NCBI GenBank assembly: GCA_021818955.1
Contig: JAKASR010000003.1
Coordinates: 186,001-250,000 of the forward strand
Direction of reading: 5' to 3'
DNA length: 64,000 nt
DNA from: Acidobacteriota bacterium
GTDB lineage: Bacteria > Acidobacteriota > Terriglobia > Terriglobales > SCQP01
The notes under the pieces are model-generated. The model saw only the letters and a list, made by a program, of their open reading frames with translations. It ran no database searches and had not been told where the DNA came from. A program made the translations under genes and the position numbers. This document shows positions 1 through 64,000 of this stretch, piece by piece (within the stretch, counting starts at the first letter, position 1; the number at the start of each line of letters is the position of its first letter).

Positions 1-468
1 GCGGATGGCCGGGTCAGCTCGATCGAGCCAACGCCGGCGGGTACGCGGGTTAGCATCTTTCTTTCCATTTTCGACGTGCATGTCAATCGCGCGCCCATTG
101 CCGGAAAAGTGACCGGTGTGGACTATCGCCAGGGACGCTTTCTGAATGCTCTCAATCCCCGCTCATCCGTGGAAAACGAGCAAAACCGGGTGCAAGTGGA
201 AGGCGAACAGGGCGAAGTGGAATTCGTGCAGATTGCCGGACTTCTGGCCCGGCGGATCGTGTTCTGGCCGCAACGCGGCGATTGGCTGGAACGCGGGCAG
301 CGCGTCGGACTGATTAAATTCGGCTCGCGTGTCGACCTATACTTGCCGAAGCGGGCGGAACTGCTGATCGAGCCCGGAGCGCATGTGCGCGGGGGCAGTT
401 CCGTGCTGGCGCGGCTGCCGCTGCCGACCGGCGCTCAGGCGCGACCGAGGGACGCGGCGGAGGCCTGA
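1..468 (+). CDS. psd: Phosphatidylserine decarboxylase, C-terminal part (5' end outside window)
   Basis: Decarboxylates phosphatidylserine to phosphatidylethanolamine at the inner membrane. The reading frame is open from base 1, and 155 residues are visible. The segment FDVHVNRAPIAG is typical of the family. The KFGSRVD motif contains the Gly-Ser cleavage site, with Ser at codon 109 (base 325), where the proenzyme is expected to self-cleave and form the pyruvoyl group. The short spacing fits the small Psd type. It is followed after 4 bp by pssA, which makes its substrate, so the two form a phospholipid operon. The N-terminal part is missing only because the window starts here. Confidence 0.93.
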   Translation, partial: ADGRVSSIEPTPAGTRVSIFLSIFDVHVNRAPIAGKVTGVDYRQGRFLNALNPRSSVENEQNRVQVEGEQGEVEFVQIAGLLARRIVFWPQRGDWLERGQRVGLIKFGSRVDLYLPKRAELLIEPGAHVRGGSSVLARLPLPTGAQARPRDAAEA

Positions 469-472
469 GCCT

Positions 473-1354
473 ATGCAGCAAACGCAACCCGAGCTGAAAC
501 TCCATCGCCGCCGGCGCCCGTTTCGACGGGGTGTGGCGCTGTTGCCTTCGCTTTTTACCGTCGCCAATCTGGGCATGGGCTGGTACTCGATCCAGCAAGC
601 CTGTCTGGCGCTGCAATTGCGCGATCCCAGCTTAGGCCGTCAAGCCGGGCATCTGGACGCCGCGGCTAAGGCGATCGGCTGGGCTATCCTGCTGGACGGC
701 TTCGATGGACGCATCGCGCGCCTTACGAACTCCTCCAGCGCTTTCGGACGGGAGTTCGATTCGCTCGCCGATGTGATTAGCTTTGGCGTCGCCCCGGCGT
801 TATTAGCCTACATCTGGGGCATACGTTTTCTGCTCTTGCCGGGCTCGCAATATCAGCCGCTCGACCACGCCGGCCAAATCGTTTGTTTTCTCTTCGTTAT
901 CGCCTGCGCGGCGCGGCTGGCGCGGTTCAATATCATGAGCGGCGACGCCAAGCCTTCGAATCCCGGCCGCGACGAACGAAAATACTTTGTCGGCATGCCC
1001 ACGCCGGCGGCGGCGGGAATGTCCGCCGCCGTGGTGCACTTTTTCGCTTCGCGCAATTTCCAATTCGGGCAGCCCAACACCAATGGCCTGGCGGCAATCG
1101 CCTGGCTGGCGCTGATGCTGTTGCTCTCCTATTTCATGGTCAGCACCTGGAGATTTTTCAGCTTCAAAGACATCAATCTGCGCCGCCGCCGGACCTGGGA
1201 AACGGTGATGCTGATCGCGCTGTTGTTTGGCGCCATCTGGTTTTTTTCCGAGCTTGTACTGCTCGGCGTCGCGGTCACTTACACCGGCTCGGCGATTCTG
1301 TGGCGGCTGACGTATTACTGGCGCCGCAGTCGCCGGCATCCGGAGGCCGCCTGA
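473..1354 (+). CDS. pssA: CDP-diacylglycerol--serine O-phosphatidyltransferase
   Basis: Integral membrane enzyme of 293 residues that makes phosphatidylserine from CDP-diacylglycerol and serine. The CDP-alcohol phosphatidyltransferase signature DG(x)2AR(x)8G(x)3D(x)3D is intact: D78, G79, A82, R83, G92, D96, D100. Several hydrophobic segments follow, consistent with a multi-pass protein, and the C-terminus is basic. I chose the ATG at 473, just after the psd stop, because the upstream part of the frame only overlaps psd. Its stop overlaps the next start by one base (TGATG), indicating translational coupling. Confidence 0.95.
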   Translation: MQQTQPELKLHRRRRPFRRGVALLPSLFTVANLGMGWYSIQQACLALQLRDPSLGRQAGHLDAAAKAIGWAILLDGFDGRIARLTNSSSAFGREFDSLADVISFGVAPALLAYIWGIRFLLLPGSQYQPLDHAGQIVCFLFVIACAARLARFNIMSGDAKPSNPGRDERKYFVGMPTPAAAGMSAAVVHFFASRNFQFGQPNTNGLAAIAWLALMLLLSYFMVSTWRFFSFKDINLRRRRTWETVMLIALLFGAIWFFSELVLLGVAVTYTGSAILWRLTYYWRRSRRHPEAA

Positions 1355-2343
1355 TGCCGCGCCTCGAGGTCATCATCGCCGGCGCGGGAAGCTTGCAGGG
1401 CCGCGAACTGGACCAAGTGCTGCGGCAGCATCGCTTTTCCGCGGGGGTACGGCTGCTGGACGATGCCGGCTCTACGCCGGAATCGGCGCTCGAGGAAAGC
1501 GCGGAAGGGCTCGAGCCGATCAGCGAAACGGCGCTGGCGGGCGCCGCGGCGGTATTTTTCGCCGGCCCGACGGCGCAAACGCGGCGCTGGTATGAGGCGG
1601 CCCGTCACGGCGGCGCGCGCATTTTCGATCTCAGCGGCGAGCTGTTGGATGAGCCGGGCGCGGAGTGCCTCACGCCGGAACAATGGAGCAGCCGCCCGCT
1701 GGCCGCCGACACCGGACGGTTGTGGGTCATCCCGCATCCGGTGGCAGCATTGCTGGCCAGCCTGCTGTCCCGCATTGGCGGGCTGACCGCTATCGATGCC
1801 GCGGCGGCCATGCTGTTACAGCCCGCCAGCGAATTTGGACAACCTGGCATGGAGGAGTTGCAGGCGCAAACCCGCAACATCCTGAATTTCCAGCCGCTGC
1901 CGACAGAAGTCTTCGGCGCGCAATCGGCCTTTAATGTTCATGCCGGCCTGCCGGTCGAGATTCAGCCGGGTCTGGCGGAAACGGCGGCCTCAATCGGCCG
2001 GCACCTGGAACGCTTACTTGCCAATGAGCCGGACCTGGCGGCCACACGTCCCGGCCTGCAGGTGCTGCAAGCCCCCTGGTTCTATGGGCATGGGCTCAGC
2101 GTTTACGTACAAACCCGGGTCCAGCTCGATACCGGCGCGCTCAGCCGGGCGCTGCACGCCCAGGAAACTGCACCCGATATGCTGGCCGCCGGCAGCGCCG
2201 AAGACGCGCTGATAGGACCGGTGCGGCCCGATACGCTGCAGCCGAACGGCTGCTGGATCTTCTGTGCGCTCGATCGCCTGCGGCTGGCAGCCCAATCGGC
2301 GGCAAAACTGGCGGAAATGGCGCTGGCGGAGCAGGTGCAATAA
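1354..2343 (+). CDS. Aspartate-semialdehyde dehydrogenase-like protein lacking the catalytic Cys (Usg-like)
   Basis: 329-residue protein with the fold pattern of the Asd/Usg family: an N-terminal nucleotide-binding start (VIIAGAGSLQGRELDQVL), a central part with ARIFDLSG, and a C-terminal helix (LDRLRLAAQSAAKLAEMAL) like the Asd C-terminus. At the place of the active-site PNC of true Asd it reads IPHPVAA, so the nucleophilic Cys is absent and dehydrogenase activity is unlikely. It is coupled to pssA by a TGATG overlap and lies 3 bp before lptE. The function is unknown; a structural or regulatory role in the envelope operon is only inference from position. Confidence 0.75.
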   Translation: MPRLEVIIAGAGSLQGRELDQVLRQHRFSAGVRLLDDAGSTPESALEESAEGLEPISETALAGAAAVFFAGPTAQTRRWYEAARHGGARIFDLSGELLDEPGAECLTPEQWSSRPLAADTGRLWVIPHPVAALLASLLSRIGGLTAIDAAAAMLLQPASEFGQPGMEELQAQTRNILNFQPLPTEVFGAQSAFNVHAGLPVEIQPGLAETAASIGRHLERLLANEPDLAATRPGLQVLQAPWFYGHGLSVYVQTRVQLDTGALSRALHAQETAPDMLAAGSAEDALIGPVRPDTLQPNGCWIFCALDRLRLAAQSAAKLAEMALAEQVQ

Positions 2344-2346
2344 AAC

Positions 2347-2892
2347 ATGGCACGCCGCAAAAGGCCCTGGCTTTCCCGGACGCTGCTGGTGGCGGCGCTG
2401 CTGCCCTTCCCCACCCTCGCCGGTTGCGGTTATCGGCTGACCACCTCGATGCCGGCGCTGACGCGGCATATCCGGATCATCGCCGTGCCCCCCTTTGTCA
2501 ATCACACGCGCATTCCGCGCCTTTCCCAGATGATCACCGCGGCGGTGGTGCGCGAATTGATCGCGCGCACCCAGGCCCGCGTGCGGGCGCGCACTTCCGG
2601 CAGCGATGCGGTCCTGCGCGCTTCCCTGCTGCTGACCCGCACCACTCCGGTCAGCATCGACCCCTCCACCGGCCGGGCGACCACGATCCAGGTGTTGCTT
2701 GAAATGTCAGCTTCGTTTACCGACGAGCGTACGGGCCGCGCGCTGTTCAACAGCCAGCACATGATCTTTCAGGACCAGTATCAGGTGGGCGAGCAGACGG
2801 CCTCTTTCATCGAAGAAGACACGCTGGCGTACCAGCGCATGAGCACCGAGATCGCGCATGATCTGGTATCCCGGATTTTGAATCGGTTTTAA
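2347..2892 (+). CDS. lptE: LPS-assembly lipoprotein LptE-like
   Basis: 181-residue predicted lipoprotein with a basic N-terminus, a hydrophobic stretch and a lipobox ending LAGC (Cys27), immediately followed by GYRL, the usual start of mature LptE/RlpB. The central part (IRIIAVPPFVNHTRIPRLSQMITAAVVREL) matches the pattern of LptE-like proteins of non-enteric diderms. LptE is the plug partner of LptD in the outer membrane. LptD is not in this window. The stop codon TAA (2890-2892) is interleaved with the stop of the convergent gene. Confidence 0.85.
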   Translation: MARRKRPWLSRTLLVAALLPFPTLAGCGYRLTTSMPALTRHIRIIAVPPFVNHTRIPRLSQMITAAVVRELIARTQARVRARTSGSDAVLRASLLLTRTTPVSIDPSTGRATTIQVLLEMSASFTDERTGRALFNSQHMIFQDQYQVGEQTASFIEEDTLAYQRMSTEIAHDLVSRILNRF

Positions 2893-4238
2893 TGGCTGGC
2901 GGCGGCTTTGCGCAAGTGGATGGAGCCGTCGGTGGTGCTCAAGGTGATGGCGGGACCACCCTGGCCAACGCGGCCTTGAACTACGCTGGGGCCACTCACG
3001 TTCTGGCCCGACCGCATGCCGCCGCGCATGAGCAGCGGAAAGTCGCTATGAACGGCGCCGTTGCTGGCATCGGCGTTCAACTCGAAGGAAGCGTCGCCAG
3101 GAAGCACTAGCGTGATGTCGCCTTCGCGGGTTGAGGCCTGAATCGGGCCGTCCAGCCGCGCCGCCTGAAGATGCAGCGAGCCATTGCGGTCCTCCAGGCG
3201 CAGCCCGCCCTGAAACCCGGAAAGATTCACGTCCTGATCGCGCGTCGTGATGCGCAGGCCCACGCCCCGCTCCGCCGATAAATGCCCAATGCTCCAGGTC
3301 ATTTTTCCCGGCAGCCGGGCCATCCTGATCTGTGCGCGTTGAGAACTAAATACGGCCGGAGCCGCCAGGCGGTTCAACTCGACAAAGCCGGTATAGTCGC
3401 CGGAAATATTCACCGGTCCCGTGATGTCGCTGAGGTGCAAATCGCCGCCGTGCCCTTGAGCGCTCACCGCGCCGGCGACTTGGCTGAGGCTGATATCGCC
3501 GCCGTTATGCTGCACGTTAATGTCGCTCGCCAGCCCGCCGCCTTCGACATTGCCATCGCCGGTTTCCAGGCTAAGCCGGGCCTTCCAGTTCTGGAAATGC
3601 AAGCCGCCATCGCGCACCTGGACGGAAACCGGAATGCTGGGCGGCAGGGTCAGGCGGAGATGCGAGACCATGCGGTTAGCTTCGCCATGTCCGGTGGGCC
3701 AAACCATCACCACATTCCCCTGGCGCTCGATTTGCGGCTGGTGCGATTGAAACCGTGCCTGAGCGTGCGCGGCGTCGCGAGAATAGACGGTGACGGCATT
3801 ATCGAGATCGAGGCGGGACGAGGAGCCGGCCAGCAGGGTGATGCTGGCATGGCCCCCGATGACCTGGACCTGGGCGCCGGACGGCAGCGCGGCCTGGACG
3901 TGAGCCTGGTAGCTGTAGTGATTGCCCCAATACCAGGCATTGTGAAAGCCGACCCAATGCGCGAACCCGGAATGGCGATAGTGATAAGCGACGCTGAAGA
4001 GGACCCCGAAAAAGATGAGAAAGATGATCAGCACCACCTCGCCGCCGGATAATCTGCCCGGGGCGGCGTGCGCGGGAAGATAAAACTCGATCAGCCGAAT
4101 GGCGCCCCAAAAGATTAGCAGCACCGGCCAATAGTGAGCGGCGAAGTTCCAAAATCCCAACGGATGCGGCAGCAGCAGCAGCACGCCAAGGGCGATCAGG
4201 AGCAAGGCGCCGAAGATCGAGGGGCGGGATTGGGGCAT
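2889..4238 (-). CDS. LiaF/DUF4097-like membrane protein with putative adhesin repeats
   Basis: 449 residues from the chosen ATG at 4238 (MPQSRPSIFGALLLIALG). The N-terminus has two or three hydrophobic segments of the DUF5668/LiaF type (LLLIALGVLLLLPHPLGFWNFAAHYWPVLLIFWGAIRLIEF), then a short membrane segment (VVLIIFLIFFGVLF). The rest is a long beta-rich region (GDGNVEGGGLASDINVQHNGGDISLSQVAG) typical of DUF4097 putative adhesin repeats. The frame could extend to 4289, but the ATG at 4238 starts right before the membrane segment, and a TATACT box lies just upstream. Possibly an envelope-stress or cell-surface protein; the function is not established. Confidence 0.75.
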   Translation of the reverse strand: MPQSRPSIFGALLLIALGVLLLLPHPLGFWNFAAHYWPVLLIFWGAIRLIEFYLPAHAAPGRLSGGEVVLIIFLIFFGVLFSVAYHYRHSGFAHWVGFHNAWYWGNHYSYQAHVQAALPSGAQVQVIGGHASITLLAGSSSRLDLDNAVTVYSRDAAHAQARFQSHQPQIERQGNVVMVWPTGHGEANRMVSHLRLTLPPSIPVSVQVRDGGLHFQNWKARLSLETGDGNVEGGGLASDINVQHNGGDISLSQVAGAVSAQGHGGDLHLSDITGPVNISGDYTGFVELNRLAAPAVFSSQRAQIRMARLPGKMTWSIGHLSAERGVGLRITTRDQDVNLSGFQGGLRLEDRNGSLHLQAARLDGPIQASTREGDITLVLPGDASFELNADASNGAVHSDFPLLMRGGMRSGQNVSGPSVVQGRVGQGGPAITLSTTDGSIHLRKAAASH

Positions 4239-4254
4239 AGAGTTTACCCATGAA

Positions 4255-4260
4255 AGTATA
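4255..4260 (-). promoter_or_regulatory. -10-like box TATACT upstream of the DUF4097 gene
   Basis: On the minus strand TATACT lies 16 nt before the ATG at 4238, so the leader would be about 10 nt. No convincing -35 hexamer is seen. The same hexamer recurs close to other starts in this window. Confidence 0.4.
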
Positions 4261-4314
4261 CGCAGGCGGGGGAACTTCGGTTCCGTCACCCACCGTACGG
4301 CTTATCGCTTCAAA

Positions 4315-4367
4315 GCGGCACGGCCGCTTTTACTTTTAGGCGCTGACGCTTTCGCAAAGGTCCGGCC
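4315..4367 (+). repeat. Mosaic palindromic repeat, copy A (truncated)
   Basis: Contains module H1 (a 13-nt palindrome, gcggcacggccgc), the T-rich link ttttactttt, the conserved ggcgctgacgctttcgcaa stretch and the first arm of module H2 (gtccggcc). It then diverges. It sits between divergent genes (DUF4097 on minus, O-methyltransferase on plus). It is the shortest of six copies, in the same orientation as all the others. Confidence 0.85.
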
Positions 4368-4457
4368 CCAAAGCGGAAGCATGCAGAGATGCTGCTTGGG
4401 CGCCGTTATATGATGGCTGAATACGCGTCTGGCGCGCTCTTTCTTCCCGGAGGAATC

Positions 4458-5477
4458 ATGCCGACGAGGACTCAAGCCACCCCTCCATCGCCCGAGCCGG
4501 TGTTTGCCGCGATGTGGGCCTATCAACAGACTGAAGCCTTGCGGGCTGCAATCGAGCTCGATCTGTTCACCGCCATTGGTTCCGGCGCCGCCCACCCGGC
4601 GGCGTTGGCCGAGCGTACCCGAGCCACTGAGCGCGGGGTGCGCATCCTTTGTGATTTCCTGACCATTCAGGGTTTACTGTCCAAACATGATGGCACTTAT
4701 GAGCTGACGCCGGCCGCGGCCAATTTTCTGGACCGCCGCTCGCCGGCCTTCATGGGTGACATGATGCGCTTCATCGCCGGCAAGGAGATGCAGGCCGACT
4801 TCCGGCGGCTGGCGCAGTCGGCCCGCGGCGAGATCAAGTCGACTCCCGAAGTGGATGAGCCGAACTGGCGGGGCTGGATCGAATTTGCGCGTTCGATGAC
4901 GCCGCTGATGCGGCCGCAATCGGAATTCCTGGCCAGCCGTTTTGCGCCGGGCGCCGCCGGCACGGTGCTGGATGTCGCCGCCGGGCATGGCTTATTCGGG
5001 ATTGCCTTCGCGCGGCATAATCCTGACCTCAACATCATCGCGCTCGATTGGCCGGAGGTGCTGACGGTGGCCAAGGAACATGCCGCACAAGCCGGCCTGG
5101 ACGCCAGCCGTTACCGGACGCTGTCCGGCAGCGCGCTGGAAATCGGCTTCGGCGAGAACCATCGTTTTGTGCTGCTGACGAATTTCCTGCACCACTTCGA
5201 CTCCGCCACCTGCGAGCGCCTGCTCCGGAAAGCGCAGGCGGCGCTACAGCCGGGCGGACAGGTCGTCGTGCTGGAGTTCGTGCCGAATGACGACCGGGTT
5301 TCGCCGCCTTTTTCGGCGGCATTCAGCCTGACCATGCTAGCCAGCACTCCGCGGGGAGATGCCTATACCTGGCAAGAACTGCTACGGATGCTGCAGGCTG
5401 CCGGCTTCGACGAACCGACAATCGAACCCGTGCCGCATTCGCCGCAATCGGCGATCTGCGCCCGGCGGAAAGCCTGA
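4458..5477 (+). CDS. SAM-dependent O-methyltransferase (acetylserotonin/hydroxyindole OMT-like)
   Basis: 339 residues. An N-terminal winged-helix dimerisation domain (about 10-95, AAIELDLFTAIG then ERTRATERGVRILCDFL) is followed by a Methyltransf_2 Rossmann domain with the SAM-binding motif VLDVAAGHGLFGIAFA and the acidic residue in IIALDWPEVL, then NFLHHFDSATCERLLRKA. The ATG at 4458 has a good ribosome-binding site, GGAGGA, 3 nt upstream of the spacer. It is monocistronic, with no biosynthetic neighbours that name a substrate. Small-molecule O-methylation is inferred from the family. Confidence 0.85.
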   Translation: MPTRTQATPPSPEPVFAAMWAYQQTEALRAAIELDLFTAIGSGAAHPAALAERTRATERGVRILCDFLTIQGLLSKHDGTYELTPAAANFLDRRSPAFMGDMMRFIAGKEMQADFRRLAQSARGEIKSTPEVDEPNWRGWIEFARSMTPLMRPQSEFLASRFAPGAAGTVLDVAAGHGLFGIAFARHNPDLNIIALDWPEVLTVAKEHAAQAGLDASRYRTLSGSALEIGFGENHRFVLLTNFLHHFDSATCERLLRKAQAALQPGGQVVVLEFVPNDDRVSPPFSAAFSLTMLASTPRGDAYTWQELLRMLQAAGFDEPTIEPVPHSPQSAICARRKA

Positions 5478-5557
5478 CGCCGCGGGCCTGCTTCCGCCAG
5501 GCGGCAAGCAAATAAGCGTTAACCGCCGCCGGAATACGTTGAGGTTGAGGAACCGTG

Positions 5558-6088
5558 ATGGCAATCTGGGATTTTGAGCCGGGACATAGCAGCGCGGAAT
5601 TCGCGGTGCGGCACATGATGGTGACCTGGGTGCGAGGCGGGTACAAGAACCTGCGCGGCTCACTCAATTGGGATCCGGACCGGCCGGGAGAAGGCTCGGT
5701 CGAGGTTGAAATCCCGGCCGCATCGTTTACGACGGAAGAGCCGGAGCGCGACGCGCACCTGCGTAGCGCGGATTTTCTCGATATCGAGCATTTTCCCGTG
5801 ATGATTTTTCGCAGCCGCGCGATCGAAGTTACCGGCTATCGCCAATTGCACGTGCATGGCGAGTTGACCTTGCGTGGCATCACCGGGCCGGTCATGCTGG
5901 AAGTCGAAGAATGCCTGGGGCCGGTGCTCACTCCGTTTCAGAACACGCGCCTCGGCTTACTCGCGCGGGCGCGCCTTGATCGCGAGGAATTCGGGATGAA
6001 TTGGGACTCGCCCATGCCGGGCGGCGGCCGGGTGGTAGGGAAATATATTGATGTCACGCTGGATATCGAAGCCATCCGGCGGGAATAA
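5558..6088 (+). CDS. YceI family protein (lipocalin-like beta-barrel)
   Basis: 176 residues starting MAIWDFEPGHSSAEFAVRHMMVTWVRG, the characteristic YceI N-terminus (W-x2-D-x2-HS-x2-F-x-VRHMM). LRSADFLDIEHFPVMIFRS and LTLRGITGPVMLEV are further family signatures. YceI proteins bind isoprenoid-type lipids in a beta-barrel. No signal peptide is evident, so this one is probably cytoplasmic. A GTG at 5555 is also possible, but GAGG at 5547-5550 is better spaced (7 nt) for the ATG at 5558. Confidence 0.92.
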   Translation: MAIWDFEPGHSSAEFAVRHMMVTWVRGGYKNLRGSLNWDPDRPGEGSVEVEIPAASFTTEEPERDAHLRSADFLDIEHFPVMIFRSRAIEVTGYRQLHVHGELTLRGITGPVMLEVEECLGPVLTPFQNTRLGLLARARLDREEFGMNWDSPMPGGGRVVGKYIDVTLDIEAIRRE

Positions 6089-6153
6089 TGCGCCGCGCTT
6101 CTTCTATGCTTGTATGGCCTGGTTTCCTCTATCTCCTATCCCCGGGTTTTCCT

Positions 6154-6438
6154 TCATCTATTCTGATCGTGCCAAGAGGCGGCGGGAGCGAAATATTGCA
6201 ATAGCTTGACCACGCCAATCACGACCAGCAATACCGGCCAGGTACGGGAAACATCCCAGCGGTGCCAGATAGTTTGCAGCGCGAACAGCACGCCGATGGT
6301 GATCAGCACGATCGGGCCCATGATGTGACGGCGGCGGCAGCGCGGGCAGGTGCAGGCCGGCGGCGGCGGCGGCGCGGCCGGCGGAGAAAAGGGAGTGCCG
6401 GCAGGATAATTCGATGCTGGCGGAGGTTGAGTACTCAT
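6154..6438 (-). CDS. Small LiaF-like (DUF5668) membrane protein
   Basis: 94 residues. A proline-rich N-terminus (residues 1-30) leads to a CTCPRCRRRH zinc-ribbon-like motif and then two hydrophobic segments (GPIVLITIGVLFALQTIW and WPVLLVVIGVVKLLQYF) matching the LiaF transmembrane pattern also seen in the 2889-4238 and 6479-7090 genes. It is the last gene of the sigma/anti-sigma operon (41 bp after the preceding gene), so it may be a sigma-controlled envelope protein. The start at 6438 is chosen because the upstream part of the frame overlaps the preceding gene. Confidence 0.7.
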   Translation of the reverse strand: MSTQPPPASNYPAGTPFSPPAAPPPPPACTCPRCRRRHIMGPIVLITIGVLFALQTIWHRWDVSRTWPVLLVVIGVVKLLQYFAPAASWHDQNR

Positions 6439-6478
6439 AAGATCGCTCGTCCTGTTACCTGCATGCGCGGTTTTCGGG

Positions 6479-7090
6479 TCAAGACCGGCGGCGGAGCATG
6501 AGCACACCAAAAAAGATCAGGATTCCGGGGCCGATGAAGCGAAACAGATTGCCATAAAGCCAGCCCAGATTTTCCAAGAGCAATAAGGTGCCCAGCACGA
6601 CCAGGATCGTGGGCCAAACCGGGAAAGACCATTGTATATGTCCAAAGCCGGGGAAATCCTCCACCGGCTGGCCGAGCGAGAGCAGGCGCGCGGTGCGGTA
6701 GGAATCGATCACCATATAGAAATAGAAGGCCGCGGTCGCCAAGCCAAAGATCACGCCAACGGGCCCATGTTGCAACGCAATCAGGGTTCCGAAGATGATT
6801 ACCTGGAGCACGGCTTTGAGGTATTGCCCGTTGTAAATCGCGCCCACGCCGGGAATAAAGCCCAACGCCAGCGCCAGGCCGGGATTCGGAGCGGCAACCG
6901 GCGGCCCGGGGGACACCGGCAGCGGACCGGGTTGAGCCGGCTGAAACGGTGGCGGCGCGGCCGCGGCGGCGGCGCAATCGGGACAGTAGATCAAGCCATA
7001 AATTTCATGGCGGTCTTCTTCGCACAGTGCCCGGCCGCAGGTACGGCAGTAAGCGGCAGCGGCGCGTTCGGAATGACGATAGCAGTTCAT
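6479..7090 (-). CDS. B-box/zinc-ribbon membrane protein of an ECF sigma operon
   Basis: 203 residues. The N-terminal zinc-binding pattern (NCYRHSERAAAAYCRTCGRALCEEDRHEIYGLIYCPDC) is B-box-like. A proline-rich linker follows, then several transmembrane segments: GLALALGFIPGVGAIYNGQY resembles TM2-domain proteins, and the C-terminal pair (FPVWPTILVVLGTLLLLENLGW, IGPGILIFFGVLML) resembles LiaF. The start overlaps the anti-sigma stop as ATGA, so it is translationally coupled. The function is unknown; membrane association linked to stress sensing is inferred. Confidence 0.75.
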   Translation of the reverse strand: MNCYRHSERAAAAYCRTCGRALCEEDRHEIYGLIYCPDCAAAAAAPPPFQPAQPGPLPVSPGPPVAAPNPGLALALGFIPGVGAIYNGQYLKAVLQVIIFGTLIALQHGPVGVIFGLATAAFYFYMVIDSYRTARLLSLGQPVEDFPGFGHIQWSFPVWPTILVVLGTLLLLENLGWLYGNLFRFIGPGILIFFGVLMLRRRS

Positions 7091-7791
7091 ACGCACCTGC
7101 CTTTCCAATCCGGCTCCGTCTCTATTCGCGCCAGCGACCAGCCGGTGAGGGACGCAGGGGGAACGGCGGGGCGGGTGCGGGCCAAAGTCCGGGTACCCGG
7201 ATTCCAATTATAGGGAGGCCGTTGGCTCTGCCCGGAAGGATGGGCGGGCGGAACCGGGGACGATTGACGGCTTCCGGCATGCAATGCGGCCTGAATTTCA
7301 TAAACCACGCGCAGGTCATTGTAATACCGCACGCCACGCGCATAGACCCGGCGCACGGTACGGCTGACCAGGCTTGGCCAACGGGCGGGCGCCAGGTCGG
7401 CCGCGTGAATCCGATTGAGATGAGTGCCGGAAACGTTCAACAGCAGGGCCAGGCTGAACCAGGCCAAGGCCAGGCCCATGGCGAAGCGGGGCTGCCATAG
7501 CATCCGCCCCAGGCTGCGGAGAGTCGGGCCCCAGCCGGCGAGGTTTTGGCGCTGGCCGCTGGTGCGGGCCAGCACGGTGGGAATAAAGTCGGGCGGCAAC
7601 TCCGGCATCGGCAGGTCGGCCAGCGCATCCAGGGCGCTATGCAAGCCCTCGAGCAAGCGCCCGCAGGCGGGACATTGGCGAGCATGCTGGCGCATGGCGG
7701 CGGCGGCCGCATCGGGCAAGCGGCCTTCGAGAAAGTCGCTGGCTTGCTCTTCGAAGCGCGGGCAATCGAGGCTATCGAAGAAGTCGTTCAT
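7087..7791 (-). CDS. Anti-sigma factor with zinc-finger (zf-HC2) domain
   Basis: 234 residues. The N-terminal ZAS-type motif is HARQCPACGRLL (H36, C40, C43). A cytoplasmic linker leads to a single hydrophobic segment at about 103-121 (FAMGLALAWFSLALLLNVSG), and the C-terminal part would be periplasmic. This is the layout of membrane-bound anti-sigma factors that sequester an ECF sigma factor. It overlaps the sigma gene upstream and the membrane protein downstream, each by 4 bp (ATGA), so the three are produced together. Confidence 0.88.
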   Translation of the reverse strand: MNDFFDSLDCPRFEEQASDFLEGRLPDAAAAAMRQHARQCPACGRLLEGLHSALDALADLPMPELPPDFIPTVLARTSGQRQNLAGWGPTLRSLGRMLWQPRFAMGLALAWFSLALLLNVSGTHLNRIHAADLAPARWPSLVSRTVRRVYARGVRYYNDLRVVYEIQAALHAGSRQSSPVPPAHPSGQSQRPPYNWNPGTRTLARTRPAVPPASLTGWSLARIETEPDWKGRCV

Positions 7792-8540
7792 AACATTCTC
7801 GTTCCTTTGCGCAAGCGCGGCGCCAGATGGCGGGCCAGCTCAATCCGTCCGCGATTAATCCGCGATTTAACCGTCCCTTCGGGAATGCGCAGCACTGCGG
7901 CAATTTCCTTGTAATCGTAATCCTGCAGGTCGCGCAAGATCACCGCTTCGCGCAGCTCGGGCGAGAGGCGGGCGAGCGCGGCCTGCACCTCATCGCGCAA
8001 TTCGCGCTGCCAGACACCGGCATCCGGCTGCCGCTGCCGCGATTCGACCGGCGCGGGCGGGGTGTTATTGGGGTCATCGAGGGAATCGGTGCTGCGTTCA
8101 AGGCGCGAGCGGCGATAGTGGTCAATCAACAGGTTGCGCGTCAACGCCGTCATCCAGGTAGCCAGCGAGCCCTGGGCCGGATCATACGATGTCAGTGCGC
8201 GGTAGATGCGCAGCAGAGCGTCTTGAGCGAGGTCTTCAGCCTGGGCGGAGTTGCCGGTAAAGCGCAGGCATAGCTGGTACAGGCGCGGCGAATGGCGGCG
8301 CACAATTTCTTCCCAGGCGCGCGCCTCGCCTCCCAAGCAGCGCTGCACCAGTTGGCGTTCTTCCACTTTATCAGCCACCTTCCCAAACGCGGCAGCGGGG
8401 CGGCCCAGCCAGGTAAAAGTCCTGGCGGGCAGCGGCTGGCGGGCGGCAATGGATGCGGCGTTCACATCTTCTAGAACGCAAAAACCATTCCCGCAGTTCA
8501 ATATAAAGAAGTTTTTCCGATCTGGCTCGGGGATTTTCAC
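7788..8540 (-). CDS. ECF-type RNA polymerase sigma factor
   Basis: 250 residues with a non-conserved N-terminal extension of about 55 residues. Region 2 (WEEIVRRHSPRLYQLCLRFTGNSAQAEDLAQDALLRIYRAL) and region 4 (LPELREAVILRDLQDYDYKEIAAVLRIPEGTVKSRINRGR) are intact. The start used is the GTG at 8540 (MKIPEPDRKNFF); a shorter protein starting inside the extension is possible. It is the first gene of a sigma/anti-sigma/membrane protein operon. The linker between regions 2 and 4 is rich in Asn and Pro. Confidence 0.88.
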   Translation of the reverse strand: MKIPEPDRKNFFILNCGNGFCVLEDVNAASIAARQPLPARTFTWLGRPAAAFGKVADKVEERQLVQRCLGGEARAWEEIVRRHSPRLYQLCLRFTGNSAQAEDLAQDALLRIYRALTSYDPAQGSLATWMTALTRNLLIDHYRRSRLERSTDSLDDPNNTPPAPVESRQRQPDAGVWQRELRDEVQAALARLSPELREAVILRDLQDYDYKEIAAVLRIPEGTVKSRINRGRIELARHLAPRLRKGTRML

Positions 8541-8608
8541 CGCCTGCCGTATTCAGCTATCTTCCCTAGATTCATTGCCAATACAAACTCGGATGTCTTG
8601 GGCCGCTT

Positions 8609-8614
8609 TATACT
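8609..8614 (+). promoter_or_regulatory. -10-like box TATACT upstream of the flippase-like gene
   Basis: TATACT lies 80 nt before the ATG at 8695 in the divergent region between the sigma gene and the flippase-like gene. A well-spaced -35 is not obvious, so this is only a candidate. Confidence 0.3.
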
Positions 8615-8694
8615 GGCGTTAAGCCAACGGCAACTTTCATTCGTCAGGCGCCCTGGTAACGATAACGCCATCCATCGCCAGCATCCCCACCCGC

Positions 8695-9744
8695 ATGAAA
8701 TCCAAGCGCACGTTAGTGACCGTGGCCATAATCCTGGGGCTGCTTTGGCTGGCGTATCACTTTCTGAGGCACGGATCCAATTTGCACAGCTTCAGTTGGC
8801 GCCGGTTATGGCAGGTCACGCTGACGATGCGGCTGTGGATGTTATTGTTGGCCTTGAGTTTAAGCTACTTCGCCTATATTTTGCGGGCGCTGCGCTGGCA
8901 GGTACTGATGCCTCCGGGCGGGCGCTTCTGGCCGATCTTGAAAGGCACTTTGATCGGCTTCACCGGAGTCGCCTTGCTGGGACGGCCGGGCGAGTTGATC
9001 CGCCCCTATTACATTGCGCGCAAGCTGCACGTGCGTTTCCCCGACCAGATGACGGTTTGGGTGGTGGAGCGTACCTTCGATATGGGCACCACGGGTTTGC
9101 TGCTGGGCCTGGCGCTATGGCTGAGTCCCAACCTTTCGGCGTTGCTGCGCAGTACGGGCGACATCACGGAGATCCATCGGGGAGGCCAAATCATTCTGAT
9201 CCTGGTGGTCTGCCTGATCGTTTTATTAGGGTGGATTTACCGTTATGGCATGCGCCTGAGCGAGCAATTGCACCATCACCCTGCCACCTGGCGGCGAAAG
9301 CTGGAAAGCGTGCTGCGCCAGTTAAGCCGCGGCATGCATGGCGGCATCTCGTCGCCCACGCGCCTGGCCTTGTCGCTAGCCTGCAGCGCGGCCATGTGGC
9401 TGACCATCGCCTGGTCCACGCAAGCTCTGGTGCTGGCCTATCCCCACATGCTGCCGGACTTCAGCTTGGGCCAGGCCATTCTGCTGATGGGGCTGGTTTC
9501 GCTCGGCTCGCTTGTGCAGTTGCCGGCCATTGGCGGCGGCATGCAAGTGGCGGCTGCGCTGGCCTTAACTAAATTTTTCGGGGCAGCCTCGGTGCCCGCG
9601 ACCTCGACCGCGCTGCTGCTTTGGATTCTCTCGTTTTACGCCATTGCCCCTTTCGGGGTGTATTTCGCCGCCCACGAAGGCATCTCTTGGCGGCGGGCCG
9701 GGCGGGAAGCGCTGGCAGCGGAAACCGCGGCCACGGAAAAATAA
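8695..9744 (+). CDS. LPG-synthase-TM/flippase-like integral membrane protein (UPF0104)
   Basis: 349 residues, mostly hydrophobic, with 7-8 membrane segments. Conserved points of the family are RALRWQVLM, the ALLGRPGELIRPYYIARK loop and the VVERTFDMG segment, and later LGSLVQLPAIGGGMQVAAALALTKFFG. Members are lipid flippase-like domains, either fused to aminoacyl-phosphatidylglycerol synthases or alone; here the synthase domain is absent. No strong ribosome-binding site precedes the ATG. The substrate is unknown. Confidence 0.85.
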   Translation: MKSKRTLVTVAIILGLLWLAYHFLRHGSNLHSFSWRRLWQVTLTMRLWMLLLALSLSYFAYILRALRWQVLMPPGGRFWPILKGTLIGFTGVALLGRPGELIRPYYIARKLHVRFPDQMTVWVVERTFDMGTTGLLLGLALWLSPNLSALLRSTGDITEIHRGGQIILILVVCLIVLLGWIYRYGMRLSEQLHHHPATWRRKLESVLRQLSRGMHGGISSPTRLALSLACSAAMWLTIAWSTQALVLAYPHMLPDFSLGQAILLMGLVSLGSLVQLPAIGGGMQVAAALALTKFFGAASVPATSTALLLWILSFYAIAPFGVYFAAHEGISWRRAGREALAAETAATEK

Positions 9745-9755
9745 AACCTAAAAGC

Positions 9756-9788
9756 GGGCGGCGGAAAGCATTTTGCCTTCCGCCGCCC
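9756..9788. terminator. Bidirectional rho-independent terminator
   Basis: An 11-bp perfect stem (gggcggcggaa at 9756-9766, ttccgccgccc at 9778-9788) with an 11-nt loop lies between convergent genes. On the minus strand the stem is followed by gcttttaggttttat; on the plus strand by cacccccgtttt. It best fits the minus-strand lipoprotein gene but could serve both. Confidence 0.8.
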
Positions 9789-9810
9789 ACCCCCGTTTTC
9801 GCTCGAATTT

Positions 9811-11244
9811 TTAATCGCCGCCTTCCGGGGTTTCCGGCGTTTCCTGCTGTGAAATCATCGCGGCGTACAGGGTGAAATTACCGCTGGCGTCCTTTAACAG
9901 GAAACCATTCACATCCAGGCTGGTGCCGGTCGCGGTGGAGGCGAAGGTCGAAGCGCTCAGCGTATCGCCGTAAAGCGTATTCGCGTTGGCAGCCACGTTC
10001 AGCGCGGTTAATTGTTGATAAACTGCCAGGCCGGAGCTGGAGGCCAATTGCAGCGTGAAGGTAAGGTCAGGCGACGAGCCCTGGGGCGCGGCGGCGAGTT
10101 GACCGCTGGCGCTGAGCGGCGCCAAATCCACTTCCTGCGCGGCGATGGTGGCCGTGCCGGAAACCGTTCCGACCACCATAACCGATTGCCCGGCGAAGAT
10201 TTGGGCATTGGTAAACTGCGCGGCGGTGATGCCTTCGAGCGCGGCAAAAGCACCCACGTTATAGACGGTCGAGGAAGACAGGCTGACGGTCAGAGTTGAG
10301 CTCTGGTCCGAACCGCCGAAATCCTCGCGCGGCACCAGCGTGAAGCTGGTGACGGCGCCGGTGGAGTCGGTAGTGACGGCAGTCACGGTGCCGAGCGCCG
10401 CTTGTTGCGAGGCGTTCTCGCCCTCGCCCTCCATTTCCGCGCTAATTTCAGTGGCGAGCAGGCTGCCATCGCTTTGAACCGCCCCCTGAATCTCCACCAG
10501 GGCATTGGGCTGAATGGCGGCCGGCGAGAGCGCGCCTTCAAACTTCGTCGCGGCGTTGATGGTAAAGGTGAATTGCGCGCCCGAATCGCCGGATTTTACC
10601 GTGATCGAGCCGGCGTTGTTGGTCACCGAGACAGAGACCACGGAACCGGTCACCTCGACTTCTTTATCGCCGCTGTCTTCGGAACTCACCTGCGCGGCGG
10701 CGGTATTGATGGCGGGCGTGAAGGTCAGCACGTTGTTGGTCAGGTCGAAAGATTGAGCCAGATTGAAATCGAGTTGCAACTCGAGTCCATCGGTCGTGGT
10801 AACGCTTAAAGCCGGGTTCAACGCCACCGTCACAGTCGGCGAGTTAAGGGTGGCGGTGGAAGTCACGGTTTGGCCGCTGCCGTTCACATAGGTCGCTTGC
10901 GCGGCGCTGACCGTTAGCGTCAAAGATGTATAGTTGCCGAGCGGCACGTTTTCCAGTTCGAGGGGTTCGCGCGTCGCCCCCAAACCGGAAAGCTCAACCG
11001 TGCGCGGCTTGGAGAGCAGGGCAAACGAACCGCCGCTGTTGACCAGGCTTAGCGAGGCAATCGTCACCTGGGCGGAAAGCAGGTTGCTGAGCGGGGCGTC
11101 GCCGACGGTCACCAGCATGGGGGCGCCGGCGCCGGAACTGGGCGAGTTGCTGGTATTGGCCGCGCCTCCACCGCAAGCGGTCAGCCAAAAACCAGTGAGC
11201 GCAAGCACGCCCAGCGAGAGCCCGGTGATCAGATAGCGTTTCAT
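9811..11244 (-). CDS. DUF4382/DUF5666-type secreted lipoprotein
   Basis: 477 residues with a signal sequence and lipobox-like LTAC (Cys24) followed by GGG. The first part (about 40-190; MLVTVGDAPLSNLLSAQVTIASLSLV, NVPLGNYTSLTLTVSAA) matches the DUF4382 pattern. The rest contains repeated DUF5666-like beta units (VVSVSVTNNAGSITVKSG, ALVEIQGAVQSDGSLLATEI, MVVGTVSGT). The start at 11244 has GGAG 7 nt upstream; two upstream Met codons are less well placed. Probably surface or periplasmic; the function is unknown. The composition is rich in Ser, Thr and Ala. Confidence 0.8.
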   Translation of the reverse strand: MKRYLITGLSLGVLALTGFWLTACGGGAANTSNSPSSGAGAPMLVTVGDAPLSNLLSAQVTIASLSLVNSGGSFALLSKPRTVELSGLGATREPLELENVPLGNYTSLTLTVSAAQATYVNGSGQTVTSTATLNSPTVTVALNPALSVTTTDGLELQLDFNLAQSFDLTNNVLTFTPAINTAAAQVSSEDSGDKEVEVTGSVVSVSVTNNAGSITVKSGDSGAQFTFTINAATKFEGALSPAAIQPNALVEIQGAVQSDGSLLATEISAEMEGEGENASQQAALGTVTAVTTDSTGAVTSFTLVPREDFGGSDQSSTLTVSLSSSTVYNVGAFAALEGITAAQFTNAQIFAGQSVMVVGTVSGTATIAAQEVDLAPLSASGQLAAAPQGSSPDLTFTLQLASSSGLAVYQQLTALNVAANANTLYGDTLSASTFASTATGTSLDVNGFLLKDASGNFTLYAAMISQQETPETPEGGD

Positions 11245-11488
11245 CGTTTGCTCCATTGTTAATTTGCCCGCGGCGGAGGCCGTAGGCAGAGTTGGCCGCA
11301 TGTTAATTAGCAATCTAAAGCCCAATTCCCATTCTGGACATTATATTTCGCCAGCTCAGTTAGTTGCGAGTCTGGAACTGATTTCCCGCTCAGTCATTTT
11401 TCGAATTGCTCCGGGAAATTATTCACTTAAACCGGTAATCCGGGAACACTGGCGAACGGGATCGCTGCAAAGGCGCGCCGGCAAAATT

Positions 11489-11494
11489 TATAAT
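11489..11494 (+). promoter_or_regulatory. -10 box TATAAT 7 nt before the era start codon
   Basis: A perfect TATAAT ends 7 nt before the GTG at 11502, with no Shine-Dalgarno sequence between. Transcription from it would start at or next to the GTG, giving a leaderless mRNA. The -35 region is weak. Confidence 0.6.
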
Positions 11495-11501
11495 TGAACT
11501 T

Positions 11502-12467
11502 GTGGCCCCTACGCTGAAATCTCCCCCCACCCTCCCGCCCCAGGTTTTTCATTCCGGCTTTGTCGCCATCGTCGGACGGCCGAACGTGGGCAAAAGCACG
11601 TTGCTGAACCGCGTGCTGGGCAGCAAAATTGCCATCGTCAGCCCTCATCCACAGACCACACGCACACATTTGTGCGGCATCGCCAACCTGGAATCCGGCG
11701 CAGGCAAGTCCGGCGGCCAAATCGTTTTCGTCGATACGCCGGGCGTGCACGCCGGGCGAGGGGTGATGGGACGCGAACTGCTGCGGCATGTGCGCGCCGG
11801 CTTGGAAGGCCGCGATCTGGCGCTACTGGTGAGCGATGTCAGCCGCGCCTATGGCCGCGAAGACCAGATGGCGCTCGACCTGCTGCGCGACTCCGGCGCC
11901 GCGCCGGCCGCCGCGCCGGCATTCCTGCTGCTGAATAAAATTGACCTCTTGCCCGACAAGCGCCGCCTGCTGGAATTGATGAGCGCATGGCGGCAACGTT
12001 ATGAGTTTGCCGAAATGATCCCGCTCTCGGCACGGACCGGCGAGGGGGTGCCCATCCTGCTGGATGCCATCCTCGCCCGTTTGCCCTCCGGACCAGCGTA
12101 TTTCCCCGCCGGACAGATTACCGATCAAAGCCAGAATTTTCAAATTTCTGAAATTATCCGCGAGGCGGCGCTGCGCAGGGTCCGCCAGGAACTGCCGCAT
12201 GCGCTGGCGGTGCGGGTGGAAAGCCTGGAGGAACTGCCGCGGCTGGCGCGCATCGCGGCCGCCATTTATGTCGAGCGCGACAGCCAGAAACCGATCGTGC
12301 TGGGCCGGCGCGGCGAAGGCATCCGCCAGATCGGCATCGAAGCGCGGCAGGAGCTGGAAATGCTCTTGCATCGCCAGGTTTACCTCGCGCTGCATGTGCT
12401 GGTGCGCGAGGCTTGGCGGGAAGACCGGCGGTTTGTGGCGGAACTGGACTGGCGCAACGAAGGCTGA
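11502..12467 (+). CDS. era: GTPase Era
   Basis: 321 residues. GTPase domain: G1 GRPNVGKST (25-33), G3 DTPG, G4 NKID, and SARTGEG as G5. The C-terminal KH domain has GRRGEGIRQIG. Era binds the 3' end of 16S rRNA and assists assembly of the 30S subunit. The start used is the GTG at 11502; it lacks a ribosome-binding site but has a -10 box 7 nt upstream. The length is slightly above the usual 300, mainly from an N-terminal proline-rich extension and an Ala-rich insertion before NKID. It stands alone, not next to recO or ybeY. Confidence 0.95.
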   Translation: MAPTLKSPPTLPPQVFHSGFVAIVGRPNVGKSTLLNRVLGSKIAIVSPHPQTTRTHLCGIANLESGAGKSGGQIVFVDTPGVHAGRGVMGRELLRHVRAGLEGRDLALLVSDVSRAYGREDQMALDLLRDSGAAPAAAPAFLLLNKIDLLPDKRRLLELMSAWRQRYEFAEMIPLSARTGEGVPILLDAILARLPSGPAYFPAGQITDQSQNFQISEIIREAALRRVRQELPHALAVRVESLEELPRLARIAAAIYVERDSQKPIVLGRRGEGIRQIGIEARQELEMLLHRQVYLALHVLVREAWREDRRFVAELDWRNEG

Positions 12468-12604
12468 GTTAACGTAACCGGCTAAACGCCGGGCGGTTTA
12501 CAAGGGAGTGCCTCGCGCCTGGCCCGAATTCATTCCCGGCCGCATCTTTATTGATTATTGTTGACTTTTCTATCGTTATCGAGACAGTGTGGCCCGATCC
12601 CTAG

Positions 12605-12610
12605 TAGAAT
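12605..12610 (+). promoter_or_regulatory. -10-like box TAGAAT 7 nt before the nrdR start codon
   Basis: TAGAAT ends exactly 7 nt before the ATG at 12618, the same geometry as at era. GAGACA at 12581-12586 with an 18-bp spacer is a possible -35. No Shine-Dalgarno sequence is present between the box and the ATG. Confidence 0.5.
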
Positions 12611-12617
12611 TACCGCC

Positions 12618-13109
12618 ATGAAGTGTCCATTTTGCGGGCATCCGGAAGATAAGGTGGTGGACTCGCGCGAGAGCAAAGAGCGCGAGGCCATCCGCCGCCG
12701 GCGGGAATGCCTGCAATGCCAGCGTCGCTTCACCACCTACGAGCGCATTGATGAAATCCCCTACATGGTGGTGAAAAAAGACGGCCGGCGCGAGAAGTTC
12801 GAGCGCCAGAAAGTGCTCAACGGGCTGTTGCACGCCAGCGAGAAACGGCCCATCCCGATGGGCCAGCTGGAATCCATTGTCAACGAGGTGGAAAGCCTGG
12901 TGATGGATTCCGCCGAGCGCGAAGTCTCGACGCGCGAGATCGGGCAATTGATCATGGAGCGCCTACGCGCGGCCGATAAAGTGGCTTACGTGCGTTTCGC
13001 CTCGGTGTACCTTGATTTCAAAGACGTCAACGAATTCATGAACGAGCTGGAAAGCCTGTTGCGGCACAATGACCCGGGCGCGGCCGAGCGCCGCGAGCGG
13101 CAATCCTAG
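12618..13109 (+). CDS. nrdR: Transcriptional repressor NrdR
   Basis: 163 residues. The N-terminal zinc ribbon has C3, C6, C31 and C34 (CPFC...CLQC), with the family-specific sequence VVDSRESKEREAIRRRREC. An ATP-cone domain follows from about residue 47 (YMVVKKDGRREKFERQKVLNGLL). NrdR represses ribonucleotide reductase genes through NrdR boxes in response to dATP/ATP. The length is normal. The frame opens further upstream, but the ATG at 12618 gives the canonical MKCPFC start. No nrd gene is in the window. Confidence 0.97.
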   Translation: MKCPFCGHPEDKVVDSRESKEREAIRRRRECLQCQRRFTTYERIDEIPYMVVKKDGRREKFERQKVLNGLLHASEKRPIPMGQLESIVNEVESLVMDSAEREVSTREIGQLIMERLRAADKVAYVRFASVYLDFKDVNEFMNELESLLRHNDPGAAERRERQS

Positions 13110-13184
13110 CCCCATGCGCCCGCTGCTCACGCCTGGCTCCTCCCCGGCTCGGAGTCGCGCGTCCGCTTTGGACCAGGGCCGGCC

Positions 13185-15719
13185 ATGAACGCCATCATCG
13201 AACGGCTCGGTTTGGCATGGATCAGCGCGCTGCGCCAGCAGGAGGCGGATTTTTTTGCCGAGCCCCGGGGACAGGCCGACGGACGGCGGCGCGCGGAGCT
13301 GGTGGACCGCATTGTGCGCGAGCTGTTCGCCGCCTGCTACGGCGAAACGCGCGCGCTCGGACTGGCCGCGGTCGGCGGCTATGGCCGCGGCGAGCTGTTT
13401 CCCTGTTCCGATATCGATCTGCTGGTGCTCATGCCCCAGCCGCCCGGGGCGGCGGAACGCGAGCAGTTGCGGGTTTTTCTGCAGTCGCTCTGGGACGCCA
13501 ACCTGCGCGTCAGCCATAGCCTGCGCCTGCCCGCCGAATGCGGCGTGCTGCAGGCCGGCAACCTGGAATTCACCATCTCGCTGCTGGATATCCGTCCCCT
13601 GGTCGGCAATGCGGAGCTGGCCGAATCGGTCGAGAAACTCTATCTTCCGCGCCTGATTCGCCGCCGGCGGCGGCAACTGCAGGGCCATTTGCGGCAGCTC
13701 ATCGCCGAGCGCCACGCGCGCTACGCCGATACCGTTTATCACCTCGAGCCCAACGTGAAAGAATCCCCCGGCGGGCTGCGCGACCTGCAAGCGGCCGGTT
13801 GGTGGCGCGCGCTGGCGGATACGGAAGACCGGCTGCTGCCCGCCGCCGAGCGCTGGAAGGAAGACCGCGAAGAAGCCCGGCAGGCGCAGGAGTTTTTGGC
13901 GCAGTTGCGCACCTTTCTGCATTACGTCCAGGGGCGGGATATTAACCTGCTGCACTATGATCTGCAGGACCGGCTGGCGCGGGAACTGCATCCCCAGCAC
14001 CAGGAACACACGCCGGAAGCCTGGATGCGCGCTTATTTTCGTCACGCGCGGGCGATCGCGCGCCGGCTGCGGCGCACTCTCTATGAGCGCCGCGGAGCAT
14101 GGCTGGGACGGCGGCGCTGGAAGCTGGCGGGCGGCTGGCAGGTGCGCGATGGCGAGCTGCAATGGCATAACGGCGCAACCCTGGCGCTGCCGGATTTGAC
14201 CGCGGCGCTGCTGGCGGGCTGCCAGTACCGGCTGCAGCTCGCGCCCGCCGCGGAGCAGGCCATCCATGCCATGCTGCCAATCCTGCGCCGCCAGGCGCAG
14301 GTCGGGGATCATGCCTGGCAGGCGCTGCGGCCGCTGCTGCTTTCGCCGCTGGTCTATCCGGTGCTCTCCGAGCTGCATGAGCTGGGCCTGCTGGGCGCGC
14401 TATTGCCGGAATTTAATGCCGTGGAAGGCTGGGTACAGCGCGATTTTCATCACCGCTATACCGTGGACGAGCACACCCTGCTGACTTTGCGCGCGTTACG
14501 CGAGCTGGACAGCTCGCGCTCGGAGACCCGGCGCCGGCTCGCCGAGCTTTATACCGAACTGGAGCATCCGGAGCGGTTAATGCTTGCGCTGCTGCTGCAC
14601 GATCTGACCAAGCCCTTCGCCGCCGACCATATTGAAGCCGGCGCGCGGCAGGCGGAAATCGTGGCGGCGCGCTGGAAGCTGGAAGATGACGCCGCCGAGG
14701 ACGTGGTCTTTCTGGTGCGACACCATCTGCGCATGTCGCAGGCGCTGCGGCGCGACATCTTCGATCCGGAAAACATCCGCGCCCTGGCCGAAAGCGTTGG
14801 GAATGAAGAGCGGCTGAAAATGCTGGCGTTGATGACCTGGGCGGATATTCACTCGGTGCATCCGGAAGCGATGACCCCCTGGAAGGAAGAAAATCTGTGG
14901 CAGCTCTACATGGAGGCTTATAACCGGCTGACCCACGCCGCCGACCAGGAACGCATCGGGTGGCAAACCGAAGATGCCCGCCAAGCCGCCAGTGACGTGT
15001 TGGAGCGTTTACCGCCGGAACGACGTCCGCCGGCGACGGAACTGGCCGCCTTTCTCGACGGCTTGCCGCGACGCTACCTTGCCACCCATCCGCCGGCGGA
15101 AATGGCGGCCCATTGCACGCTCGCCCGCGGCAGCGAGAAAACCCCGGGCATGATTTTGCGCGAACTGGCTTCCGGTTACGAGTTGACAGTCATCATGCCC
15201 GACCGGCCGGGCATCTTCGCCACCATTGCCGGCGAACTCGCCGCTCACGGCGCCAACATCGTCAAGGCCGAAGCCTTTGCCAACCGCCAAGGACTGGTGG
15301 TGGACCGTTTTCGCTTTTCCGATCCGGGGCGCTCGCTGGCGCTCAATCCGGGCGAGTTGGAGCGGCTGCGCGAAGCGCTGGAGCATAAGCTGCGCCAGCC
15401 GCCCGATTGGGAAAAACTGGAGGCGCCGGCGCTGAAATGGTTTACCCGCCGCTCCGGCCCGGCGGTCACCCCGCGCCTGCATCTGGAACCCACCGGCGAT
15501 GGGCGCCAAACCCTGCTGGAAATCGTCGCCCGCGACCGGCCGGGCTTGCTCTTCGATATCAGCCGCACCCTGGCCCGGCACGGATGCGACATCAGCCTGG
15601 CGCTGATTGATACTGAATCCACCCGCGCGATTGACGTCTTTTACCTGACCCAAGCCGGTGGCCCGCTCGATCAGGCGCTGCAGCTGAAATTGAAAACGGC
15701 CCTGACGCCGGTGTTGTAG
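13185..15719 (+). CDS. glnD: Bifunctional uridylyltransferase/uridylyl-removing enzyme GlnD
   Basis: 844 residues. Nucleotidyltransferase domain with GGYGRGELFPCSDIDLLVL (about 64-82); the GlnD-specific region follows (YHLEPNVKESPGGLRDLQ). An HD domain has HDLTKP near residue 471 and VRHHLRMS. Two C-terminal ACT domains read MPDRPGIFATIAGELAAHG and ARDRPGLLFDISRTLARHG. It uridylylates and deuridylylates PII according to glutamine level. All catalytic motifs look intact. glnB and glnK are not in the window. The start lies 75 bp after nrdR. Confidence 0.97.
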   Translation: MNAIIERLGLAWISALRQQEADFFAEPRGQADGRRRAELVDRIVRELFAACYGETRALGLAAVGGYGRGELFPCSDIDLLVLMPQPPGAAEREQLRVFLQSLWDANLRVSHSLRLPAECGVLQAGNLEFTISLLDIRPLVGNAELAESVEKLYLPRLIRRRRRQLQGHLRQLIAERHARYADTVYHLEPNVKESPGGLRDLQAAGWWRALADTEDRLLPAAERWKEDREEARQAQEFLAQLRTFLHYVQGRDINLLHYDLQDRLARELHPQHQEHTPEAWMRAYFRHARAIARRLRRTLYERRGAWLGRRRWKLAGGWQVRDGELQWHNGATLALPDLTAALLAGCQYRLQLAPAAEQAIHAMLPILRRQAQVGDHAWQALRPLLLSPLVYPVLSELHELGLLGALLPEFNAVEGWVQRDFHHRYTVDEHTLLTLRALRELDSSRSETRRRLAELYTELEHPERLMLALLLHDLTKPFAADHIEAGARQAEIVAARWKLEDDAAEDVVFLVRHHLRMSQALRRDIFDPENIRALAESVGNEERLKMLALMTWADIHSVHPEAMTPWKEENLWQLYMEAYNRLTHAADQERIGWQTEDARQAASDVLERLPPERRPPATELAAFLDGLPRRYLATHPPAEMAAHCTLARGSEKTPGMILRELASGYELTVIMPDRPGIFATIAGELAAHGANIVKAEAFANRQGLVVDRFRFSDPGRSLALNPGELERLREALEHKLRQPPDWEKLEAPALKWFTRRSGPAVTPRLHLEPTGDGRQTLLEIVARDRPGLLFDISRTLARHGCDISLALIDTESTRAIDVFYLTQAGGPLDQALQLKLKTALTPVL

Positions 15720-15780
15720 CCGGCTTGACTTCCCACTTGAATATGTCAGCCTCCGCGCGCGCTGAACTCGCCGGCGCCTT

Positions 15781-16344
15781 TTATTGGCGTCCGTAATGGC
15801 TGGTAAGCGTGGCGCGGGCGAGCACATGGCCTTGCCAGCAGGCGTGAAGCTGATCGAAGTTCATGCCCGGGCGGAGCGGCAGCGCCTGATCGAGCGCGCG
15901 GAGGGTGAGCAGGTAACGGTGCGCCGGCCCCGGTGGCGGGCAGGGCCCGCCGTACCCCAGTTTTCCAAAGCCATTGCGGCCCTGCATCCCGAATTTGCCG
16001 GCGCGCGGCCCGCGTGGCAGCCCGCCGGGCAAGCGGCGCGCGGAGGCGGGAATCGAATACAGCAGCCAATGGGTGAACGTGCCGCCGGGAGCATCCGGAT
16101 CGCGCAGGCTCAGCGCCCAGGCTTTGGTGCCGGCCGGCGCGCCATGCCAGCTCAGGGCCGGCGAGCGGTTCGAGCCGTCGCAGGTGTTTTCCACCGGAAT
16201 CATCGAAGCTTCAAAACCGGGCGCGATCAACCGCAGTTGCGCATTGACCGAACCCGCTGAAGACTTATGGGCGATTGGGGTGCAACCCGGAAAACCGAGC
16301 GCCAGCGCTAGCGGCAAAATCCACACTCTAACCGCGACAATCAT
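15781..16344 (-). CDS. YbhB/YbcL (PEBP, Raf kinase inhibitor-like) lipoprotein
   Basis: 187 residues. A signal sequence ends in FPGC (Cys21), so it is a likely lipoprotein. The phosphatidylethanolamine-binding protein fold is marked by LSWHGAPAGTKAWALSLRDPDAPGGTFTHWLLYSIP and GYGGPCPPPGPAHRYLLTLRALD, which hold the ligand-site DPDAP and GP-P-G-HRY motifs. Bacterial members have no settled function. A TAGGAT box lies 8 nt before the ATG. Repeat copy B lies upstream. Confidence 0.92.
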   Translation of the reverse strand: MIVAVRVWILPLALALGFPGCTPIAHKSSAGSVNAQLRLIAPGFEASMIPVENTCDGSNRSPALSWHGAPAGTKAWALSLRDPDAPGGTFTHWLLYSIPASARRLPGGLPRGPRAGKFGMQGRNGFGKLGYGGPCPPPGPAHRYLLTLRALDQALPLRPGMNFDQLHACWQGHVLARATLTSHYGRQ

Positions 16345-16368
16345 CTGAGATCATCCTAGCGCCAAAGT

Positions 16369-16586
16369 GCGGCTCGGCCGCTTTTACTTTTAGGCGCTGA
16401 CGCTTTCGCAAGGGTCCGGCCGAAACCGGACGCATTGCGAATCCTCATGGACAGCAGGCATGGCCGGGCGCAATTCCTGCGGAATTGCTTTGTATTGTCG
16501 TTCATAGGCGCGGGACCTAAGCGGAACCCCGCGCTTCGGCCTGCAATTTCGAACGAAACTACTGCCCGACTCGGCCGTTAACGCTT
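16369..16586 (+). repeat. Mosaic palindromic repeat, copy B
   Basis: 218 bp. Modules in order: H1 at 16369-16381 (gcggctcggccgc) followed by ttttactttt; H2 at 16414-16431 (gtccggccgaaaccggac); H3 at 16470-16488 (gcaattcctgcggaattgc); H4 at 16508-16534 (arms gcgcggg and cccgcgc); then the right end ccgactcggccgttaacgct. H5 is degenerate. It lies between ybhB and queG, both on the minus strand. The minus-strand frame running through it is not a gene. Confidence 0.92.
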
Positions 16587-16676
16587 CAGAACTTCGAGCC
16601 ATGCACCCTTTAGGTTCTGGATTCAAGCGGCCCGGCCAAAAGCCAATCGTCATCGCGCCCGGGTAAATTTGCTGCC

Positions 16677-16771
16677 ATGCTGTCACCTTAATAATAACTC
16701 CTTTTATTTCAATAATATACATGTGACAGCAGAATTAATTATGCTGTCATCCTACTGTCATGCTGTCATAA
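16677..16771. repeat. TGCTGTCA repeat locus 1 (inverted pair plus direct copies)
   Basis: TGCTGTCAC (16678-16686) and its exact inverse GTGACAGCA (16723-16731) flank a 36-bp AT-rich spacer. Further copies follow at 16741-16750 (atgctgtcat) and 16754-16769 (two overlapping sites). A second locus at 53401-53504 has the same architecture and a similar spacer. It could be an operator array, iterons or a remnant of a mobile element. The rest of the 534-bp gap between ybhB and queG (16587-16676, 16772-16878) shows nothing I can name. Confidence 0.75.
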
Positions 16772-16878
16772 ATCGAAGGTTCTGGCATAGCTTGAGGCGG
16801 CCAACTAATACAGTTAATGCGGATTGGTTCCAGTGCCGGCCGATGAAGTGTTGTCAGGCACCGAGAACGGTTTCCGCC

Positions 16879-18036
16879 TCATTTTTGCGGGGCCACTTCG
16901 TCAAGGCGCGCCAGCGACCATTCCGCCTGCTCGCGCACGACCGGGTGGGGATGGGCGGCAAGCTTTTCCAGCGCCGGCCGGAACCGGGCCAACCGGCTGT
17001 TGCCCATGGCCAACGCCACATTACGCAGCAGCCCGGCGTACTGCGTGCGCGTGACGGCCGAGCCGTGGAATTTTTCGCGATATTCCTCTTCGCTCATCAT
17101 CGCCAGGTGTTCCAGTTCGGGATCCACCCGTCCCGGCTGCGGCTGGAACTCGGGCTGGAGCGTAATGGGCGCCTTGCGGTTCCAGGGGCAGACGTCCTGG
17201 CAAATGTCGCAGCCGAAGACCTGCTTGCCCATGAGCTCGCGGAACGGCTCGGGAATGGCGCCACGGTGTTCGATATTGAGGTAAGCGAGGCAGCGCCCGG
17301 CATCCATCTGATAAGGCGGATCGAGCGCCTGCGTGGGGCAAGCCTCGATACAACGGCGGCAGGATCCGCAACGGTCGGGCAAGGGGTCGTCCGCGGCAAT
17401 TTCGAAAGAACAGACCAGCGCGCCCAGAAAAAAGTACGAGCCCAGGCGCGGATGGATGAGACAGGTATTTTTCGCCTGCCAGCCCAGGCCGGCATGCCGG
17501 GCGTAGACGCGCTCCACCAACGGGCCGGTGTCAACATAGACGCGCAGTTCCGCATGACGGTTGGCGGTGATTGCTCGTGGGCCGCCGGCGGCCTCTTCCA
17601 AATGCCCGGCGGCGCGCATGGCATCGGCCAGTGCTTCCAGCCGTTTCTTCAGCGCCAAATGATAATCGTCGCCCCAGGCGTAACGCGAGATCCAGCCGCG
17701 CCCGGGTTCGGTCGAGTCAATCGAGCGTGGCGGGGGAGTGTTATAAAGCTGGCCGCAGCAAACGACCGAGCGCGCCCAGGGGAAAACGCGGCGAATATCC
17801 TCGCGGGCATAGCCCTGGGCAGCCTGGCCGTTGGCGGCCGGGGCGGGACGCGCCAGATAGTGCATGCCGGCGGCGCGCCCGGCGGCCAGCCAGCCGGCAA
17901 AATGGCTGAGCTCGGGCCAGGCCTCGGCGGCGGCTACTCCGGCCAGCTCGAAGCCGAGCGCGGCGGCGCGTTCCAGCACAAACGCGCGCCAGGCGGCGGG
18001 GGTTTGCGGCCGCAGTGGGGATTCAAGCTCCGGCAT
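16879..18036 (-). CDS. queG: Epoxyqueuosine reductase QueG
   Basis: 385 residues. The cobalamin-dependent iron-sulfur reductase makes queuosine from epoxyqueuosine in tRNA, the last step of queuosine synthesis. The N-terminal part carries WISRYAWGDDYH and VDTGPLVERVYARHAGLGWQAKNTCLI (conserved Asp169). Two 4Fe-4S cluster sets are present: C223, C226, C229, C233 (CGSCRRCIEACP), and C276, C279, C283 (CDICQDVCPWN) with C249. The C-terminal HEAT-like tail is present. It is divergent from the carbonic anhydrase gene. No other que genes are visible. Confidence 0.96.
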   Translation of the reverse strand: MPELESPLRPQTPAAWRAFVLERAAALGFELAGVAAAEAWPELSHFAGWLAAGRAAGMHYLARPAPAANGQAAQGYAREDIRRVFPWARSVVCCGQLYNTPPPRSIDSTEPGRGWISRYAWGDDYHLALKKRLEALADAMRAAGHLEEAAGGPRAITANRHAELRVYVDTGPLVERVYARHAGLGWQAKNTCLIHPRLGSYFFLGALVCSFEIAADDPLPDRCGSCRRCIEACPTQALDPPYQMDAGRCLAYLNIEHRGAIPEPFRELMGKQVFGCDICQDVCPWNRKAPITLQPEFQPQPGRVDPELEHLAMMSEEEYREKFHGSAVTRTQYAGLLRNVALAMGNSRLARFRPALEKLAAHPHPVVREQAEWSLARLDEVAPQK

Positions 18037-18139
18037 CTCTTTATTTTTTCATGAAGCCAGGCGGCCAACCCTGGTCTTCCCTGCTCCGCCCAGTCCTCTT
18101 GTCTCTCCCGTCCTGCCTGCTTCTGTTACGCTGAATTTT

Positions 18140-18652
18140 ATGCTTAGGCCCTATCTCCATCATCATCCCCGTATTGCCGCCTCGGCGTTCATCGAAGAGA
18201 GCGCGCAGGTTGTTGGCGACGTGGAAATCGGAGAAGACGCCAGCATCTGGTTTCTGGCGGTGGTGCGGGGGGACGTGCATTCGGTCCGCATCGGCCGCGA
18301 AACCAACGTTCAGGACGGTTGCCTTCTGCACGTGCAAAAGGACCAATATGCGCTGGCGCTGGGCGAGCGTATCACCGTCGGCCATGGCGCTATCCTGCAT
18401 GGCTGCCGGATCGAGGACGAGTGCTTGATCGGCATGGGCGCGCGCGTGCTGAATGGCGCGCGCATTGGCCGCGGCTCCATTGTCGCCGCCGGCGCGCTGG
18501 TGCCGGAAAGATTCGAGGCGCCGCCCGGCTCCTTGTGCATGGGCATGCCGGCGCGGATCACGCGCCCGGTGCGTCCGGAAGAAACCGCCATGATTCTCCG
18601 CTCGGCGACTCATTATGTGCAGTACAAAAACGAATACCTGAGCCAACGTTAA
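18140..18652 (+). CDS. Gamma-class carbonic anhydrase-like hexapeptide protein
   Basis: 170 residues with a left-handed beta-helix (hexapeptide repeats VVGDVEIGEDASIWFLAVVRGDVHSVRIG) and the metal-site histidines of gamma-carbonic anhydrases in LLHV and GHGAILHGC. The C-terminus (HYVQYKNEYL) is that of the YrdA/PaaY-like subfamily. It probably forms trimers; whether it hydrates CO2 cannot be told from sequence. The ATG at 18140 is chosen because it gives the canonical short start. It is followed after 6 bp by hisS, so they may be co-transcribed. Confidence 0.9.
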   Translation: MLRPYLHHHPRIAASAFIEESAQVVGDVEIGEDASIWFLAVVRGDVHSVRIGRETNVQDGCLLHVQKDQYALALGERITVGHGAILHGCRIEDECLIGMGARVLNGARIGRGSIVAAGALVPERFEAPPGSLCMGMPARITRPVRPEETAMILRSATHYVQYKNEYLSQR

Positions 18653-18658
18653 ACCGTC

Positions 18659-19945
18659 ATGCCGAACGCACCCACCGTCGTCAAAGGAATGCGCGATCTG
18701 TTGCCGCCGGAAACCCGCTGGTTTGCGGAGGTCGAAGCCGCGGCGCGCGAAGTCTTCGCCCTCTACGGCTACGAGGAAATCCGCACGCCCATGCTCGAGC
18801 GCACGGAACTGTTCGCCCGCACCGTGGGCGAGGAAACCGATATCGTCGGCAAGGAAATGTACAGTTTCACCGATCGCGATCAGGCCTCGCTGACCCTGCG
18901 GCCGGAAGCCACCGCCTCGGTCGCACGGGCTTACGTCGAGCACCGGCTTTGGGAAAAACCGGGGTGGACGCGGCTGTACTATATCGGCCCCATGTTCCGG
19001 CGCGAGCGCCCGCAGCAGGGACGTTACCGGCAGTTTTCGCAGATCGGCGCCGAACTGCTCGGCGGCGATGCGCCGCAGATGGACGCCGAGATGCTGATCA
19101 TGCTGGCGCGGCTGCTCGATCGTCTCCAGCTGACCGGCTGGACGCTGTACCTGAACTCGCTCGGCTGCGCCGACGACCGGCGGCGCTATGATGCCGCCCT
19201 GGGCGAGGCGCTGCGCCCGCTGGCGCCGCGCATGTGCGCCGATTGCCGCCGCCGCGCCTTAACCCATCCTTTGCGCGTGCTCGACTGCAAACGGCCGGAG
19301 GATCAGGAACTCATCGCGCAGCTTCCTACCCCGCTGGATTTTCTCGATGACGGCTGCCGCGGGCATTTTGAAACGGTGCGCCGCCTGCTCGACGCCGCCG
19401 GCATCGCCTACCAATTGCAGCCCCGGCTGGTGCGCGGCCTCGATTACTACACCCGCACCGCCTTTGAATTCGTGCATGGCGCCCTGGGAGCGCAAAATGC
19501 GCTGCTCGGCGGCGGGCGCTACGATCTGCTGGCGGAACGCCTGGGGGCGCCGAAGGGCGCCGGCGCGGGCATCGGCTTTGCGCTGGGCGAAGATCGACTG
19601 GTCAGCGCCTGGCAAGCCGGCCGCGCGGCAGAAGCCGTGCCGGCGGCCGCAATTTATCTGGCGCCGCTGGGTGAGAGCGCGCTCGGGCCGGCGCTGGCGT
19701 TGGCCGAAAATTTGCGGCGCCAGGGTTTGGGCGTCATGGCCGGAGATGCCCGCTGGAGCGCGAAAAAACATCTCTCCACCGCGGCGCGCCAGGCGGCGCG
19801 CTGGGCCGTGCTGATTGGCGAAAATGAAATTAATTCCCGCCAGGCGGCGGTCAAAGCGCTGGCCACGGGCGAGCAATCGGCGGTGGGATGGGACCAACTG
19901 GCTGAATTTTTTTCCGCCTCTCGGGAACAGATCCTGAGTTCCTGA
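18659..19945 (+). CDS. hisS: Histidyl-tRNA synthetase
   Basis: 428 residues, normal for bacterial HisRS. Class II motifs: motif 1 in EEIRTPMLERTELFARTVGEETDIV, motif 2 in RLYYIGPMFRRERPQQGRYRQFSQIG, and the HisRS-specific LVRGLDYYTRTAFEF and GGGRYDLL. The C-terminal anticodon-binding domain includes VMAGDARWSAKKHLSTAARQAARWAVLIGENE. It charges tRNA-His. The start at 18659 gives MPNAPTVVKGMRDLLPPE, the usual N-terminus. Confidence 0.97.
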   Translation: MPNAPTVVKGMRDLLPPETRWFAEVEAAAREVFALYGYEEIRTPMLERTELFARTVGEETDIVGKEMYSFTDRDQASLTLRPEATASVARAYVEHRLWEKPGWTRLYYIGPMFRRERPQQGRYRQFSQIGAELLGGDAPQMDAEMLIMLARLLDRLQLTGWTLYLNSLGCADDRRRYDAALGEALRPLAPRMCADCRRRALTHPLRVLDCKRPEDQELIAQLPTPLDFLDDGCRGHFETVRRLLDAAGIAYQLQPRLVRGLDYYTRTAFEFVHGALGAQNALLGGGRYDLLAERLGAPKGAGAGIGFALGEDRLVSAWQAGRAAEAVPAAAIYLAPLGESALGPALALAENLRRQGLGVMAGDARWSAKKHLSTAARQAARWAVLIGENEINSRQAAVKALATGEQSAVGWDQLAEFFSASREQILSS

Positions 19946-19993
19946 ACACCTGCTGGTTTTCACCGCAAAAATTACAAGTAGCAGTACCGTTGT

Positions 19994-21172
19994 TCAGCCC
20001 GGATAAGCTTCGCCCGGCCGCGTAATCCGAATATAGTGGTCGGCAAAACGGGCATGCGAGCCCGGTAATTTGAGCCGCGGCATATGGCAAGTCACGCAAT
20101 GTTTCTGCGCTACCGGGCAGGCCTTGCCGGGACGATAAACCGTGACCGCCTGGCCTTGGCGGACATGGCAAGCGAGGCATTTGGCGTCATACCAGCCTGC
20201 GTATTTTACCAGCGGCTGATGCGGGTCGTGACAGGCGACGCAACTGATGCGGCCATCGTCCGGGTTATAACAACTGCTGAGCGATAGTCGATAGGACTGA
20301 AACCGCAAATCCTCGATCCCGGTTATGCCCATCTCAAAGACCATATTTCCGGTGCGATGGCAGGCGCCGCAGAATTGATCCATGCCGCCGGCGGTCAACT
20401 TCCCTGGATTATAAATGTGCGGCGTGGCGTATCGCTGCGCGCGCATGGCCGCGACATGCGCCGAGCCCGGGCCGTGACATTCTTCACAGGTCACCCCCGC
20501 CGTCGCCCGGCGCGGATTGAACATCCCTCCCAGATAGCTGCCGGTGGTATGGCAAACAAAACAGCTGCGCAGTTCGTCCTCGCCTAAGCGCCGGCCCAGG
20601 GCGTCTGGCAGGCTGGCCGGCAGCGGCGCATCGCCCATCGTGACGTCCAACTGGTTGATATGAGTGTAGAGGCTGACCCGGCCTTCATAGTAACGATGGC
20701 CGGCTTTATAGACATAAGTCTGCGCCAATACGCCCTGCCCCATGGTCCAGAGCAGCGGTTGTGACCAGGTTTTTCCGCCGCGCGAAACACTGTAGATTTC
20801 GCGTCCGCCGCTGCGGTCGAATCGGAACAGATCCTGGCCGATTTTTCGTTGCGCCTGCGGATGGGCAATAAAGTATGGCGTCGCCGCAGGCGCCAAGGAC
20901 GCATGCGCCATCGGAGTTTTCAGCTCATTGGCTTCGTAAACATGGCAGGTGATGCAAAGCCGCGCTCCGACGTAGTGCAGGCCTTTCGGACCTCCATATT
21001 TGGGCAGCCAGTGCGGCTGGAAATAAGCCTTGGGGGCGGACGCGCGCGGTGGTGCCGCCTGAGGCGCGGAAGCCGCGGCGGAACTTTCCCACCAGCAGGC
21101 GCCTCCCAAAAACAGTAATGCGGCTATCAGGAATGCGCTTAGCCCCTCATTGCAGATTGACCGCCGATTCAT
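19994..21172 (-). CDS. Seven-heme periplasmic cytochrome c
   Basis: 392 residues with an N-terminal signal/anchor segment (AFLIAALLFLGGAC) and seven CXXCH heme motifs at residues 73, 204, 229, 268, 311, 332 and 359. The pattern (CEECHGPGSAHV, CVACHDPH, CLACH, CVTCHMPRL) resembles cytochrome c554-like and doubled-CXXCH proteins of Acidobacteriota and related phyla. The first heme is separated from the second by an insert of about 125 residues without hemes (YEGRVSLYTHINQLDVTMG). The ATG at 21172 has GGGGA upstream. No other redox gene is adjacent, so the electron partner is unknown. Confidence 0.88.
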   Translation of the reverse strand: MNRRSICNEGLSAFLIAALLFLGGACWWESSAAASAPQAAPPRASAPKAYFQPHWLPKYGGPKGLHYVGARLCITCHVYEANELKTPMAHASLAPAATPYFIAHPQAQRKIGQDLFRFDRSGGREIYSVSRGGKTWSQPLLWTMGQGVLAQTYVYKAGHRYYEGRVSLYTHINQLDVTMGDAPLPASLPDALGRRLGEDELRSCFVCHTTGSYLGGMFNPRRATAGVTCEECHGPGSAHVAAMRAQRYATPHIYNPGKLTAGGMDQFCGACHRTGNMVFEMGITGIEDLRFQSYRLSLSSCYNPDDGRISCVACHDPHQPLVKYAGWYDAKCLACHVRQGQAVTVYRPGKACPVAQKHCVTCHMPRLKLPGSHARFADHYIRITRPGEAYPG

Positions 21173-21215
21173 ATTCCCCATGCACCCACACACTTAAGAA
21201 AATTCAAACTGAATG

Positions 21216-21466
21216 GCGGCTCGGCCGCTTTTACTTTTAGGCGCTGACGTTTTTGCAATGGTCCGGCCGAAGCCGGACGCTTGGCGAAAACTCATGACTG
21301 CCGGGCATTGCCGGGCGCAATTCCCGCGGAATTGCCGGCTTGCTTGATGCAATTCCTGCGGAATTGCTTTGTTTTGTCGTTCCCAGGCGCGGGACCTAAC
21401 CGGAACCCCGCGCTTCGGCCTGCGATTGCGGATGAAAACTGCTGTCCGACTCGACCGTTAACGCTT
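21216..21466 (+). repeat. Mosaic palindromic repeat, copy C
   Basis: 251 bp. H1, the T-rich link and H2 (here gtccggccgaagccggac, whose changed loop base extends the stem) are followed by two tandem versions of H3 (gcaattcccgcggaattgc and gcaattcctgcggaattgc), H4 and the right end ccgttaacgctt. The duplicated H3 with a changed loop shows modular growth. It lies upstream of the cytochrome gene (minus) and of the aspS operon (plus). Confidence 0.92.
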
Positions 21467-21696
21467 GTAGGTACGAATTGGGCCGCCGGAGGTTAACCGG
21501 CCGGCATGTTGACGGCGATTTTTTTACATTCTTTACGCACGCGAAGTATGGCGCATTACATTTCCAGGATGCGGATTGGCAGTGCGCCGTGCCGCCTGAT
21601 TCGACGGGATGCCTGTCCCGGCCTTACCGATAATAATGAAGAAACTGGCGGCGCGCGCTTGGTCGCGCACGCTTTCAAGAACTGCGATAATAAAGC
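21467..21696. other. Non-coding stretch before the small membrane protein gene
   Basis: Holds an imperfect GC-rich palindrome (21483-21505, around gccgccgg and ccggccggc) and a T7 run at 21519-21525, but nothing that can be named. A 90-codon frame here lacks coding character and family resemblance. Just before the next gene, GATAAT (21686-21691), preceded by TG as in an extended -10, lies 5 nt before the TTG start at 21697. Confidence 0.5.
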
Positions 21697-22206
21697 TTGG
21701 CTACTCAAATCCAAGTTGTCGAGTATCTGCGCGTCGAGCGCCGCAGCTATCTCTGGGGCAGCATTCTGGTATTGCTGATCGTCTATGCGGCGCAATTTGC
21801 GCTCATGATGATGCACCTGCCGCATGGCGCCCTGGTGCCTTCATCGGCGCACATGAACAGCCAGGCCCTGATGCAGCAAATGCACCAGCAATGGGCGCTG
21901 ATGCAGAAAATCACCCGGGAACATCCCATCGCCTTCATGCTGCTCTCGCTTTCGGGCACGCTGGCGACCTTGATCCTGAACATGCGCATCTCGATGCTGA
22001 TCAATCGCCCGCGCGGAGCCTTCGGACCGGAATCCCGTAGTGGACTGCGCTGGACCTGGCTGCTGTTGCTGGCCGCCGGCCCGGTCTTGTTGCCGCCGCT
22101 GGAAATTGTCCTCATCGTACTGCTGACACGATGGGCCAGTCAGGAGATCCGGGCGCGCGCGGCCGCCAGTGGGGCGGGCGCTGGGCCGGCACAGGCCGTC
22201 TCATGA
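21697..22206 (+). CDS. Small membrane protein of unknown function, coupled to aspS
   Basis: 169 residues. The first hydrophobic segment is at about 22-40 ([20 protein letters not shown]). A Met- and Gln-rich loop ([20 protein letters not shown]) follows, then hydrophobic stretches around 92-108 and 125-150 ([25 protein letters not shown]). I do not recognise a family. The start is uncertain: TTG at 21697 has no ribosome-binding site, but a GATAAT box lies 5 nt upstream. The stop overlaps the aspS start by 4 bp (ATGA), which supports it being a real gene. Confidence 0.65.
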
Positions 22207-24026
22207 AGCCTTCCGCCCCGATGCCTGAAACCACGCCCGTGCTATCGCCGCTGCCCGCGGCCGAACGTACCCACGGCTGCGGCGAATTACGCGCCGCCGA
22301 CGCCGGCCGCACCGCCATCCTCGCCGGCTGGGTGCAGCGTCGCCGCGACCTGGGCGCATTGATCTTTCTCGAACTTCGCGACCGCACCGGCGCGGTGCAG
22401 ATCGTGCTCAGCCGCGAGCGCGAGCCGCAACTGCACGCTCGCGCCGAAAGCCTGCGCTCCGAATACGTGGTCTGGCTGGAAGGCGAAGTGGTGCGGCGCG
22501 CGCCGGATACGGTGAACCCTCAACTCGCCACCGGAGAGATTGAAATCCACGCCACCCGGCTGGAAATTCTCAACGATTCCCGCACGCCGCCTTTTTCCCC
22601 CGCCGAGACCGCGCCGGTGGACGAAGAAACCCGGCTGCAATACCGCTTCCTCGACCTGCGGCGGCCGGCGATGCAGGCGAACCTGCAGCTCCGCCATGCC
22701 GTGACCTTCGCCATCCGGCATTACTTCAACCGGCAAGGCTTTCTCGAGATCGAAACCCCCTTCCTCACCCGCAGCACCCCCGAGGGCGCGCGCGATTATC
22801 TGGTGCCCAGCCGGGTGCATCCGGGCGAATTCTATGCCCTGCCGCAATCGCCGCAATTGTATAAGCAATTGCTGATGATGGGCGGCTGCGAGCGCTATTT
22901 CCAGATCGCGCGTTGTTTCCGCGACGAAGACTTGCGCGCCGACCGCCAGCCGGAATTCACCCAAATCGATCTGGAAATGAGCTTCCCGCATCAGGACCGG
23001 CTCTTTCACCTGATCGAAGGCATGCTAGCCGCCGCCTTCGCCGCCGCCGGCAAGTCGCTGCACACGCCGCTGCCACGCATGAGCTGGGAACAGGCCATGC
23101 GCGAATACGGCAGTGATAAACCCGACCTGCGCCTGCCGCCCATGGCCGATCTGGCCGGGCGCATTGCACCCGCCACCCGCGCCCAGCTCAAACTGCATGC
23201 CCAGCGGCCGCTCTGGGCCATCCGCATTCCGGCGGTCGGCGAGTTGTCGCGGCGCGAGCGCGATGAACTGCGCCCGCTGGCGGAAGGAAAGCGCATTCGC
23301 CTGTTTGAGGATTTCGCCCGCCTGCGCAAACTCGATCCCGCGCTGGCCGATGCCGCCGTTGAAGCCACCGACGCCGCTGAGGGCGATCTCCTGTTGCTGG
23401 CCGGAGCGGCGGAAGACACCGCGGCGGCGATTTGGGAACTGGCCGCCGAAGCCGGCGGACTGCGCCTCGCCGCCGCGCAGAAGTTTGCCGAACGCCATAA
23501 GCGGCAGCGGTCCGGCGATTTTCGCGCCTTGTGGGTGACCGAGTTTCCGATGTTCGAGTGGGACGAGCGCGAAGGCCGCTGGATGGCCGCGCACCACCCC
23601 TTCACGGCCCCGCGGGAATCCGACCTGGCTACGCTCGAAGCCGATCCCGCCGGGGCGCGCGCCCAGGCTTACGATGTGGTGCTGAACGGGGTCGAGCTGG
23701 GCTCCGGCTCCATCCGTATCCATCGCGCCGAAGTGCAACGGCGGATTTTTGCCCTGCTGGGCATGAATGAAGAAGAAGCGCAGCGGCGTTTCGGCTTTTT
23801 CCTCGAAGCGCTGCGCTACGGCGCTCCGCCGCACGGCGGCATCGCGCTCGGCCTCGACCGGCTGGTGATGATGCTGGCGGGCGAAAGTTCTATCCGCGAG
23901 GTCATCGCCTTTCCCAAAACCGCCAGCGCCGTGGATCTGCTCATGAATGCCCCGGCCGCCGTGCCGGAAGCGCAATTGAAAGAGCTGGGCTTGGCCTTGC
24001 GCCCGGGGCAAAAAGCCAGCAGCTAG
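22203..24026 (+). CDS. aspS: Aspartyl-tRNA synthetase
   Basis: 607 residues, bacterial type. The N-terminal OB-fold anticodon-binding domain ([27 protein letters not shown]) is followed by class II motifs ([82 protein letters not shown]), the GAD insertion (about 300-430) and the C-terminal [28 protein letters not shown]. It charges tRNA-Asp, or Asp and Asn tRNAs if the enzyme is non-discriminating. The ATG at 22203 is coupled to the preceding gene. The stop codon abuts and shares its last base with repeat copy D. Confidence 0.97.
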
Positions 24027-24191
24027 CGGCTCGGCCGCTTTTACTTTTAGGCGCTGACGCTTTCGCAAGGGTCCGGCCGAAACCGGACGCGCGGGACCTA
24101 ACCGGAACCCTGCGCTTCGGCCTGCGGGCATGGCTTGAGGCAATTTCTTCGAAATTGCCCATGACGAAAACTGCTGTCCGACTCGGCCGTT
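24026..24191 (+). repeat. Mosaic palindromic repeat, copy D, abutting the aspS stop
   Basis: 166 bp. H1 (gcggctcggccgc) begins on the last base of the aspS TAG stop, followed by ttttactttt, H2, then directly H4 (gcgggacctaaccggaaccc) with no H3, then H5 (caatttcttcgaaattg) and a right end cut at actcggccgtt. H1 plus the T-rich link would work as an intrinsic terminator for aspS. Confidence 0.92.
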
Positions 24192-24261
24192 TTCCTCTCC
24201 TTTTACGATAGTGTGGCTGGACTGACAACTGAAAACCGATAACTGTAAACTGGTAACGCCC

Positions 24262-26217
24262 ATGGGCGTCATCCGCGTACTTCCCGACCGCCTGATCAGC
24301 CAGATTGCCGCCGGCGAGGTAATCGAGCGTCCCGCATCGGTAGTGAAGGAGTTGGTGGAGAACAGCCTGGATGCCGGCGCGCGTCGGATACGAGTTGAGG
24401 CGGAGGCGGGCGGGCGCAAGCGCATTGCGGTCAGCGACGACGGTTGCGGCATGGTGCGCGATGACGCGCTGCTGGCGCTCGAGCGCCATGCCACCAGCAA
24501 ACTGCGGCAACTGGAAGATCTGCTGGCCATCTCCACCCTCGGTTTCCGCGGCGAGGCGCTGCCGGCAATCGCCTCGATTTCGCGCATGACGCTGGAAACC
24601 GCCCCCGCCGCCGGCGCGGGCACGCGGCTCACGCTCGCCGCCGGCAAGCTGCAACAGGTGGAAGAAGCCGGGCTGCCGGCGGGAACCAGCATCGTCGTCG
24701 AAGACTTGTTTTTCAATCTTCCGGTTCGCCGCAAGTTTTTGAAATCCGAGGGCACCGAGCTCAGCCATATTGCCGGCGTGGTCACCAATTACGCGCTGGC
24801 GCATCCGGAAATCCAGTTCACACTCCGGCATGGCGGGCGGGGGCTGCTCGACTGCCCGGCGGCGCGGGATCATGGCGAGCGGCTGCAGCAGGTGCTGGGC
24901 GCCGAGTTGACGCCGCAACTGCTGCCGGTCAACGACATTCTGCCGCTGCCTGATTTTCCCGATACCGTCGCTTCGCCCGCCCTGTCCAGCGCGGAAGAAA
25001 GCCCGGCGGCGCCGGCGCTGGCGTTATTTGGCTATCTTTCCCGCCCGGAGTTGCAAAAACTCAACCGCAACTCGATTTACATTTTTGTCAATCGCCGCCT
25101 GGTGCGCGACCGCTTGCTGCAACACGCCCTGGTGGATGCCTACCGCAATCTGCTTCCCAACAACACCTTTCCGGTGGCGCTGCTGTTTGTCGAAATGCCC
25201 TATGCCGAAGTGGATGTCAACGTGCATCCGCAAAAAACCGAAGTGCGATTTCGCCATCCCAGTTGGGTGCATGATGCGGTGCGCGACACGCTGCGGCGGG
25301 CGTTGGGCGTGGCGCGGCCGGTGGCGCGCTTCGAGCGCGAACTGCGCGCTCGGCCCGATACCCGTCCGGCGTGGCTGCCGCCGGCGCCCGTGGCGGCAGC
25401 GCCGGAAATGCAGGTTTCCGCCGCCGATCTGGGGGCCCAGGCCCCTGCCGGCGCGAATCTTGCTGAACATTTTCAATTGACCGCCGCCGCGGCGGCGCTG
25501 CCTTCGACACAACCTCTGCCGCTACCGCTCGCCTTCGCGGCGGCTTCGCAGCGGCCGGGAACGGACGTTATCGCCCCCGAGCCCACTGCGGGATGCAGTT
25601 CCCTGACCCTGTCCTTGGAGGCGGGGGCGCATGCCACGCTGGCGGCCTTGCATCCATTGGGTCAAATTCATGCCAGCTTCATATTGGCCGCCGAGCCCGG
25701 AGGATTCTGCGTCATCGACCAGCATGCGGCCCACGAGCGGGTGCTGTTCGAGCAGATTCGCGAGCGGCGCCTGCAGCGCCAGCTCGCCGCGCAGCAGTTG
25801 CTGATTCCCGCGCTGGTGGAATTGGATGCGACGCAGTGGGCTCGGTACGCGGAAATCGCCGGCGAACTGGCGGAAAACGGCTTCGAGAGCGAGCCGTTCG
25901 GCGGCCGCACCCTGGCGGTTAAAGCGGCTCCGGCCGGCATCGCCGCCGAGCAGGCGCAGCGGCTGCTCACCGAGATTCTGGAGATCAGCGATCCGCGCGA
26001 GCGCGGCTTCAGCCGCGAGCAGGCCGGCCTGCGCATTGCCGCCACCATCGCCTGCCATGCCGCGATCAAGGTCAATATGCCGCTCACCGACGATAAAATG
26101 CGCTGGCTGCTGCAAGCCCTGGCGGCCACCCGCCATCCCATGACCTGCCCCCACGGCCGCCCGGTCATGCTGCGCTATTCGCTGGCCGAAATCCAACGCG
26201 CCTTCAAGCGAATTTAA
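24262..26217 (+). CDS. mutL: DNA mismatch repair protein MutL (endonuclease type)
   Basis: 651 residues. N-terminal GHKL ATPase: IAAGEVIERPASVVKELVENSLDAGA, DDGCGM, HATSKL, STLGFRGEALPAIASIS. A transducer domain follows, then an Ala/Pro-rich linker (about 360-455), and the C-terminal dimerisation domain with the endonuclease motif DQHAAHERVLFE (from D486). CPHGRP near the C-terminus is the conserved zinc-site motif of this MutL class. Such MutL nicks DNA itself, as in organisms without MutH. mutS is not adjacent. The ATG at 24262 gives the usual MGVIRVLPDRLISQIAAGEV. Confidence 0.97.
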   Translation: MGVIRVLPDRLISQIAAGEVIERPASVVKELVENSLDAGARRIRVEAEAGGRKRIAVSDDGCGMVRDDALLALERHATSKLRQLEDLLAISTLGFRGEALPAIASISRMTLETAPAAGAGTRLTLAAGKLQQVEEAGLPAGTSIVVEDLFFNLPVRRKFLKSEGTELSHIAGVVTNYALAHPEIQFTLRHGGRGLLDCPAARDHGERLQQVLGAELTPQLLPVNDILPLPDFPDTVASPALSSAEESPAAPALALFGYLSRPELQKLNRNSIYIFVNRRLVRDRLLQHALVDAYRNLLPNNTFPVALLFVEMPYAEVDVNVHPQKTEVRFRHPSWVHDAVRDTLRRALGVARPVARFERELRARPDTRPAWLPPAPVAAAPEMQVSAADLGAQAPAGANLAEHFQLTAAAAALPSTQPLPLPLAFAAASQRPGTDVIAPEPTAGCSSLTLSLEAGAHATLAALHPLGQIHASFILAAEPGGFCVIDQHAAHERVLFEQIRERRLQRQLAAQQLLIPALVELDATQWARYAEIAGELAENGFESEPFGGRTLAVKAAPAGIAAEQAQRLLTEILEISDPRERGFSREQAGLRIAATIACHAAIKVNMPLTDDKMRWLLQALAATRHPMTCPHGRPVMLRYSLAEIQRAFKRI

Positions 26218-26233
26218 TTTGCGGATCCTTTCA

Positions 26234-26510
26234 GGAAGCGTTAGCGGCCGCGCCGCGGCGGCACGGCCGCTTTTACTTTAGGCGCTGACGCTTTCGCAAA
26301 AGTCCGGCCGAAACCGGACGCAGGGCGAATACTCATGGCTGCCGGGCATTGACAGGCGCAATTCCTGCGGAATTGCTTGGTATTGTCGTTCATAGGCGCG
26401 GGACCTAATAGGAACCCCGCGCGATACCGGCCTGCGGGCATAGCTAGAGGCAATTTCTCTGAAATTGCCAATGACGAAAACTGCTGTCCGACTCGGCCGT
26501 TAACGCTTCC
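26234..26510 (+). repeat. Mosaic palindromic repeat, copy E (complete, with terminal inverted repeats)
   Basis: 277 bp. The left end ggaagcgttagcggccg (26234-26250) and the right end cggccgttaacgcttcc (26494-26510) are 17-bp inverted repeats with one mismatch. Between them are H1 (from 26258), H2, H3, H4 and H5 (caatttctctgaaattg, with a loop different from copy D). It lies 17 bp after mutL. This copy has the fullest module set and is the reference for the family. No reading frame of its own makes a protein-like product. Confidence 0.9.
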
Positions 26511-26634
26511 GGACTGCGGCTGTTTCTTATTCGATTCATTCAAATTCCCGATACTGCCGCCGGCCAATGCAGCCTACAATAGGCGGCAACGGATAAAACG
26601 GCTTGACTTCCCTGCCCTCCACTCGAATTAGCCG

Positions 26635-26675
26635 CCGCTGATTCCACATCCCGGAATCAGCGGGTCCGATTTTTT
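26635..26675 (+). terminator. Terminator-like hairpin in the cimA upstream region
   Basis: An 11-bp perfect stem (ccgctgattcc at 26635-26645, ggaatcagcgg at 26653-26663) with a 7-nt loop is followed by gtccga and six T (26670-26675), 71 bp before cimA. It could end mutL transcripts that pass repeat E, or act as a cimA attenuator. TTGACT at 26603-26608 is a possible -35, but its transcript start would fall inside the stem. The rest of 26511-26746 shows nothing else. Confidence 0.65.
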
Positions 26676-26746
26676 CTCAGCAGCTCCCTTCATGTTTGCG
26701 CCAAGCCAATACGCCGGGCGTAAGCCGGCCTTCAGGACAACTTTTA

Positions 26747-28372
26747 ATGCGAATTGAAATCTATGACACCACCTTGCGCGACGGCACCCAGGGCGAGCAG
26801 ATCGCTTTCACCGCCTCGGAAAAGCTGAAAGCCGCCGCCCTGCTCGACGCGCTCGGGGTGGATCTGATCGAAGGCGGCTGGCCCGGCGCCAATCCGCGCG
26901 ACAGCGAATTTTTCCAGCGCGCCCGCGGCCTGTCTCTGGCGCATGCCCGGCTGGCGGCCTTCGGCTCGACCGCGCACCCCAACGCCGCGCCGGAAAACGA
27001 CGCCAACCTGCGCGCCCTGCTCGATGCCGAAACCGAGGTGGTCACCATCTTCGGCAAAAGTTGGACGCTGCATGTCGAACAGGCCCTGGGCATCAGCCGG
27101 GAGGAAAATCTGCGGCTGGTGGAAGCCTCGGTCAAGCGGCTGGCGCGCGCCGGCCGCGAGGTGATCTTCGACGCCGAACATTTCTTTGATGGCTATCGCG
27201 CCGCGCCCGATTATGCGCTGGCGGTATTGCGCGCCGCCCGCGACGGGGGCGCTTGCCGCCTGGTGCTGTGCGATACCAACGGCGGCTCCCTGCCCGAGTT
27301 CATTGCCGCCGCCACCACGGCGGCCATCAGGACGCTGCCGAGCGCGCGCATGGGAATCCACCCCCATAATGATTGCGATTTGGGCGCGGCCAACGCCCTG
27401 GCCGCGATCGCGGCGGGAGCCACTCACGTCCAAGGCACCTTCAATGGCTGGGGCGAGCGCTGCGGCAATGCCAGCCTGTGCTCGCTGTTGCCGCTGCTCG
27501 AGCTGAAGCTGGGGCATGAGACCATCGGGCGCGAACGGCTGCGGCAGCTCGAGCCGGTGGCGCGGCAACTGGCCGAACTGGCGGGCGTACCCCTGCATCA
27601 CCGGCTGCCTTTTGTCGGCGCCAGCGCCTTCGCCCATAAAGGCGGCATTCACGTTTCCGCCGTGCGCCGGCTGCCGGCCAGTTACGAGCATATTGAACCG
27701 GAAGCGGTTGGCAATCAGCGCCGGATTCTTGTCTCCGACCTGGCCGGACGCAGCAATATCCAGGAAAAAGCGCGGGAACTGGGCATGGAGCTGGACGCCC
27801 ATCAGGCGGCCGCCGTCACCCAGGCCATCAAACAGCGCGAGCACGCCGGCTATGAATTGGAAGGCGCCGATGGCACGCTGGCGCTGCTGCTCGCCCAGCA
27901 TACCGAGGCTGGCGCGCCGCCCTTCCAGGGTTTGCGGTTTGAAATCGTGTCACGCTACGCCGAACCCGAAGCCGCCACGGTCGCAACCGCCTCCGCTACT
28001 GGCGATATCTCAACCCCGCCGCCGCACGCATGGCCCGTTGCCGCGGGGGCATCGGAGGCCCGCGTCTGGCTGCGAGTCCAGGGCAAGCTGGTCGAAGCCA
28101 CGGCTCAGGAAGATAGTGGACCGGTGGCGGCGCTTGATCGCGCCCTGCGCGCCGCGCTGTCGGGCCCTTACCCCCAACTCCAGGATGTGGTGCTGACCGA
28201 CTATAAAGTCCGCATTCTGGAAGGCAGCCGCGGTACGCGCGCGCGGGTGCGAGTGCGGGTGGAATCGAGCGATGGGCGGCGCAGTTGGGTCACTGTCGGG
28301 GTTTCCGACAATATTCTCGAAGCTAGTTGGGAGGCGCTGCTGGAATCCTTCGCCTGCCATCTACGGAATTAA
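26747..28372 (+). CDS. cimA: (R)-citramalate synthase
   Basis: 541 residues. The HMGL-like TIM-barrel begins YDTTLRDGTQGEQIAFTASEKL and has LIEGGWPGANPRDSEFF, FDAEHFFDGYRAAPDYAL and HPHNDCDLGAANALAA (metal-binding His pair). The C-terminal LeuA allosteric domain is at about 420-541. The GWPG and EHFFDGY sequences distinguish the long CimA type from 2-isopropylmalate synthase. It makes citramalate from pyruvate and acetyl-CoA for the threonine-independent isoleucine route. I chose the ATG at 26747 over a Met 17 codons upstream because the sequence before it is not conserved and caggac precedes it. Confidence 0.92.
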   Translation: MRIEIYDTTLRDGTQGEQIAFTASEKLKAAALLDALGVDLIEGGWPGANPRDSEFFQRARGLSLAHARLAAFGSTAHPNAAPENDANLRALLDAETEVVTIFGKSWTLHVEQALGISREENLRLVEASVKRLARAGREVIFDAEHFFDGYRAAPDYALAVLRAARDGGACRLVLCDTNGGSLPEFIAAATTAAIRTLPSARMGIHPHNDCDLGAANALAAIAAGATHVQGTFNGWGERCGNASLCSLLPLLELKLGHETIGRERLRQLEPVARQLAELAGVPLHHRLPFVGASAFAHKGGIHVSAVRRLPASYEHIEPEAVGNQRRILVSDLAGRSNIQEKARELGMELDAHQAAAVTQAIKQREHAGYELEGADGTLALLLAQHTEAGAPPFQGLRFEIVSRYAEPEAATVATASATGDISTPPPHAWPVAAGASEARVWLRVQGKLVEATAQEDSGPVAALDRALRAALSGPYPQLQDVVLTDYKVRILEGSRGTRARVRVRVESSDGRRSWVTVGVSDNILEASWEALLESFACHLRN

Positions 28373-28463
28373 TATTCATCACCCTGATGAGGTGCGGAAA
28401 ATACGCATATTTCTCCCGTTCCGCCCTGCCCGGCGAAACGGGCCATATCGTGGCAGGCGCGTG

Positions 28464-29075
28464 TTATAGCTCGCGCCGGCCTTCGAGAGCTTTCAGCATC
28501 GTGACCTCGTCGGCAAACTCGATTTCGGTGCCCACTGGAATGCCCATGCCGATGCGGCTGACCTTGACGCCGAGCGGCTTCAACAGGCGGGCGAGGTAGG
28601 CGGCGGTAGCTTCGCCTTCGGAATCGGGGTCGGTGGCAAGGATGATCTCGCGCACCGGCGGCTGGCCGGGCGTTTCGCGCAGGCGCAACAGCAGCGAATG
28701 AATACGCAACTGATCGGGGCCGACGCCCTGCAGCGGCGCGATGGCGCCGTGCAGCACGTGATAGAGTCCGTTGTACTCGCGGGTTTTTTCTATCGAGAAA
28801 ATATTATTGGGTTCCTCGACCACGCAGATGACCTCGCGGTTGCGCCGGGGGTCGGCGCAGAACTGGCAGGGGTCGATGTCGGTGAGGTTATTGCACACCG
28901 AGCAGAAGCGCATGTTCTCGCGCAAGCCGGCCAGGGCGCGGGCGAGCGCGGCGGCGCGTTCCGGCTCGGCGCGCAGCAGGTGGAAAGCGATCCGCTGCGC
29001 CGACTTTTGCCCGATGCCGGGCAGGCGTTTCAGTTCGTCAATTAACTGCGCCAGGGGAGCGGCGAAATCGTCCAT
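28464..29075 (-). CDS. recR: Recombination mediator protein RecR
   Basis: 203 residues, normal length. An N-terminal helix-hairpin-helix ([17 protein letters not shown], 18-34), a C4 zinc finger (C58, C61, C70, C73), and a Toprim domain ([44 protein letters not shown]) are all present. It works with RecF and RecO to load RecA at gaps. The ATG at 29075 is chosen because it starts exactly at the conserved N-terminus. ybaB lies 109 bp upstream on the same strand, the usual ybaB-recR order. Confidence 0.97.
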
Positions 29076-29184
29076 GCGGAATGGTTCGGCGGCGCCGGAG
29101 CGGCCCGGCCGGTTTCCTTTTTTTTCAAGCGTCGCTATCAGCATACCGGATCGCGGCTCGTGCCCGCGGCCCGGAAGGCCCGGT

Positions 29185-29499
29185 TTAGCCCTGGTTGCCA
29201 AACGGCAGCAGGCCGGAGGCGATGCCGCCCAGTTCGCTTTGCAGGCGCTCGTCCACCCGCCGCGAGGCCTCATTGATGGCGGCCCGCACCAGCTCGGCCA
29301 GCATTTCCGGGTCGGTGCGCGCCACTTCCGGCTCGAACTTAAGTTCCAGCAGCATCTTCTGCCCATTCATGCGCACCTTGACCATGCCGGCGCCGGCCGT
29401 GCTTTCCACCACCACAGCGCTCATCTTTTGCTGCAGGGTTTCGTACTGCCGGCGGGCCTGTTCCATCCACTCCTGGAATTGCCCTAAATTAAATGCCAT
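29185..29499 (-). CDS. ybaB: Nucleoid-associated protein YbaB/EbfC
   Basis: 104 residues. The family pattern is complete: an N-terminal coiled coil ([29 protein letters not shown]), the beta-sheet [23 protein letters not shown], and the C-terminal helix [28 protein letters not shown]. It binds DNA as a dimer. It is directly upstream of recR, as in many bacteria. dnaX, often next to it, is absent here. Confidence 0.96.
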
Positions 29500-29550
29500 C
29501 GCGGTTCAGTGTTTCTATGGATGCCGGCGGCGCCAGCCGCGCTCTCGGCG

Positions 29551-30402
29551 TTATTCGCAGCGAATGACCCGCAACTCCCGCCGCCCCAGGCTGGCTTCTT
29601 CGGAATGCGGATAATTGCGGATCAGGCTTTGCAGTTCGCGCCGTGAGGCTGTGCATTGCCCCAATTTCGATAGCGCCAGCGCTTTCTTCAGTTCCGCGCC
29701 GGGGGTAAGCTGGCGGTCGCCATAATGGTCAATGACCGCGTTAAATTGCGCGATCGCCTTCCTGTATTGCTGTTGCTGATTATAAATGTCGCCGAGATAA
29801 TAGGACGCCTTGGCGGCATGATAGTCGGATGGATAGCTGTTGAGAAACTGCTCGAACTCATGCTGCGCCAGCACATTGGCGCCGGAAACGTAATCGGTTA
29901 GCGCATTCTGAAACAGCGTTTCGGGCGGGAGCACGTTGGATTGCGGCGTGACGCCGGGCCCGGCCGGCGCGCCCGCAGCCCCCGGCGTCACCGCTCCCGG
30001 AACCGTGGTGGGCGCCGGCAGCGTTTGCTGCGCCTGCTGCATGGTCTTCAACGTGTCGTTCATGCGGTTCAGGCGCGCCTGCAAATTGGCCAGTTCATCG
30101 CTCAAAGCCTGAATCTGCTGCTGGAGCTGGCTTTGCCGCTGGTTGGCATTGAGCCCGGAGGTGGTTTGCGCCTGCCGGATGTTATTCAATTCCTGGGTCA
30201 TTTTGTTTACGGTGTCGGTATTTTGGCTGATTAACGCCTTCATGACCGCCACGTTGGTATCGAGGTCCTTCTGTAAGCCGTTCATTTGCGCAATCAGCAA
30301 AGAAACCTGATTCAACAACGTGCGTCCCCAATCGGGAACAGCATAGGCGGGGGTTAATGCCAGCGTGATTAACAACACCAGGCCGACAAGTCGTGTCTTC
30401 AT
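29551..30402 (-). CDS. CpoB/YbgF-like periplasmic coiled-coil and TPR protein
   Basis: 283 residues. A clear Sec signal peptide (MKTRLVGLVLLITLALTPAYA) is followed by a long coiled coil rich in Gln and Asn (about 30-125), a Pro/Ala/Gly linker (130-160), then TPR repeats (ETLFQNALTDYVSGANVLAQHEFEQFLNSYPSDYHAAKASYYLGDIYNQQQQYRKAIAQFNAVIDHY). This order is that of CpoB/YbgF of the Tol-Pal system, which coordinates outer-membrane constriction with septal peptidoglycan synthesis. No tol or pal gene is in the window, so the role rests on domain order. Confidence 0.85.
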   Translation of the reverse strand: MKTRLVGLVLLITLALTPAYAVPDWGRTLLNQVSLLIAQMNGLQKDLDTNVAVMKALISQNTDTVNKMTQELNNIRQAQTTSGLNANQRQSQLQQQIQALSDELANLQARLNRMNDTLKTMQQAQQTLPAPTTVPGAVTPGAAGAPAGPGVTPQSNVLPPETLFQNALTDYVSGANVLAQHEFEQFLNSYPSDYHAAKASYYLGDIYNQQQQYRKAIAQFNAVIDHYGDRQLTPGAELKKALALSKLGQCTASRRELQSLIRNYPHSEEASLGRRELRVIRCE

Positions 30403-30579
30403 GGCAGCACTATTATGACGCAGAATTCCAACCCGCGGTGTCGGGAATGCATCCGCCCAGTCACCCTGATTCAGTCATAGCCTTTCGTCCTCCTGCCGAC
30501 CATCCGGTAAGCCTAATTCTTGGCGGCTCAGTGTCTTATCGCTTCCACTCGCGTGTTATACCAAAATCAGGAGGCGGGC

Positions 30580-31722
30580 ATGGACTTGGGGTTGACGGCG
30601 GAGCAGCAGCAGTTGCGGCAGTCGGTGCGCGAACTATCCGAGCGCGAGATTCGCCCCCAGGTGATGCGCTGGGATGAGGCTCAGTCCTGGCCCGCCGAAG
30701 CGCTGGCGCCGCTCGCGGCCATGGGCTGCATGGGCATGCTCGTGCCCGCCGAATACGATGGCGCCGGCCTGGGCTATATCGAATACACGCTCGCCCTGGA
30801 GGAACTGGCGCGCGTGGATCCGAGCGTGGCTTTGATTGTGGAGGCGCACAATTCACTCTGCACCAACCATATTCTGGTGGCCGGCAACGAGGCTCAAAAA
30901 CGCCGCTATTTGCCCAGGCTGGCAAGCGGCGAGTGGATTGGCAGCTGGAGCCTGACCGAGCCGGGCGCCGGTTCCGATGCCGGCGGCGCCCGCACCCGCG
31001 CCGAACGCCGCGACGGCGGCTGGGTATTGCAAGGCGCTAAAACGTTTACGACCAATGGCGCGCATGCTCAGGTATGCGTGGTGATGGCGGTGACGCAGCC
31101 GGAGCGGGGCAAGCACGGCATCTCGGCTTTCATTGTTGAGCGCGGCACGCCCGGTTTCTCTAACGGGCGCAAGGAAAACAAGCTGGGCATGCGCGCCAGC
31201 GATACGTCCGAAATGCTGTTCGATAACTGCCGGCTGCCGGCGGAAGCGCTGTTGGGCAAAGAGGGCGAAGGTTTTGTGGATGCGCTCAGGATTCTCGACG
31301 GCGGGCGCATCGGCATCGCGGCCCTCGCGGTCGGCTTGGCGCAAGGCGCGTATGAAACCGCCCGTAACTACGCCCGCCAGCGAAAACAATTCGGCAAAAC
31401 CCTGGCCGAGTTTCAGGCGATCCAGTGGAAGCTCGCCGACATGGCTACGGAAATCGAAGCGGCGCGTCTGTTGACCTGGCGGGCGGCATGGCAGATGGAC
31501 AGTGGCGTGACCGCCACCCTGGCCGCCGCCATGGCTAAGCTCAAAGCCGGCGAAGTGGCCGTGCATGCCGCGGGCGAGTGTGTGCAGATTCATGGCGGCT
31601 ATGGCTTCGTTAAGGACTATCCGGCTGAAAAGTATTATCGCGACGCGCGGCTGTGCACCATCGGCGAAGGCACCAGCGAAATTCAGCGGATACTGATCGC
31701 GCGCGAGGTGTTGAAGCAATAA
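30580..31722 (+). CDS. Acyl-CoA dehydrogenase (short/branched-chain type)
   Basis: 380 residues. Family motifs: SWSLTEPGAGSDAGG (FAD and substrate site), KTFTTNGAHAQVCVVMA, GGRIGIAALAVGLAQGAYETARNYARQRKQFGKTL, and IGEGTSEIQR with the catalytic-base Glu at about 363. The ATG at 30580 has AGGAGG 6 nt upstream. It oxidises an acyl-CoA to the enoyl-CoA with electrons to ETF. The next genes, meaB and methylmalonyl-CoA epimerase, suggest a role in branched-chain amino acid or propionyl-CoA breakdown (isobutyryl-, 2-methylbutyryl- or butyryl-CoA). The exact chain cannot be read. Confidence 0.93.
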   Translation: MDLGLTAEQQQLRQSVRELSEREIRPQVMRWDEAQSWPAEALAPLAAMGCMGMLVPAEYDGAGLGYIEYTLALEELARVDPSVALIVEAHNSLCTNHILVAGNEAQKRRYLPRLASGEWIGSWSLTEPGAGSDAGGARTRAERRDGGWVLQGAKTFTTNGAHAQVCVVMAVTQPERGKHGISAFIVERGTPGFSNGRKENKLGMRASDTSEMLFDNCRLPAEALLGKEGEGFVDALRILDGGRIGIAALAVGLAQGAYETARNYARQRKQFGKTLAEFQAIQWKLADMATEIEAARLLTWRAAWQMDSGVTATLAAAMAKLKAGEVAVHAAGECVQIHGGYGFVKDYPAEKYYRDARLCTIGEGTSEIQRILIAREVLKQ

Positions 31723-31735
31723 GGCGGTCAAATCC

Positions 31736-31741
31736 TATACT
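31736..31741 (+). promoter_or_regulatory. -10 box TATACT 6 nt before the meaB start codon
   Basis: TATACT ends 6 nt before the ATG at 31748; no Shine-Dalgarno sequence lies between. TTGAAG at 31711-31716 is a possible but poorly spaced (19 bp) -35. It suggests a leaderless internal promoter between the acyl-CoA dehydrogenase and meaB. Confidence 0.5.
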
Positions 31742-31747
31742 GAAATC

Positions 31748-32719
31748 ATGCCGGGATTGCACCATCTGGATCCGGCCGGTTGGGCGCGGCAAATCCGGGC
31801 CGGCGACCGGCGGGCGCTGGCGCGCGGATTGAGCCTGGTCGAAAACGATCAGGCAGCCGGCGAGCGTTTACTGGCGGAATTGTTTCCCGCCGCCGGACAC
31901 GCCCGCATGATCGGCATTACCGGCCCCCCCGGCGCCGGCAAAAGCACGCTGGCCAGCGGCCTGGCGCGGCTTTACCGCGACCGGGGCGAGCGAGTCGCCA
32001 TTCTGGCCGTGGATCCGACCAGCGCCTTCAGCGGCGGCGCCTTGCTCGGCGACCGTATCCGCATGCAGGAACACTGGCGGGACGAGGGCATTTATATCCG
32101 CAGCATGGCCACCCGCGGCGCGCTGGGCGGGCTAGCCGCCGCAACCCCGCGGCTGGCCGATCTGCTCGAGGCCGCCGGCTTCGAACGCATCCTGATTGAG
32201 ACGGTCGGCGTCGGCCAGGATGAGATCGAAATTGCGCGCGCCGCCGACGTGACTGTACTCGTGCTCGTGCCCGGATTGGGCGACGACATTCAGACCATCA
32301 AGGCCGGAGTGATGGAAATTGCCGATGTGTTGGTGGTCAACAAAGCCGACCGCGGGCCCGAGCGGCTCGAACAGGAACTCCGCGCCGCGCTCACGCTGGA
32401 TGGGCGCGACGATGGCTGGCGTCCGCCCATCGTGCGCGCGATCGCCACGACTGGACAAGGCCTGCCGGCGCTCGCCGAGGCGGTGGCCGCGCGCGAAACG
32501 GCGCTTGAGCAAAGCCAGGGCCGCGAACCCAGCCGCCGCCGGCAATGGCGCCATCGCCTGGATACCATGCTGGCCGACCGCGTCTGGCGCCAGTTGGGCG
32601 CGGCGCACCTGGCGAGCGAACTTGACCAGATGGCCGCCGCGATTGCCGCCGGACGGCTGAATCCTTATCGCGACCAGGTGCTGGATAATTTTCTGCGCCG
32701 CTTTCTGCCTAAACCGTAA
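31748..32719 (+). CDS. meaB: Methylmalonyl-CoA mutase-associated GTPase MeaB
   Basis: 323 residues of the ArgK/MeaB G3E GTPase family. Walker A GPPGAGKS (59-66), then LAVDPTSAFSGGALLGDRIRM, ETVGVGQDEIEIA (Walker B/base region) and NKAD. The C-terminal dimerisation arm is present (LDQMAAAIAAGRLNPYRDQVLDNFL). MeaB gates loading of adenosylcobalamin onto methylmalonyl-CoA mutase and protects it from inactivation. The mutase is not in the window, but the epimerase follows 59 bp later, supporting the pathway assignment. Confidence 0.95.
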   Translation: MPGLHHLDPAGWARQIRAGDRRALARGLSLVENDQAAGERLLAELFPAAGHARMIGITGPPGAGKSTLASGLARLYRDRGERVAILAVDPTSAFSGGALLGDRIRMQEHWRDEGIYIRSMATRGALGGLAAATPRLADLLEAAGFERILIETVGVGQDEIEIARAADVTVLVLVPGLGDDIQTIKAGVMEIADVLVVNKADRGPERLEQELRAALTLDGRDDGWRPPIVRAIATTGQGLPALAEAVAARETALEQSQGREPSRRRQWRHRLDTMLADRVWRQLGAAHLASELDQMAAAIAAGRLNPYRDQVLDNFLRRFLPKP

Positions 32720-32778
32720 TAGCACTCCTCGCCGCAGCCATCATCCCGCCAAAAAGCATGGGAAGATAGGGATTCGTC

Positions 32779-33189
32779 ATGTCGCCAGCGCTGGATCATT
32801 TGGGCATCGCGGTCGCCGATCTGGAAGCGGCCCTCGCCATATACCGCCGTCTTGGCCTGGAAGCCGCGGGACAGGAAGAGATTGCGCAGGAAGGCGTGCG
32901 GGTGGCCATGCTGCCGCTATCCGGCAGCCGGCTGGAGTTGCTGGAAGCCACCCGCCCCGACTCGTCCATTGCCCGTTTTCTGGCGCGGCGCGGTCCCGGG
33001 CTACATCACATCGCTTTGCGGGTCACCGGCCTGGCGCGCATGGTGGAGAATTTGCGCCAGGCCGGAGCGCAATTTACGCAAACCGAAATTCAAACCGGCG
33101 CCGGCGGGCATAAATATATTTTTCTGCACCCGGCAAGCGCCGGCGGTGTGCTGATTGAATTGGTCGAGGAGGCCGCCGATGGCGTCTGA
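32779..33189 (+). CDS. mce: Methylmalonyl-CoA epimerase
   Basis: 136 residues, a glyoxalase-fold (VOC) protein with the epimerase signature LDHLGIAVADLEAALAIYRRLG (metal ligand H7), LRLELLEAT-type strand SGSRLELLEATRP, GPGLHHIALRV (second His ligand) and VLIELVEE (Glu ligand near the end). It interconverts (S)- and (R)-methylmalonyl-CoA between propionyl-CoA carboxylase and the mutase. It overlaps mtnP by 11 bp. The length is that of the family. Confidence 0.95.
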   Translation: MSPALDHLGIAVADLEAALAIYRRLGLEAAGQEEIAQEGVRVAMLPLSGSRLELLEATRPDSSIARFLARRGPGLHHIALRVTGLARMVENLRQAGAQFTQTEIQTGAGGHKYIFLHPASAGGVLIELVEEAADGV

Positions 33190-34051
33190 AGCGGAGATTG
33201 GAATTATTGGAGGCAGCGGTCTTTATGCGCTGCCGGGAATCGAAGCGGGGCGGGAAATCAAGCTGGAGACCCCGTTCGGCCCGCCCTCCGATGCCTATTT
33301 TGTCGGCCGGCTGGAAGGCCGGCAAGTCGCCTTTCTCGCCCGCCATGGACGCGGCCACCGTCTGCTGCCCTCGGAGCTGAATTTTCGCGCCAATATTTAT
33401 GGCTTCAAACTGCTGGGCATCGAGCAGTTGATTTCGGTTTCCGCCGTCGGCTCGCTCAAGGAAGAGTTGCGGCCCTTGGATTTGGTTCTGCCCGACCAGT
33501 TCGTGGACCGCACCCGCGGCCGCATCTCCACTTTTTTCGGCGACGGCCTGGTGGCGCACATCGGTTTCGCCGATCCCATCTGCTCGCGGTTGCGCGGCGT
33601 GCTCGCCGACGCCTGCCGCTCCGCCCGCGTCAAGGTCCATAACGGCGGCATTTACCTTTGCATGGAAGGTCCGGCCTTCTCCACCCGGGCGGAATCGCAA
33701 CTGTATCGTTCCTGGGGCATGGATGTAATCGGGATGACCAATCTGCAGGAAGCGAAGCTGGCGCGCGAGGCCGGCCTCTGTTTCGCCACCGTCGCCATGG
33801 TCACCGATTACGATTGCTGGCACCCCGGGCATGACGCCGTCACCATTACCGAAGTGCTAACCAACTTGCAGCGCAATGCCGAAAACGCCGCCCGCGTGCT
33901 TCGCGCCGCGGTGGCAAGCCTGGCGCCGGGAAAGCGCGATTGCGGTTGCGCCCGCGCCCTGGAACATGCGCTGGTTACCGATCCCGCCGTGGTTCCGGAG
34001 GCGACCCGGCGCAAGCTGGCGCCGATTCTGGGCCCTTGGCTGCGCGCCTGA
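33179..34051 (+). CDS. mtnP: S-methyl-5'-thioadenosine phosphorylase
   Basis: 290 residues of the PNP/MTAP family. IGIIGGSGLYALPG (phosphate site), FLARHGRGHRLLPSELNFRANIYG, and the substrate loop GMTNLQEAKLAREAGLCFATVAMVTDYDCWHPG, whose DYDCW is typical of MTA phosphorylase rather than purine nucleoside phosphorylase. It splits methylthioadenosine into adenine and methylthioribose 1-phosphate. The ATG at 33179 has a strong GAGGAGG 6 nt upstream, inside mce. A PfkB kinase follows; the other methionine-salvage genes are absent. Confidence 0.93.
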   Translation: MASEAEIGIIGGSGLYALPGIEAGREIKLETPFGPPSDAYFVGRLEGRQVAFLARHGRGHRLLPSELNFRANIYGFKLLGIEQLISVSAVGSLKEELRPLDLVLPDQFVDRTRGRISTFFGDGLVAHIGFADPICSRLRGVLADACRSARVKVHNGGIYLCMEGPAFSTRAESQLYRSWGMDVIGMTNLQEAKLAREAGLCFATVAMVTDYDCWHPGHDAVTITEVLTNLQRNAENAARVLRAAVASLAPGKRDCGCARALEHALVTDPAVVPEATRRKLAPILGPWLRA

Positions 34052-34066
34052 AAATTGAAAATAATT

Positions 34067-35011
34067 ATGGCGACTCCACCTCAAATCTCTCCAGCGGCCG
34101 CGACGGTGCTTGCGGTCGGCTCGGTGGCCTTCGACTCGATCACGACCCCGCGCGGCCGCGCGGAGCGGGTGTTAGGCGGGGCGGCCACCTATTTCGCCCT
34201 GGCCGCCCGCCATTTCGCTCCGGTGCGGATCGTGGCCGTGGTGGGCGACGATTTTTTGCCCGCGCATGAGCAGTTGCTCGCATCTCGCGGCATCTGCCTG
34301 CGTGGTCTGCAACGCCGGTCGGGCAAATGTTTCTTTTGGGCCGGTGAATACGAGGCCAACCCCAACCTGCGCCGCACCCTGGCCACCGAACTGAACGTTT
34401 TCGCCGATTTCCAGCCGGAATTGCCGCAGGAATATCTTTCCAGCCCAGTGCTGTTTCTGGGCAATATTGCGCCTGAACTGCAAACCAGCGTCTGCCGGGC
34501 GCTGCCCGCGGCGCGCCTGGTCGGCGGCGATACCATGAACTACTGGATTCAAAGCCAGCCGGAGGCGGTGCGCGCTTTTCTCCGTCATCTCGATCTGCTG
34601 ATGATTAACGACAGCGAGGCGGTGGAGTTGAGCGGCGAATGGAATCTGGCATTGGCGGCGCGCAAGATCCGCGCGATGGGACCGAAGCAGGTCATCATCA
34701 AGCGCGGCGAGCACGGCGCCAGCTTGTACGCCCCGGAGGGCTGCTGCTCGATCTCCGGCTATCCATTGGAGGACGTCCGGGATCCCACCGGAGCGGGCGA
34801 TAGTTTTGCCGGCGGCGTCATCGGCTACCTGGCCTCGCAACCACAAGGCGATCCCGGCGCGCTCCGGCGCGCCCTGGTGTACGGCTCGGTGATGGGCAGC
34901 TTCGCTTGCGAGCGCTTTGGCGTCGAGCGCCTGCTCGATCTGACTCGCGAAGAAGTGGACACCCGCTATCGGGAATTTCTCGAGCTGTCGCGTATCCCCG
35001 ACGCCGTTTAA
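34067..35011 (+). CDS. PfkB family sugar/nucleoside kinase
   Basis: 314 residues. The N-terminal LAVGSVAFDSITTPRGRAERVLGGAATYFALAARHF carries the GG substrate motif; the ATP/anion-hole motif DPTGAGDSFAGG has the catalytic Asp245. LLMINDSEAVEL and VIIKRGEHGASLY are further family signatures. The start at 34067 is the first ATG; TTG at 34055 is also in frame. The position 15 bp after mtnP suggests a substrate linked to methylthioadenosine or nucleoside salvage, but sugar kinases of this family cannot be assigned from motifs alone. Confidence 0.85.
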   Translation: MATPPQISPAAATVLAVGSVAFDSITTPRGRAERVLGGAATYFALAARHFAPVRIVAVVGDDFLPAHEQLLASRGICLRGLQRRSGKCFFWAGEYEANPNLRRTLATELNVFADFQPELPQEYLSSPVLFLGNIAPELQTSVCRALPAARLVGGDTMNYWIQSQPEAVRAFLRHLDLLMINDSEAVELSGEWNLALAARKIRAMGPKQVIIKRGEHGASLYAPEGCCSISGYPLEDVRDPTGAGDSFAGGVIGYLASQPQGDPGALRRALVYGSVMGSFACERFGVERLLDLTREEVDTRYREFLELSRIPDAV

Positions 35012-35081
35012 AACCGGCAACCGGTTTCGCCGGACGATGCGGTTCGGGCCGGCCCCGGCGGCAGTGACCGCTTAAGGAAAA

Positions 35082-36707
35082 ATGCGATTGAGCGCCTCGG
35101 CTCCGGCAGCGTCAACCCCCGAGCGGCAGTCTATGCGCCGCCGTTGTTTGCCTCCAGCGCTGGTGTTTTTGGCGCCGGCCGGCATGGCCGCGGCGGTGGC
35201 TCTTTGGGGCTGGCGCACCGGCCGGCTGCTGCTCTATGGCGATGCGACCGCGCACCTGATGATCGCGCGCCGCATGCTCGACTCCGCCACCCCCGGGCTG
35301 GCGCAGTGGGGCAGCGTCTGGCTTCCTTTCCCGCATCTGCTCATGGCGCCCTGGGTGCAGGTGGATGCGCTCTGGCGGAGCGGCCTGGCGGGTTCGCTGG
35401 TTTCGATTATTGCCTACAGCCTGGCAACCCTCTGGCTTTATCGCCTCGCGGCACGTCATCTCGGCGAGCCGGCTGCGGTTCTAGCGGGATTGTTTTTCCT
35501 GCTCAATCCCAACCTTCTCTATCTTGCTTCGGTGCCCATGACCGAAACCGTTTATCTGGCCTGCTTTTTAGGCGCCGTGGATCAAATCAGCCGCTGGACG
35601 CAAACTTCCCGCATGGGGAATTATGGCGCGGTCTGGCTGGCCGGAGCCTGGGCCTTGGGCGGCGCCATGACGCGTTACGACGGCTGGTTCATGCTTCCCT
35701 TCTTCGCCCTTGTGCTAGCCGGCGCGGCCATGCCGGATTGGCGGCGCGCCTGGGGCGCGTTTTGGCGTTTCTGCCTGCTAGCGGGCTCCGGCCCGCTTTT
35801 CTGGTTTGCTTACAACGCCTATTATTATGGCGATTGGCTGGATTTCGCCCGCGGACCTTATTCCGCCCGCCAGATCTACTTGCGCGCCTTGCGGCACGGA
35901 GGCCAACGGTATCCCGGCGATCACCAGTGGCTGAACGCGCTGGTCTACTTCCTCAAGGCGGTGGAATTGGATTGCGGGCTGCCGCTGCTGTTGCTGGGCG
36001 CGATCGCATGGCTGCTCTGGATCTGGCAACACCGCGGCGATGCGGCTCGACCGCTTTTGACGAATTGCGTTCCATGCCTTTTATGGTTGCCCCTACCCTG
36101 GTATGTATGGGCCATGTGGACAGGCAACGTGCCGATTTTCGTGCCGATGTACTGGCCGCACGGCTACTATAATTTGCGCTATGGCGTGCAATTGCTGCCG
36201 GCGCTGGCGCTGTTCGCCGGCTGGCAAATCTGGCAACTTTTCCGGCGCGAAGGCGGCGGATGGCGAGGCGGTTGGGTCGCGGGGGCGCTCTGCGCGCTGC
36301 TGCTTCTCGGCTATCTGCGCATGTTTCGCGGGCGCGGCCCCATGGTCTATGCCGAAGCGGCCTATAATTCCACCGGCCGCCTGGCTCAGGAGCGCCAGTT
36401 AGCGGCGGCGCTGCGCCGCGTCCGCCCCGATGACAAAATTCTGATGTATATCGGCACGTTCCCCGGCGCGCTGGCTGACGATGGCATCGCCTTGAAACGC
36501 GTGATCAATGAATCCAATTACCAGCTTTGGGACAATGCCCTGCGCCGTCCTCAACGTTATGTCGAGTGGATCGTGCTTGAACGCCACACCTGGCTGGCGC
36601 GCGGCCTGAACCGCCGGGCGCTAGGACGCTATTTCACCCCTGCCGGCCAGTTGCATGTTCCCGGCCAACACACTATCACGCTTTATCGCCGCATCCGTCC
36701 CGACTGA
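35082..36707 (+). CDS. Dolichyl-phosphate-mannose-mannosyltransferase-like membrane glycosyltransferase
   Basis: 541 residues. A first membrane segment (ALVFLAPAGMAAAVALWGW) is followed by the GT39/GT83-like acidic loop LLLYGDATAHLMIARRMLD (catalytic-type Asp), then about ten membrane segments (AAVLAGLFFLLNPNLLYLASV with MTETVYLACFLGA). A soluble C-terminal part follows (VRPDDKILMYIGTFPGALADDGIALKRVINESNYQLW). These proteins transfer sugars from polyprenyl phosphates in the periplasm. The ATG at 35082 has AAGGA upstream. The acceptor is unknown. Confidence 0.78.
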   Translation: MRLSASAPAASTPERQSMRRRCLPPALVFLAPAGMAAAVALWGWRTGRLLLYGDATAHLMIARRMLDSATPGLAQWGSVWLPFPHLLMAPWVQVDALWRSGLAGSLVSIIAYSLATLWLYRLAARHLGEPAAVLAGLFFLLNPNLLYLASVPMTETVYLACFLGAVDQISRWTQTSRMGNYGAVWLAGAWALGGAMTRYDGWFMLPFFALVLAGAAMPDWRRAWGAFWRFCLLAGSGPLFWFAYNAYYYGDWLDFARGPYSARQIYLRALRHGGQRYPGDHQWLNALVYFLKAVELDCGLPLLLLGAIAWLLWIWQHRGDAARPLLTNCVPCLLWLPLPWYVWAMWTGNVPIFVPMYWPHGYYNLRYGVQLLPALALFAGWQIWQLFRREGGGWRGGWVAGALCALLLLGYLRMFRGRGPMVYAEAAYNSTGRLAQERQLAAALRRVRPDDKILMYIGTFPGALADDGIALKRVINESNYQLWDNALRRPQRYVEWIVLERHTWLARGLNRRALGRYFTPAGQLHVPGQHTITLYRRIRPD

Positions 36708-36710
36708 GCC

Positions 36711-37547
36711 ATGCATTTCGCCAAAGCAGAAGCCAACGGCAATGATTTTTTGCTGATCGAGCTTGATGCTTGCGCCGGCCGGGAACGCGGCCGGCTGGCG
36801 CGGGTGCTTTGCGATCGGCACCGGGGTTTAGGGGCCGATGGCGTCGAATTTTATTCCCGCGATGGCGGCCGCATCCGACTCGAGTTGATCAACGCCGACG
36901 GCAGCGCGGCCGAGATTTCCGGCAATGGCACGCGTTGCGCCGCAGCGTGGATGGCGCGCCAGCATGGGTTTCGTGAAGGCGCGATTCTGACCGGTGGCGG
37001 CGAGCGCTGGACGAAAGTCCTGGGCGAAGCGAACGGCGTCTGGGAAATCGAGAGCCGCATGGGCGCACCGGATTGGCGCCCGGAGGCGGTGCCGCTGCGC
37101 GGCGCGCATGCGCTCGACAACGGGCGCTGGCGTTTACGCCTGCCGGCATGGGGCGAGTTGGAATGCCACGCGCTCTCGCTGGGGAATCCCCAGGCCTGCG
37201 TGCAGGTCGAGACGTTCGCCGAAAACTGGATGCAACTGGCCGCCGCTATCCAAAATTCCGGGTATTTTCCCGCCGGGGTCAATGTCGAATTCTGGCGGCG
37301 GGTGAACGACCGGGCAATCGAGATTCGTATCTATGAGCGCGGCGTAGGCGCGACCCTTTCCAGTGGAACCGGCAGCACCGCGGCAGCCATCTCGGCGTTA
37401 ACCGTTGGCGCCGTGCGCTCGCCGGTACGCGTCATCAGCCCCGGCGGCGAACAAACAGTCGCCTGGGAGGGCGCTGGCCAGCAAACCCATTTGCGCGGCG
37501 GGGCGCGCATCATTGCTGAGGGCGAGTACCTGGGGACCGTGCCTTGA
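36711..37547 (+). CDS. dapF: Diaminopimelate epimerase-like protein with second catalytic Cys replaced by Ser
   Basis: 278 residues with the DapF fold: NGNDFLLIE at the start, HRGLGADGV, the first active-site motif EISGNGTRCAA (Cys76), the middle hinge LSLGNPQACV, and the second motif ERGVGATLSSGTGSTAA. Canonical DapF has CGSG or CGTG in the last motif; here the codon at 37362-37364 is AGT, Ser218. One of the two thiol bases is therefore missing. It may be a DapF with altered mechanism, or an isomerase with another substrate. It overlaps plsC by 4 bp (TTGA). Confidence 0.8.
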   Translation: MHFAKAEANGNDFLLIELDACAGRERGRLARVLCDRHRGLGADGVEFYSRDGGRIRLELINADGSAAEISGNGTRCAAAWMARQHGFREGAILTGGGERWTKVLGEANGVWEIESRMGAPDWRPEAVPLRGAHALDNGRWRLRLPAWGELECHALSLGNPQACVQVETFAENWMQLAAAIQNSGYFPAGVNVEFWRRVNDRAIEIRIYERGVGATLSSGTGSTAAAISALTVGAVRSPVRVISPGGEQTVAWEGAGQQTHLRGGARIIAEGEYLGTVP

Positions 37548-38239
37548 TCCGTTTCTGGCTTATCGCCATCGTCACTTGGTTCTACATGCTGCTGGGGATG
37601 GTATTCGGCCTGCCGGTTTATCTGGCGACCCGTAACCTGCAGGTGCTGTATTTTATTGCCCGCCAAGGCATTGGATTGCTTTTATGGCTGGCCGGCATCC
37701 GGGTGCGCATTATGGGAAAGCCGCCGCGGGCGGGCCGGCTGATATATATGGCCAATCACCAGAGCTACCTGGATCCGCCAATCCTGCTGTGGGCGCTGCC
37801 CGGCTGTCCCTCCATCCTGGCGAAACAGGAGCTGTTTCGGGTTCCCGGATTGGGACTGATTATGCGTTTGGGCAAGCTGGTGCCGGTGCCGCGCGGTCAG
37901 GAAGCGGCCCATGCCAGCATTGATCAGGCGGCGGAGATGTTAACCGCCGGGCGGCCCTTTCTGGTCTTTCCGGAAGGCACACGTTCCACCGATGGCCGCC
38001 TGCTGCCCTTCAAAACCGGCGTTTTTGTGCTGGCGCTGAAAGCATCCGCCCAGGTTGTGCCCATCAGCTTGTCGGGCACTCATGCACTGCTGCCCTCAAA
38101 CCGCCGGCGCCTCCGTTCAGGACAGGTAGAGCTGCGTTTCCATCCGCCGATTGACGCGTCCGCATATGGAGATAAAGAAGAACTGCTCGCGGTTACGCGA
38201 ACAGCTATCGCGGCGGGATTACCGCCATCCGGGAAATAA
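37544..38239 (+). CDS. plsC: 1-acyl-sn-glycerol-3-phosphate acyltransferase
   Basis: 231 residues. An N-terminal membrane segment (LIAIVTWFYMLLGMVFGLPVYLA) is followed by the acyltransferase motif NHQSYLD (H72, D77), a region with PVPRGQEAAHASI and the substrate motif FPEGTRS. It makes phosphatidic acid from lysophosphatidic acid at the inner membrane. The start is the TTG at 37544, overlapping the dapF stop; no better ATG precedes the membrane segment. Repeat copy F lies 19 bp after the stop. Confidence 0.93.
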   Translation: MIRFWLIAIVTWFYMLLGMVFGLPVYLATRNLQVLYFIARQGIGLLLWLAGIRVRIMGKPPRAGRLIYMANHQSYLDPPILLWALPGCPSILAKQELFRVPGLGLIMRLGKLVPVPRGQEAAHASIDQAAEMLTAGRPFLVFPEGTRSTDGRLLPFKTGVFVLALKASAQVVPISLSGTHALLPSNRRRLRSGQVELRFHPPIDASAYGDKEELLAVTRTAIAAGLPPSGK

Positions 38240-38257
38240 CCCGAGCCGGCCCGCGCG

Positions 38258-38332
38258 GCGGCTCGGCCGCTTTTACTTTTAGGCGCTGACGCTTTCGCAA
38301 AGGTCCGGCCGAAACCGGACGCATTGCGAATA
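38258..38332 (+). repeat. Mosaic palindromic repeat, copy F (H1-H2 only)
   Basis: About 75 bp with H1 (gcggctcggccgc from 38258), ttttactttt, the conserved link and H2 (gtccggccgaaaccggac), then attgcgaatactc as in copies B and E, where it stops. It lies between convergent plsC and lpxD and could terminate plsC. A GC-rich inverted stretch (gagccggcc / ggctcggcc) directly precedes it. Confidence 0.9.
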
Positions 38333-38345
38333 CTCAAAGCGGGAT

Positions 38346-39356
38346 TCATTCGTCGCTTTCGGCTGCGCGCGTCCGCCGTAATTGCCGGAATAACTCCGGT
38401 AGCCGGGGCAGCAAGGCCATGCTGCGCAGCCAGAGTCGATGGTCGAATGCCGGCGATCCGCTGTAGGTGCGGCCGCCCTCCAGATTGCCGTGGGTTCCGC
38501 TTTGAGCGGTAATGACGGCGCGGGCGCCGATGGTGCACTGCCCGGCCACGCCGGCCTGTCCCGCCAGGATGCAGTTGTGCTCGACCACGGTGGAACCGGC
38601 CAAGCCCGCTTGAGCGCAGACGATGACGTTGGCGTCGAGCCGCGAATTGTGGCCGATATGCACCAGATTATCCAGCTTGCTGCCATCGCCGACAATCGTC
38701 TCGTCGAGCGTGGCGCGATCGACGCAACTGTTGGCTTGAATCTCCACCCGGTCGCCGAGCCGAACGGTGCCCACTTGGGGAATCTTGCAATGCTCGTCGC
38801 CCAGGGGAGCAAAACCAAAACCATCGCCGCCCAGCACCACCCCCGGTTGCAAAATCACGCCATGGCCCAGTCGCGTTCCTTCGCGAATCACAGCGTGGGC
38901 ATGCGCCAGTAAATCATCGCCGGCGATCACGTCGGCATAGAGCACCACATGGGGGTGCAATACGGCCCGCGCGCCCAGGCGGCAGCCCGGACCGATTACT
39001 ACATAGGCCGCGATATGAGCTCCGGGGCCGAGTTCGGCGCTGGGATCGATGCACGCCGTGGGATGAATCCCTGGAACCGGCCGGGCCACGGGCTGCAGCA
39101 ATTCCATGGCTTGCGCCAGCGATGTCATGGGTGATTGCACCCGAATTGAAGGGCGGCCGAGGTCGGGAAAGTCCGGCGGCAGCAGCAATGCCCCGGCCCG
39201 GCTCGCGCGCGCCGCAGCCAGATGAGCCTCGGAGGCGGCAAACGATAAATCCCGTGGCGAAGCGTTCGACAGCGAGGCGACACGATTTAACTCCAGATCC
39301 GGGTCGCCTTGCACGCTAATACCGCCGAGAGCCTGCGCAAGTTGGGCCAATTTCAT
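38346..39356 (-). CDS. lpxD: UDP-3-O-acylglucosamine N-acyltransferase LpxD
   Basis: 336 residues. An N-terminal uridine-binding domain (LNRVASLSNASPRDLSFAASEAHLAAA) precedes a left-handed beta-helix of hexapeptide repeats (ACIDPSAELGPGAHIAAYVVIGPGCRLG). GDGFGFAP and the catalytic His236 in LVHIGHNSRLDANVIVCAQAGLAGS are typical. It adds the second acyl chain of lipid A. It stands apart from lpxA, lpxB and fabZ, which are not in the window. This and lptE show that the organism makes lipopolysaccharide. Confidence 0.95.
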   Translation of the reverse strand: MKLAQLAQALGGISVQGDPDLELNRVASLSNASPRDLSFAASEAHLAAARASRAGALLLPPDFPDLGRPSIRVQSPMTSLAQAMELLQPVARPVPGIHPTACIDPSAELGPGAHIAAYVVIGPGCRLGARAVLHPHVVLYADVIAGDDLLAHAHAVIREGTRLGHGVILQPGVVLGGDGFGFAPLGDEHCKIPQVGTVRLGDRVEIQANSCVDRATLDETIVGDGSKLDNLVHIGHNSRLDANVIVCAQAGLAGSTVVEHNCILAGQAGVAGQCTIGARAVITAQSGTHGNLEGGRTYSGSPAFDHRLWLRSMALLPRLPELFRQLRRTRAAESDE

Positions 39357-39413
39357 ATCAATCGAATCGTAGCGCCTTGCCCGCCTGCGGCGGCGCGCCT
39401 GGAGAAAAAGACC

Positions 39414-39902
39414 TTAAGCCGGCGGGGAGGCCGGAAACAATTGAATTTGCTCACGCGTGACAGGAGTCGTCCGTGTCCGCCGTTGCGCGCCAATCACGCC
39501 CAGGACCTGGCACTCGCGCAAAGCATTGCGCGGAACATAAATACGCTGCACCTCGCCACTCGAGTCCGGCGGCAAAAGATGCAGGCCAAACCCGGAGAGT
39601 GCGAGCAAGTTGTTGGGAACCACACCCTCGAGCACCGTATCATCTTGAAAGCGCAGCCGCACCCACAGTCCGGGGTGTCGCGGCCGCACGCCGGAACGCC
39701 GCCGCCAGCTGGGTTCCTGCGCGGTAAACTCCCGCATAAAATACGCCAGCCGTATTTCCGATTGCGGAATCCGCACCCCCTGGCCCTGGGTATCGAGCAG
39801 TTCGACGGGATCCATATCCGCCAGGCTATCCGGCTCGACAAATCCCCGCACCAGCTGCCGATCTTGTTTTCGAATAAGGATTTTTTTATGGGTGGAAGGC
39901 AT
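39414..39902 (-). CDS. Conserved-looking hypothetical protein, beta-rich
   Basis: 162 residues, no signal peptide or membrane segment. It begins MPSTHKKILIRKQDRQLVRGFVEP and has a second similar unit (LWVRLRFQDDTVLEGVVPNNLLALSGFGLHLLPPDSSGEVQRIYVPRNALRECQVLGVIG). Both look like small beta-barrel units with the pattern charged-strand, G-[FV]-[VE]-P. This suggests two tandem Sm- or PilZ-like barrels, but I do not recognise the family. The Arg-rich middle (WRRRSGVRPRH) may bind nucleic acid. Codon use is like that of the neighbours. Confidence 0.6.
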   Translation of the reverse strand: MPSTHKKILIRKQDRQLVRGFVEPDSLADMDPVELLDTQGQGVRIPQSEIRLAYFMREFTAQEPSWRRRSGVRPRHPGLWVRLRFQDDTVLEGVVPNNLLALSGFGLHLLPPDSSGEVQRIYVPRNALRECQVLGVIGAQRRTRTTPVTREQIQLFPASPPA

Positions 39903-40125
39903 GTAGCAAGCACCGGGATGAGAGGAACGGCTGGGTTTTATCTTACCTTAGCGCGGCGGCATTACGCTTTCCCGATGCCCCGATTCCTGGCAGGAAAGCA
40001 GGGTGCAATGAGCGCCATAATCGCGCCAATATGCATATACAAAACGTAAGAAACGTGATAGTATCAACGCTTTCCACTCCTTGGAGTTTGGCCATCTAAA
40101 CCCAAGGAGACAAAAGAGTTAACCC

Positions 40126-41076
40126 TTGGCAAAGCCGCCAGATCCAAGCGCCCGGCTCAGGCCGCTGCCGGCCGTGGCGACCGCTTTTTTAGGCTATCTG
40201 AAAATTGAGAAAGGCTTGTCCGCAAATACGTTAGCGGCCTATGAACGGGATTTGCGCGAGTTCCTGTATTGGCTGGAGCAAGCCGGGACGGACTGGGAAA
40301 GCTGCCAGCGCCGGCATTTGCAGCAGTTTTTGCTGCATTTGCAACAGCGCGGGCTGCGGGACAATTCCCTGGCCCGCCATCAGGTAAGCTTGCGCGGCTG
40401 GTTTCGATTTTTATGCCTGGACCGGTTGCGTAAAGACAATCCGGCGGAAGGGTTGGAGGCGCCTCGCCGCCAGCGGGTCCTGCCCAAATCGCTTTCGGCC
40501 GAAGAGATGCAAACGGTACTGTCCGGCCTGGACCCCCGGGAGAACACCCGCGGAACTGCTCACGATCAAGACCTGGACTTGCGTGACCAGGCGCTGCTGG
40601 AACTGGCCTACGCCAGTGGCATGCGGGTCAGCGAATTATCCGGGCTGCGGCTGGAGAACCTGGATCTTGAAATGGGACTAGCCCGCGTGCGCGGCAAAGG
40701 GGACAAGGAACGTCTGACGCCAATCGGGCGTTCGGCCTTAGCCGCCCTGCGGCGATACTTGGAAGGGGTCCGCGGGCGATCGTCCGCGAGCCGGACCAGT
40801 CCTTATGTGTTTCCCGGCGCCTCGGGCGGGCGATTGAGCCGCCAGGCGATTTGGAAAAGGATACGCGCTCAAGGCGAAAAAGCGGGCTTGCGCCGGAAGC
40901 TGAGTCCGCATATGTTTCGTCATAGCTTCGCCACCCATCTTTTGGAAGGCGGGGCCGATCTGCGCAGTTTACAGACTTTACTGGGACACGCTGATATTTC
41001 CACCACGCAGATGTACACCCATGTAGCAACCCGGCGACTGCAACAAGTGTACCGCCGACACCATCCGCGCGCATAA
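40126..41076 (+). CDS. xerC: Tyrosine recombinase XerC/XerD
   Basis: 316 residues. An N-terminal SAM-like core-binding domain (FLGYLKIEKGLSANTLAAYERDLREFLYWL) precedes a catalytic domain with the full set R167, K191, H262, R265, H288, Y297 (GMRVSELSGL, GKGDKER, HMFRHSFATHLL, LLGHADISTTQMYTH). Length and spacing are those of chromosomal Xer recombinases that resolve chromosome dimers at dif; the XerC or XerD choice is open. The start is taken as the TTG at 40126, though its AGGAG is 16 nt upstream, which is far. Confidence 0.92.
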   Translation: MAKPPDPSARLRPLPAVATAFLGYLKIEKGLSANTLAAYERDLREFLYWLEQAGTDWESCQRRHLQQFLLHLQQRGLRDNSLARHQVSLRGWFRFLCLDRLRKDNPAEGLEAPRRQRVLPKSLSAEEMQTVLSGLDPRENTRGTAHDQDLDLRDQALLELAYASGMRVSELSGLRLENLDLEMGLARVRGKGDKERLTPIGRSALAALRRYLEGVRGRSSASRTSPYVFPGASGGRLSRQAIWKRIRAQGEKAGLRRKLSPHMFRHSFATHLLEGGADLRSLQTLLGHADISTTQMYTHVATRRLQQVYRRHHPRA

Positions 41077-41124
41077 GGCGCGGTGCGGCCTGCGCGCCGC
41101 AGCCAGGAAAGCACGGAACCGCCG

Positions 41125-42528
41125 ATGGCTGATTATCTATTCGAACTAGAGCGCCACTTGAACCCGACGCAATGGAGTCTGGTACGCCGCTTGGAGCAGG
41201 CGTGCCGGGAATTAGGCAGCAACCTATACCTTTGCGGCGGCCCCATGCGCGATCTATTGGCGCAGCGTCCGATTCTCAGCCTGGATTTCATACTCGAAGG
41301 CAGCTTGGAAAAGCTGGAAAAAAAGCTTTTCCAGCAGGATTTCGAGCTAATTTACGCCAACCCCAAAGAAGGCAGCATCCGCCTGCGCAGGCAAAATACG
41401 CGGCTGCGGATCAGCGTGGCGCATCGGGTGCTTTACGAGCCGGGAGGGGAGCCGCGGCTGGAGCCGGGCAGCGTCATTGAAGATCTGCGGGGACGCGGGT
41501 TTACGCTCGACGCGATCGGACTTTCGCTGGCGGCGGCCTCGCGCGGCCTGCTGCTCGATCCGACCAATGGCCTGGCGGATATTGAACTGCGCCAGATCCG
41601 CATGATTCACCCCTATATTTTCGAGGAGGATCCGGCGCGGCTGTTGCGCGCATTACGGCTGGAAAGCCGTTTGGAGTATCGCCTGGAAGAACGCACCGCC
41701 GCCCGACATCAGGCCGGAGTCGAGGCCAACCTGCTGGCGTCGGTCTCCCCCACCTCGCTGGCGCGGGAAATTGAGGCCTTGGCCTATGAACCCGACCCCG
41801 CCGCCATCCTGCGCGCCTGGAACAAGGCTGAATTATTGCAGCCGGCCCTGGGGAAAGGCGTCAAGATCGCGCGCCTGCAACTGGCACTGCCGGCGCAGAT
41901 TACGAAATGCAGCCAGGCGCTGACCGCGGCCGGCCTGGTGCCCGACGTCGCACCCGTCGTCTTGCTCAGCCTGTTCGGCAAGCTGGATGCGCACGATCAG
42001 GACCGGATTGCGAAATTGCCGCTTAGCCAGCCCCTGCGGCAATGGCGGCAACTGACCGCGGCGGCGCGCCAGTTGGAGAAAAAAATCGGCGGCAAGGAAG
42101 GACAGAACCTGAGCGCGCTCTATGACCTCTTGCACCATATGCCCCCGGAAGTCACGTTATGGGCGATGTTGCACCCGCAAAACGCGCGCGCGCAGAAAAA
42201 GTTAAAGGATTTTTGCGCCACCCTGCCGGGCTTGCGCGAGCGCTTGCCCATCCGTGAGCTGCGCCAAATGGGTGCGCGGCCTGAAGACCCCGCTTTTGCC
42301 CAGGTGCTGGAAACCTTGTTTCGGCAAATGCTGGAAGGCAAGCTGAGCCAGGCCGGCGAACTCTCGCAGGCGCTGGCCGCCGAAGCCACCAAACGCGGCC
42401 TGGTTATGCCAGCCCCCGCCCTAGCGGCTGCGCCCGCCCAGGCGCGGCCGGCGGCGCACCCGCGGCCGCGGCGGGCCGCAACCCGTTCTGGTGGCGCCGC
42501 CACTTCACCGCGCCGCAGCCGGAACTAA
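41125..42528 (+). CDS. CCA-adding/poly(A) polymerase-like nucleotidyltransferase with degraded active site
   Basis: 467 residues. The class II nucleotidyltransferase head starts at CGGPMRDLL (G38, G39, R42, D43), but the DxD motif reads SLD (Ser52, Asp54), so the first metal-binding Asp is missing. The RRDFTxNA motif reads GRGFTLDA (123-130). The later EEDPARLLRALRLESRLEY motif is conserved. A helical body follows, then a Pro/Arg/Ala-rich basic tail (about 430-467). The sequence looks intact and not frameshifted. It may be inactive or have a changed function. It directly precedes dnaE (6 bp). Confidence 0.78.
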   Translation: MADYLFELERHLNPTQWSLVRRLEQACRELGSNLYLCGGPMRDLLAQRPILSLDFILEGSLEKLEKKLFQQDFELIYANPKEGSIRLRRQNTRLRISVAHRVLYEPGGEPRLEPGSVIEDLRGRGFTLDAIGLSLAAASRGLLLDPTNGLADIELRQIRMIHPYIFEEDPARLLRALRLESRLEYRLEERTAARHQAGVEANLLASVSPTSLAREIEALAYEPDPAAILRAWNKAELLQPALGKGVKIARLQLALPAQITKCSQALTAAGLVPDVAPVVLLSLFGKLDAHDQDRIAKLPLSQPLRQWRQLTAAARQLEKKIGGKEGQNLSALYDLLHHMPPEVTLWAMLHPQNARAQKKLKDFCATLPGLRERLPIRELRQMGARPEDPAFAQVLETLFRQMLEGKLSQAGELSQALAAEATKRGLVMPAPALAAAPAQARPAAHPRPRRAATRSGGAATSPRRSRN

Positions 42529-42534
42529 TTCACT

Positions 42535-45500
42535 ATGGCCGAGGAATTCGTTCACCTTCACGTGCATTCGGATTATTCCCTGCTGGATGGCGCCTGCCAC
42601 ATTTCCGGCCTGATGGAGCGAGTCAAGGCGAAGGGAATGAAGGCGGTAGCGCTGACCGACCACGGAAATCTGTTCGGTGCCGTGGCCTTCCACGAGGCGG
42701 CGCGCGCCGCCGGCGTGCAGCCTATTCTGGGCTGCGAGCTCTATATCGCCAAACAAGCCGATCACCGCGCCGCGCCTGAAAACGATAGCGGATACAATCA
42801 CCTGGTCGTGCTCGCGGAAAACGAGACCGGATATCGCAACCTGGTCAAGATCGTCACCGAAGCCAGCCTGCACGGTTTTTATTACAAGCCGCGCATCAGC
42901 AAAACCTTTTTGGCGGCACACCGCGAGGGACTGATCGCGCTTTCCGCCTGCCTGAAAGGCGAGGTGCAGGAACGGCTGCTGGAAGGCAATACCGAGCGGG
43001 CCTGCGCCGCCGCCGTGGAATTCAGCGATCTGTTTGGCAAGGGCAATTTCTATCTGGAAATTCAGGATCAGGGTTTGGAGCTGGAAGAGCGCATCCGCGA
43101 GCCGTTGCTTCAGGTCATGGAGCGCACCGGTTTGCCGCTGGTGGCGACCAACGACTGCCATTATCTCGACCACGCCGACGCCGCCGCGCATGACGTCCTG
43201 CTCTGCATACAAACCGGCAAGCGGGTGCAGGACAGCGACCGGATGCGCTTTTCCTCCGACCAGTTTTATCTTAAATCTCCGGCCGAGATGGCGCAGTTGT
43301 TTCATGGGCTGAAACCGGCGCTGCGGAGCACGCTGGAAATCGCGGAACGCTGCCAGGTGAAGCTGCGCCCGATAGAGAATCCTTTTCCGGAATTCGCGGT
43401 TCCCGAGGGCGAAACCCTCGAATCCTATCTGGAAAGCATAGCCAGCGCGGGTTTAGCCGCGCGCGAGCCGCGGATTGTCGAGCGGCGCCGCCGCGGCCTG
43501 GTACGCTACCCGCCCGAGGCTTACCGCGAACGTCTGCGCCACGAACTCGGCATTATCCGCCAGATGCGCTATGCCGGTTACTTCCTGATTGTCTGGGATT
43601 TCATTCGCTACGCCCGCGAGCAGGGCATTCCCGTCGGCCCCGGCCGCGGGTCCGCGGCGGGCAGCCTGGTGAGCTATGCGCTCGGGATTACCGATCTCGA
43701 CCCGCTGGAAAACGAACTGCTTTTCGAGCGCTTCCTGAACCCCGAACGCGTTTCCATGCCCGATATCGACGTGGATTTCTGCATGGAACGGCGCGATGAA
43801 GTGATCGATTACGTCACCCGCCGTTACGGGCGCGACAATGTCTCGCAGATCATCACCTTCGGCACTTTGGGGGCCAAGGCGGCATTGAAGGATGTCGGCC
43901 GGGTGCTGGATATGCCCTATGGCGAGATGGACCGGCTGGCCAAGCTGGTGCCCAATCAACTCAACATCACCCTCGAGCAGGCGCTCGAGCAGGAACCTGA
44001 GTTGCGCCGCCTGCAACAGCAGGATGCGCGCGTGGGCCAGATTTTTGAGTACGCCTTGCGGCTCGAGGGGCTTTCCCGCCACGCCGGCGTTCACGCCGCC
44101 GGGGTGGTCATCTCCCCGCGCCCGCTGGCGGAGTTGGTGCCGTTACATCGCACCACGCGAGCGGAAATCGTCACCCAGTTCGACCTGAACGGTTTGGAAA
44201 AGCTGGGACTGCTGAAGATGGATTTCCTCGGCTTAACCACGCTGACGATTTTGCAGGAAGCCGAGCGTCTGATCCGCGCGCATCGCGGCGTCACGATCGA
44301 TTGGGACCAGGTGCCGGAAGATGATGCGGCCACTTATGAAATTTTGGAACGCGGCCAGACGAGCGGGGTTTTCCAGTTCGAATCTCCCGGCATGCGCGAT
44401 ATCCTGCGCCGCTATCGGCCCCGCCGGCTCAGCGACCTGACCGCGCTCAATGCACTCTATCGCCCCGGCCCCATTCAAGGCGGCATGATTGATGATTTTA
44501 TCGAGCGCCGCCATGGCCGGCGCCCGATCAGCTATGAGTTGCCGGAGCTGGAACCGATTTTGTCGGAAACGCTAGGCGTTTTTGTCTATCAGGAGCAGGT
44601 CATGCAGGCCGCGCACGCGTTGGCAGGTTATTCGCTGGGCGAAGCCGACCTGTTGCGCCGCGCTATGGGCAAAAAAAAGCCGGAAGAGATGAAACGCCAC
44701 CGGGAAAAGTTTATCCACGGCGCCTGTGCCCGGGGATTGAAACGCGACCGCGTGGAACACGTCTTTGACCTGATGGCGCAGTTCGCCGGATACGGCTTCA
44801 ATAAAAGCCATGCCGCGGCTTATGCGGTCATTGCGTACCGCACCGCCTATCTCAAAGCGCATTACCCGGTGGAGTTCATGGCGGCGTTGCTCAGCTTGCA
44901 GTTGGGCGATAGCGACAGCATCGTCAAATACATCGGCGAGTGCCGCGAGATGCAGATTCCGGTGTTGCCGCCTGAGATCAACGTCAGCGAAGCGCGATTC
45001 ACGCCGCAAGGCCAGTCGATCCGCTTTGGCCTGGAAGCGGTGAAAAATCTGGGGGCGCAGGCCGCCCGTTCGCTGCTGGAGGCTCGCGCCGGCGGCGGGC
45101 CTTTTCGCAATCTGGACGATTTTTGCCGGCGAGCCGGCGCCAAGCACTTCAACCGTCGGGTCCTCGAAAGCCTAATCAAAAGCGGCGCTTTCGACAGTTT
45201 TGGCTCCCGCGCCACGCTCATGGCCTCGCTGGATGCCGTCATGGAGGATGCCCAGAAGCAGCAGCGGGATCATGCGATTGGCCAGCCGGGCTTGTTTCTT
45301 CATTTCGATACCGGACAAGAGGCCGCGCCCAGGCCGGCGGTTCCGGAATGGGACGATGCGACGCGCCTGCAATACGAGCGCGAGGTACTCGGTCTCTACG
45401 TCAGCGGCCACCCACTCGATCGTCACGCTGAGTTGATCGAAGCCCTGGAACTGGACCGGCTGGAGCAATTGCCGCAAAAGTCCGCCGGCGAGACGGTGCG

Positions 45501-45987
45501 CCTGGCTGGGTTATTGACCCAACTGCAGGCGAAGCGCAACAAAAAAGGCGAGGCTTGGGCCATCGTGCGGCTGGAAACGCGCTCCGGCAGCCTGGAATGC
45601 CTTTGCTTCGCAGAAGCCTATCGCCGCTTGAGCGAGGTCCTGCGCCTGACCGTACCCGTCTGGGCGCGCGGCCGCCTGTTGCCGGACGAAGGCTCGGCCC
45701 GCCTGCAGTTGGAAGAAGTTACGGAATTGACCCGGCAGCGCCCGCGCCTGCCCCGCGCCCTGGCTTTGCAAATCGCGCTGGATTCGCTCTCTTCGGCCGC
45801 GCTGGATTCGCTCTGCCAGCGGCTCTCCGGCCCCGCCGGAACTACGCGGGTGCAGTTGCAATTGCGCTCGGATCGAGAAAATTTCCTGCAGATTTTGGAG
45901 CTGCGCCAGGGCATTGAGGCCAATGCCGAATGGCGGCGGCAATTGGCGGAACTCTGCGGAGAGCAGGCGCTGCGGCGCCTCGATTGA
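42535..45987 (+). CDS. dnaE: DNA polymerase III subunit alpha
   Basis: 1150 residues, DnaE1 type. N-terminal PHP domain (FVHLHVHSDYSLLDGACHISGL; ALTDHGNLFGAV; CELYIA), palm with PGRGSAAGSLVSYALGITDLDPL and PDIDVDFCMERRDEVIDYV (catalytic Asps), fingers (GVFQFESPGMRDILRRYRP; YRPGPIQGGMIDDFIERRHG), helix-hairpin-helix (FNKSHAAAYAVIAYRTAYLK) and an OB domain near 970-1050. It is the replicative polymerase. The start follows the nucleotidyltransferase by 6 bp and accA follows its stop by 2 bp. Confidence 0.98.
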   Translation: MAEEFVHLHVHSDYSLLDGACHISGLMERVKAKGMKAVALTDHGNLFGAVAFHEAARAAGVQPILGCELYIAKQADHRAAPENDSGYNHLVVLAENETGYRNLVKIVTEASLHGFYYKPRISKTFLAAHREGLIALSACLKGEVQERLLEGNTERACAAAVEFSDLFGKGNFYLEIQDQGLELEERIREPLLQVMERTGLPLVATNDCHYLDHADAAAHDVLLCIQTGKRVQDSDRMRFSSDQFYLKSPAEMAQLFHGLKPALRSTLEIAERCQVKLRPIENPFPEFAVPEGETLESYLESIASAGLAAREPRIVERRRRGLVRYPPEAYRERLRHELGIIRQMRYAGYFLIVWDFIRYAREQGIPVGPGRGSAAGSLVSYALGITDLDPLENELLFERFLNPERVSMPDIDVDFCMERRDEVIDYVTRRYGRDNVSQIITFGTLGAKAALKDVGRVLDMPYGEMDRLAKLVPNQLNITLEQALEQEPELRRLQQQDARVGQIFEYALRLEGLSRHAGVHAAGVVISPRPLAELVPLHRTTRAEIVTQFDLNGLEKLGLLKMDFLGLTTLTILQEAERLIRAHRGVTIDWDQVPEDDAATYEILERGQTSGVFQFESPGMRDILRRYRPRRLSDLTALNALYRPGPIQGGMIDDFIERRHGRRPISYELPELEPILSETLGVFVYQEQVMQAAHALAGYSLGEADLLRRAMGKKKPEEMKRHREKFIHGACARGLKRDRVEHVFDLMAQFAGYGFNKSHAAAYAVIAYRTAYLKAHYPVEFMAALLSLQLGDSDSIVKYIGECREMQIPVLPPEINVSEARFTPQGQSIRFGLEAVKNLGAQAARSLLEARAGGGPFRNLDDFCRRAGAKHFNRRVLESLIKSGAFDSFGSRATLMASLDAVMEDAQKQQRDHAIGQPGLFLHFDTGQEAAPRPAVPEWDDATRLQYEREVLGLYVSGHPLDRHAELIEALELDRLEQLPQKSAGETVRLAGLLTQLQAKRNKKGEAWAIVRLETRSGSLECLCFAEAYRRLSEVLRLTVPVWARGRLLPDEGSARLQLEEVTELTRQRPRLPRALALQIALDSLSSAALDSLCQRLSGPAGTTRVQLQLRSDRENFLQILELRQGIEANAEWRRQLAELCGEQALRRLD

Positions 45988-45989
45988 AT

Positions 45990-46805
45990 ATGCCGGATAG
46001 CACCTCCAATGCGGCCTGGAATCGGGTAGAGCTGGCGCGCCACCCTCAACGTCCGGCTTTTCTCGATTTCGTTCGGGAATTGTGCGCGGATTTTGTCGAA
46101 CTGCACGGCGACCGCCGCTTTGCCGATGATGAGGCGCTGGTGGGCGGGATGGCGTCATTCCGCGGCCGCCAGGTTATGGTTTTAGGCCAGCAGCGTGGAC
46201 GTGAAATCAAGGAACGCATCCGCCGCAACTTCGGCCAGGCCAAGCCCGAGGGCTATCGCAAGGCCCTGCGCCTGATGCGCTTGGCGGAGAAGTTTCGCCG
46301 TCCGGTACTGACCTTTGTGGATACGCAGGGCGCTTATCCCGGCATCGACGCCGAGGAGCGCGGGCAAGCCGAAGCCATCGCTTTCAACCTGCGGGAGATG
46401 GCGCGGCTGCGCGTCCCGGTAATCGCGACCATTATCGGCGAGGGGGGCAGTGGCGGAGCCTTAGCCATCGCGCTCGCCAACCGCATTTTGATGCTGGAAA
46501 ATTCCATCTACTCGGTCATTAGCCCCGAAGGCTGTGCTTCGATCATGTGGCGTGACCCCGCCCAAAAGGAGTCGGCCGCCGCCGCCCTGCGCCTGACCGC
46601 GCCTGAACTATTGGAGCTGGCGCTGATTGACGAGGTGGTGCCGGAGCCGCAGGGGGGCGCGCATCTAGATGCGCCGGCCGCCGCCGCCCTGCTCGGCGAA
46701 GCTCTGGAACGCACCCTCATCGACCTGGAGCAAGTTACCGATTGGGCGGAACAACGCTATCAGCGATGGCGCCGCATGGGACAGTTTTTTGTAGATTCGG
46801 TATAA
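45990..46805 (+). CDS. accA: Acetyl-CoA carboxylase carboxyltransferase subunit alpha
   Basis: 271 residues, somewhat shorter than the 310-320 of many AccA because the N-terminal helical extension is reduced. Core: WNRVELARHPQRPAFLDFVRELCADFVELHGDRRFADDEALVGGMASFRG, QGAYPGIDAEERGQAEAIAFNLREM, and IGEGGSGGALAIALANRILMLENSIYSVISPEGCASIMWRD. With AccD it transfers CO2 from biotin to acetyl-CoA in fatty-acid synthesis. The ATG at 45990 is used; the dnaE-accA order is common in bacteria. Confidence 0.95.
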   Translation: MPDSTSNAAWNRVELARHPQRPAFLDFVRELCADFVELHGDRRFADDEALVGGMASFRGRQVMVLGQQRGREIKERIRRNFGQAKPEGYRKALRLMRLAEKFRRPVLTFVDTQGAYPGIDAEERGQAEAIAFNLREMARLRVPVIATIIGEGGSGGALAIALANRILMLENSIYSVISPEGCASIMWRDPAQKESAAAALRLTAPELLELALIDEVVPEPQGGAHLDAPAAAALLGEALERTLIDLEQVTDWAEQRYQRWRRMGQFFVDSV

Positions 46806-46901
46806 ACTTTTCGCCTATAACAAAAGCGCGCCCGGCTGAAGTTTCAATTTGGCCCTGGCCGGCCGGCGATTTTCATTTCGATATAAACTGCCCCGCGGGC
46901 G

Positions 46902-48005
46902 ATGCTTTTTCTGCGATGCCGGCCGCTAGGCGGCTGGAAAATATGGTTTGTGGCGGCGCTCGACATCCATCTGGGTTTTTGCCGCGCTTGCCGGCGCGAG
47001 CTCCATGGCGCTTTGTACCGGATGGCGTCCTTGCGGGGCGAAGAAGCGGCCGGCGCTCGCCTGCATCTGCTGCGCTGGCAACGGCGGCTGCGACAGATGG
47101 AAATCCTGCTCGCGCCGGGTGAGGACGCCCCCGCGCAAAATTTTGTGCTGATGCGGGTAATCGAGGCGGTGCAATGGCTGGGCTCTTTGACCGCGCCTTC
47201 CCTTCGCTTCGTCTGGAATCCGGATGCCTGGCCGGTGATCGAAACCCGGGGAGATCCCCGCGCGCTGGGAAAAGCCTTGCTGGCGCTCGGCCAGCGCTGG
47301 CAACAGGCCGGCGCGGCGGAGGTGCGCCTGATGCTCGATGCCGGTCATCCTGTGAATACTCCTGTGCACGGCCAAGTTCGCGATCGAGCGCTCTGGCTCG
47401 AATTGTTCCCGCTTGGCCTGCATTCCGCGCCATTGTCACCGATGGAACAGGAACTCGATCTGCTGCGCCGGGCGGGCGCATTGCAGCTAGTCGTGGCGGA
47501 GGAAGTAAGCGGGCTACGCATCTGCCTGCCGCAATTAACCCGCATCCGGCGCGCATCGCAGCCGGCGCGGCCGCGTGGAGCACAGGCGCCGGTGCGGCTT
47601 TTAGCGCTCTCCCCCGATGCGGGTTTGAGCGAATGGGTGCGCGACCGCCTGGGCCGGCAAAAGTGCTTTTCTACGCAGGTTCAAACCTGGCGAGAGGCCC
47701 GTTTGTTGCTAGGTGTACGAAATTATTCCCTCATCATTTATGACTGGAACTGGCCCCCATCCCTACCCGGAGCCGCTATCTACTGGCTATTGCGCCACCG
47801 GCCGGAATGTTTACGGCAATGCCTGATTTTGGCCGACCCACTGCCCCCGCCCGATTTTCTAAAATTAATGGAACACTACGGCTTAATCTGGGCTCCTACC
47901 CCCCTGAACGCAAGCGCGCTGGAAAACGCCTGCGGCAGAATTTTCGCTAACTCAGCAGAAATTACCCGGCCGCTCCCTACCGCGCCCTGGTCGCCATCAG
48001 CGTAA
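46902..48005 (+). CDS. Probable degenerate histidine kinase/receiver protein
   Basis: 367 residues of uncertain family. Residues 30-220 resemble a worn histidine kinase: a helical part (ELHGALYRMASLRGEEA), then LGKALLALGQRWQQAGAAEVRLML and EEVSGLRICLPQL like the last strand of an ATPase domain, but no clear N, G1 or G2 box. Residues 230-355 resemble a receiver domain: VRLLALSPDAGLSEWVRDRL, LIIYDWNWP (Asp281 at the phosphoacceptor position), LILADP, and APTPLNASALENA, where the usual Lys before Pro is Thr. The start is uncertain. Confidence 0.5.
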   Translation: MLFLRCRPLGGWKIWFVAALDIHLGFCRACRRELHGALYRMASLRGEEAAGARLHLLRWQRRLRQMEILLAPGEDAPAQNFVLMRVIEAVQWLGSLTAPSLRFVWNPDAWPVIETRGDPRALGKALLALGQRWQQAGAAEVRLMLDAGHPVNTPVHGQVRDRALWLELFPLGLHSAPLSPMEQELDLLRRAGALQLVVAEEVSGLRICLPQLTRIRRASQPARPRGAQAPVRLLALSPDAGLSEWVRDRLGRQKCFSTQVQTWREARLLLGVRNYSLIIYDWNWPPSLPGAAIYWLLRHRPECLRQCLILADPLPPPDFLKLMEHYGLIWAPTPLNASALENACGRIFANSAEITRPLPTAPWSPSA

Positions 48006-48098
48006 ATCCTACAATTTACAGACTTTATTTCTACAGGTGTACTTTGGCATGCCGGCTGCTATTTACTCCGACAGACGAAGTGGCGCAACCGAGAAAGG
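48006..48098 (+). other. Non-coding stretch before a terminator
   Basis: 93 bp after the preceding gene, holding TACAAT (48009-48014) as a possible -10 and the palindrome ggcatgcc, followed by the terminator. It may be only a 3' UTR, or a short RNA of about 110 nt. No known riboswitch consensus is matched. Confidence 0.35.
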
Positions 48099-48130
48099 CC
48101 CCGGTCAAATCGGCCGGGGTTTTTCTTTTT
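48099..48130 (+). terminator. Rho-independent terminator
   Basis: An 8-bp stem (ccccggtc at 48099-48106, ggccgggg at 48112-48119, one G-T pair) with loop aaatc is directly followed by tttttctttttt. A strong intrinsic terminator between the degenerate sensor gene and the glycosyltransferase gene. Confidence 0.85.
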
Positions 48131-48195
48131 AAGATAATTTTCGGGTTAAATGGCGGCTAAACGCAGGTTGCGGTAATCCAAACATCACAGAATCC

Positions 48196-49260
48196 ATGTT
48201 TTTGGTTGTATTCGGACTCTCGCTCTCCTCGGCTTGGGGCAATGGACAGGTCACGACATTGCGCGGGCTTCTGGGCGAACTTGCCCGGCAGGGACATCGC
48301 GTGCGTTTTTACGAACGCGATCTACCCTACTATCGGCATCACCGGGATGGCTTGGATTTCTCGCCTGTCGAACTCGTGCTCTACTCCGACTGGAACGAGG
48401 TTCGGCGGGATGCCCTGACCGTGGTCACCAGCGCCGATGTGGTGCTGTTCACCTCATTCTGTCCACAAGGCGCGCGCATCCAGGCCGAATGTTTCGGACG
48501 CGGCTGTGACTGCCTGATATTTTACGATCTCGACACGCCGGTCACGCTGGCGGGCATGCGGCAACGCGAAGCCCGAATTCTGGATTATCTTCTCCCCGAA
48601 CATATTCCCCGGTTTGCTCATTATTTCAGCTTCAGCGGGGGTCCGATTCTGGAAGAACTGCGCCGGCAATGGAGCGCGCGCGCCTGTCATGCGCTGTATC
48701 TTGGCGTGGATCCTCAATTTTTCCAGCGCACGCCGCCGCGTCCGGAATTCGCCTGCCAGCTTGGTTTTGTCGGCACTTACGCCGCCGACCGCCAGGGCAA
48801 GCTGGAACGCAACTTGCTGGCGCCGGCGCGGCAACATCCGGAGTGGCGCTTTCTGCTGGCCGGGGCGCAATACCCGCCCACGCTGATGCTGCCTGCCAAC
48901 CTGGCGGTTTATGAGCACTTGCGGCCGGCCGAATTGCCGCAATTTTACAGCTCCTGCGACTGGGTGCTGAATCTGACGCGGGGCGATATGTGCGCCGCCG
49001 GTTATTCGCCTTCCGCGCGGCTGTTTGAAGCCGCGGCCTGCGGCGCAGCACTACTGAGCGACTGCTGGCCGGGATTGGAAACATTTTTCCAGCCCGGCGA
49101 AGAGATTGAAGTCCTCGAAGCCGGCAAGGACTTGGTAGCCATTTTGCGTCAGAGCGAAAGCCGCCGCCGCGCGATGGGGGAACGCGCCCGCCAGAAGGTG
49201 CTGGAGGAACATAGCCTGGCGGTGCGCAGCCGCCAATTGCTTGCCGTTCTGGCCGCCTAG
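48196..49260 (+). CDS. CgeB-like glycosyltransferase
   Basis: 354 residues. The N-terminal part (FGLSLSSAWGNGQVTTLRGLLGELARQGHRVRFYERDLPYYRHHRD) and the middle (CDCLIFYDLDTPVTLAGM; YFSFSGGPILEELRRQW; ALYLGVDPQFF) match the CgeB/DUF3880 family. The C-terminal Glyco_trans_1_2 domain has LGFVGTYAADRQGKLERNLL and GYSPSARLFEAAACGAALLSDCWPGLETFF. It probably uses a nucleotide sugar; the acceptor is unknown. Monocistronic, after a strong terminator. Confidence 0.88.
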   Translation: MFLVVFGLSLSSAWGNGQVTTLRGLLGELARQGHRVRFYERDLPYYRHHRDGLDFSPVELVLYSDWNEVRRDALTVVTSADVVLFTSFCPQGARIQAECFGRGCDCLIFYDLDTPVTLAGMRQREARILDYLLPEHIPRFAHYFSFSGGPILEELRRQWSARACHALYLGVDPQFFQRTPPRPEFACQLGFVGTYAADRQGKLERNLLAPARQHPEWRFLLAGAQYPPTLMLPANLAVYEHLRPAELPQFYSSCDWVLNLTRGDMCAAGYSPSARLFEAAACGAALLSDCWPGLETFFQPGEEIEVLEAGKDLVAILRQSESRRRAMGERARQKVLEEHSLAVRSRQLLAVLAA

Positions 49261-49308
49261 AACACGGCCTGACCACAAGGCCATCCTATCGCGCGCTTCC
49301 GCTATTTT

Positions 49309-50361
49309 CTAGCCGGAGTGGCGAATATGCATCACATCGCCGTCCTGGACGATATAATCCTTGCCTTCAAGCCGCAACCAGCCGCGCTCGCGCGCCGCGG
49401 CCTCGCTGCCGGCTTCCAGCAACCGTTGCCAATCAATCACTTCGGCGCGTATGAAATGATGCGCCAGGTCGGTATGGATGACGCCGGCAGCATCCAGCGC
49501 CCGCGTACCGCGGGTAATGGTCCAGGCGCGACATTCGTCTTCTCCCGCCGTGAAGAATGAAATCAGCCCGAGCAGGTCATAGACCACGCGCGCCAGCCGC
49601 ACCAGGCCGGGTTCCTGCAACCCATAACCGGCTAGAAATTCCAGCCGTTCCGGCTCCGGTAGGCTGGCGATCTCCGCTTCCAGCAAGGCGCATAAAGCCA
49701 GGCCACGGGTGCGCGGCTTGGCTTCCAGCAAAAGCTGTATTTGATGACGCTCCAGCGCATGCCCCATCTCGGCCGCTTCGGCCTCATCCAGGTTGAGCAC
49801 ATAGAGGATCGGTTTCCGGCTCAGAAATTGAAAGCCGCGTAGGCGCTTCTCCTCTTCGGCGGTAAGCTCAAGCTCCCTCAACGGTTTTTCCGCTTCCAAT
49901 TGCGCTTGCAATCTGGCCAGCAAAGCCGCTTCCTGTTCCAGGGCCGGACTTTTTTGCTTTTTCAGATCAAGTTGCACCCGATCCCGCCGCTTTTCTATTT
50001 GCGTTAAATCATTGAAGATGAGATCAAATTCCAATTCGCGAATCTCTTCCGCCGCAGGCCGGTTGTCTTCGCCGAAAGCCCGAATGACATGAACCAGCGC
50101 ATCCACCTCACGCAAGGCTTGAATGCCGGTACCGGCGCGCAGCGCAGCCGGGGTTAAAGCTGCCAGATCAATCAATTCCAGGGTGGCGGGGGTGGCCTTT
50201 CGGGGCTGATAGTGATGCGCAAGGCGCTCCAGCCGACGGTCGGGTATAGCCGCGATCCCCACTCTATCTTCGCGCCGGCCCTCCGGTTGAGTTCGTCCGG
50301 TTAAAAGGTTGAATAAGGTGGTTTTACCCGTCTGGGGCAGGCCAATAATTCCGGTTTGCAT
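49309..50361 (-). CDS. ychF: Ribosome-binding ATPase YchF
   Basis: 350 residues. Obg-like GTPase fold with P-loop GLPQTGKTT (7-15). In place of NKxD it has NLDE, the change that gives YchF its ATP preference. A coiled-coil insertion (KRRDRVQLDLKKQKSPALEQEAALLARLQAQLEAEKPL) follows, and a C-terminal TGS domain (ISFFTAGEDECRAWTITRGTRALDAAGVIHTDL ... YIVQDGDVMHIRHS). It binds ribosomes and affects oxidative stress responses. The ATG at 50361 is chosen over an upstream Met because it gives the canonical MQTGIIGLPQTGKTT. Confidence 0.96.
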   Translation of the reverse strand: MQTGIIGLPQTGKTTLFNLLTGRTQPEGRREDRVGIAAIPDRRLERLAHHYQPRKATPATLELIDLAALTPAALRAGTGIQALREVDALVHVIRAFGEDNRPAAEEIRELEFDLIFNDLTQIEKRRDRVQLDLKKQKSPALEQEAALLARLQAQLEAEKPLRELELTAEEEKRLRGFQFLSRKPILYVLNLDEAEAAEMGHALERHQIQLLLEAKPRTRGLALCALLEAEIASLPEPERLEFLAGYGLQEPGLVRLARVVYDLLGLISFFTAGEDECRAWTITRGTRALDAAGVIHTDLAHHFIRAEVIDWQRLLEAGSEAAARERGWLRLEGKDYIVQDGDVMHIRHSG

Positions 50362-50420
50362 ATTTTTCCCGTTTTTCCCGCCTATCTCGAGTCGCGCGGC
50401 GCCCACTGCGACTCCATCGG

Positions 50421-50449
50421 TTCCACATCCATGCGGGAAGTTCTATAAT
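50421..50449 (+). promoter_or_regulatory. Sigma-70-type promoter for the small UvrD-tail-like gene
   Basis: TTCCAC (50421-50426), a 17-bp spacer and TATAAT (50444-50449). The leader to the ATG at 50570 would be about 114 nt and holds a 9-codon frame at 50491-50520, whose role is unclear. Confidence 0.5.
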
Positions 50450-50569
50450 ACGTAAAGGGCAGGTTGAATCTGAAACAAAGGGCCGGATTCATGGTTGCCG
50501 ACCCCGCATGGGGCGAATGAATAGGTAAATGCGGCCCTTCCGCCAAAGGCAGAATCAGGAAAGGAAGTC

Positions 50570-50773
50570 ATGATTTTTTCTTCCGATCAACGTATTCGTC
50601 ACGCCGCTTATGGCAATGGCACCATCCTTCATTCCGACGAGCAACGGACCGAGATCCAATTTGACCAATACGGACGCAAGAAGTTCGTCACCCGCATGGT
50701 CCAGTTGGAAGCCACCGATGAACCCGCGCCGGCCCGTTCGCCGCGGCGCAGCCGCAAGAAAGCCGAACAATAG
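50570..50773 (+). CDS. Small stand-alone domain resembling the UvrD/PcrA C-terminal tail
   Basis: 67 residues. QRIRHAAYGNGTILHSDEQRTEIQFDQYGRKKFVTRMVQLE has the pattern VxHxxFGxGxVxxxxxxxxxxxFxxxGxKxLxxxxxxL of the Tudor-like tail of UvrD/PcrA helicases, which contacts RNA polymerase. A basic tail follows (PRRSRKKAEQ). There is a strong ribosome-binding site (ggaaaggaag) before the ATG. A role in transcription-coupled processes is only inference from that resemblance; CarD-like proteins have a similar fold. Confidence 0.65.
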   Translation: MIFSSDQRIRHAAYGNGTILHSDEQRTEIQFDQYGRKKFVTRMVQLEATDEPAPARSPRRSRKKAEQ

Positions 50774-50958
50774 CGGGAGTTTAGACTCGGCCTCGCGGTC
50801 CCCTCAATACAACAAATGCAAGCCCACCAGCTTCTAAATCAAAGAGAAGAATGGCGTCTCCGTGCATTTTTAAGCCGGTGGTGGGCTTCGACGCGAGTTC
50901 TGGTGTAATATTTTTCCACCCTTGGCTACAAGGTTGGGGGAGCCGTAAGGAGTGCAGC

Positions 50959-51576
50959 GTGAGGCAGCAAACGGCCATCAGCAAACGCGTGGCCCCCGAA
51001 TTTGAAGACGAAGCACAGGCCATCGCTCTGGCTCAACAAGGCAGCGCTGACGCCTTTGAATATTTGTATCAATTGCACAAGCGGCGAGTGTATTCGCTTT
51101 GTTTGCGCATGACGGGCAACACCGCCGAAGCGGAAGACCTGGCTCAGGAAGCCTTCCTGCAACTGTTCCGTAAGATTGCCACCTTCCGCGGCGAGAGCGC
51201 CTTTTCCACCTGGCTGCATCGTTTGTCGGTGAATGTGGTGCTTATGCATTTGCGCCGGAAAGGCTTGCCGGAAGTCTCGCTGGAAGAAACCTTGCAGCCC
51301 TTGCAAGAAGATGGTCCCAAGCGTGACATTGGGGAGAAAGATAAGACCCTGGTCGGTTCGCTGGACCGGGTCAATCTGGAGCGGGCCATCGAAAGCCTGC
51401 CCCCCGGGTATCGCACGATTTTCGTGTTGCACGACATGGAGGGCTACGAACATAACGAGATTGCAGGGATGATGGGTTGCTCGATCGGCAACTCCAAATC
51501 TCAATTGCATAAGGCGCGAATGAAATTGCGCGACTTGCTGCGCGCACCTCATCCGCACCGCGGAACGAGGGAATAA
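50959..51576 (+). CDS. ECF-type RNA polymerase sigma factor
   Basis: 205 residues from the GTG at 50959, which has AAGGAG 6 nt upstream; an ATG 36 codons earlier would add a tail with no family resemblance. Region 2: [71 protein letters not shown]. Region 4: [48 protein letters not shown]. It resembles the RpoE-like group. The next gene, 4 bp later, encodes its probable anti-sigma factor. Confidence 0.93.
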
Positions 51577-51580
51577 CTCC

Positions 51581-51922
51581 ATGCCAGCGGAGAAAACAAC
51601 TCGAATGACCTGCGAAGCCCTGCAGGCTTCTTTGGGGAACCTGGGCGATTGGTGCTGGTCGCCAGCGGCCCAACAGCACCTGAACGAGTGCGCCTCCTGT
51701 CGCGACCTGGTGCATGACATGGATTTGTTGTCGCGGAAACTGCGCCAACTGGCCGCGCCTGAGCCCAGCCCCGCTTTGTGGGAACGGATACGTTTCCAAC
51801 TTGAACTGGAAGGCATCATTCGTCCCATGCCGCAAGCCGAGGAGACGGCGGCGGCCCCGCCTATGCCGCCATCGCCAAAAGCCCGTACCAGCAGCGCCCG
51901 CTCTTCCCGAAGCCGCGCCTGA
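51581..51922 (+). CDS. Small soluble zinc-finger anti-sigma-like protein
   Basis: 113 residues. HLNECASCRDLVHDMDLLSRKL contains the HxxxCxxC zinc motif of ZAS anti-sigma domains. A Glu/Pro-rich part and a basic Ser/Arg-rich tail (SPKARTSSARSSRSRA) follow. There is no membrane segment, unlike the anti-sigma at 7087-7791, so it would act in the cytoplasm. It lies 4 bp after the sigma gene. The Ser/Arg tail could be an artefact of weak constraint; the sequence shows no frameshift. Confidence 0.78.
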   Translation: MPAEKTTRMTCEALQASLGNLGDWCWSPAAQQHLNECASCRDLVHDMDLLSRKLRQLAAPEPSPALWERIRFQLELEGIIRPMPQAEETAAAPPMPPSPKARTSSARSSRSRA

Positions 51923-51989
51923 TCACGTGCCCGCGCCAGCCACTGAACCGCCTGTTTCGCGTTCTCCGTCCCGACCATCAGTGCCGCGG

Positions 51990-51995
51990 TAGACT
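51990..51995 (+). promoter_or_regulatory. -10-like box TAGACT 6 nt before the aroK start codon
   Basis: TAGACT ends 6 nt before the ATG at 52002 and no Shine-Dalgarno sequence lies between. No clear -35. The same geometry as at meaB suggests a leaderless aroK transcript. Confidence 0.45.
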
Positions 51996-52001
51996 GGGCA
52001 C

Positions 52002-52547
52002 ATGCTTGAACCTCCCCTGGTGCTGGTCGGCTTCATGGGCTGCGGCAAATCCACCGTGGGCCGCCGCCTGGCGCAGCGCCTGGGCTGGTATTTCTGCGAT
52101 CTGGACGAAAAAATTGAAGCCGAGTTCGGTCTGGATATTCCCGCCATCTTTGCCCGGTTCGGCGAACCCGCCTTTCGCCAGAGCGAGCAGCAGTTGCTCG
52201 AACATTGGCTGCGGCGAGCGGCGAGCGGCCAAAAACTGGTGATCGCCTCCGGAGGCGGCACGTTCACCCAGCCCGCCAATTTCCAGCGCATTCAAAGCTC
52301 GGCCTGCAGTGTTTTCCTGGACGTTCCCTTTGAGCAATTGCTGCTGCGTTGCGCGCAAATGACGAATCGCCCGCTGTTCCGCGACGCCGAAAGCTTTCAG
52401 GCGCTTTACCGGCAACGGCTGCCCTTTTATCGCCAGGCGCATTGCCAGATTGCCTGCGATACCCTGGATGCGGACGCCATCGTGGATCGCATTCTGGCCG
52501 AAACCCGCGCCGGCATTCTGCCCGCCTCCGGGCATGTGCAGCTGTGA
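52002..52547 (+). CDS. aroK: Shikimate kinase
   Basis: 181 residues. Walker A GFMGCGKST (10-18), shikimate-binding CDLDEKIE (D33, D35), FGEPAFRQSEQQLLE (conserved F-R and E), the ASGGGT glycine triplet, and the lid NRPLF. It phosphorylates shikimate in aromatic amino acid synthesis. Length and motifs are normal. aroB, often adjacent, is not in the window. The start codon is the first ATG. Confidence 0.96.
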   Translation: MLEPPLVLVGFMGCGKSTVGRRLAQRLGWYFCDLDEKIEAEFGLDIPAIFARFGEPAFRQSEQQLLEHWLRRAASGQKLVIASGGGTFTQPANFQRIQSSACSVFLDVPFEQLLLRCAQMTNRPLFRDAESFQALYRQRLPFYRQAHCQIACDTLDADAIVDRILAETRAGILPASGHVQL

Positions 52548-52634
52548 AATCGGCGGCAATCGCTTGACCTCTGGGCCGCATTCGCTGTTCGCCGCGGGCG
52601 CGACGGCCAAGCACCCCAGGTCAAAGGGGGCGTG

Positions 52635-53228
52635 CTAGGCGGCTTCAATCACCATGCGCAGCGTGCGATGCCGGCGGATGACCTCCGCCGTCAGACGCTT
52701 GTGCAGGTACATCTTCGATTCGCCGTTATCCAGGCGGTTGCGCTCGAACTTCAAGACGTCGAAATGCAAATGGTCGAGCGTTGCGCGCATGGCGTAAAAC
52801 TTGTTTTTGGTTTTCACCACCAGCTCATCATAGGCATTGCGCAACGCCCATTCCTCCTGCTGTTCCGTGAGCGCGCGGTAATGCCCTTGGCCGCGCCATT
52901 CCTTGCGAGTCCCCCCGATCCAGCTATAAAAAATCCGGCGCGCGCGAATATCCAGGCAATCGGCGAGGCGTTGTTGCAGATCCTGCAGCGGCGGATCGTG
53001 CTCCAGGGGCCGTAATTCATGTCCCACTTTGAATGCCACGGGGATGGTATGGTCCGGGTCGTCGACCGCGGGCGCCAGCGAGATCAGGATGAGATGCTCC
53101 CGGCCGCGCAGGCGATGGTTGATTTCGGCGGCAGTTTTGCGGTCGCGGAACTCTTCGAAATACTGCTCCATATACTCAATTTCCAAGCTCCCGCGCTCGA
53201 GTGAATATTGCTGGATCAGGTGAGACAT
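52635..53228 (-). CDS. GNAT-fold acetyltransferase-like protein
   Basis: 197 residues. The part ILISLAPAVDDPDHTIPVAFKVGHELRP and the motif-A-like segment WIGGTRKEWRGQGHYRALTEQQEEWALRNAYDELVVKTKNKFYAMRATLDHLHFDVLKFE (R-x2-G-x-G followed by a helix) fit GNAT N-acetyltransferases. The C-terminal part (MYLHKRL) also fits. The acceptor is unknown. The N-terminus (SLERGSLEIEYMEQYFEEFRDRKTAAEIN) is long and charged. The TGCTGTCA locus 2 lies 173 bp upstream of its start. Confidence 0.75.
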   Translation of the reverse strand: MSHLIQQYSLERGSLEIEYMEQYFEEFRDRKTAAEINHRLRGREHLILISLAPAVDDPDHTIPVAFKVGHELRPLEHDPPLQDLQQRLADCLDIRARRIFYSWIGGTRKEWRGQGHYRALTEQQEEWALRNAYDELVVKTKNKFYAMRATLDHLHFDVLKFERNRLDNGESKMYLHKRLTAEVIRRHRTLRMVIEAA

Positions 53229-53400
53229 GCCGGAAGCGGAACGGAACGCGGTTCCGCATCAGTCAGACTAATGGCAGCCGCCTCGGCTTGCAAGCCTCAA
53301 GCACTTCCCGTACTCAAAGCTGAATCAACGAATCAACACCTGTAACTGAACTTTTCGGTTTCAAACTCTCCAAAACGAGGGCGCCAGCGGCCTTGAATTT

Positions 53401-53504
53401 TGCTGTCATGCTGTCATGGCCGCGCATAAGTCTATTAAAATCAAATACATAGAAATGGCAGCAAGATTGGCGGGAGCTGTCATGCTGGGTCATGCTGCTG
53501 TCAT
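53401..53504. repeat. TGCTGTCA repeat locus 2 (inverted pair plus direct copies)
   Basis: Two overlapping TGCTGTCAT sites (53401-53417), a 37-bp AT-rich spacer, then ATGGCAGCA (53455-53463), the inverse with one change. Further copies are GCTGTCAT at 53476-53483 and TGCTGTCAT at 53496-53504. The spacer end (tattaaaatcaaatacat) matches that of locus 1 (tatttcaataatatacat) at 14 of 18 positions. The rest of the gap between the GNAT and HAD genes (53229-53400, 53505-53542) shows nothing I can name. Confidence 0.75.
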
Positions 53505-53542
53505 TCCTGTCGCAGCCGGCATGCGACGTAAGCGTCAATGTT

Positions 53543-54253
53543 TCACGATGGAGAGGCCGGTGTAATCGGCGCCGCCGTCCGGATTTCTTGCCAGCCCAGC
53601 CAGGAGCTCAGCAGCGGATCGCGGAAATCCAGCAGCACGGCTTCCGCGCCGGCGGCGCGCAGCGAGCTTTCCGGATAAGTCGTCGCCAGCGCCAGGCAGC
53701 GGGCGCCGGCAGCCCGGGCGGCGGCAATACCCGCCAAGGCATCCTCAAAAACCAGGCAATCGCGGCTGGATTGGTGCAGCCGTGCGGCCGCGGTCAGGTA
53801 AATTTCCGGATCGGGCTTTCCCCGCGCGACGTCTTCTTCCGCCAAAACCAGGTCAAAACGATGATCCAGCCGCAGCGCTTCCAGGACGCGCCGCACATTA
53901 TGCCCGGGCGCGGAACTGGCCAGCGCGGTGGGAATCTGGCGGCGGCGGAGCTCGGCGAGGAACTCGCGCAAGCCGGGCAACGGCTCCAGACCGTCGCCAA
54001 GGCGGCGCCAGTATCCGCTTTCCAGCTCCAGGCTCAGCCGTTTCAATTCCGTTTCGCTCAATGCGCGGCCAAACAATTCCGGAATCAACTCGGAATTGCG
54101 CCGGCCGAAGGTGCGCTGCGCCGGATACGACTGGCAGGCATCGGGATGAGCGCGTACAAACTCGTTCCACGCGGCCTCATATAGCCGGCTGTTATCGAGC
54201 AGCACGCCATCCATATCGAACAGCACGGCGCACGGGGGCGGTTTCAGGGTCAT
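53543..54253 (-). CDS. HAD-superfamily hydrolase (beta-phosphoglucomutase-like)
   Basis: 236 residues. HAD motif I LFDMDGVLLDN (D13, D15), the C1 cap (SRLYEAAWNEFVRAHPDACQSYPAQRTFGRRNSELIPELFG), motif II ALASS, motif III KPDPEIY and motif IV LVFEDALAGIAAARAAGA. Members are phosphatases or phosphoglucomutases; the second Asp of DxD and the small cap fit either use. A TATACT box lies 5 nt before the ATG. The last 15 residues (APITPASPS) are likely unstructured. Confidence 0.9.
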   Translation of the reverse strand: MTLKPPPCAVLFDMDGVLLDNSRLYEAAWNEFVRAHPDACQSYPAQRTFGRRNSELIPELFGRALSETELKRLSLELESGYWRRLGDGLEPLPGLREFLAELRRRQIPTALASSAPGHNVRRVLEALRLDHRFDLVLAEEDVARGKPDPEIYLTAAARLHQSSRDCLVFEDALAGIAAARAAGARCLALATTYPESSLRAAGAEAVLLDFRDPLLSSWLGWQEIRTAAPITPASPS

Positions 54254-54258
54254 CTTTC

Positions 54259-54264
54259 AGTATA
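54259..54264 (-). promoter_or_regulatory. -10 box TATACT 5 nt before the HAD gene start codon
   Basis: On the minus strand TATACT ends 5 nt before the ATG at 54253; gaaag between is at best a weak ribosome-binding site. The layout is nearly identical to the TATACT-gaaatc-ATG of meaB. Confidence 0.5.
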
Positions 54265-54390
54265 AAGTCGGGGAGGCGGCTCGTTGCCGCGATTTTCTTC
54301 GCCTCCGGCGCAATTTTTTTTATAAGCTCGATATGGAATATCAATTCGGCTCCTTCTCTCCCCACGGCGGGCATCGGGTATTCTGATCTC

Positions 54391-54441
54391 AAGCGGCCAT
54401 ATTTCCGGCGCGGACGGGCAAACCGCTTTTTCTTTTTTTTT
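54391..54441 (+). promoter_or_regulatory. Leader hairpin and T-rich tract before the serC-like gene
   Basis: aagcgg (54391-54396) can pair with ccgctt (54423-54428), which runs straight into a tract with 13 T in 14 bases ending just before the AAGGA ribosome-binding site. It could act as a terminator/attenuator in the leader, or the T-rich tract could simply keep the ribosome-binding site unpaired. Confidence 0.4.
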
Positions 54442-54453
54442 AAGGAAAATTTT

Positions 54454-55644
54454 ATGTCACGCCTTATCAAGGAACGTTTATTTACCCCCGGGCCCACCGC
54501 ACTGCTGCCGCAAGCTATGGCGGCCATGGCGGCGATGCATCAGCACCATCGCACGGCAGAATTTCGGCAATTGCTGCGCGGCACGCTCGACCGCCTGCGC
54601 GCGTTCCTCCAGACCCGGCAGGAAGTGCTCTTGCTGTCCTCTTCCGGCACCGGCGCCATGGAAGCGGCGCTGGCCAACCTGTTGTCGCCCGGCGAGCGCG
54701 TGCTGGTCTTAAGCGCGGGCAAATTCGGCGAGCGCTGGGAAAAAATGGCCGCCGCCTTCGGCCTGGAAGTGGTGCAAAAGCGGCTCCCGTACGGCGAAAG
54801 CTTTCAAGCGGCGGATATTCAGCCGCTGCTCGGCGCCGGCAACGGCCTCGCCGCGGTGCTCTGGCAGGCAACAGAATCTTCAACCGGGGTTGCGCATGAT
54901 ACGGCCAGCCTGGCGCGAGCGGTTCGCAGCGCTGGCAGCGATGCGCTGTTGATTGTCGATGGCATTACCGGCATCGGCACCAGTGAACTCGATCCCGATG
55001 CCTGGGATCTGGATGTGCTCATCGGAGGCTCGCAAAAGGCGGTCATGGTTCCACCCGGCCTGGCTTACCTGAGCGTCAGCGAGCGCGCCTGGAAACGCAT
55101 GGAAAAAGGCGTCTGTCCCCGTTTTTATTTTGATCTGCGGCGTGAACGCGCGGCCCAGGCGCAAGGCGAGACGGCATTTACTCCCGCCACCGCCCTGGTG
55201 GCCGCTCTGGAGGCCGCGTTGCGCTATATCGAACAACTGGGAGGCCGGCCGGCGCTGACCGCCAATGCTCAATTTTTGGCCGCAACCACGCGCCGCGCCG
55301 CCCAGGCTTTGGGCTTGCAGCGTTTTGGCCACGGCACCCCCGCTGGCGCGCTCACCGCGATTTCAGCTCCGACAGGCATGGATTCCAGCGTCATCGTCAA
55401 AGGTCTGCGCCAGCGCTTTGGCGCGATTGTCGCCAACGGACAGGGCGAGATGAAGGGCCAACTCTTCCGTATTGCTCATTTGGGTTATTACGATTTTGCC
55501 GAAACGATCGGCTTAATCGCCCAACTCGAGTTGGTGCTGGCCGAGGCCGGCTGGCTGGACCCCGCCAAACTGGGCGCGGGCGTACGCGCCGCCCAGGAGT
55601 ACTGGCTGCAATCGGCGGCGCAGCCGGCCGCGGCCGCTGTCTAA
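54454..55644 (+). CDS. Class V aminotransferase (alanine-glyoxylate / phosphoserine type)
   Basis: 396 residues of the PLP aminotransferase class V family. FTPGPTALLPQAMAAM, then SSSGTGAMEAALANLLSPGERVLVLSAGKFGERW, ALLIVDGITGIGTSELD (PLP Asp169), and the PLP lysine K195 in IGGSQKAVMVPPG. The closest type is alanine-glyoxylate or serine-glyoxylate aminotransferase. It lies 61 bp before serA, and no canonical serC is seen, so a role as phosphoserine aminotransferase in serine synthesis is a reasonable inference. The ATG at 54454 has AAGGA upstream. Confidence 0.88.
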   Translation: MSRLIKERLFTPGPTALLPQAMAAMAAMHQHHRTAEFRQLLRGTLDRLRAFLQTRQEVLLLSSSGTGAMEAALANLLSPGERVLVLSAGKFGERWEKMAAAFGLEVVQKRLPYGESFQAADIQPLLGAGNGLAAVLWQATESSTGVAHDTASLARAVRSAGSDALLIVDGITGIGTSELDPDAWDLDVLIGGSQKAVMVPPGLAYLSVSERAWKRMEKGVCPRFYFDLRRERAAQAQGETAFTPATALVAALEAALRYIEQLGGRPALTANAQFLAATTRRAAQALGLQRFGHGTPAGALTAISAPTGMDSSVIVKGLRQRFGAIVANGQGEMKGQLFRIAHLGYYDFAETIGLIAQLELVLAEAGWLDPAKLGAGVRAAQEYWLQSAAQPAAAAV

Positions 55645-55705
55645 ACCTGCTTTTTTTATCGCGCCGGGGCATAGTTTCCAGGCGCCTGGCTCAAGGCAAG
55701 TCATC

Positions 55706-57361
55706 ATGAAAATTGTCGTGCCGGAAAAAGTCAGCCCGCGCGGGCTGCGCGAACTGGAAAATGAGCCGGGATGGAAAGTCGTGCAGCTTACTCCCGAATC
55801 GGCCCGCAACGGCCAACTCGCCGCTGAATTGGCCGACGCCGATGCTTTGATCGTGCGCTCCGCGGTCAAAGTCAGCGCCGAACTGTTGCAACAGGCTCCA
55901 CGGCTGCGAGTTATCGGCCGGGCCGGGATTGGCGTGGATAACGTGGACCTGCCCGCCGCTACCCGCCAGGGCATCGTGGTGATGAACACTCCCGGCGGCA
56001 ATGCAGTCAGCGTCGCCGAACTTACCTTGGGCATGATGATCGCGCTCGCCCGCCGCCTGCCCTACGCCGACGCTACCACGCGCGCCGGCGGCTGGGAAAA
56101 GAAATCGCTGGAGGGATGCGAGTTGGCCGGGAAAAAGCTCGGCATTCTCGGACTGGGGCGCATCGGCCTGGAAGTAGCGCGCCGGGCTCGCGCCTGCGAG
56201 ATGGACTTGCTCGCCTGCGACCCCTACGTTCCCCAGGTTGTGGCGCGCGAGGCCGGCGTCAAACTGCTGAGCATGGAACAGGTGCTGGCCGAATCCGATT
56301 ACCTTAGCCTGCACCTTTCGCTCACCCCGGAAACGCGCCAATTCCTCAATGCAGCGGCCTTCGAAAAGATGAAGCCGGGGGCGCGGTTGATCAACTGCTC
56401 GCGCGGCGAGTTGGTGGACGAAGCGGCTTTGCTGGCCGCCCTCCAGAGTGGGCGCCTGGCCGGCGCCGCGCTGGATGTTTTTGCCCACGAGCCGCCCGCC
56501 GGATCGCCTTTACTGACGCTGCCACAGGTGCTGGCAACGCCACATATCGCCGGCTCAACGCGCGAAGCGCAGGAGCGGGTCGGCTACCGGATCGCGGTGC
56601 AGATCAAAGACTATTTGGCGCGCGGGGTGATCCAAAATGCGGTCAATGTGCCTTCGCTCGGTTTTGAAGAATATAAGCAGTTGCAGCCCTGGCTGGAGCT
56701 GGCGGCAAAATTGGGGGCATTGTTAGCCCAACTGCAGCCGGCGACCCCACGCGAACTTTCACTCCGCTATGCCGGCGAATGGCCGGAAGCCAACCTGGAA
56801 CTGGTGCGCAATGCCGTGATCTCCGGCATGCTCTCCCGGTTGGGCGAAGATCATGCCAACCTGGTCAACGCCCGCGCCCTGGCTGAAAGCCGCGGCATCG
56901 CCTTGCATGAAGGCCAATGGCGCGGACCTGCCGACCTCACCCGCTCTCTCTCGGTGCTGATCAATTCGGATGGCGGCGAGTTGTTGCTGGGCGGCGCCGT
57001 TTTTCATGGCTCCATGCCGCGGCTGATCAATATTGACGATATCGACCTGGACGCCCCGCTCGGCGAGTACCTGCTGGTGCTGCGCAATGACGATGTGCCC
57101 GGCGTCATCGGCCACATCGGCACCGTGCTCGGCCGCAATCGCATCAATATCGCCAGTTTTGCGCTTGGCCGCCAGGAAGCCGGCGACGCCAGCGCCGAAC
57201 AACTGCGGGGCGAAAAGCCGATGCGCGCCGTGGCCCTGGTCTCGGTGGATGCTCCCGTGCCTCCCCCCGTTCTCGATGAGCTGCGCGCCGCTTCCTCCAT
57301 CCATTTTGCCCGATACGTAAGTCTGGAGTCGGGAGTAACGCGAGCCGTACCGGCAACGTAG
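55706..57361 (+). CDS. serA: D-3-phosphoglycerate dehydrogenase
   Basis: 551 residues, the long form. Substrate and NAD-binding domains (LRVIGRAGIGVDNVDLPAATRQGIVVMNTPGGNAVSVAELTLGMMIALAR; GKKLGILGLGRIGLEVARRA; NCSRGELVDEAALLAALQSGRLAGAALDVFAHEP; TPHIAGSTREAQERVG with the catalytic His) are followed by the ASB domain (about 320-450) and a C-terminal ACT domain (YLLVLRNDDVPGVIGHIGTVLGRNRINIASFALGR). The first step of serine synthesis, probably feedback-inhibited by serine. Paired with the preceding aminotransferase. Confidence 0.97.
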   Translation: MKIVVPEKVSPRGLRELENEPGWKVVQLTPESARNGQLAAELADADALIVRSAVKVSAELLQQAPRLRVIGRAGIGVDNVDLPAATRQGIVVMNTPGGNAVSVAELTLGMMIALARRLPYADATTRAGGWEKKSLEGCELAGKKLGILGLGRIGLEVARRARACEMDLLACDPYVPQVVAREAGVKLLSMEQVLAESDYLSLHLSLTPETRQFLNAAAFEKMKPGARLINCSRGELVDEAALLAALQSGRLAGAALDVFAHEPPAGSPLLTLPQVLATPHIAGSTREAQERVGYRIAVQIKDYLARGVIQNAVNVPSLGFEEYKQLQPWLELAAKLGALLAQLQPATPRELSLRYAGEWPEANLELVRNAVISGMLSRLGEDHANLVNARALAESRGIALHEGQWRGPADLTRSLSVLINSDGGELLLGGAVFHGSMPRLINIDDIDLDAPLGEYLLVLRNDDVPGVIGHIGTVLGRNRINIASFALGRQEAGDASAEQLRGEKPMRAVALVSVDAPVPPPVLDELRAASSIHFARYVSLESGVTRAVPAT

Positions 57362-57494
57362 TTATATTCACGGATGTTCTGGTTGCAGTTGGAGTGTGCT
57401 TTCCATAGCCGATACGACCTCCACATGCGGCCGCTGTAGGGCATCCACGATAAAATGGGCTTTAGTGTAATTCCCCATTGGCTTGATTTCCAAA

Positions 57495-58658
57495 ATGACA
57501 CCGCGCTTCCCCTACGTTATGCCGCGACTTGCCTTGGCTACGCCCTTGCTGGCGATTGGTTTACTGCTCGCCGGCTGTGGGGGCGCCAAGAAACCATCTT
57601 CTACCGCCCAAGCCTTTCCTCCCGCGCCCGTGCATGTAGCCAAAGTGGTGGAAACCAATATTCCAAACGAACTGCAGGCCATCGGGACGGTTCAAGCCAT
57701 TTCCACCATCAATGTCAAATCCCAGGTAGCGGGTGAGTTGAAACAGGCATACTTCCACCAGGGACAATATGTGTATCGCGGCCAGGAGTTGCTGGATATT
57801 GATGCGCGCCCATTTCAGGCGGCGTTGAGCCAGTCGGAAGCCAATTTGGCCCGCGATCAGGCCAACGAACGGCAGGCGGCGGTGGATGCGGCGCGTTATG
57901 CGCAATTGTTCAAAGCCGGCATCATTTCCGCCCAACAGAACCAACAGCAGCAGTCCAATTTAGCCGCGCTCCAGGCCTCGGTACGGGCCGATCAGGCGGC
58001 GATCGAGAACGCGCGCATTCAACTGGGCTATACCCGCATCAATTCTCCTATTGATGGTCTGACCGGCGAGTTGCAGATCCAGCCGGGCAATCTGATCAAG
58101 GCCAATGACGTGCCCATAGTTACGATCACGCAGATGAGCCCCATTTACGTTGCATTTTCCGTTCCGGAACAGTCACTGGCGGAGATCCGGCGGGAGATGG
58201 CGAAGCATGCGCTGACGGCCATGGCCATCCTCGGCAATGCCGGCCCGGCCGAACGCGGGCGCCTGACTTTCATCAATAATTCCGTGGATACGACCACCGG
58301 CACCATTACCCTGATCGCCACCTTCCTCAACCGCCAGCGGCGGCTTTGGCCCGGGCAATATGTCAATGTCTCGCTAGTGCTTGACACGTTGCGGAACGCA
58401 ATCGCGGTGCCCTCGCAGGCGGTGCAATTAGGGCAACAGGGCAAATACGCCTACACCGTAACGCCGCAAAAAACCGCGCAACTGCACATCGTGGAAGTCG
58501 GGCCGGAATACAAGGGCATGACGGTGGTGTTGCGCGGGCTTAAAGCCGGCGAGACGGTGGTGACCGACGGGCAATTACGCTTGTTGCCAGGAGCGAAGGT
58601 ACAGATACTGCCGGCTCAGGCCACGCCGGCCGCGGCGGCGAGCATAGCGGGACTATGA
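57495..58658 (+). CDS. RND efflux periplasmic adaptor (membrane fusion) lipoprotein, MdtA-like
   Basis: 387 residues. A signal with lipobox LLAGC (Cys28) is followed by a lipoyl-like domain (AIGTVQAISTINVKSQVAGELKQAYFHQGQYVYRGQELLDIDARPFQAAL), a coiled-coil hairpin (NLARDQANERQAAVDAARYAQLFKAGIISAQQNQQQQSNLAALQASVRADQAAIENARIQLGYTRINSPIDG), and beta-barrel and membrane-proximal domains. It links the RND pump to an outer-membrane channel. A TTG at 57483 is also possible. It overlaps the pump gene by 4 bp (ATGA). Confidence 0.93.
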   Translation: MTPRFPYVMPRLALATPLLAIGLLLAGCGGAKKPSSTAQAFPPAPVHVAKVVETNIPNELQAIGTVQAISTINVKSQVAGELKQAYFHQGQYVYRGQELLDIDARPFQAALSQSEANLARDQANERQAAVDAARYAQLFKAGIISAQQNQQQQSNLAALQASVRADQAAIENARIQLGYTRINSPIDGLTGELQIQPGNLIKANDVPIVTITQMSPIYVAFSVPEQSLAEIRREMAKHALTAMAILGNAGPAERGRLTFINNSVDTTTGTITLIATFLNRQRRLWPGQYVNVSLVLDTLRNAIAVPSQAVQLGQQGKYAYTVTPQKTAQLHIVEVGPEYKGMTVVLRGLKAGETVVTDGQLRLLPGAKVQILPAQATPAAAASIAGL

Positions 58659-61600
58659 ATTTATCGGCGCCATTTATCCAGCGTCCGGTTGCCACTACGC
58701 TGATCGTACTGGCGATTCTGCTATTCGGCATCATCGCCTATCGCTCCTTGCCGGTGAGCAATCTGCCGGACGTGGAATACCCCACCATATCGGTCAATGC
58801 CTCGCTGCCCGGCGCCAGCCCGGCGACGATGGCCTCCTCGGTGGCCACCCCGCTGGAAAAGCAGTTTTCGACCATCCAGGGGCTGGATTCGATGTCCTCC
58901 ACCAACTCGCAGGGCTCGACCAGCATCACGCTGCAATTCTCGCTCAGCCGCAACATTGACGCCGCCGCGCAAGACGTGCAATCGGCCATCAGTTCCACCC
59001 TGGGCCAGTTGCCGCAGAACATGCCCAGCCCGCCGACTTATCGCAAAGTCAACCCCGCCGAAACCCCGATTCTCTATCTGGCGCTCAGCTCCCCCACCGT
59101 GCCGCTTTCGACGGTGGATGAATATGCCGAAGACGTCATCGCCGAGCGCATTTCGATGTTGAGCGGCGTCTCGCAGGTGCAGGTATTCGGCGCCGCCACC
59201 TATGCGGTGCGGGTGCAATTGAACCCGCTCAAAATGGCTTCGCTCGGGCTGGCGGTCAGCGATGTCAACCAGGCCATCGCCAATGCCAATGTCAATCTGC
59301 CCAGCGGCACGCTCTATGGGCCGCACAAAGCCTATACCGTGCAGGCCAATGGACAGCTCAATGACGCGGCCGCGTACCGCCCGCTGATCGTGGCCTATCG
59401 CAACGGCGCGCCCATCCGGCTGGACCAGATCGCCAACGTCATTAACAGCATCGAGAACGATAAAAGCGCGGGCTGGATCAATGGCACTCCGGCGGTCATT
59501 CTGGCCATCCAGAAACAGCCGGGCTCGAACACCGTCGCGGTGGCCGACGCGGTGAAAGCCGAACTGCCGCAGTTTCAGCAATGGATGCCGCGCGCGCTGC
59601 AACTGACCGTGCTATACGACCAATCAGTGCCGATTATGCAATCGGTCAACGAGGTCAAGTTCACGCTGCTGCTCACCATCGGCCTGGTGGTGATGGTGAT
59701 TTTCCTGTTTCTGCGCAACATCTCCGCGACCATTATTCCCAGCCTGGCGCTGCCCTTCTCGCTGGTGGGCACCTTCGCCGTGATGTACCTGCTGGGCTAC
59801 ACCATCGACACCCTCTCCATGCTGGCGCTGATCCTGGCCGTGGGCTTCATCGTGGACGACGCCATCGTAATGCTGGAAAATATCGTGCGCCACATGGAAA
59901 TGGGCAAGCCGCCCTTCCAGGCGGCGCTGGATGCCTCGCGCGAGATCGGTTTCACCATTCTGTCGATGACCTTTTCGCTGGTGGCGGTCTTCATCCCCTT
60001 CTTTTTCCTGGGGGGCATCATGGGACGCCTGCTGCACGAGTTCGCCGTCACCATCGGCGTCGCCATCCTGGTCTCCGGCTTCGTCTCGCTGACGCTGACC
60101 CCGATGCTCTGCAGCCGCTTTCTGCGGCCGCCATCGGAGGAGCGCCATGGGGCGATGTATCGTTTCTTCGAGCGCGGCTTTGACGCCATGCGCGATTTCT
60201 ACGATTGGACGCTACGCCTGGCGCTGCGCCATCGCCTGGCGGTGCTGCTGGGCTCGTTCCTGATTCTGGCGGTCACCACCTGGATGTTTATCCGCGTACC
60301 CACCGGCTTTCTGCCCAGCGTGGACCAGAGCGAGATCATGGGCTTCACCCAGGCGTCCCAGGGCATCTCCTTCGACGCCATGATCAAGAAGCAACGCCAG
60401 GTGGAGCAGATCGTCCAGCACTATCCCTATTCGGAAAACGTCATGTCGTTCTGCTGCGGCAGCGGTCCCGGCGGCGGCGCGGGCAACAGCGGCATCATTT
60501 TCGACCATCTGGTGGACCCCTCCAAGCGCCCGTTCGACCCCGACAAGATCATCCAGCAACTCCGCCCGCAACTGGCGCACATTCCCGGAATCATGGTGTT
60601 TCTGCAAAATCCGCCGCCGATCCGCATCGGAGGCATGCTGACCAAAGGGCTTTACCAGGTATCGCTGCAGAGCCCGGACACCAACGAATTGTATAAATAC
60701 GCGCCAAGGTTTGAAGCCGCGCTGCGCCGCATTCCCGGCCTGCAAGGCGTCAACACCGACCTGCAGTTGAACAATCCTCAGGCCAATGTGCTGATAAACC
60801 GCGACCGCGCCTCGGCGCTGGGGGTGACCCCGCAGGAGGTGGAAAACACGTTGTTCACCGCCTACGGGCAGCGCCGCGTGACCACCATCTACGCTCCCAA
60901 TAACGAGTACTACGTTATTTCCGAGCTGCTGCCGCAATATCAACAGAACCCGCAAGCGCTGGCCGACCTCTACCTGCGCTCCTCCAGCGGCAAGCTGGTG
61001 CCGCTGGATACGGTGGCGCAAATTCAGACCAATGTCGGCCCGCTGACGGTCAACCATATCGGGCAACTGCCTTCGGTCACCATCAGCTTCAACCTGGCAC
61101 CGGGCACCTCGCTGGGCACGGTGGTCAATGAAATCAATACCGCCGCCCGGAGCGTGCTGCCCACCTCCATCTCCACCAGTTTTCAGGGCACCGCGCAAGC
61201 CTTCCAGCAATCCATGAGCGGCCTGACGATCCTGCTGGCGATGGCGGTGCTGGTGATTTACCTGGTGCTGGGCATTCTCTATGAAAGCTTCATTCACCCC
61301 GTAACCATTCTTTCCGGCCTGCCCTCGGCCGGCTTTGGGGCGCTGCTCGCGCTGTTGCTTACGCACAATCTGGGATGGTTGAAGAGCGCGCCGCTGGATT
61401 TGTATTCTTTCGTCGGCATAGTGCTGCTGGTCGGACTGGTGAAGAAAAATGGCATCATGATGATTGATTTCGCCATCGCGGCGGAGCGCGGACAGGGGCT
61501 ATCGCCCGAAGAGGCCATTTATCAGGGCTCGCTGATCCGTTTTCGGCCGATCATGATGACCACCATGTCGGCGCTGCTGGGCACGCTGCCGATTGCAATT

Positions 61601-61807
61601 GGCTTCGGCGCGAATGCCGCGTCCCGCCGTCCACTCGGTATCGCCGTGGTAGGCGGCCTGTTTTTCTCCCAATTTTTGACGCTGTATATCACCCCGGTTT
61701 ATTACGTCTATCTGGATAAGCTACAGCACTGGATTCGTCCGGCGCGCACCACGCCCCGGCCCGCGCCGCGGCTGATGAACCTGGAAGAAACCCCGGTCGC
61801 CCGCTAA
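58655..61807 (+). CDS. RND multidrug efflux pump permease, MdtB/MdtC-like
   Basis: 1050 residues with two repeats of six membrane segments and large periplasmic loops. [71 protein letters not shown] is the typical HAE1 start. [14 protein letters not shown] carries the proton-relay Asp pair in TM4, and [13 protein letters not shown] lies in TM10. [14 protein letters not shown] and [18 protein letters not shown] close it. It exports drugs or other amphiphiles by proton exchange. No outer-membrane TolC gene is adjacent. Confidence 0.96.
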   Translation: [1050 protein letters not shown]

Positions 61808-61810
61808 GCG

Positions 61811-61834
61811 GCGGGGGCCGCGGCCCCGCGCTTT
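61811..61834 (+). terminator. Weak terminator-like hairpin after the RND operon
   Basis: A 6-bp GC stem (gcgggg at 61811-61816, ccccgc at 61824-61829) with loop gccgcgg, followed only by gcttt, so the T tract is poor. Possibly a partial terminator. Confidence 0.35.
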
Positions 61835-61857
61835 CCCTCCGCCGCCCGCCACTGGGG

Positions 61858-61863
61858 TATAAT
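61858..61863 (+). promoter_or_regulatory. -10 box TATAAT upstream of the LysR gene
   Basis: A perfect TATAAT 39 nt before the ATG at 61903, giving a leader of about 30 nt. The -35 region is GC-rich and weak. Confidence 0.5.
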
Positions 61864-61902
61864 TTGGGTCCACCGCGCCATACTTGGCGCCTGGGCACCG
61901 GC

Positions 61903-62814
61903 ATGGATTTTGACCAGATCGTCACCTTTCTGGAAGTCGCCAAGCAGGGCAGTTTTTCCCGCGCCGGGCATAAAGTCTTCCGCTCCCAACCGGCGGTCAG
62001 CGCCCAGATCCGGCAGCTCGAGCAGGAATACGGGGAGCGCTTGTTTGACCGCGTGGGGAAGGTAGTGCGGCTGACGCCCGCCGGCGAGGTGCTAGCCGAA
62101 TACGCCCAGCGGCTGGTCACGCTCCGCAATGAGAGCCTGCGCGCCGTAGCCGACCAGCGCCAAACGCCGCGCGGCACGCTCGCCGTCGGCGCCAACGAAG
62201 CGACCTGCCTGTATGTGCTGCCCGATGTCTTTTCCCGCTACCAGCAGCTTTATCCCAAGGTGCAGATCACCGTATATCGCAACTTCAGCCATAAAATCCT
62301 GCAAAAAATCGATGAGGGCGTTATCGATCTGGGGATTGTTACGCTGCCCGCCCTGGCGCCCAGCCTGGAAGTGCTGCCCATTTTCAAGGACCGCCTGATG
62401 GTGATGGTGGCCGCCTCGCATGCGCTCGCCGGGCGGGGCACGGTGCGCATCGAGGACACGCTCGATTATCCGCTGATCTTCCCCAAGACCGGCTACACCC
62501 GCCAGGTGCTCGATAAGTTGTATCGGCCATACCGCTCGCGCGTGCAAATTTCAATGGAACTGGCCAGCGTAGGCATGATCAAGCGGTTCGTCGTAGCCAA
62601 TCTGGGCGCCTCGCTGATCAGCGCCAGCTATGCCGCCGACGAGGTCAAGGCCGGCGACGCCAAGCTGATCAGCCTGCAGGGAGTGGATTTGTGGCGCGAA
62701 TTGGGGCTGGTCTGGCGGCGCGACCGCAGCCTGCCGCGCGCCGCCCATGCCTTCATTGACCTGATGGCGGAGCGCAAAAAACAGGAAAAATCCGCCCGCC
62801 CCAGCGCCCGCTAA
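61903..62814 (+). CDS. LysR family transcriptional regulator
   Basis: 303 residues. The N-terminal winged HTH reads MDFDQIVTFLEVAKQGSFSRAGHKVFRSQPAVSAQIRQLEQEYGERLFDRVGKVVRLTPAGEVLAEYA. The substrate-binding domain begins around 90 (GTLAVGANEATCLYVLPDVFSRYQQLYPKVQITVYRNFSHKILQKIDEGVIDLGIVT), of the CysB/Cbl-like shape. The ATG at 61903 gives the standard length. It may regulate the RND operon upstream or the peptidase downstream; neither is certain. Confidence 0.92.
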   Translation: MDFDQIVTFLEVAKQGSFSRAGHKVFRSQPAVSAQIRQLEQEYGERLFDRVGKVVRLTPAGEVLAEYAQRLVTLRNESLRAVADQRQTPRGTLAVGANEATCLYVLPDVFSRYQQLYPKVQITVYRNFSHKILQKIDEGVIDLGIVTLPALAPSLEVLPIFKDRLMVMVAASHALAGRGTVRIEDTLDYPLIFPKTGYTRQVLDKLYRPYRSRVQISMELASVGMIKRFVVANLGASLISASYAADEVKAGDAKLISLQGVDLWRELGLVWRRDRSLPRAAHAFIDLMAERKKQEKSARPSAR

Positions 62815-62894
62815 CTCCGGTTATGCCAGATTTTCTCCGCCCCCTCCTATTTAAACCGTAAACATGGCTGTAAATAATTCTAAGATAATGACTT

Positions 62895-62943
62895 AACCAT
62901 GGTTGACTGGTTGACGGTAACAACTGGTTGACGGCATCAACCA
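62895..62943. repeat. GGTTGAC repeat cluster
   Basis: Three GGTTGAC copies at 62901-62907, 62909-62915 and 62926-62932; the last two lie in an 11-bp direct repeat ctggttgacgg with a 17-bp period (62907-62917, 62924-62934). The first is part of the palindrome aaccatggtt (62895-62904), and an inverted copy atcaacca closes the cluster (62937-62943). It lies between the LysR gene end and the convergent peptidase gene end, so no gene start is nearby. Confidence 0.7.
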
Positions 62944-62979
62944 TAGGCCGCCGCGACTCGAAATCATAATGGACGCTGG

Positions 62980-63978
62980 TTAATTTTGCGCATTCAACCG
63001 GGTAACGATTTCGGCATAAGCCTCGACTGCACGGGCCTGCTCTAGTTTATCGATATATTCGCGTTCGGTATGCGCCACCTGAATCGAGCCCGGGCCGAAC
63101 AGCAGCGGGCGGCCCCAGGCGGCCAGCGCGGGAATATCGGTGGTGAAGGCCACCGTGGTGACGGGAAACCCGGCGAGAGTTTCCAGCCGCACCGGGGGAA
63201 TTTCCAGCACGAATTGGGGCTCAGCCAGGGCCCGCACCGCCGCCGCAATCTGCTCGCGCAAGCCGGCGGCGGGGGTGACTAGGCGGAACAGCAGCTCCGC
63301 GCGCGCCTGATCGGCGACCACATTGGGCGCCCGGCCGCCGCTGATGATGCCGATGTTGCAAGTAGTGGGGCCGAGCAGCGGATCGCGCGGCAGTTCCAGC
63401 GTGCGAACGCGGCGCAGCGCTTCGAGCAGCTTATCAATGGCCGATTCGCCCAGTTCCGGATAGGCCGAGTGCGCCATCCGCCCGCGCGCAATTAGATCCA
63501 TGCGGAGCGTCCCTTTGCCGGCGCTGGCCATGCGGCTGTCGGTAGGCTCGCCATTGACCAGAAACTTCACCGCGTCCGGCGGGCGCCGGTTGGCCGCCTG
63601 GGCGCCGGTCGAATTTTTTTCCTCGCCCACCAGGAAGAGCAGGCCGAAATCCCTCACGCCGCGCTCGCGCAGCCGCAGGGCGGCGAAGACCTGAGCGGCC
63701 ACGATGCCCTTGGCATCGCAAGCGCCGCGGCCGTAGAGGCAGCGGTCGTCTTCGGCGCTGGGGAAAAAGGGCGGAACGGTGTCCAGATGGGTGCTCAGAA
63801 CCGTGCGCGGCCGTCCCACCGCCGCCCAGACGTTCGGACGGCGCGGCTCGACATCCCACAACTCGGCTTCGAAGCCGGCGCGGCGCAGGAAATCGCGCAC
63901 GAACAGCGCCGCCCGCTCTTCGTTGCCGGTCACCGACTCGATATCCACCAGCGCGCGCGTGAAGGCGTACAGATCCAT
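62980..63978 (-). CDS. M20 family metallopeptidase (ArgE/DapE-like)
   Basis: 332 residues. Metal-site motifs: STHLDTVPPF (H64, D66), YGRGACDAKG (D88) and LVGEEKNSTG (catalytic Glu119, ligand Glu120); NGEPTDS and VAHTEREYI near the end complete the site. A dimerisation domain sits between (about 155-265). The family includes acetylornithine deacetylase, succinyl-diaminopimelate desuccinylase and others; the short form and lack of arg or dap neighbours here leave the substrate open. The start ATG is at 63978, 22 bp before the window edge. Confidence 0.88.
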   Translation of the reverse strand: MDLYAFTRALVDIESVTGNEERAALFVRDFLRRAGFEAELWDVEPRRPNVWAAVGRPRTVLSTHLDTVPPFFPSAEDDRCLYGRGACDAKGIVAAQVFAALRLRERGVRDFGLLFLVGEEKNSTGAQAANRRPPDAVKFLVNGEPTDSRMASAGKGTLRMDLIARGRMAHSAYPELGESAIDKLLEALRRVRTLELPRDPLLGPTTCNIGIISGGRAPNVVADQARAELLFRLVTPAAGLREQIAAAVRALAEPQFVLEIPPVRLETLAGFPVTTVAFTTDIPALAAWGRPLLFGPGSIQVAHTEREYIDKLEQARAVEAYAEIVTRLNAQN

Positions 63979-64000
63979 ACAGGTGTAGAACTCGCTTCCG

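Follow-up and report, generated by a model that had tools for sequence, protein, structure and literature searches.

The six intergenic repeats in the window, that is, the stretch of 64,000 nucleotides analysed here, were confirmed, and they are members of a family that extends across the genome. Probably, this is a non-autonomous family that was inserted in trans into single-stranded, and presumably lagging-strand, DNA, like the repeats derived from IS200/IS605; none of the enzyme kinds that were searched for was found. In the window, the core 19-mer has six matches at ≤3 mismatches, all of them on the plus strand, with 0.09 matches expected and none of 100 shuffles reaching six, and each of the six copies reported in the earlier note was recovered at its place (Table 1). 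In the source genome (G000, a 3.80-Mb draft of a Bryobacterales-like soil acidobacterium, 96% complete), the left core yielded 337 matches (184+153, ≤3 mismatches) compared to 2 for the reversed-pattern control, and the right end yielded 313 (166+147, ≤3 mismatches) compared to 1. With hundreds of copies genome-wide, a merely local duplication, which the earlier note had considered, does not account for the family. The repeat is also present in two further genomes, referred to as g4 (54% and 89% complete), and both its stems and its ends are conserved among three species, which represent two genera. No match was obtained for the repeat in the public plasmid collection, for an exact 31-mer of it in the genome_contigs collection, or for two exact end patterns in viral contigs, and none of the papers listed in literature searches describes it by title or abstract. 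The DNA fetched as stretches covered about 1.58 Mb of the 3.80 Mb of G000 and, for the sister species (G001), 0.78 Mb of a genome of about 3.7 Mb. Genes in G000 were predicted by a simple in-house codon score and not by a standard gene finder; by this prediction, element copies are mostly intergenic, 59 of 65 lying outside predicted genes.

Table 1. Copies of the repeat family in the window.
Feature	Position	Strand	Structure and flank
Copy A	4315..4367	+	Left end, H1, T-rich stretch, core to first H2 arm; 53 nt match from left end
Copy B	16369..16586	+	218-nt form: H1, H2, one H3, H4, no H5; intact right end CGCTT, then CAGA
Copy C	21216..21466	+	251-nt form: H3 twice (30-nt unit), no H5; right end, then GTAG (G at +4)
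Copy D	24026..24191	+	Internal deletion, H2 fused to H4; H5 present; right end stops at CGGCCGTT
Right-end remnant of another copy	26236..26255	-	Directly adjoins copy E in opposite orientation; then CCTG (G at +4)
Copy E	26258..26508	+	Complete 251-nt element: H1, H2, H3, H4, H5, right end; then CCGG (G at +4)
Copy F	38258..38335	+	Short form, about 78 nt (H1 + H2); ends ACTC, then AAAG (G at +4)

As described before, copy C carries H3 twice and copy D carries none; in the latter, the last bases of the right end are missing as well. H5, which had been taken for a common module, was seen by eye in copies D and E and is absent from B and C. Copies A and F are both short, as the earlier note had it, whereby F ends exactly at the recurrent short-form end (ACTC, then NNNG) and is not a truncated long copy, and A stops inside H2. 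The sequence of A beyond the first H2 arm is unrelated or degraded; the copy itself may have been truncated or may have decayed. For copy E a start at 26234 had been claimed; the element begins downstream of the minus-strand remnant. Copy D overlaps the upstream ORF (22131-24026; aspS as judged by eye) by a single base, its first G also closing the stop codon.

Throughout the family the copies are non-coding and modular. The short form (H1-H2) measures ~78 nt and the core form 189 nt, and longer ones are extended by 30-nt units, namely the two related hairpins H3 and H5; element sizes range from 78 to 311 nt or longer. The ends are exact, with GCGGC on the left (the boundary base is G in 258/270 cases in G000) and CGCTT, or ACTC in the short form, on the right; 27 of 58 core-only copies end at positions 73-79. 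Palindromes lie near both termini: the left end has H1, and H6 (TCGGAC..GTCCGA) precedes the right end. Among 18 copies pairing is kept in 98.9% of the cells for helix 1 and in 81.9% for helix 6. The interior is dispensable. Covariation in the stems, a point that the earlier note had raised, is present to some extent across the three species, with 6 pairs changed on both sides compared to a shuffled mean of 2.4 (2 of 500 shuffles as high). Independent mobility of H3 and H5 was rejected, since, of 234 regex matches (many of them counted twice) within 1.17 Mb of G000, eight lie ≥350 bp from an element end, and two of these eight resemble a diverged element.

Insertion follows a simple target rule, a G at position +4 beyond the right end. 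This G was found in 75/81 complete copies of G000, in 203/233 right ends of the same genome (a set that overlaps the 81 complete copies), in 38 of 48 short-form (ACTC) ends, and in 14 of the 15 right ends from G001; in the window, copy B is an exception with its G at +3. A signal of target duplication was not detected, as the longest flank match was 4.93 compared to 4.67 in shuffles for 81 of 86 copies, five having been dropped by the pattern or duplicate filter. The exception is copy L018 with a 14-base flank match, which is almost never given by shuffles. Queries of joined flanks against G001 gave hits spanning the junction in 6 of 166 cases, whereby two are ungapped at the junction, three are too gapped to read, and one is element sequence. 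The two ungapped hits are orthologous empty sites of the kind the earlier note had suggested looking for in close strains, where the alignment runs across the junction without target duplication. The element has dispersed after the split from the sister species. The previously proposed MITE-type character holds in the broad sense of a short, non-coding, mobile element moved in trans, given exact ends, dispensable interiors, empty sister-species sites, and hundreds of dispersed copies; the classical MITE hallmark of a target-site duplication is missing from the 81 copies (L018 excepted) and from both empty sites. Target-guide base pairing as in IS608 was rejected because right end and target show no covariation.

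Copies tend to share one orientation over long blocks and do not occur as alternating inverted palindromes, which speaks against the BIME/REP interpretation given before. In two unselected sets, comprising the first 100 exact places each for the core and the right end and giving fair counts, adjacent copies have the same orientation in 69/75 and 61/75 pairs, and 0 of 20,000 permutations reach either value. In the chosen contigs (1.17 Mb of G000) concordance amounts to 126/142, which is biased upwards because most of these contigs had already been shown to be one-way before they were chosen. Copies without the long right end match the orientation of the nearest complete copy in 52 of 53 cases, and right-end-only remnants are less polar (23/34). 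Element orientation is independent of the neighbouring genes: the 59 copies outside predicted genes lie 23 with, 14 against, 12 divergent, and 10 convergent to them. An unrelated octamer tandem array shares the element polarity in 21/21 segments.

Strand composition matches the uniform orientation of copies over long blocks; the match is clear in G000, and for G001 it is based on only 18 loci. When 12 blocks are assigned to strands without supervision, the best solution concurs with the elements in 10-11 of them, and the assignment by element orientation ranks 21-46 of 2048, not first; composition is opposite in block C12:25-118 kb, and at k≥3 two blocks disagree. The sign of the GC3 skew agrees with element orientation at 116/150 loci in the 1.17 Mb of G000, with contig C22 disagreeing. 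In G001, agreement was obtained at 16/18 loci by AT skew and 15/18 by GC skew within 10 kb, at 14/18 and 13/18 within 20 kb, and over the whole stretch at 15/18 by AT and only 11/18 by GC; eight further hits of a left-end-only 17-mer, three of which agree by AT skew, were set aside as likely chance. As orientation follows strand composition, we infer that it follows replication. As an origin marker, dnaA (C36:46952-48250) was set aside: the 11 loci on its left side all point the same way. The skew around it does not suit an origin beside the gene. IS608 and ISDra2 are described to target the lagging-strand template and to have an orientation that follows replication (PMC5371812).

In our reading, a trans-acting recombinase would recognise two short ends, on the left GCGGC with the H1 hairpin and on the right CGGCCGTTAACGCTT or the alternative ACTC, and would join the element, with no duplication of the target, to a site where the fourth base after the insertion point is a G (^NNgGa). 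The plus strand of the element would enter the A+G-rich strand, presumably the lagging-strand template, and because orientation appears to reflect replication, the chemistry is probably single-stranded and of the IS200/IS605 “peel and paste” type, in which the hairpins would serve as recognition marks. The target word of IS200/IS605 elements directly adjoins their left end. The fixed base 4 nt beyond the right end argues against an IS200/IS605-type reading here, and so does the finding that G000 yielded no enzyme of the kinds searched (Y1, IS110, a suitable reverse transcriptase).

Y1_Tnp (PF01797; IS200/RAYT) was not detected in G000, so that the absence of a RAYT noted for the window extends to the whole draft, nor was a Y1 gene found in the two g4 genomes. 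Y1 genes occur in 8/14 genomes of the host's family; no left or right end of the element lies within about 1.5 kb of any of the 13 Y1 loci listed for relatives, and the same holds for the single Y1 gene of G001. The search for a transposase with matching ends, as the earlier note had advised, found none among the kinds covered (Y1, IS110, Y2). IS110 (DEDD) transposases were absent from G000 and G001 and found in 5/14 control genomes, and an IS110/IS1111-derived element was rejected on this ground. An IS91/Helitron-like Y2 transposase had no match in G000, nor in any control genome. The only PF00078 reverse transcriptase of G000 is a long ORF of 698 aa, presumably an RT-Cas1-type CRISPR protein as judged by eye and not by family search, and thus a group II intron or retron mobiliser was rejected. 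Finally, in 1.17 of 3.80 Mb, five pairs of left and right ends 400-4000 bp apart enclose, by eye, ordinary or no predicted genes and no transposase-like gene; no autonomous parent element was seen in this part of the genome. The mover may, as we tentatively suggest, be an unrecognised replication-fork-coupled recombinase, neither Y1, Y2, nor IS110. It would use either of two right ends (CGCTT or ACTC), read the G at the fourth base past the junction, and place its hundreds of copies largely one way round within each region of the chromosome.

It seems doubtful that the family is a REP/TIR-type repeat moved by a RAYT or TIRYT, a domesticated Y1 transposase, that has since disappeared or is encoded in the 4% that the assembly lacks. 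TIRYT genes in Acidobacteria and a TIR repeat family in Koribacter are described (PMC3733652), Y1 genes are found in the host's family, and a single-strand mechanism would account for the polarity. However, G000 has no Y1 gene and 0/13 Y1 loci of relatives have an element end nearby, and on these grounds a REP/RAYT mobiliser was rejected; the element also has no GTAG foot.

Polarity could also stem from insertion in random orientation, after which selection keeps one orientation, either as a polar chromosome signal (KOPS-like or architecture-imparting) or because the other one harms replication. This is unlikely, although neighbouring copies are co-oriented over long blocks, stems and ends are conserved in three species, the octamer array has the same polarity, and right-end remnants, perhaps non-functional, are less polar, as lost selection would allow. 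Copies that lack the long right end, including many short forms without H3-H6, are as polar as complete ones, so that any selected signal would have to be in H1-H2. Against selection also counts that the KOPS-like octamer GGGNAGGG, uninformative as a compass, showed no clear polarity here.

It is quite improbable that the family is a classical MITE whose imperfect terminal inverted repeats (AAGCG..CGGCCG / CGGCCG..CGCTT) are recognised by a DDE transposase. The ends do share GCG and GGCCG in inverted order and pair in RNAalifold, the interiors are dispensable, and L018 has its flank match. Against this stand one terminal pair that is broken in each of the two g4 copies, other pairs that are broken in two more rows, the lack of duplication over 81 copies and at both empty sites, and the long-range polarity, which is unusual for DDE elements. 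Polarity is described for TnsE of Tn7 (PMC5371812). It is hardly to be expected that the repeats are RNA-based, through retroposition or as a group II-like remnant, or that they represent a functional structured RNA dispersed by chance: the stem covariation would suit this, but the sole PF00078 reverse transcriptase of G000 is the presumed CRISPR-type ORF, the window has no Rfam match at gathering thresholds (the earlier note had left room for a known RNA family), copies lie in every orientation to genes, and G-T and A-C stem mismatches have, in a noisy count, no clear strand preference.

Among known systems, the PATEs of Haloquadratum walsbyi (palindrome-associated transposable elements, IS605-related) are described as short and transposase-free, with near-terminal palindromes, no target duplication, and core-deleted versions with only the ends (PMC3119063). 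The present element shares these features (L018 excepted for duplication). It differs in that no IS605-type Y1 gene was found in G000 and none with matching ends among the 13 Y1 loci of relatives, that its ends share what may be a short imperfect inverted repeat, and that it has a fixed G at +4 beyond the right end and long-range polarity. The small mobile repeats (SMR) of Haloquadratum likewise are transposase-free and without target duplication, and their mobiliser is called enigmatic; SMR-A target other mobile elements (PMC3119063), whereas the present copies are mostly intergenic and polar along the chromosome. REP/REPIN and TIR repeats are, like this family, abundant extragenic hairpin repeats, for which a single-strand transposase is proposed (PMC3733652, PMC3116915). 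In contrast to REP/REPIN, the element has no GTAG or GTGG tetranucleotide beside the hairpin but ends in GCGGC, CGCTT, or ACTC, forms no inverted doublets, is longer and multi-hairpin, and has no RAYT in G000. BOX elements of Streptococcus pneumoniae have fixed outer modules and a variable number of internal repeat units (PMC3049150), a modularity that is shared here; their sequence, judged without alignment, is different, the 30-nt units here being H3 and H5, and in the part of the source considered no polarity is claimed, unlike for this element.

Hairpin repeats that abound in bacterial genomes without any visible mobiliser have long been puzzling. The present family offers clean handles, namely exact ends, a simple target rule, and strong polarity, which make the mechanism testable and the enzyme easier to recognise. 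If the polarity is replicational, the copies would also preserve, much like fossils, the direction of replication and the rearrangements in genomes of uncultured bacteria. ATGG is nearly constant in long copies, which is no independent test because it is part of the long-copy filter; since the internal site reads ACTC and then ATGG, fitting the same target rule, the long element may be composite in origin, a short element joined to an adjacent piece.

The six intergenic copies (A to F) that the earlier note had placed in the window were recovered with a 19-base core from the left part of the element, which matches there six times, every time on the + strand, with 0.09 matches expected by shuffling. 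For the right end there were three + strand matches and one - strand match, the last being a remnant adjoining copy E. The window is part of contig 29 (186001-250000) of the 3.80-Mb host draft genome (G000). Genome-wide counts for the core are 184 in forward and 153 in reverse orientation (reversed-pattern control, 0 and 2), and for the right end 166 and 147 (control, 0 and 1). Because both patterns occur hundreds of times across the genome, the family is genome-wide, and local duplication, which the earlier note had raised against it, fails as an explanation. Copy D starts within the stop codon of the ORF that precedes it (window 24024-24026), where TA of the gene and G of the element form TAG, so that the stop is retained.

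At the left boundary, G precedes CGGC in 81/81 and 258/270 copies, and two bases further out A is favoured (127/270). The right end CGCTT is followed by NNNG, with G at the fourth base beyond the end (+4) in 75/81 and 203/233 copies. The same base stands beyond 34 of 38 right-end-only remnants, in 14 of 15 right ends of the sister species G001, and in all three copies with right ends read by eye in G004 and G008, two genomes from another genus of the family. Window copy B is an exception, having G at +3 and not at +4. A target duplication was not seen in the flanks of 81 copies (mean longest match 4.93 vs 4.67 shuffled). The sole one of these copies with a long flank match (L018, 1440-1790) shares 14 bases, around AAATGATCACTTT, between its two flanks. 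Empty sites, which the earlier note had suggested looking for, were searched with 166 joined-flank queries against G001. For six queries a match crossed the junction: at two orthologous sites (near 350 and 352 kb of contig 12) the alignment is gap-free there, three alignments had too many gaps to be interpreted, and one match was to element sequence. Other loci have a G001 interval that is smaller by about the length of an element, with flanks too diverged to place the junction.

The commonest lengths among 166 two-ended copies are 189 (25 copies), 219 (13), 249 and 251 (11 each), 222 (8) and 252 (6), each counted as one base more than in the 81-copy set. The 189 form is without hairpins H3 and H5 and, judging from its counterparts in G001 and G004, appears to be the older core; longer forms have extra 30-nt units based on a pair of related hairpins (CAATTCC..GGAATTG and CAATTTC..GAAATTG). 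There is also a short form, which terminates after H2. In 1.17 Mb, 28 of 58 core-only copies terminate at element positions 72-79, 20 of them at 77-79, i.e., at ACTC or within a base of it. In a wider set, +4 is G at 38 of 48 short-form ends, some of which are probably long copies missed by the filter. The internal site of long copies (ACTC followed by ATGG) is consistent with the +4 rule, a fit that is no independent test since ATGG belonged to the filter defining these copies. The arrangement suggests, without proving it, that the long form combines the short form with a neighbouring piece. Several copies, read by eye, have lost the interior and kept both ends.

Six helices were compared across 18 core copies belonging to three species and two genera, where 90.5% of the cells pair, compared to 30-43% when slid. 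The covariation that the earlier note had proposed to look for in the stems was observed to some extent: six pairs are changed on both sides (shuffled mean 2.4; 2/500 shuffles as high), most clearly, by eye, in H6 just ahead of the right end, which reads GGAC/GTCC in G000 and GCATT/AATGC in a G004/G008-type copy. This supports selection on the hairpins, whether they act as DNA or as RNA; stem mismatches have no clear strand preference. A known RNA family, another objection anticipated earlier, found no support, as the window has no Rfam match.

The MutL protein encoded in the window shares 80% identity with its counterpart in the acidobacterial MAG DBS2-1.bin132 and 49% with those of two Bryobacterales or Bryobacteraceae MAGs, and judged from this protein the host is a Bryobacterales-like acidobacterium. 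G001, from the same genus, has a diverged version of the family in fewer copies, and the copies in G004 and G008 are more diverged still. The remaining 10 of 14 family genomes gave no element match at E <= 0.001, and the core 19-mer matches in other relatives (one or two per genome, with one or two mismatches) look like chance. There was no element match in plasmids, no match to an exact 31-mer in genome_contigs, and none to two exact patterns in viral contigs.

Of 65 copies examined, 59 lie outside predicted genes, and the way these copies point bears no relation to the genes on either side (23, 14, 12, and 10 copies in the four arrangements). Neighbouring copies point the same way in 69/75 adjacent pairs among the first 100 exact core places listed and in 61/75 among the first 100 exact right ends listed, both unselected, and 0 of 20,000 permutations reached these values. 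In 1.17 Mb, from stretches partly picked for uniformity, 126/142 element pairs agree, whereas genes at equal distances agree in 48-65%. Copies without the long right end match the orientation of the nearest complete copy in 52/53 cases; right-end-only remnants are less polar (23/34).

Element polarity follows strand composition. The sign of GC3 skew agrees with element orientation at 116 of 150 G000 loci. Twelve blocks were given every possible combination of signs (2048 in total), and each combination was scored by k-mer asymmetry; the most asymmetric one matched element orientation in 10 or 11 blocks, and the combination defined by the elements themselves ranked 21-46. At 18 G001 loci, AT and GC skew agree at 16 and 15 within 10 kb, at 14 and 13 within 20 kb, and at 15 and 11 over the whole stretch; eight extra matches to the left-end 17-mer alone (3/8 agreeing by AT skew) were set aside as likely chance and are outside these counts. 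Replication direction behind the polarity is something we infer rather than map, since GC3 skew on contig C22 and composition in block C12:25-118 kb are opposite to the elements, and dnaA (C36:46952-48250) gave no orientation flip. A rival explanation is that selection acts on a polar chromosome signal. An 8-bp unit unrelated to the element, GC[GA]CA[GA]AG, forms tandem arrays that share the element's polarity, and all 21 array segments found in 1.17 Mb are oriented like the nearest copy.

Tandem arrays observed in the host genome and its sister species
Feature	Genome	Location
8-bp array	G000	C29:74607-76584
8-bp array	G000	C12:198882-207267
8-bp array	G000	C26:414-3604
8-bp array	G000	C24:36242
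H3 array without element	G001	L199 520-700 (C62)
H3 array without element	G001	L205 4140-4470 (C31)

Because of the exact ends, dispensable interior, lack of duplication, fixed target base, and polarity, we propose a trans-acting recombinase that would act on exposed single-stranded DNA. Such chemistry and polarity have a known precedent in the IS200/IS605 group, whose members are described in PMC5371812 and PMC6006769 as leaving and entering the template of the lagging strand, which ties their orientation to replication. The + strand of the element is located in the A+G-rich strand, presumed to be the lagging template. The transposase search proposed earlier was carried out for Y1 (the type of IS200/IS605 and RAYT/TIRYT) and IS110: G000 (96% complete) yielded neither a Y1 gene nor an IS110 enzyme, and the Y1/RAYT-like gene of G001 (L349, G001:C40) adjoins an array that consists of GGGGACGTCCTGGGGAAAACT-like units and has no relation to the element. 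In G000, PF00078 matched a single reverse transcriptase (RT), a 698-aa ORF at L329 (C28, around 104.8-105.4 kb), which by eye looks like an RT domain fused to an apparent Cas1, a CRISPR-type protein. It is adjoined by a Cas6-like ORF, and L329 probably represents a type III CRISPR locus carrying RT-Cas1 (all names by eye). Possible explanations are that the mobilising enzyme has been lost, that its gene falls in the 4% absent from the assembly, or that it is of a kind other than those searched (Y1, IS110, PF00078).

The element behaves most like the PATEs and small mobile repeats of Haloquadratum (PMC3119063), and its modular build resembles that of pneumococcal BOX (PMC3049150). In Acidobacteria, TIR repeats accompanied by TIRYT enzymes have been described (PMC3733652, section 16) and were compared with the element by description. 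Since the element fails at least one tested feature each of PATE, REP, and classical MITE, it was filed as a variant among transposase-free mobile repeats.

G001 holds another abundant long repeat (L205, 10.3-10.8 kb, and many other contigs) that contains H5-like and H4-like hairpins (GCAATTTCTGCGAAATTGC and GGGTCGGGACCTGACAGGAAACCCCGACC) and may be a cousin family. In the same genome, H3 is also present apart from the element, in tandem arrays with units of ~30 nt and ~135 nt, the latter array being apparently inside or next to a gene.

Follow-up and report, generated by a model that had tools for sequence, protein, structure and literature searches.

The modules in the window

The window is a stretch of 64,000 nucleotides (C29:186001-250000) from the 3.80-Mb genome of an Acidobacteriota bacterium (G000, here called the own genome), and it holds two intergenic loci in which copies of a short word are grouped around an AT-rich core. 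Locus 1 lies between the end of queG and the start of ybhB, and locus 2 between the end of a HAD gene and the start of a short minus-strand gene with no Pfam or NCBIfam match. Housekeeping genes flank both copies, and no primase or initiator gene is found immediately 5' of either. The features are as follows.

16609-16865: stretch that locus 1 has in common with a second copy at G000:C23:31306-31561 (257 bp, 92% identity)
16670-16686, plus strand: locus 1, upstream direct words TGCTGCCAT and TGCTGTCAC
16687-16722, plus strand: locus 1, AT-rich core of 36 bp, with an IHF-like 13-mer at about 16707-16719 (two mismatches)
16723-16731, minus strand: locus 1, inverted word GTGACAGCA
16742-16769, plus strand: locus 1, downstream direct words starting at 16742, 16753 and 16761
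53295-53588: interval bounded by the conserved flanks of locus 2, 294 bp against 43 bp in the genus mate G001 (251 bp fewer)
53401-53408, plus strand: locus 2, first upstream direct word, TGCTGTCA
53409-53417, plus strand: locus 2, second upstream direct word, TGCTGTCAT, with TGCTGTCA starting at 53409
53418-53454, plus strand: locus 2, AT-rich core of 37 bp
53455-53463, minus strand: locus 2, inverted word ATGGCAGCA, one mismatch
53475-53504, plus strand: locus 2, downstream direct words AGCTGTCAT at 53475, degenerate TGCTGGGTCAT at about 53483 and TGCTGTCAT at 53496-53504

An earlier note on this DNA proposed that locus 2 repeats the architecture of locus 1, and the order of words is indeed the same at 16670-16769 and 53401-53504; the 37-bp AT-rich spacer, the inverse site and the further direct copies described for locus 2 were confirmed by re-reading. 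That spacer has a GC content of 35% (62.5% in the window) and contains the IHF-like 13-mer AATCAAATACATA at about 53439-53451, one mismatch away from WATCAANNNNTTR. The view that this is a real element and not chance agrees with the count of TGCTGTCA, which occurs in seven exact copies in the window against 1.34 expected, a number reached in none of 100 shuffles; all seven sit within the two loci. The stated agreement of the spacer ends (14 of 18 bases) could not be reproduced: with the spacers in register, 12 of the last 20 bases match and none of the first nine. As for the gene context given at the time, queG/ybhB and HAD/short minus-strand gene stand, and the label GNAT for the latter gene finds no Pfam or NCBIfam match; the setting between a minus-strand end and a minus-strand start is not general, as other copies stand between two convergent genes or ahead of a plus-strand gene.

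Direct words at the two loci are spaced by a mixture of 8, 10 and 11 bp, and locus 1 contains the Pho-box-like direct repeat CTGTCAT-N4-CTGTCAT. A Pho box (PhoB, CTGTCAT at an 11-bp period at phosphate genes) was considered and rejected on the mixed periods, the varying words and the neighbors queG, ybhB and HAD.

Other repeats are found in the same kind of places. The palindromic intergenic repeat GCAATTCCTGCGGAATTGC (window 21317-21361; G000:C19:1-90, C24 and C35) is often in tandem and often near modules, two short repeats, AGGCGCGGGACCTAA..GGAACCCCGCGC and GCCCGACTCGGCCGTTAACGCTT, stand beside modules at about 16500-16600 of the window and in G000:C19, C35 and C22, and a terminator-like AAGCGGCTCGGCCGCTTTTACTTTT occurs near the copies C12b, C13, C35b, C36 and C46. 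A 157-bp tandem duplication with the palindrome TCTCATGCATCATGAGA adjoins module E5 (G000:C24; L052 9567-9863). The intergenic regions are mosaics of repeats.

One plan with changing words

The own genome contains at least 20 intergenic modules built to one plan, a number that includes modules below the reach of the sequence model described below, which were read by eye. The plan consists of two direct words, an AT-rich core of 36-39 bp, one inverted word and two to three direct words; a typical copy opens with an A-rich GAAAAAT ahead of the two upstream words and has its downstream direct words 8-11 bp apart. Conserved spacing, on which the earlier note had made the element depend, was borne out when further genomic copies were aligned. 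The core has the consensus TTAAgyCyTTTAwwaTCAATAAtTTA and carries an IHF-like site at a fixed offset: WATCAANNNNTTR is found with zero to two mismatches at the same offset in 8/8 aligned copies, although single shuffled spacers often score as well and several spacers match the IHF consensus no better than shuffled ones. The inverted word and the next direct word form perfect hairpins, for example ATGGCGGCAAATGAATATTTGCCGCCAT.

The word itself varies by copy (TGCTGTCAY, TTGTCAC, ATGTCAC, TTGCCGCCAT, TTGCCGCCAC, TTGCCGTCAC, ATGCCGTCAC, TACTTCCACC, TAGTGTCCCA and others), and modules with different words may adjoin one another, as at C36 and C23. Across the whole genome, the pattern TGCTGTCA-N25..55-TGNCAGCA has 13 matches at six loci and the same pattern read backwards has none; a seventh module uses TTGTCAC as its word. 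Agreement of words within a copy was measured, with no annotation of words, as the longest string common to the upstream and the reverse-complemented downstream segments. Its mean length is 8.0 for segments of one copy and 5.3 for segments of different or shuffled copies, and none of 10,000 shuffles reached the observed value; the other two segment comparisons likewise gave 0/10,000. Cores lie outside open reading frames of at least 150 aa in 39 of 43 cases, compared with 26% of random positions in the same stretches (74% inside).

A sequence model (R1) built from eight copies was run on 120 relatives, and the own contigs were read in stretches around its matches. It gave 25 matches in the own genome, 16 in the genus mate G001, and 17 and 10 in G004 and G008, which belong to another genus within the same family; elsewhere among the 120 relatives there were one to a few weak matches per genome. 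At E<=0.001 the own genome has 14 matches, G001 five and G004 three, with four single matches among the other genomes listed.

Dispersal and orthologous sites

Copies of the family are short and dispersed. Four copies with the word TTGTCAC have about 130 bp in common, with sharp ends and unrelated flanks, and separate amplified sub-families exist in G001 and in G004/G008, whose copies have inverted ends and contain two or three cores at a distance of about 75 bp; the terminal inverted repeats are CAAATTTACTGTCAGT in the G001 sub-family and AAAATTCATTTGTCACC in that of G004. The window copies (E-type) have no terminal inverted repeats, and no clear target-site duplication was seen at the copies. 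At locus 2, G001 keeps the gene pair (the short gene is 95% identical) with no module in the gap, and in the other genomes of the family, compared at these genes, neither the short gene nor queG is accompanied by a module. Gain in the lineage of the window is therefore likelier than loss.

A long CRISPR array in G001 (G001:C7:11400-18240, L049), with a 37-nt repeat and a period of about 72 bp, follows cas genes, and one module copy stands at its far end. A link to CRISPR was considered and this position judged incidental, no copy of the own genome having been read in such a place.

The contig scan for the TGCTGTCA form yielded no clear relatives of the family; what it returned were other repeat families (Ruminococcaceae, Oscillospiraceae) and scattered single matches (Methylobacter). 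Among these, Ruminococcaceae RUG14730 and Oscillospiraceae RGIG2615 (L036, L038, L040, L044, L045 and L047) carry multi-copy arrays of CTGTCAYC in both orientations, on several contigs per genome and with a different core. A separate conserved intergenic motif, (GC)TGTCAAGCCC...ATCAAnAAnATA...GTGGCGTATTAGTTCCA...TATAAT with GTAAGTCCTTTGG about 75 bp further on, was seen in another family of the same order (L063, L065, L068, L073, L078 and L082), and looks like a repeated promoter or small-RNA element. BLAST of whole modules against phages and plasmids gave matches essentially at chance level.

The plan at phage replication genes

In the own genome, a prophage at tRNA-Ser (G000:C23, about 35700-51000; L330 4748-20000) contains an integrase, a primase-helicase, a terminase and an iteron-type array. 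The primase, of 843 aa with PriCT_1 and D5_N domains, matches NCBIfam TIGR01613 ('phage/plasmid primase, P4 family') with 259.8 bits at a cut-off of 108.7; no close viral relatives of it were found, and the distant ones are annotated DNA primase/helicase. The array lies about 125 bp past the primase stop (L330 12304-12410, minus strand) and reads TTGCCCACC twice, CTTGCTTTGTTTTCAATAACTTAGAAG, the inverted word and three direct words, with a core that is recognized by the family model. It is followed by a second array, with the word CAGCCTTTAAAATGAGAGACTTAC. The att region past tRNA-Ser is without the module plan. Since the array sits at the primase and the att region lacks the plan, an origin and an att reading of the module are separated inside one genome. 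About 0.5 Mb of own sequence was searched for initiators, and no other P4-family primase turned up there; the word beside this one occurs in no solo copy. One module copy adjoins a PadR/ADOP pair (TIGR03433, TIGR03434), protein families that carry Acidobacteria in their names and so fit that phylum.

Core and plan recur outside the family. A viral contig (L314) has TGTCAT twice, 38 bp, the inverted word and two further words directly behind a gene for a Toprim+VapE primase-helicase; in an E. coli P4-like satellite with a DUF927/Toprim primase (L308), words stand in both orientations around the core; and words surround the core in a 4-kb plasmid with a DUF3987 protein (L307) and in a viral contig with DUF5906/Pox_D5 (L318). 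Several cores about 75-100 bp apart were also observed near a DUF5906 primase-helicase in the phage L189 (IMGVR_UViG_3300025598_000078, 3347-3470 and 7840-8015), and this cluster is a good candidate for an origin. In three further cases a tRNA 3' end, or a tRNA fragment, is followed within a few bases by the core and then by direct words (L062, tRNA-Ser, TTGCACAT twice; L067, tRNA-Gln; L304, a Legionella plasmid), and in an E. coli prophage (L309) it lies about 120 bp past the gene of an Arm-DNA-binding integrase; in such places a role as att arm is likelier. In a viral sample chosen by the core alone, a primase-helicase was nearby in 8 of 11 contigs against 5.1 expected, a weak excess, and the core by itself is therefore not diagnostic.

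Probable replication-origin modules and alternative readings

Altogether, both loci are best read as solo, dispersed replication-origin modules of phage or satellite type, and not as operators of the neighboring genes, a reading to which we give a probability of roughly 0.6. The words would be iterons bound by the primase-helicase of one particular element, and bending, by IHF or HU, and melting would take place at the AT-rich core and its IHF-like site; a hairpin could in addition arise from the inverted word and the direct word that follows. Both the binding of an initiator to the words and that of IHF to the core are predicted from the sequence pattern. In an intact element, the module would adjoin the gene of its own primase-helicase, as it does in the prophage with its own word, and the window copies, which lack the gene and are scattered as short repeats between genes, may derive from such origins. 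Amplification was separate in different lineages, and one sub-family of four copies has sharp bounds. Because the same plan sits behind phage primase-helicase genes, it points to replication rather than transcription. Several findings count against the origin reading: the solo copies have no initiator gene next to them and none of them has the word of the prophage array, the core is also found after tRNA 3' ends and near an integrase, its IHF-like site is a consensus match that several spacers make no better than shuffled ones, and the excess of cores near primase-helicase genes in the viral sample is slight. As no initiator adjoins them, the window copies are taken as origin-type modules standing alone and not as functional origins. 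They might titrate a phage initiator as decoys, fire in the course of an infection, or be inert relics.

The placements at tRNA 3' ends and behind the L309 integrase suit a different proposal, in which the modules are arm regions (attP/attL) of tyrosine integrases, the words binding the arm domain and the core being an IHF bend, with solo copies as remains of excised or decayed integrative elements. It is improbable for the family at hand: none of 27 integrase loci in four genomes has an array within 1.5 kb (a bare core stands at one XerC-like locus), the solo copies are away from tRNA genes, and the own prophage has its array at the primase and not in the att region after tRNA-Ser. The narrower idea of arms for a DUF4102-type integrase was rejected, as no such integrase (Arm-DNA-bind_3, PF13356) occurs in the four genomes and no array at any integrase. 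We consider it similarly unlikely that the modules are MITE-like non-autonomous DNA transposons whose words, partly terminal inverted repeats, are sites of a transposase acting in trans, a proposal that is compatible with an origin ancestry. Lineage-specific, near-identical copies with sharp ends, the inverted ends of the G001 and G004 sub-families and the empty site at locus 2 in G001 would all fit it; set against them are the pattern search, which found short elements alone and no transposase enclosed by these ends in a longer element, the lack of a clear target-site duplication, the E-type window copies without terminal inverted repeats, and the recurrence of core and plan at phage replication genes.

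Readings that tie the modules to transcription fare worse. Operators of a regulator controlling the downstream minus-strand gene, as the earlier note had supposed, could explain direct words spaced 8, 10 or 11 bp, a spacing known for dimeric regulators, but the modules stand in all orientations beside unrelated genes, the word differs from copy to copy, and modules are absent upstream of the orthologous genes in all genomes of the family, which leaves this proposal very unlikely. An RNA element, in which word and inverted word would pair in a transcript and covary so as to keep the hairpin, is more improbable still: the perfect hairpins speak for it, while the extra direct words at 8-11 bp, the lack of any fixed relation to genes, the absence of an Rfam match at E<=1 and the occurrence of the same plan as phage origin-like DNA speak against it.

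Returning to the origin modules, a more speculative and rather doubtful extension is that the lineage keeps and multiplies gene-less phage or satellite origins, each with the word of a different element, as decoys or as minimal parasites. As decoys, they would titrate the initiators of incoming phages, a chromosomal, multi-word form of phage-encoded resistance; as parasites, they would be minimal elements spread by phage initiators in trans. No literature on dispersed solo origins was found.

Comparison with known systems

Short dispersed repeats are usually put down to transposon or REP relics, and a family whose members have a plan but no sequence in common, and which matches phage origins, would give such repeats a source of another kind. 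If this is true, the modules could preserve in readable form the initiator specificities of phages and satellites that the lineage has encountered, and might also defend it as decoy origins. Correia elements, BIME/RIB/RIP repeats and MITEs are also short dispersed intergenic repeats with inverted parts, some with an IHF site. Each of these has one fixed sequence or palindrome, whereas here the word changes by copy and the plan is constant.

Phage P4 replicates from an origin, ori1/crr, with its alpha primase-helicase. The primase beside the intact prophage array is of the P4 family (TIGR01613), and in the E. coli P4-like satellite the same core is surrounded by words of both orientations; in contrast, the solo copies lack alpha, and their words are unlike those of that satellite. 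Comparable in layout are the origins of phage-inducible chromosomal islands (PICIs), where an AT-rich stretch between two iteron sets lies 3' of the primase gene (Fillol-Salom et al. 2018, PMC6092414). The modules are alike in having element-specific iteron sets around an AT-rich region, and the arrays of the prophage and of L314 are also 3' of a primase gene. They differ in that the window copies are without a pri-rep gene and scattered as at least 20 short intergenic repeats, and in the common IHF-like core at a fixed place. Among the PICI/P4-type features, iterons around an AT-rich region are found in the window copies, and adjacency to a primase in the prophage array and L314 alone. An origin behind a PrimPol-SF3 gene is described for the plasmid pRN1 (PMC4234260). 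For a phage-type origin acting as a decoy, a precedent is the PER (phage-encoded resistance) origin, for example the 302-bp element of phage Sfi21, which is found on plasmids or a prophage and acts by copy number (PMC6356513). The window copies resemble it as phage-type origins without their gene, outside a phage genome and possibly acting as decoys, and differ from it in being chromosomal and in having many words.
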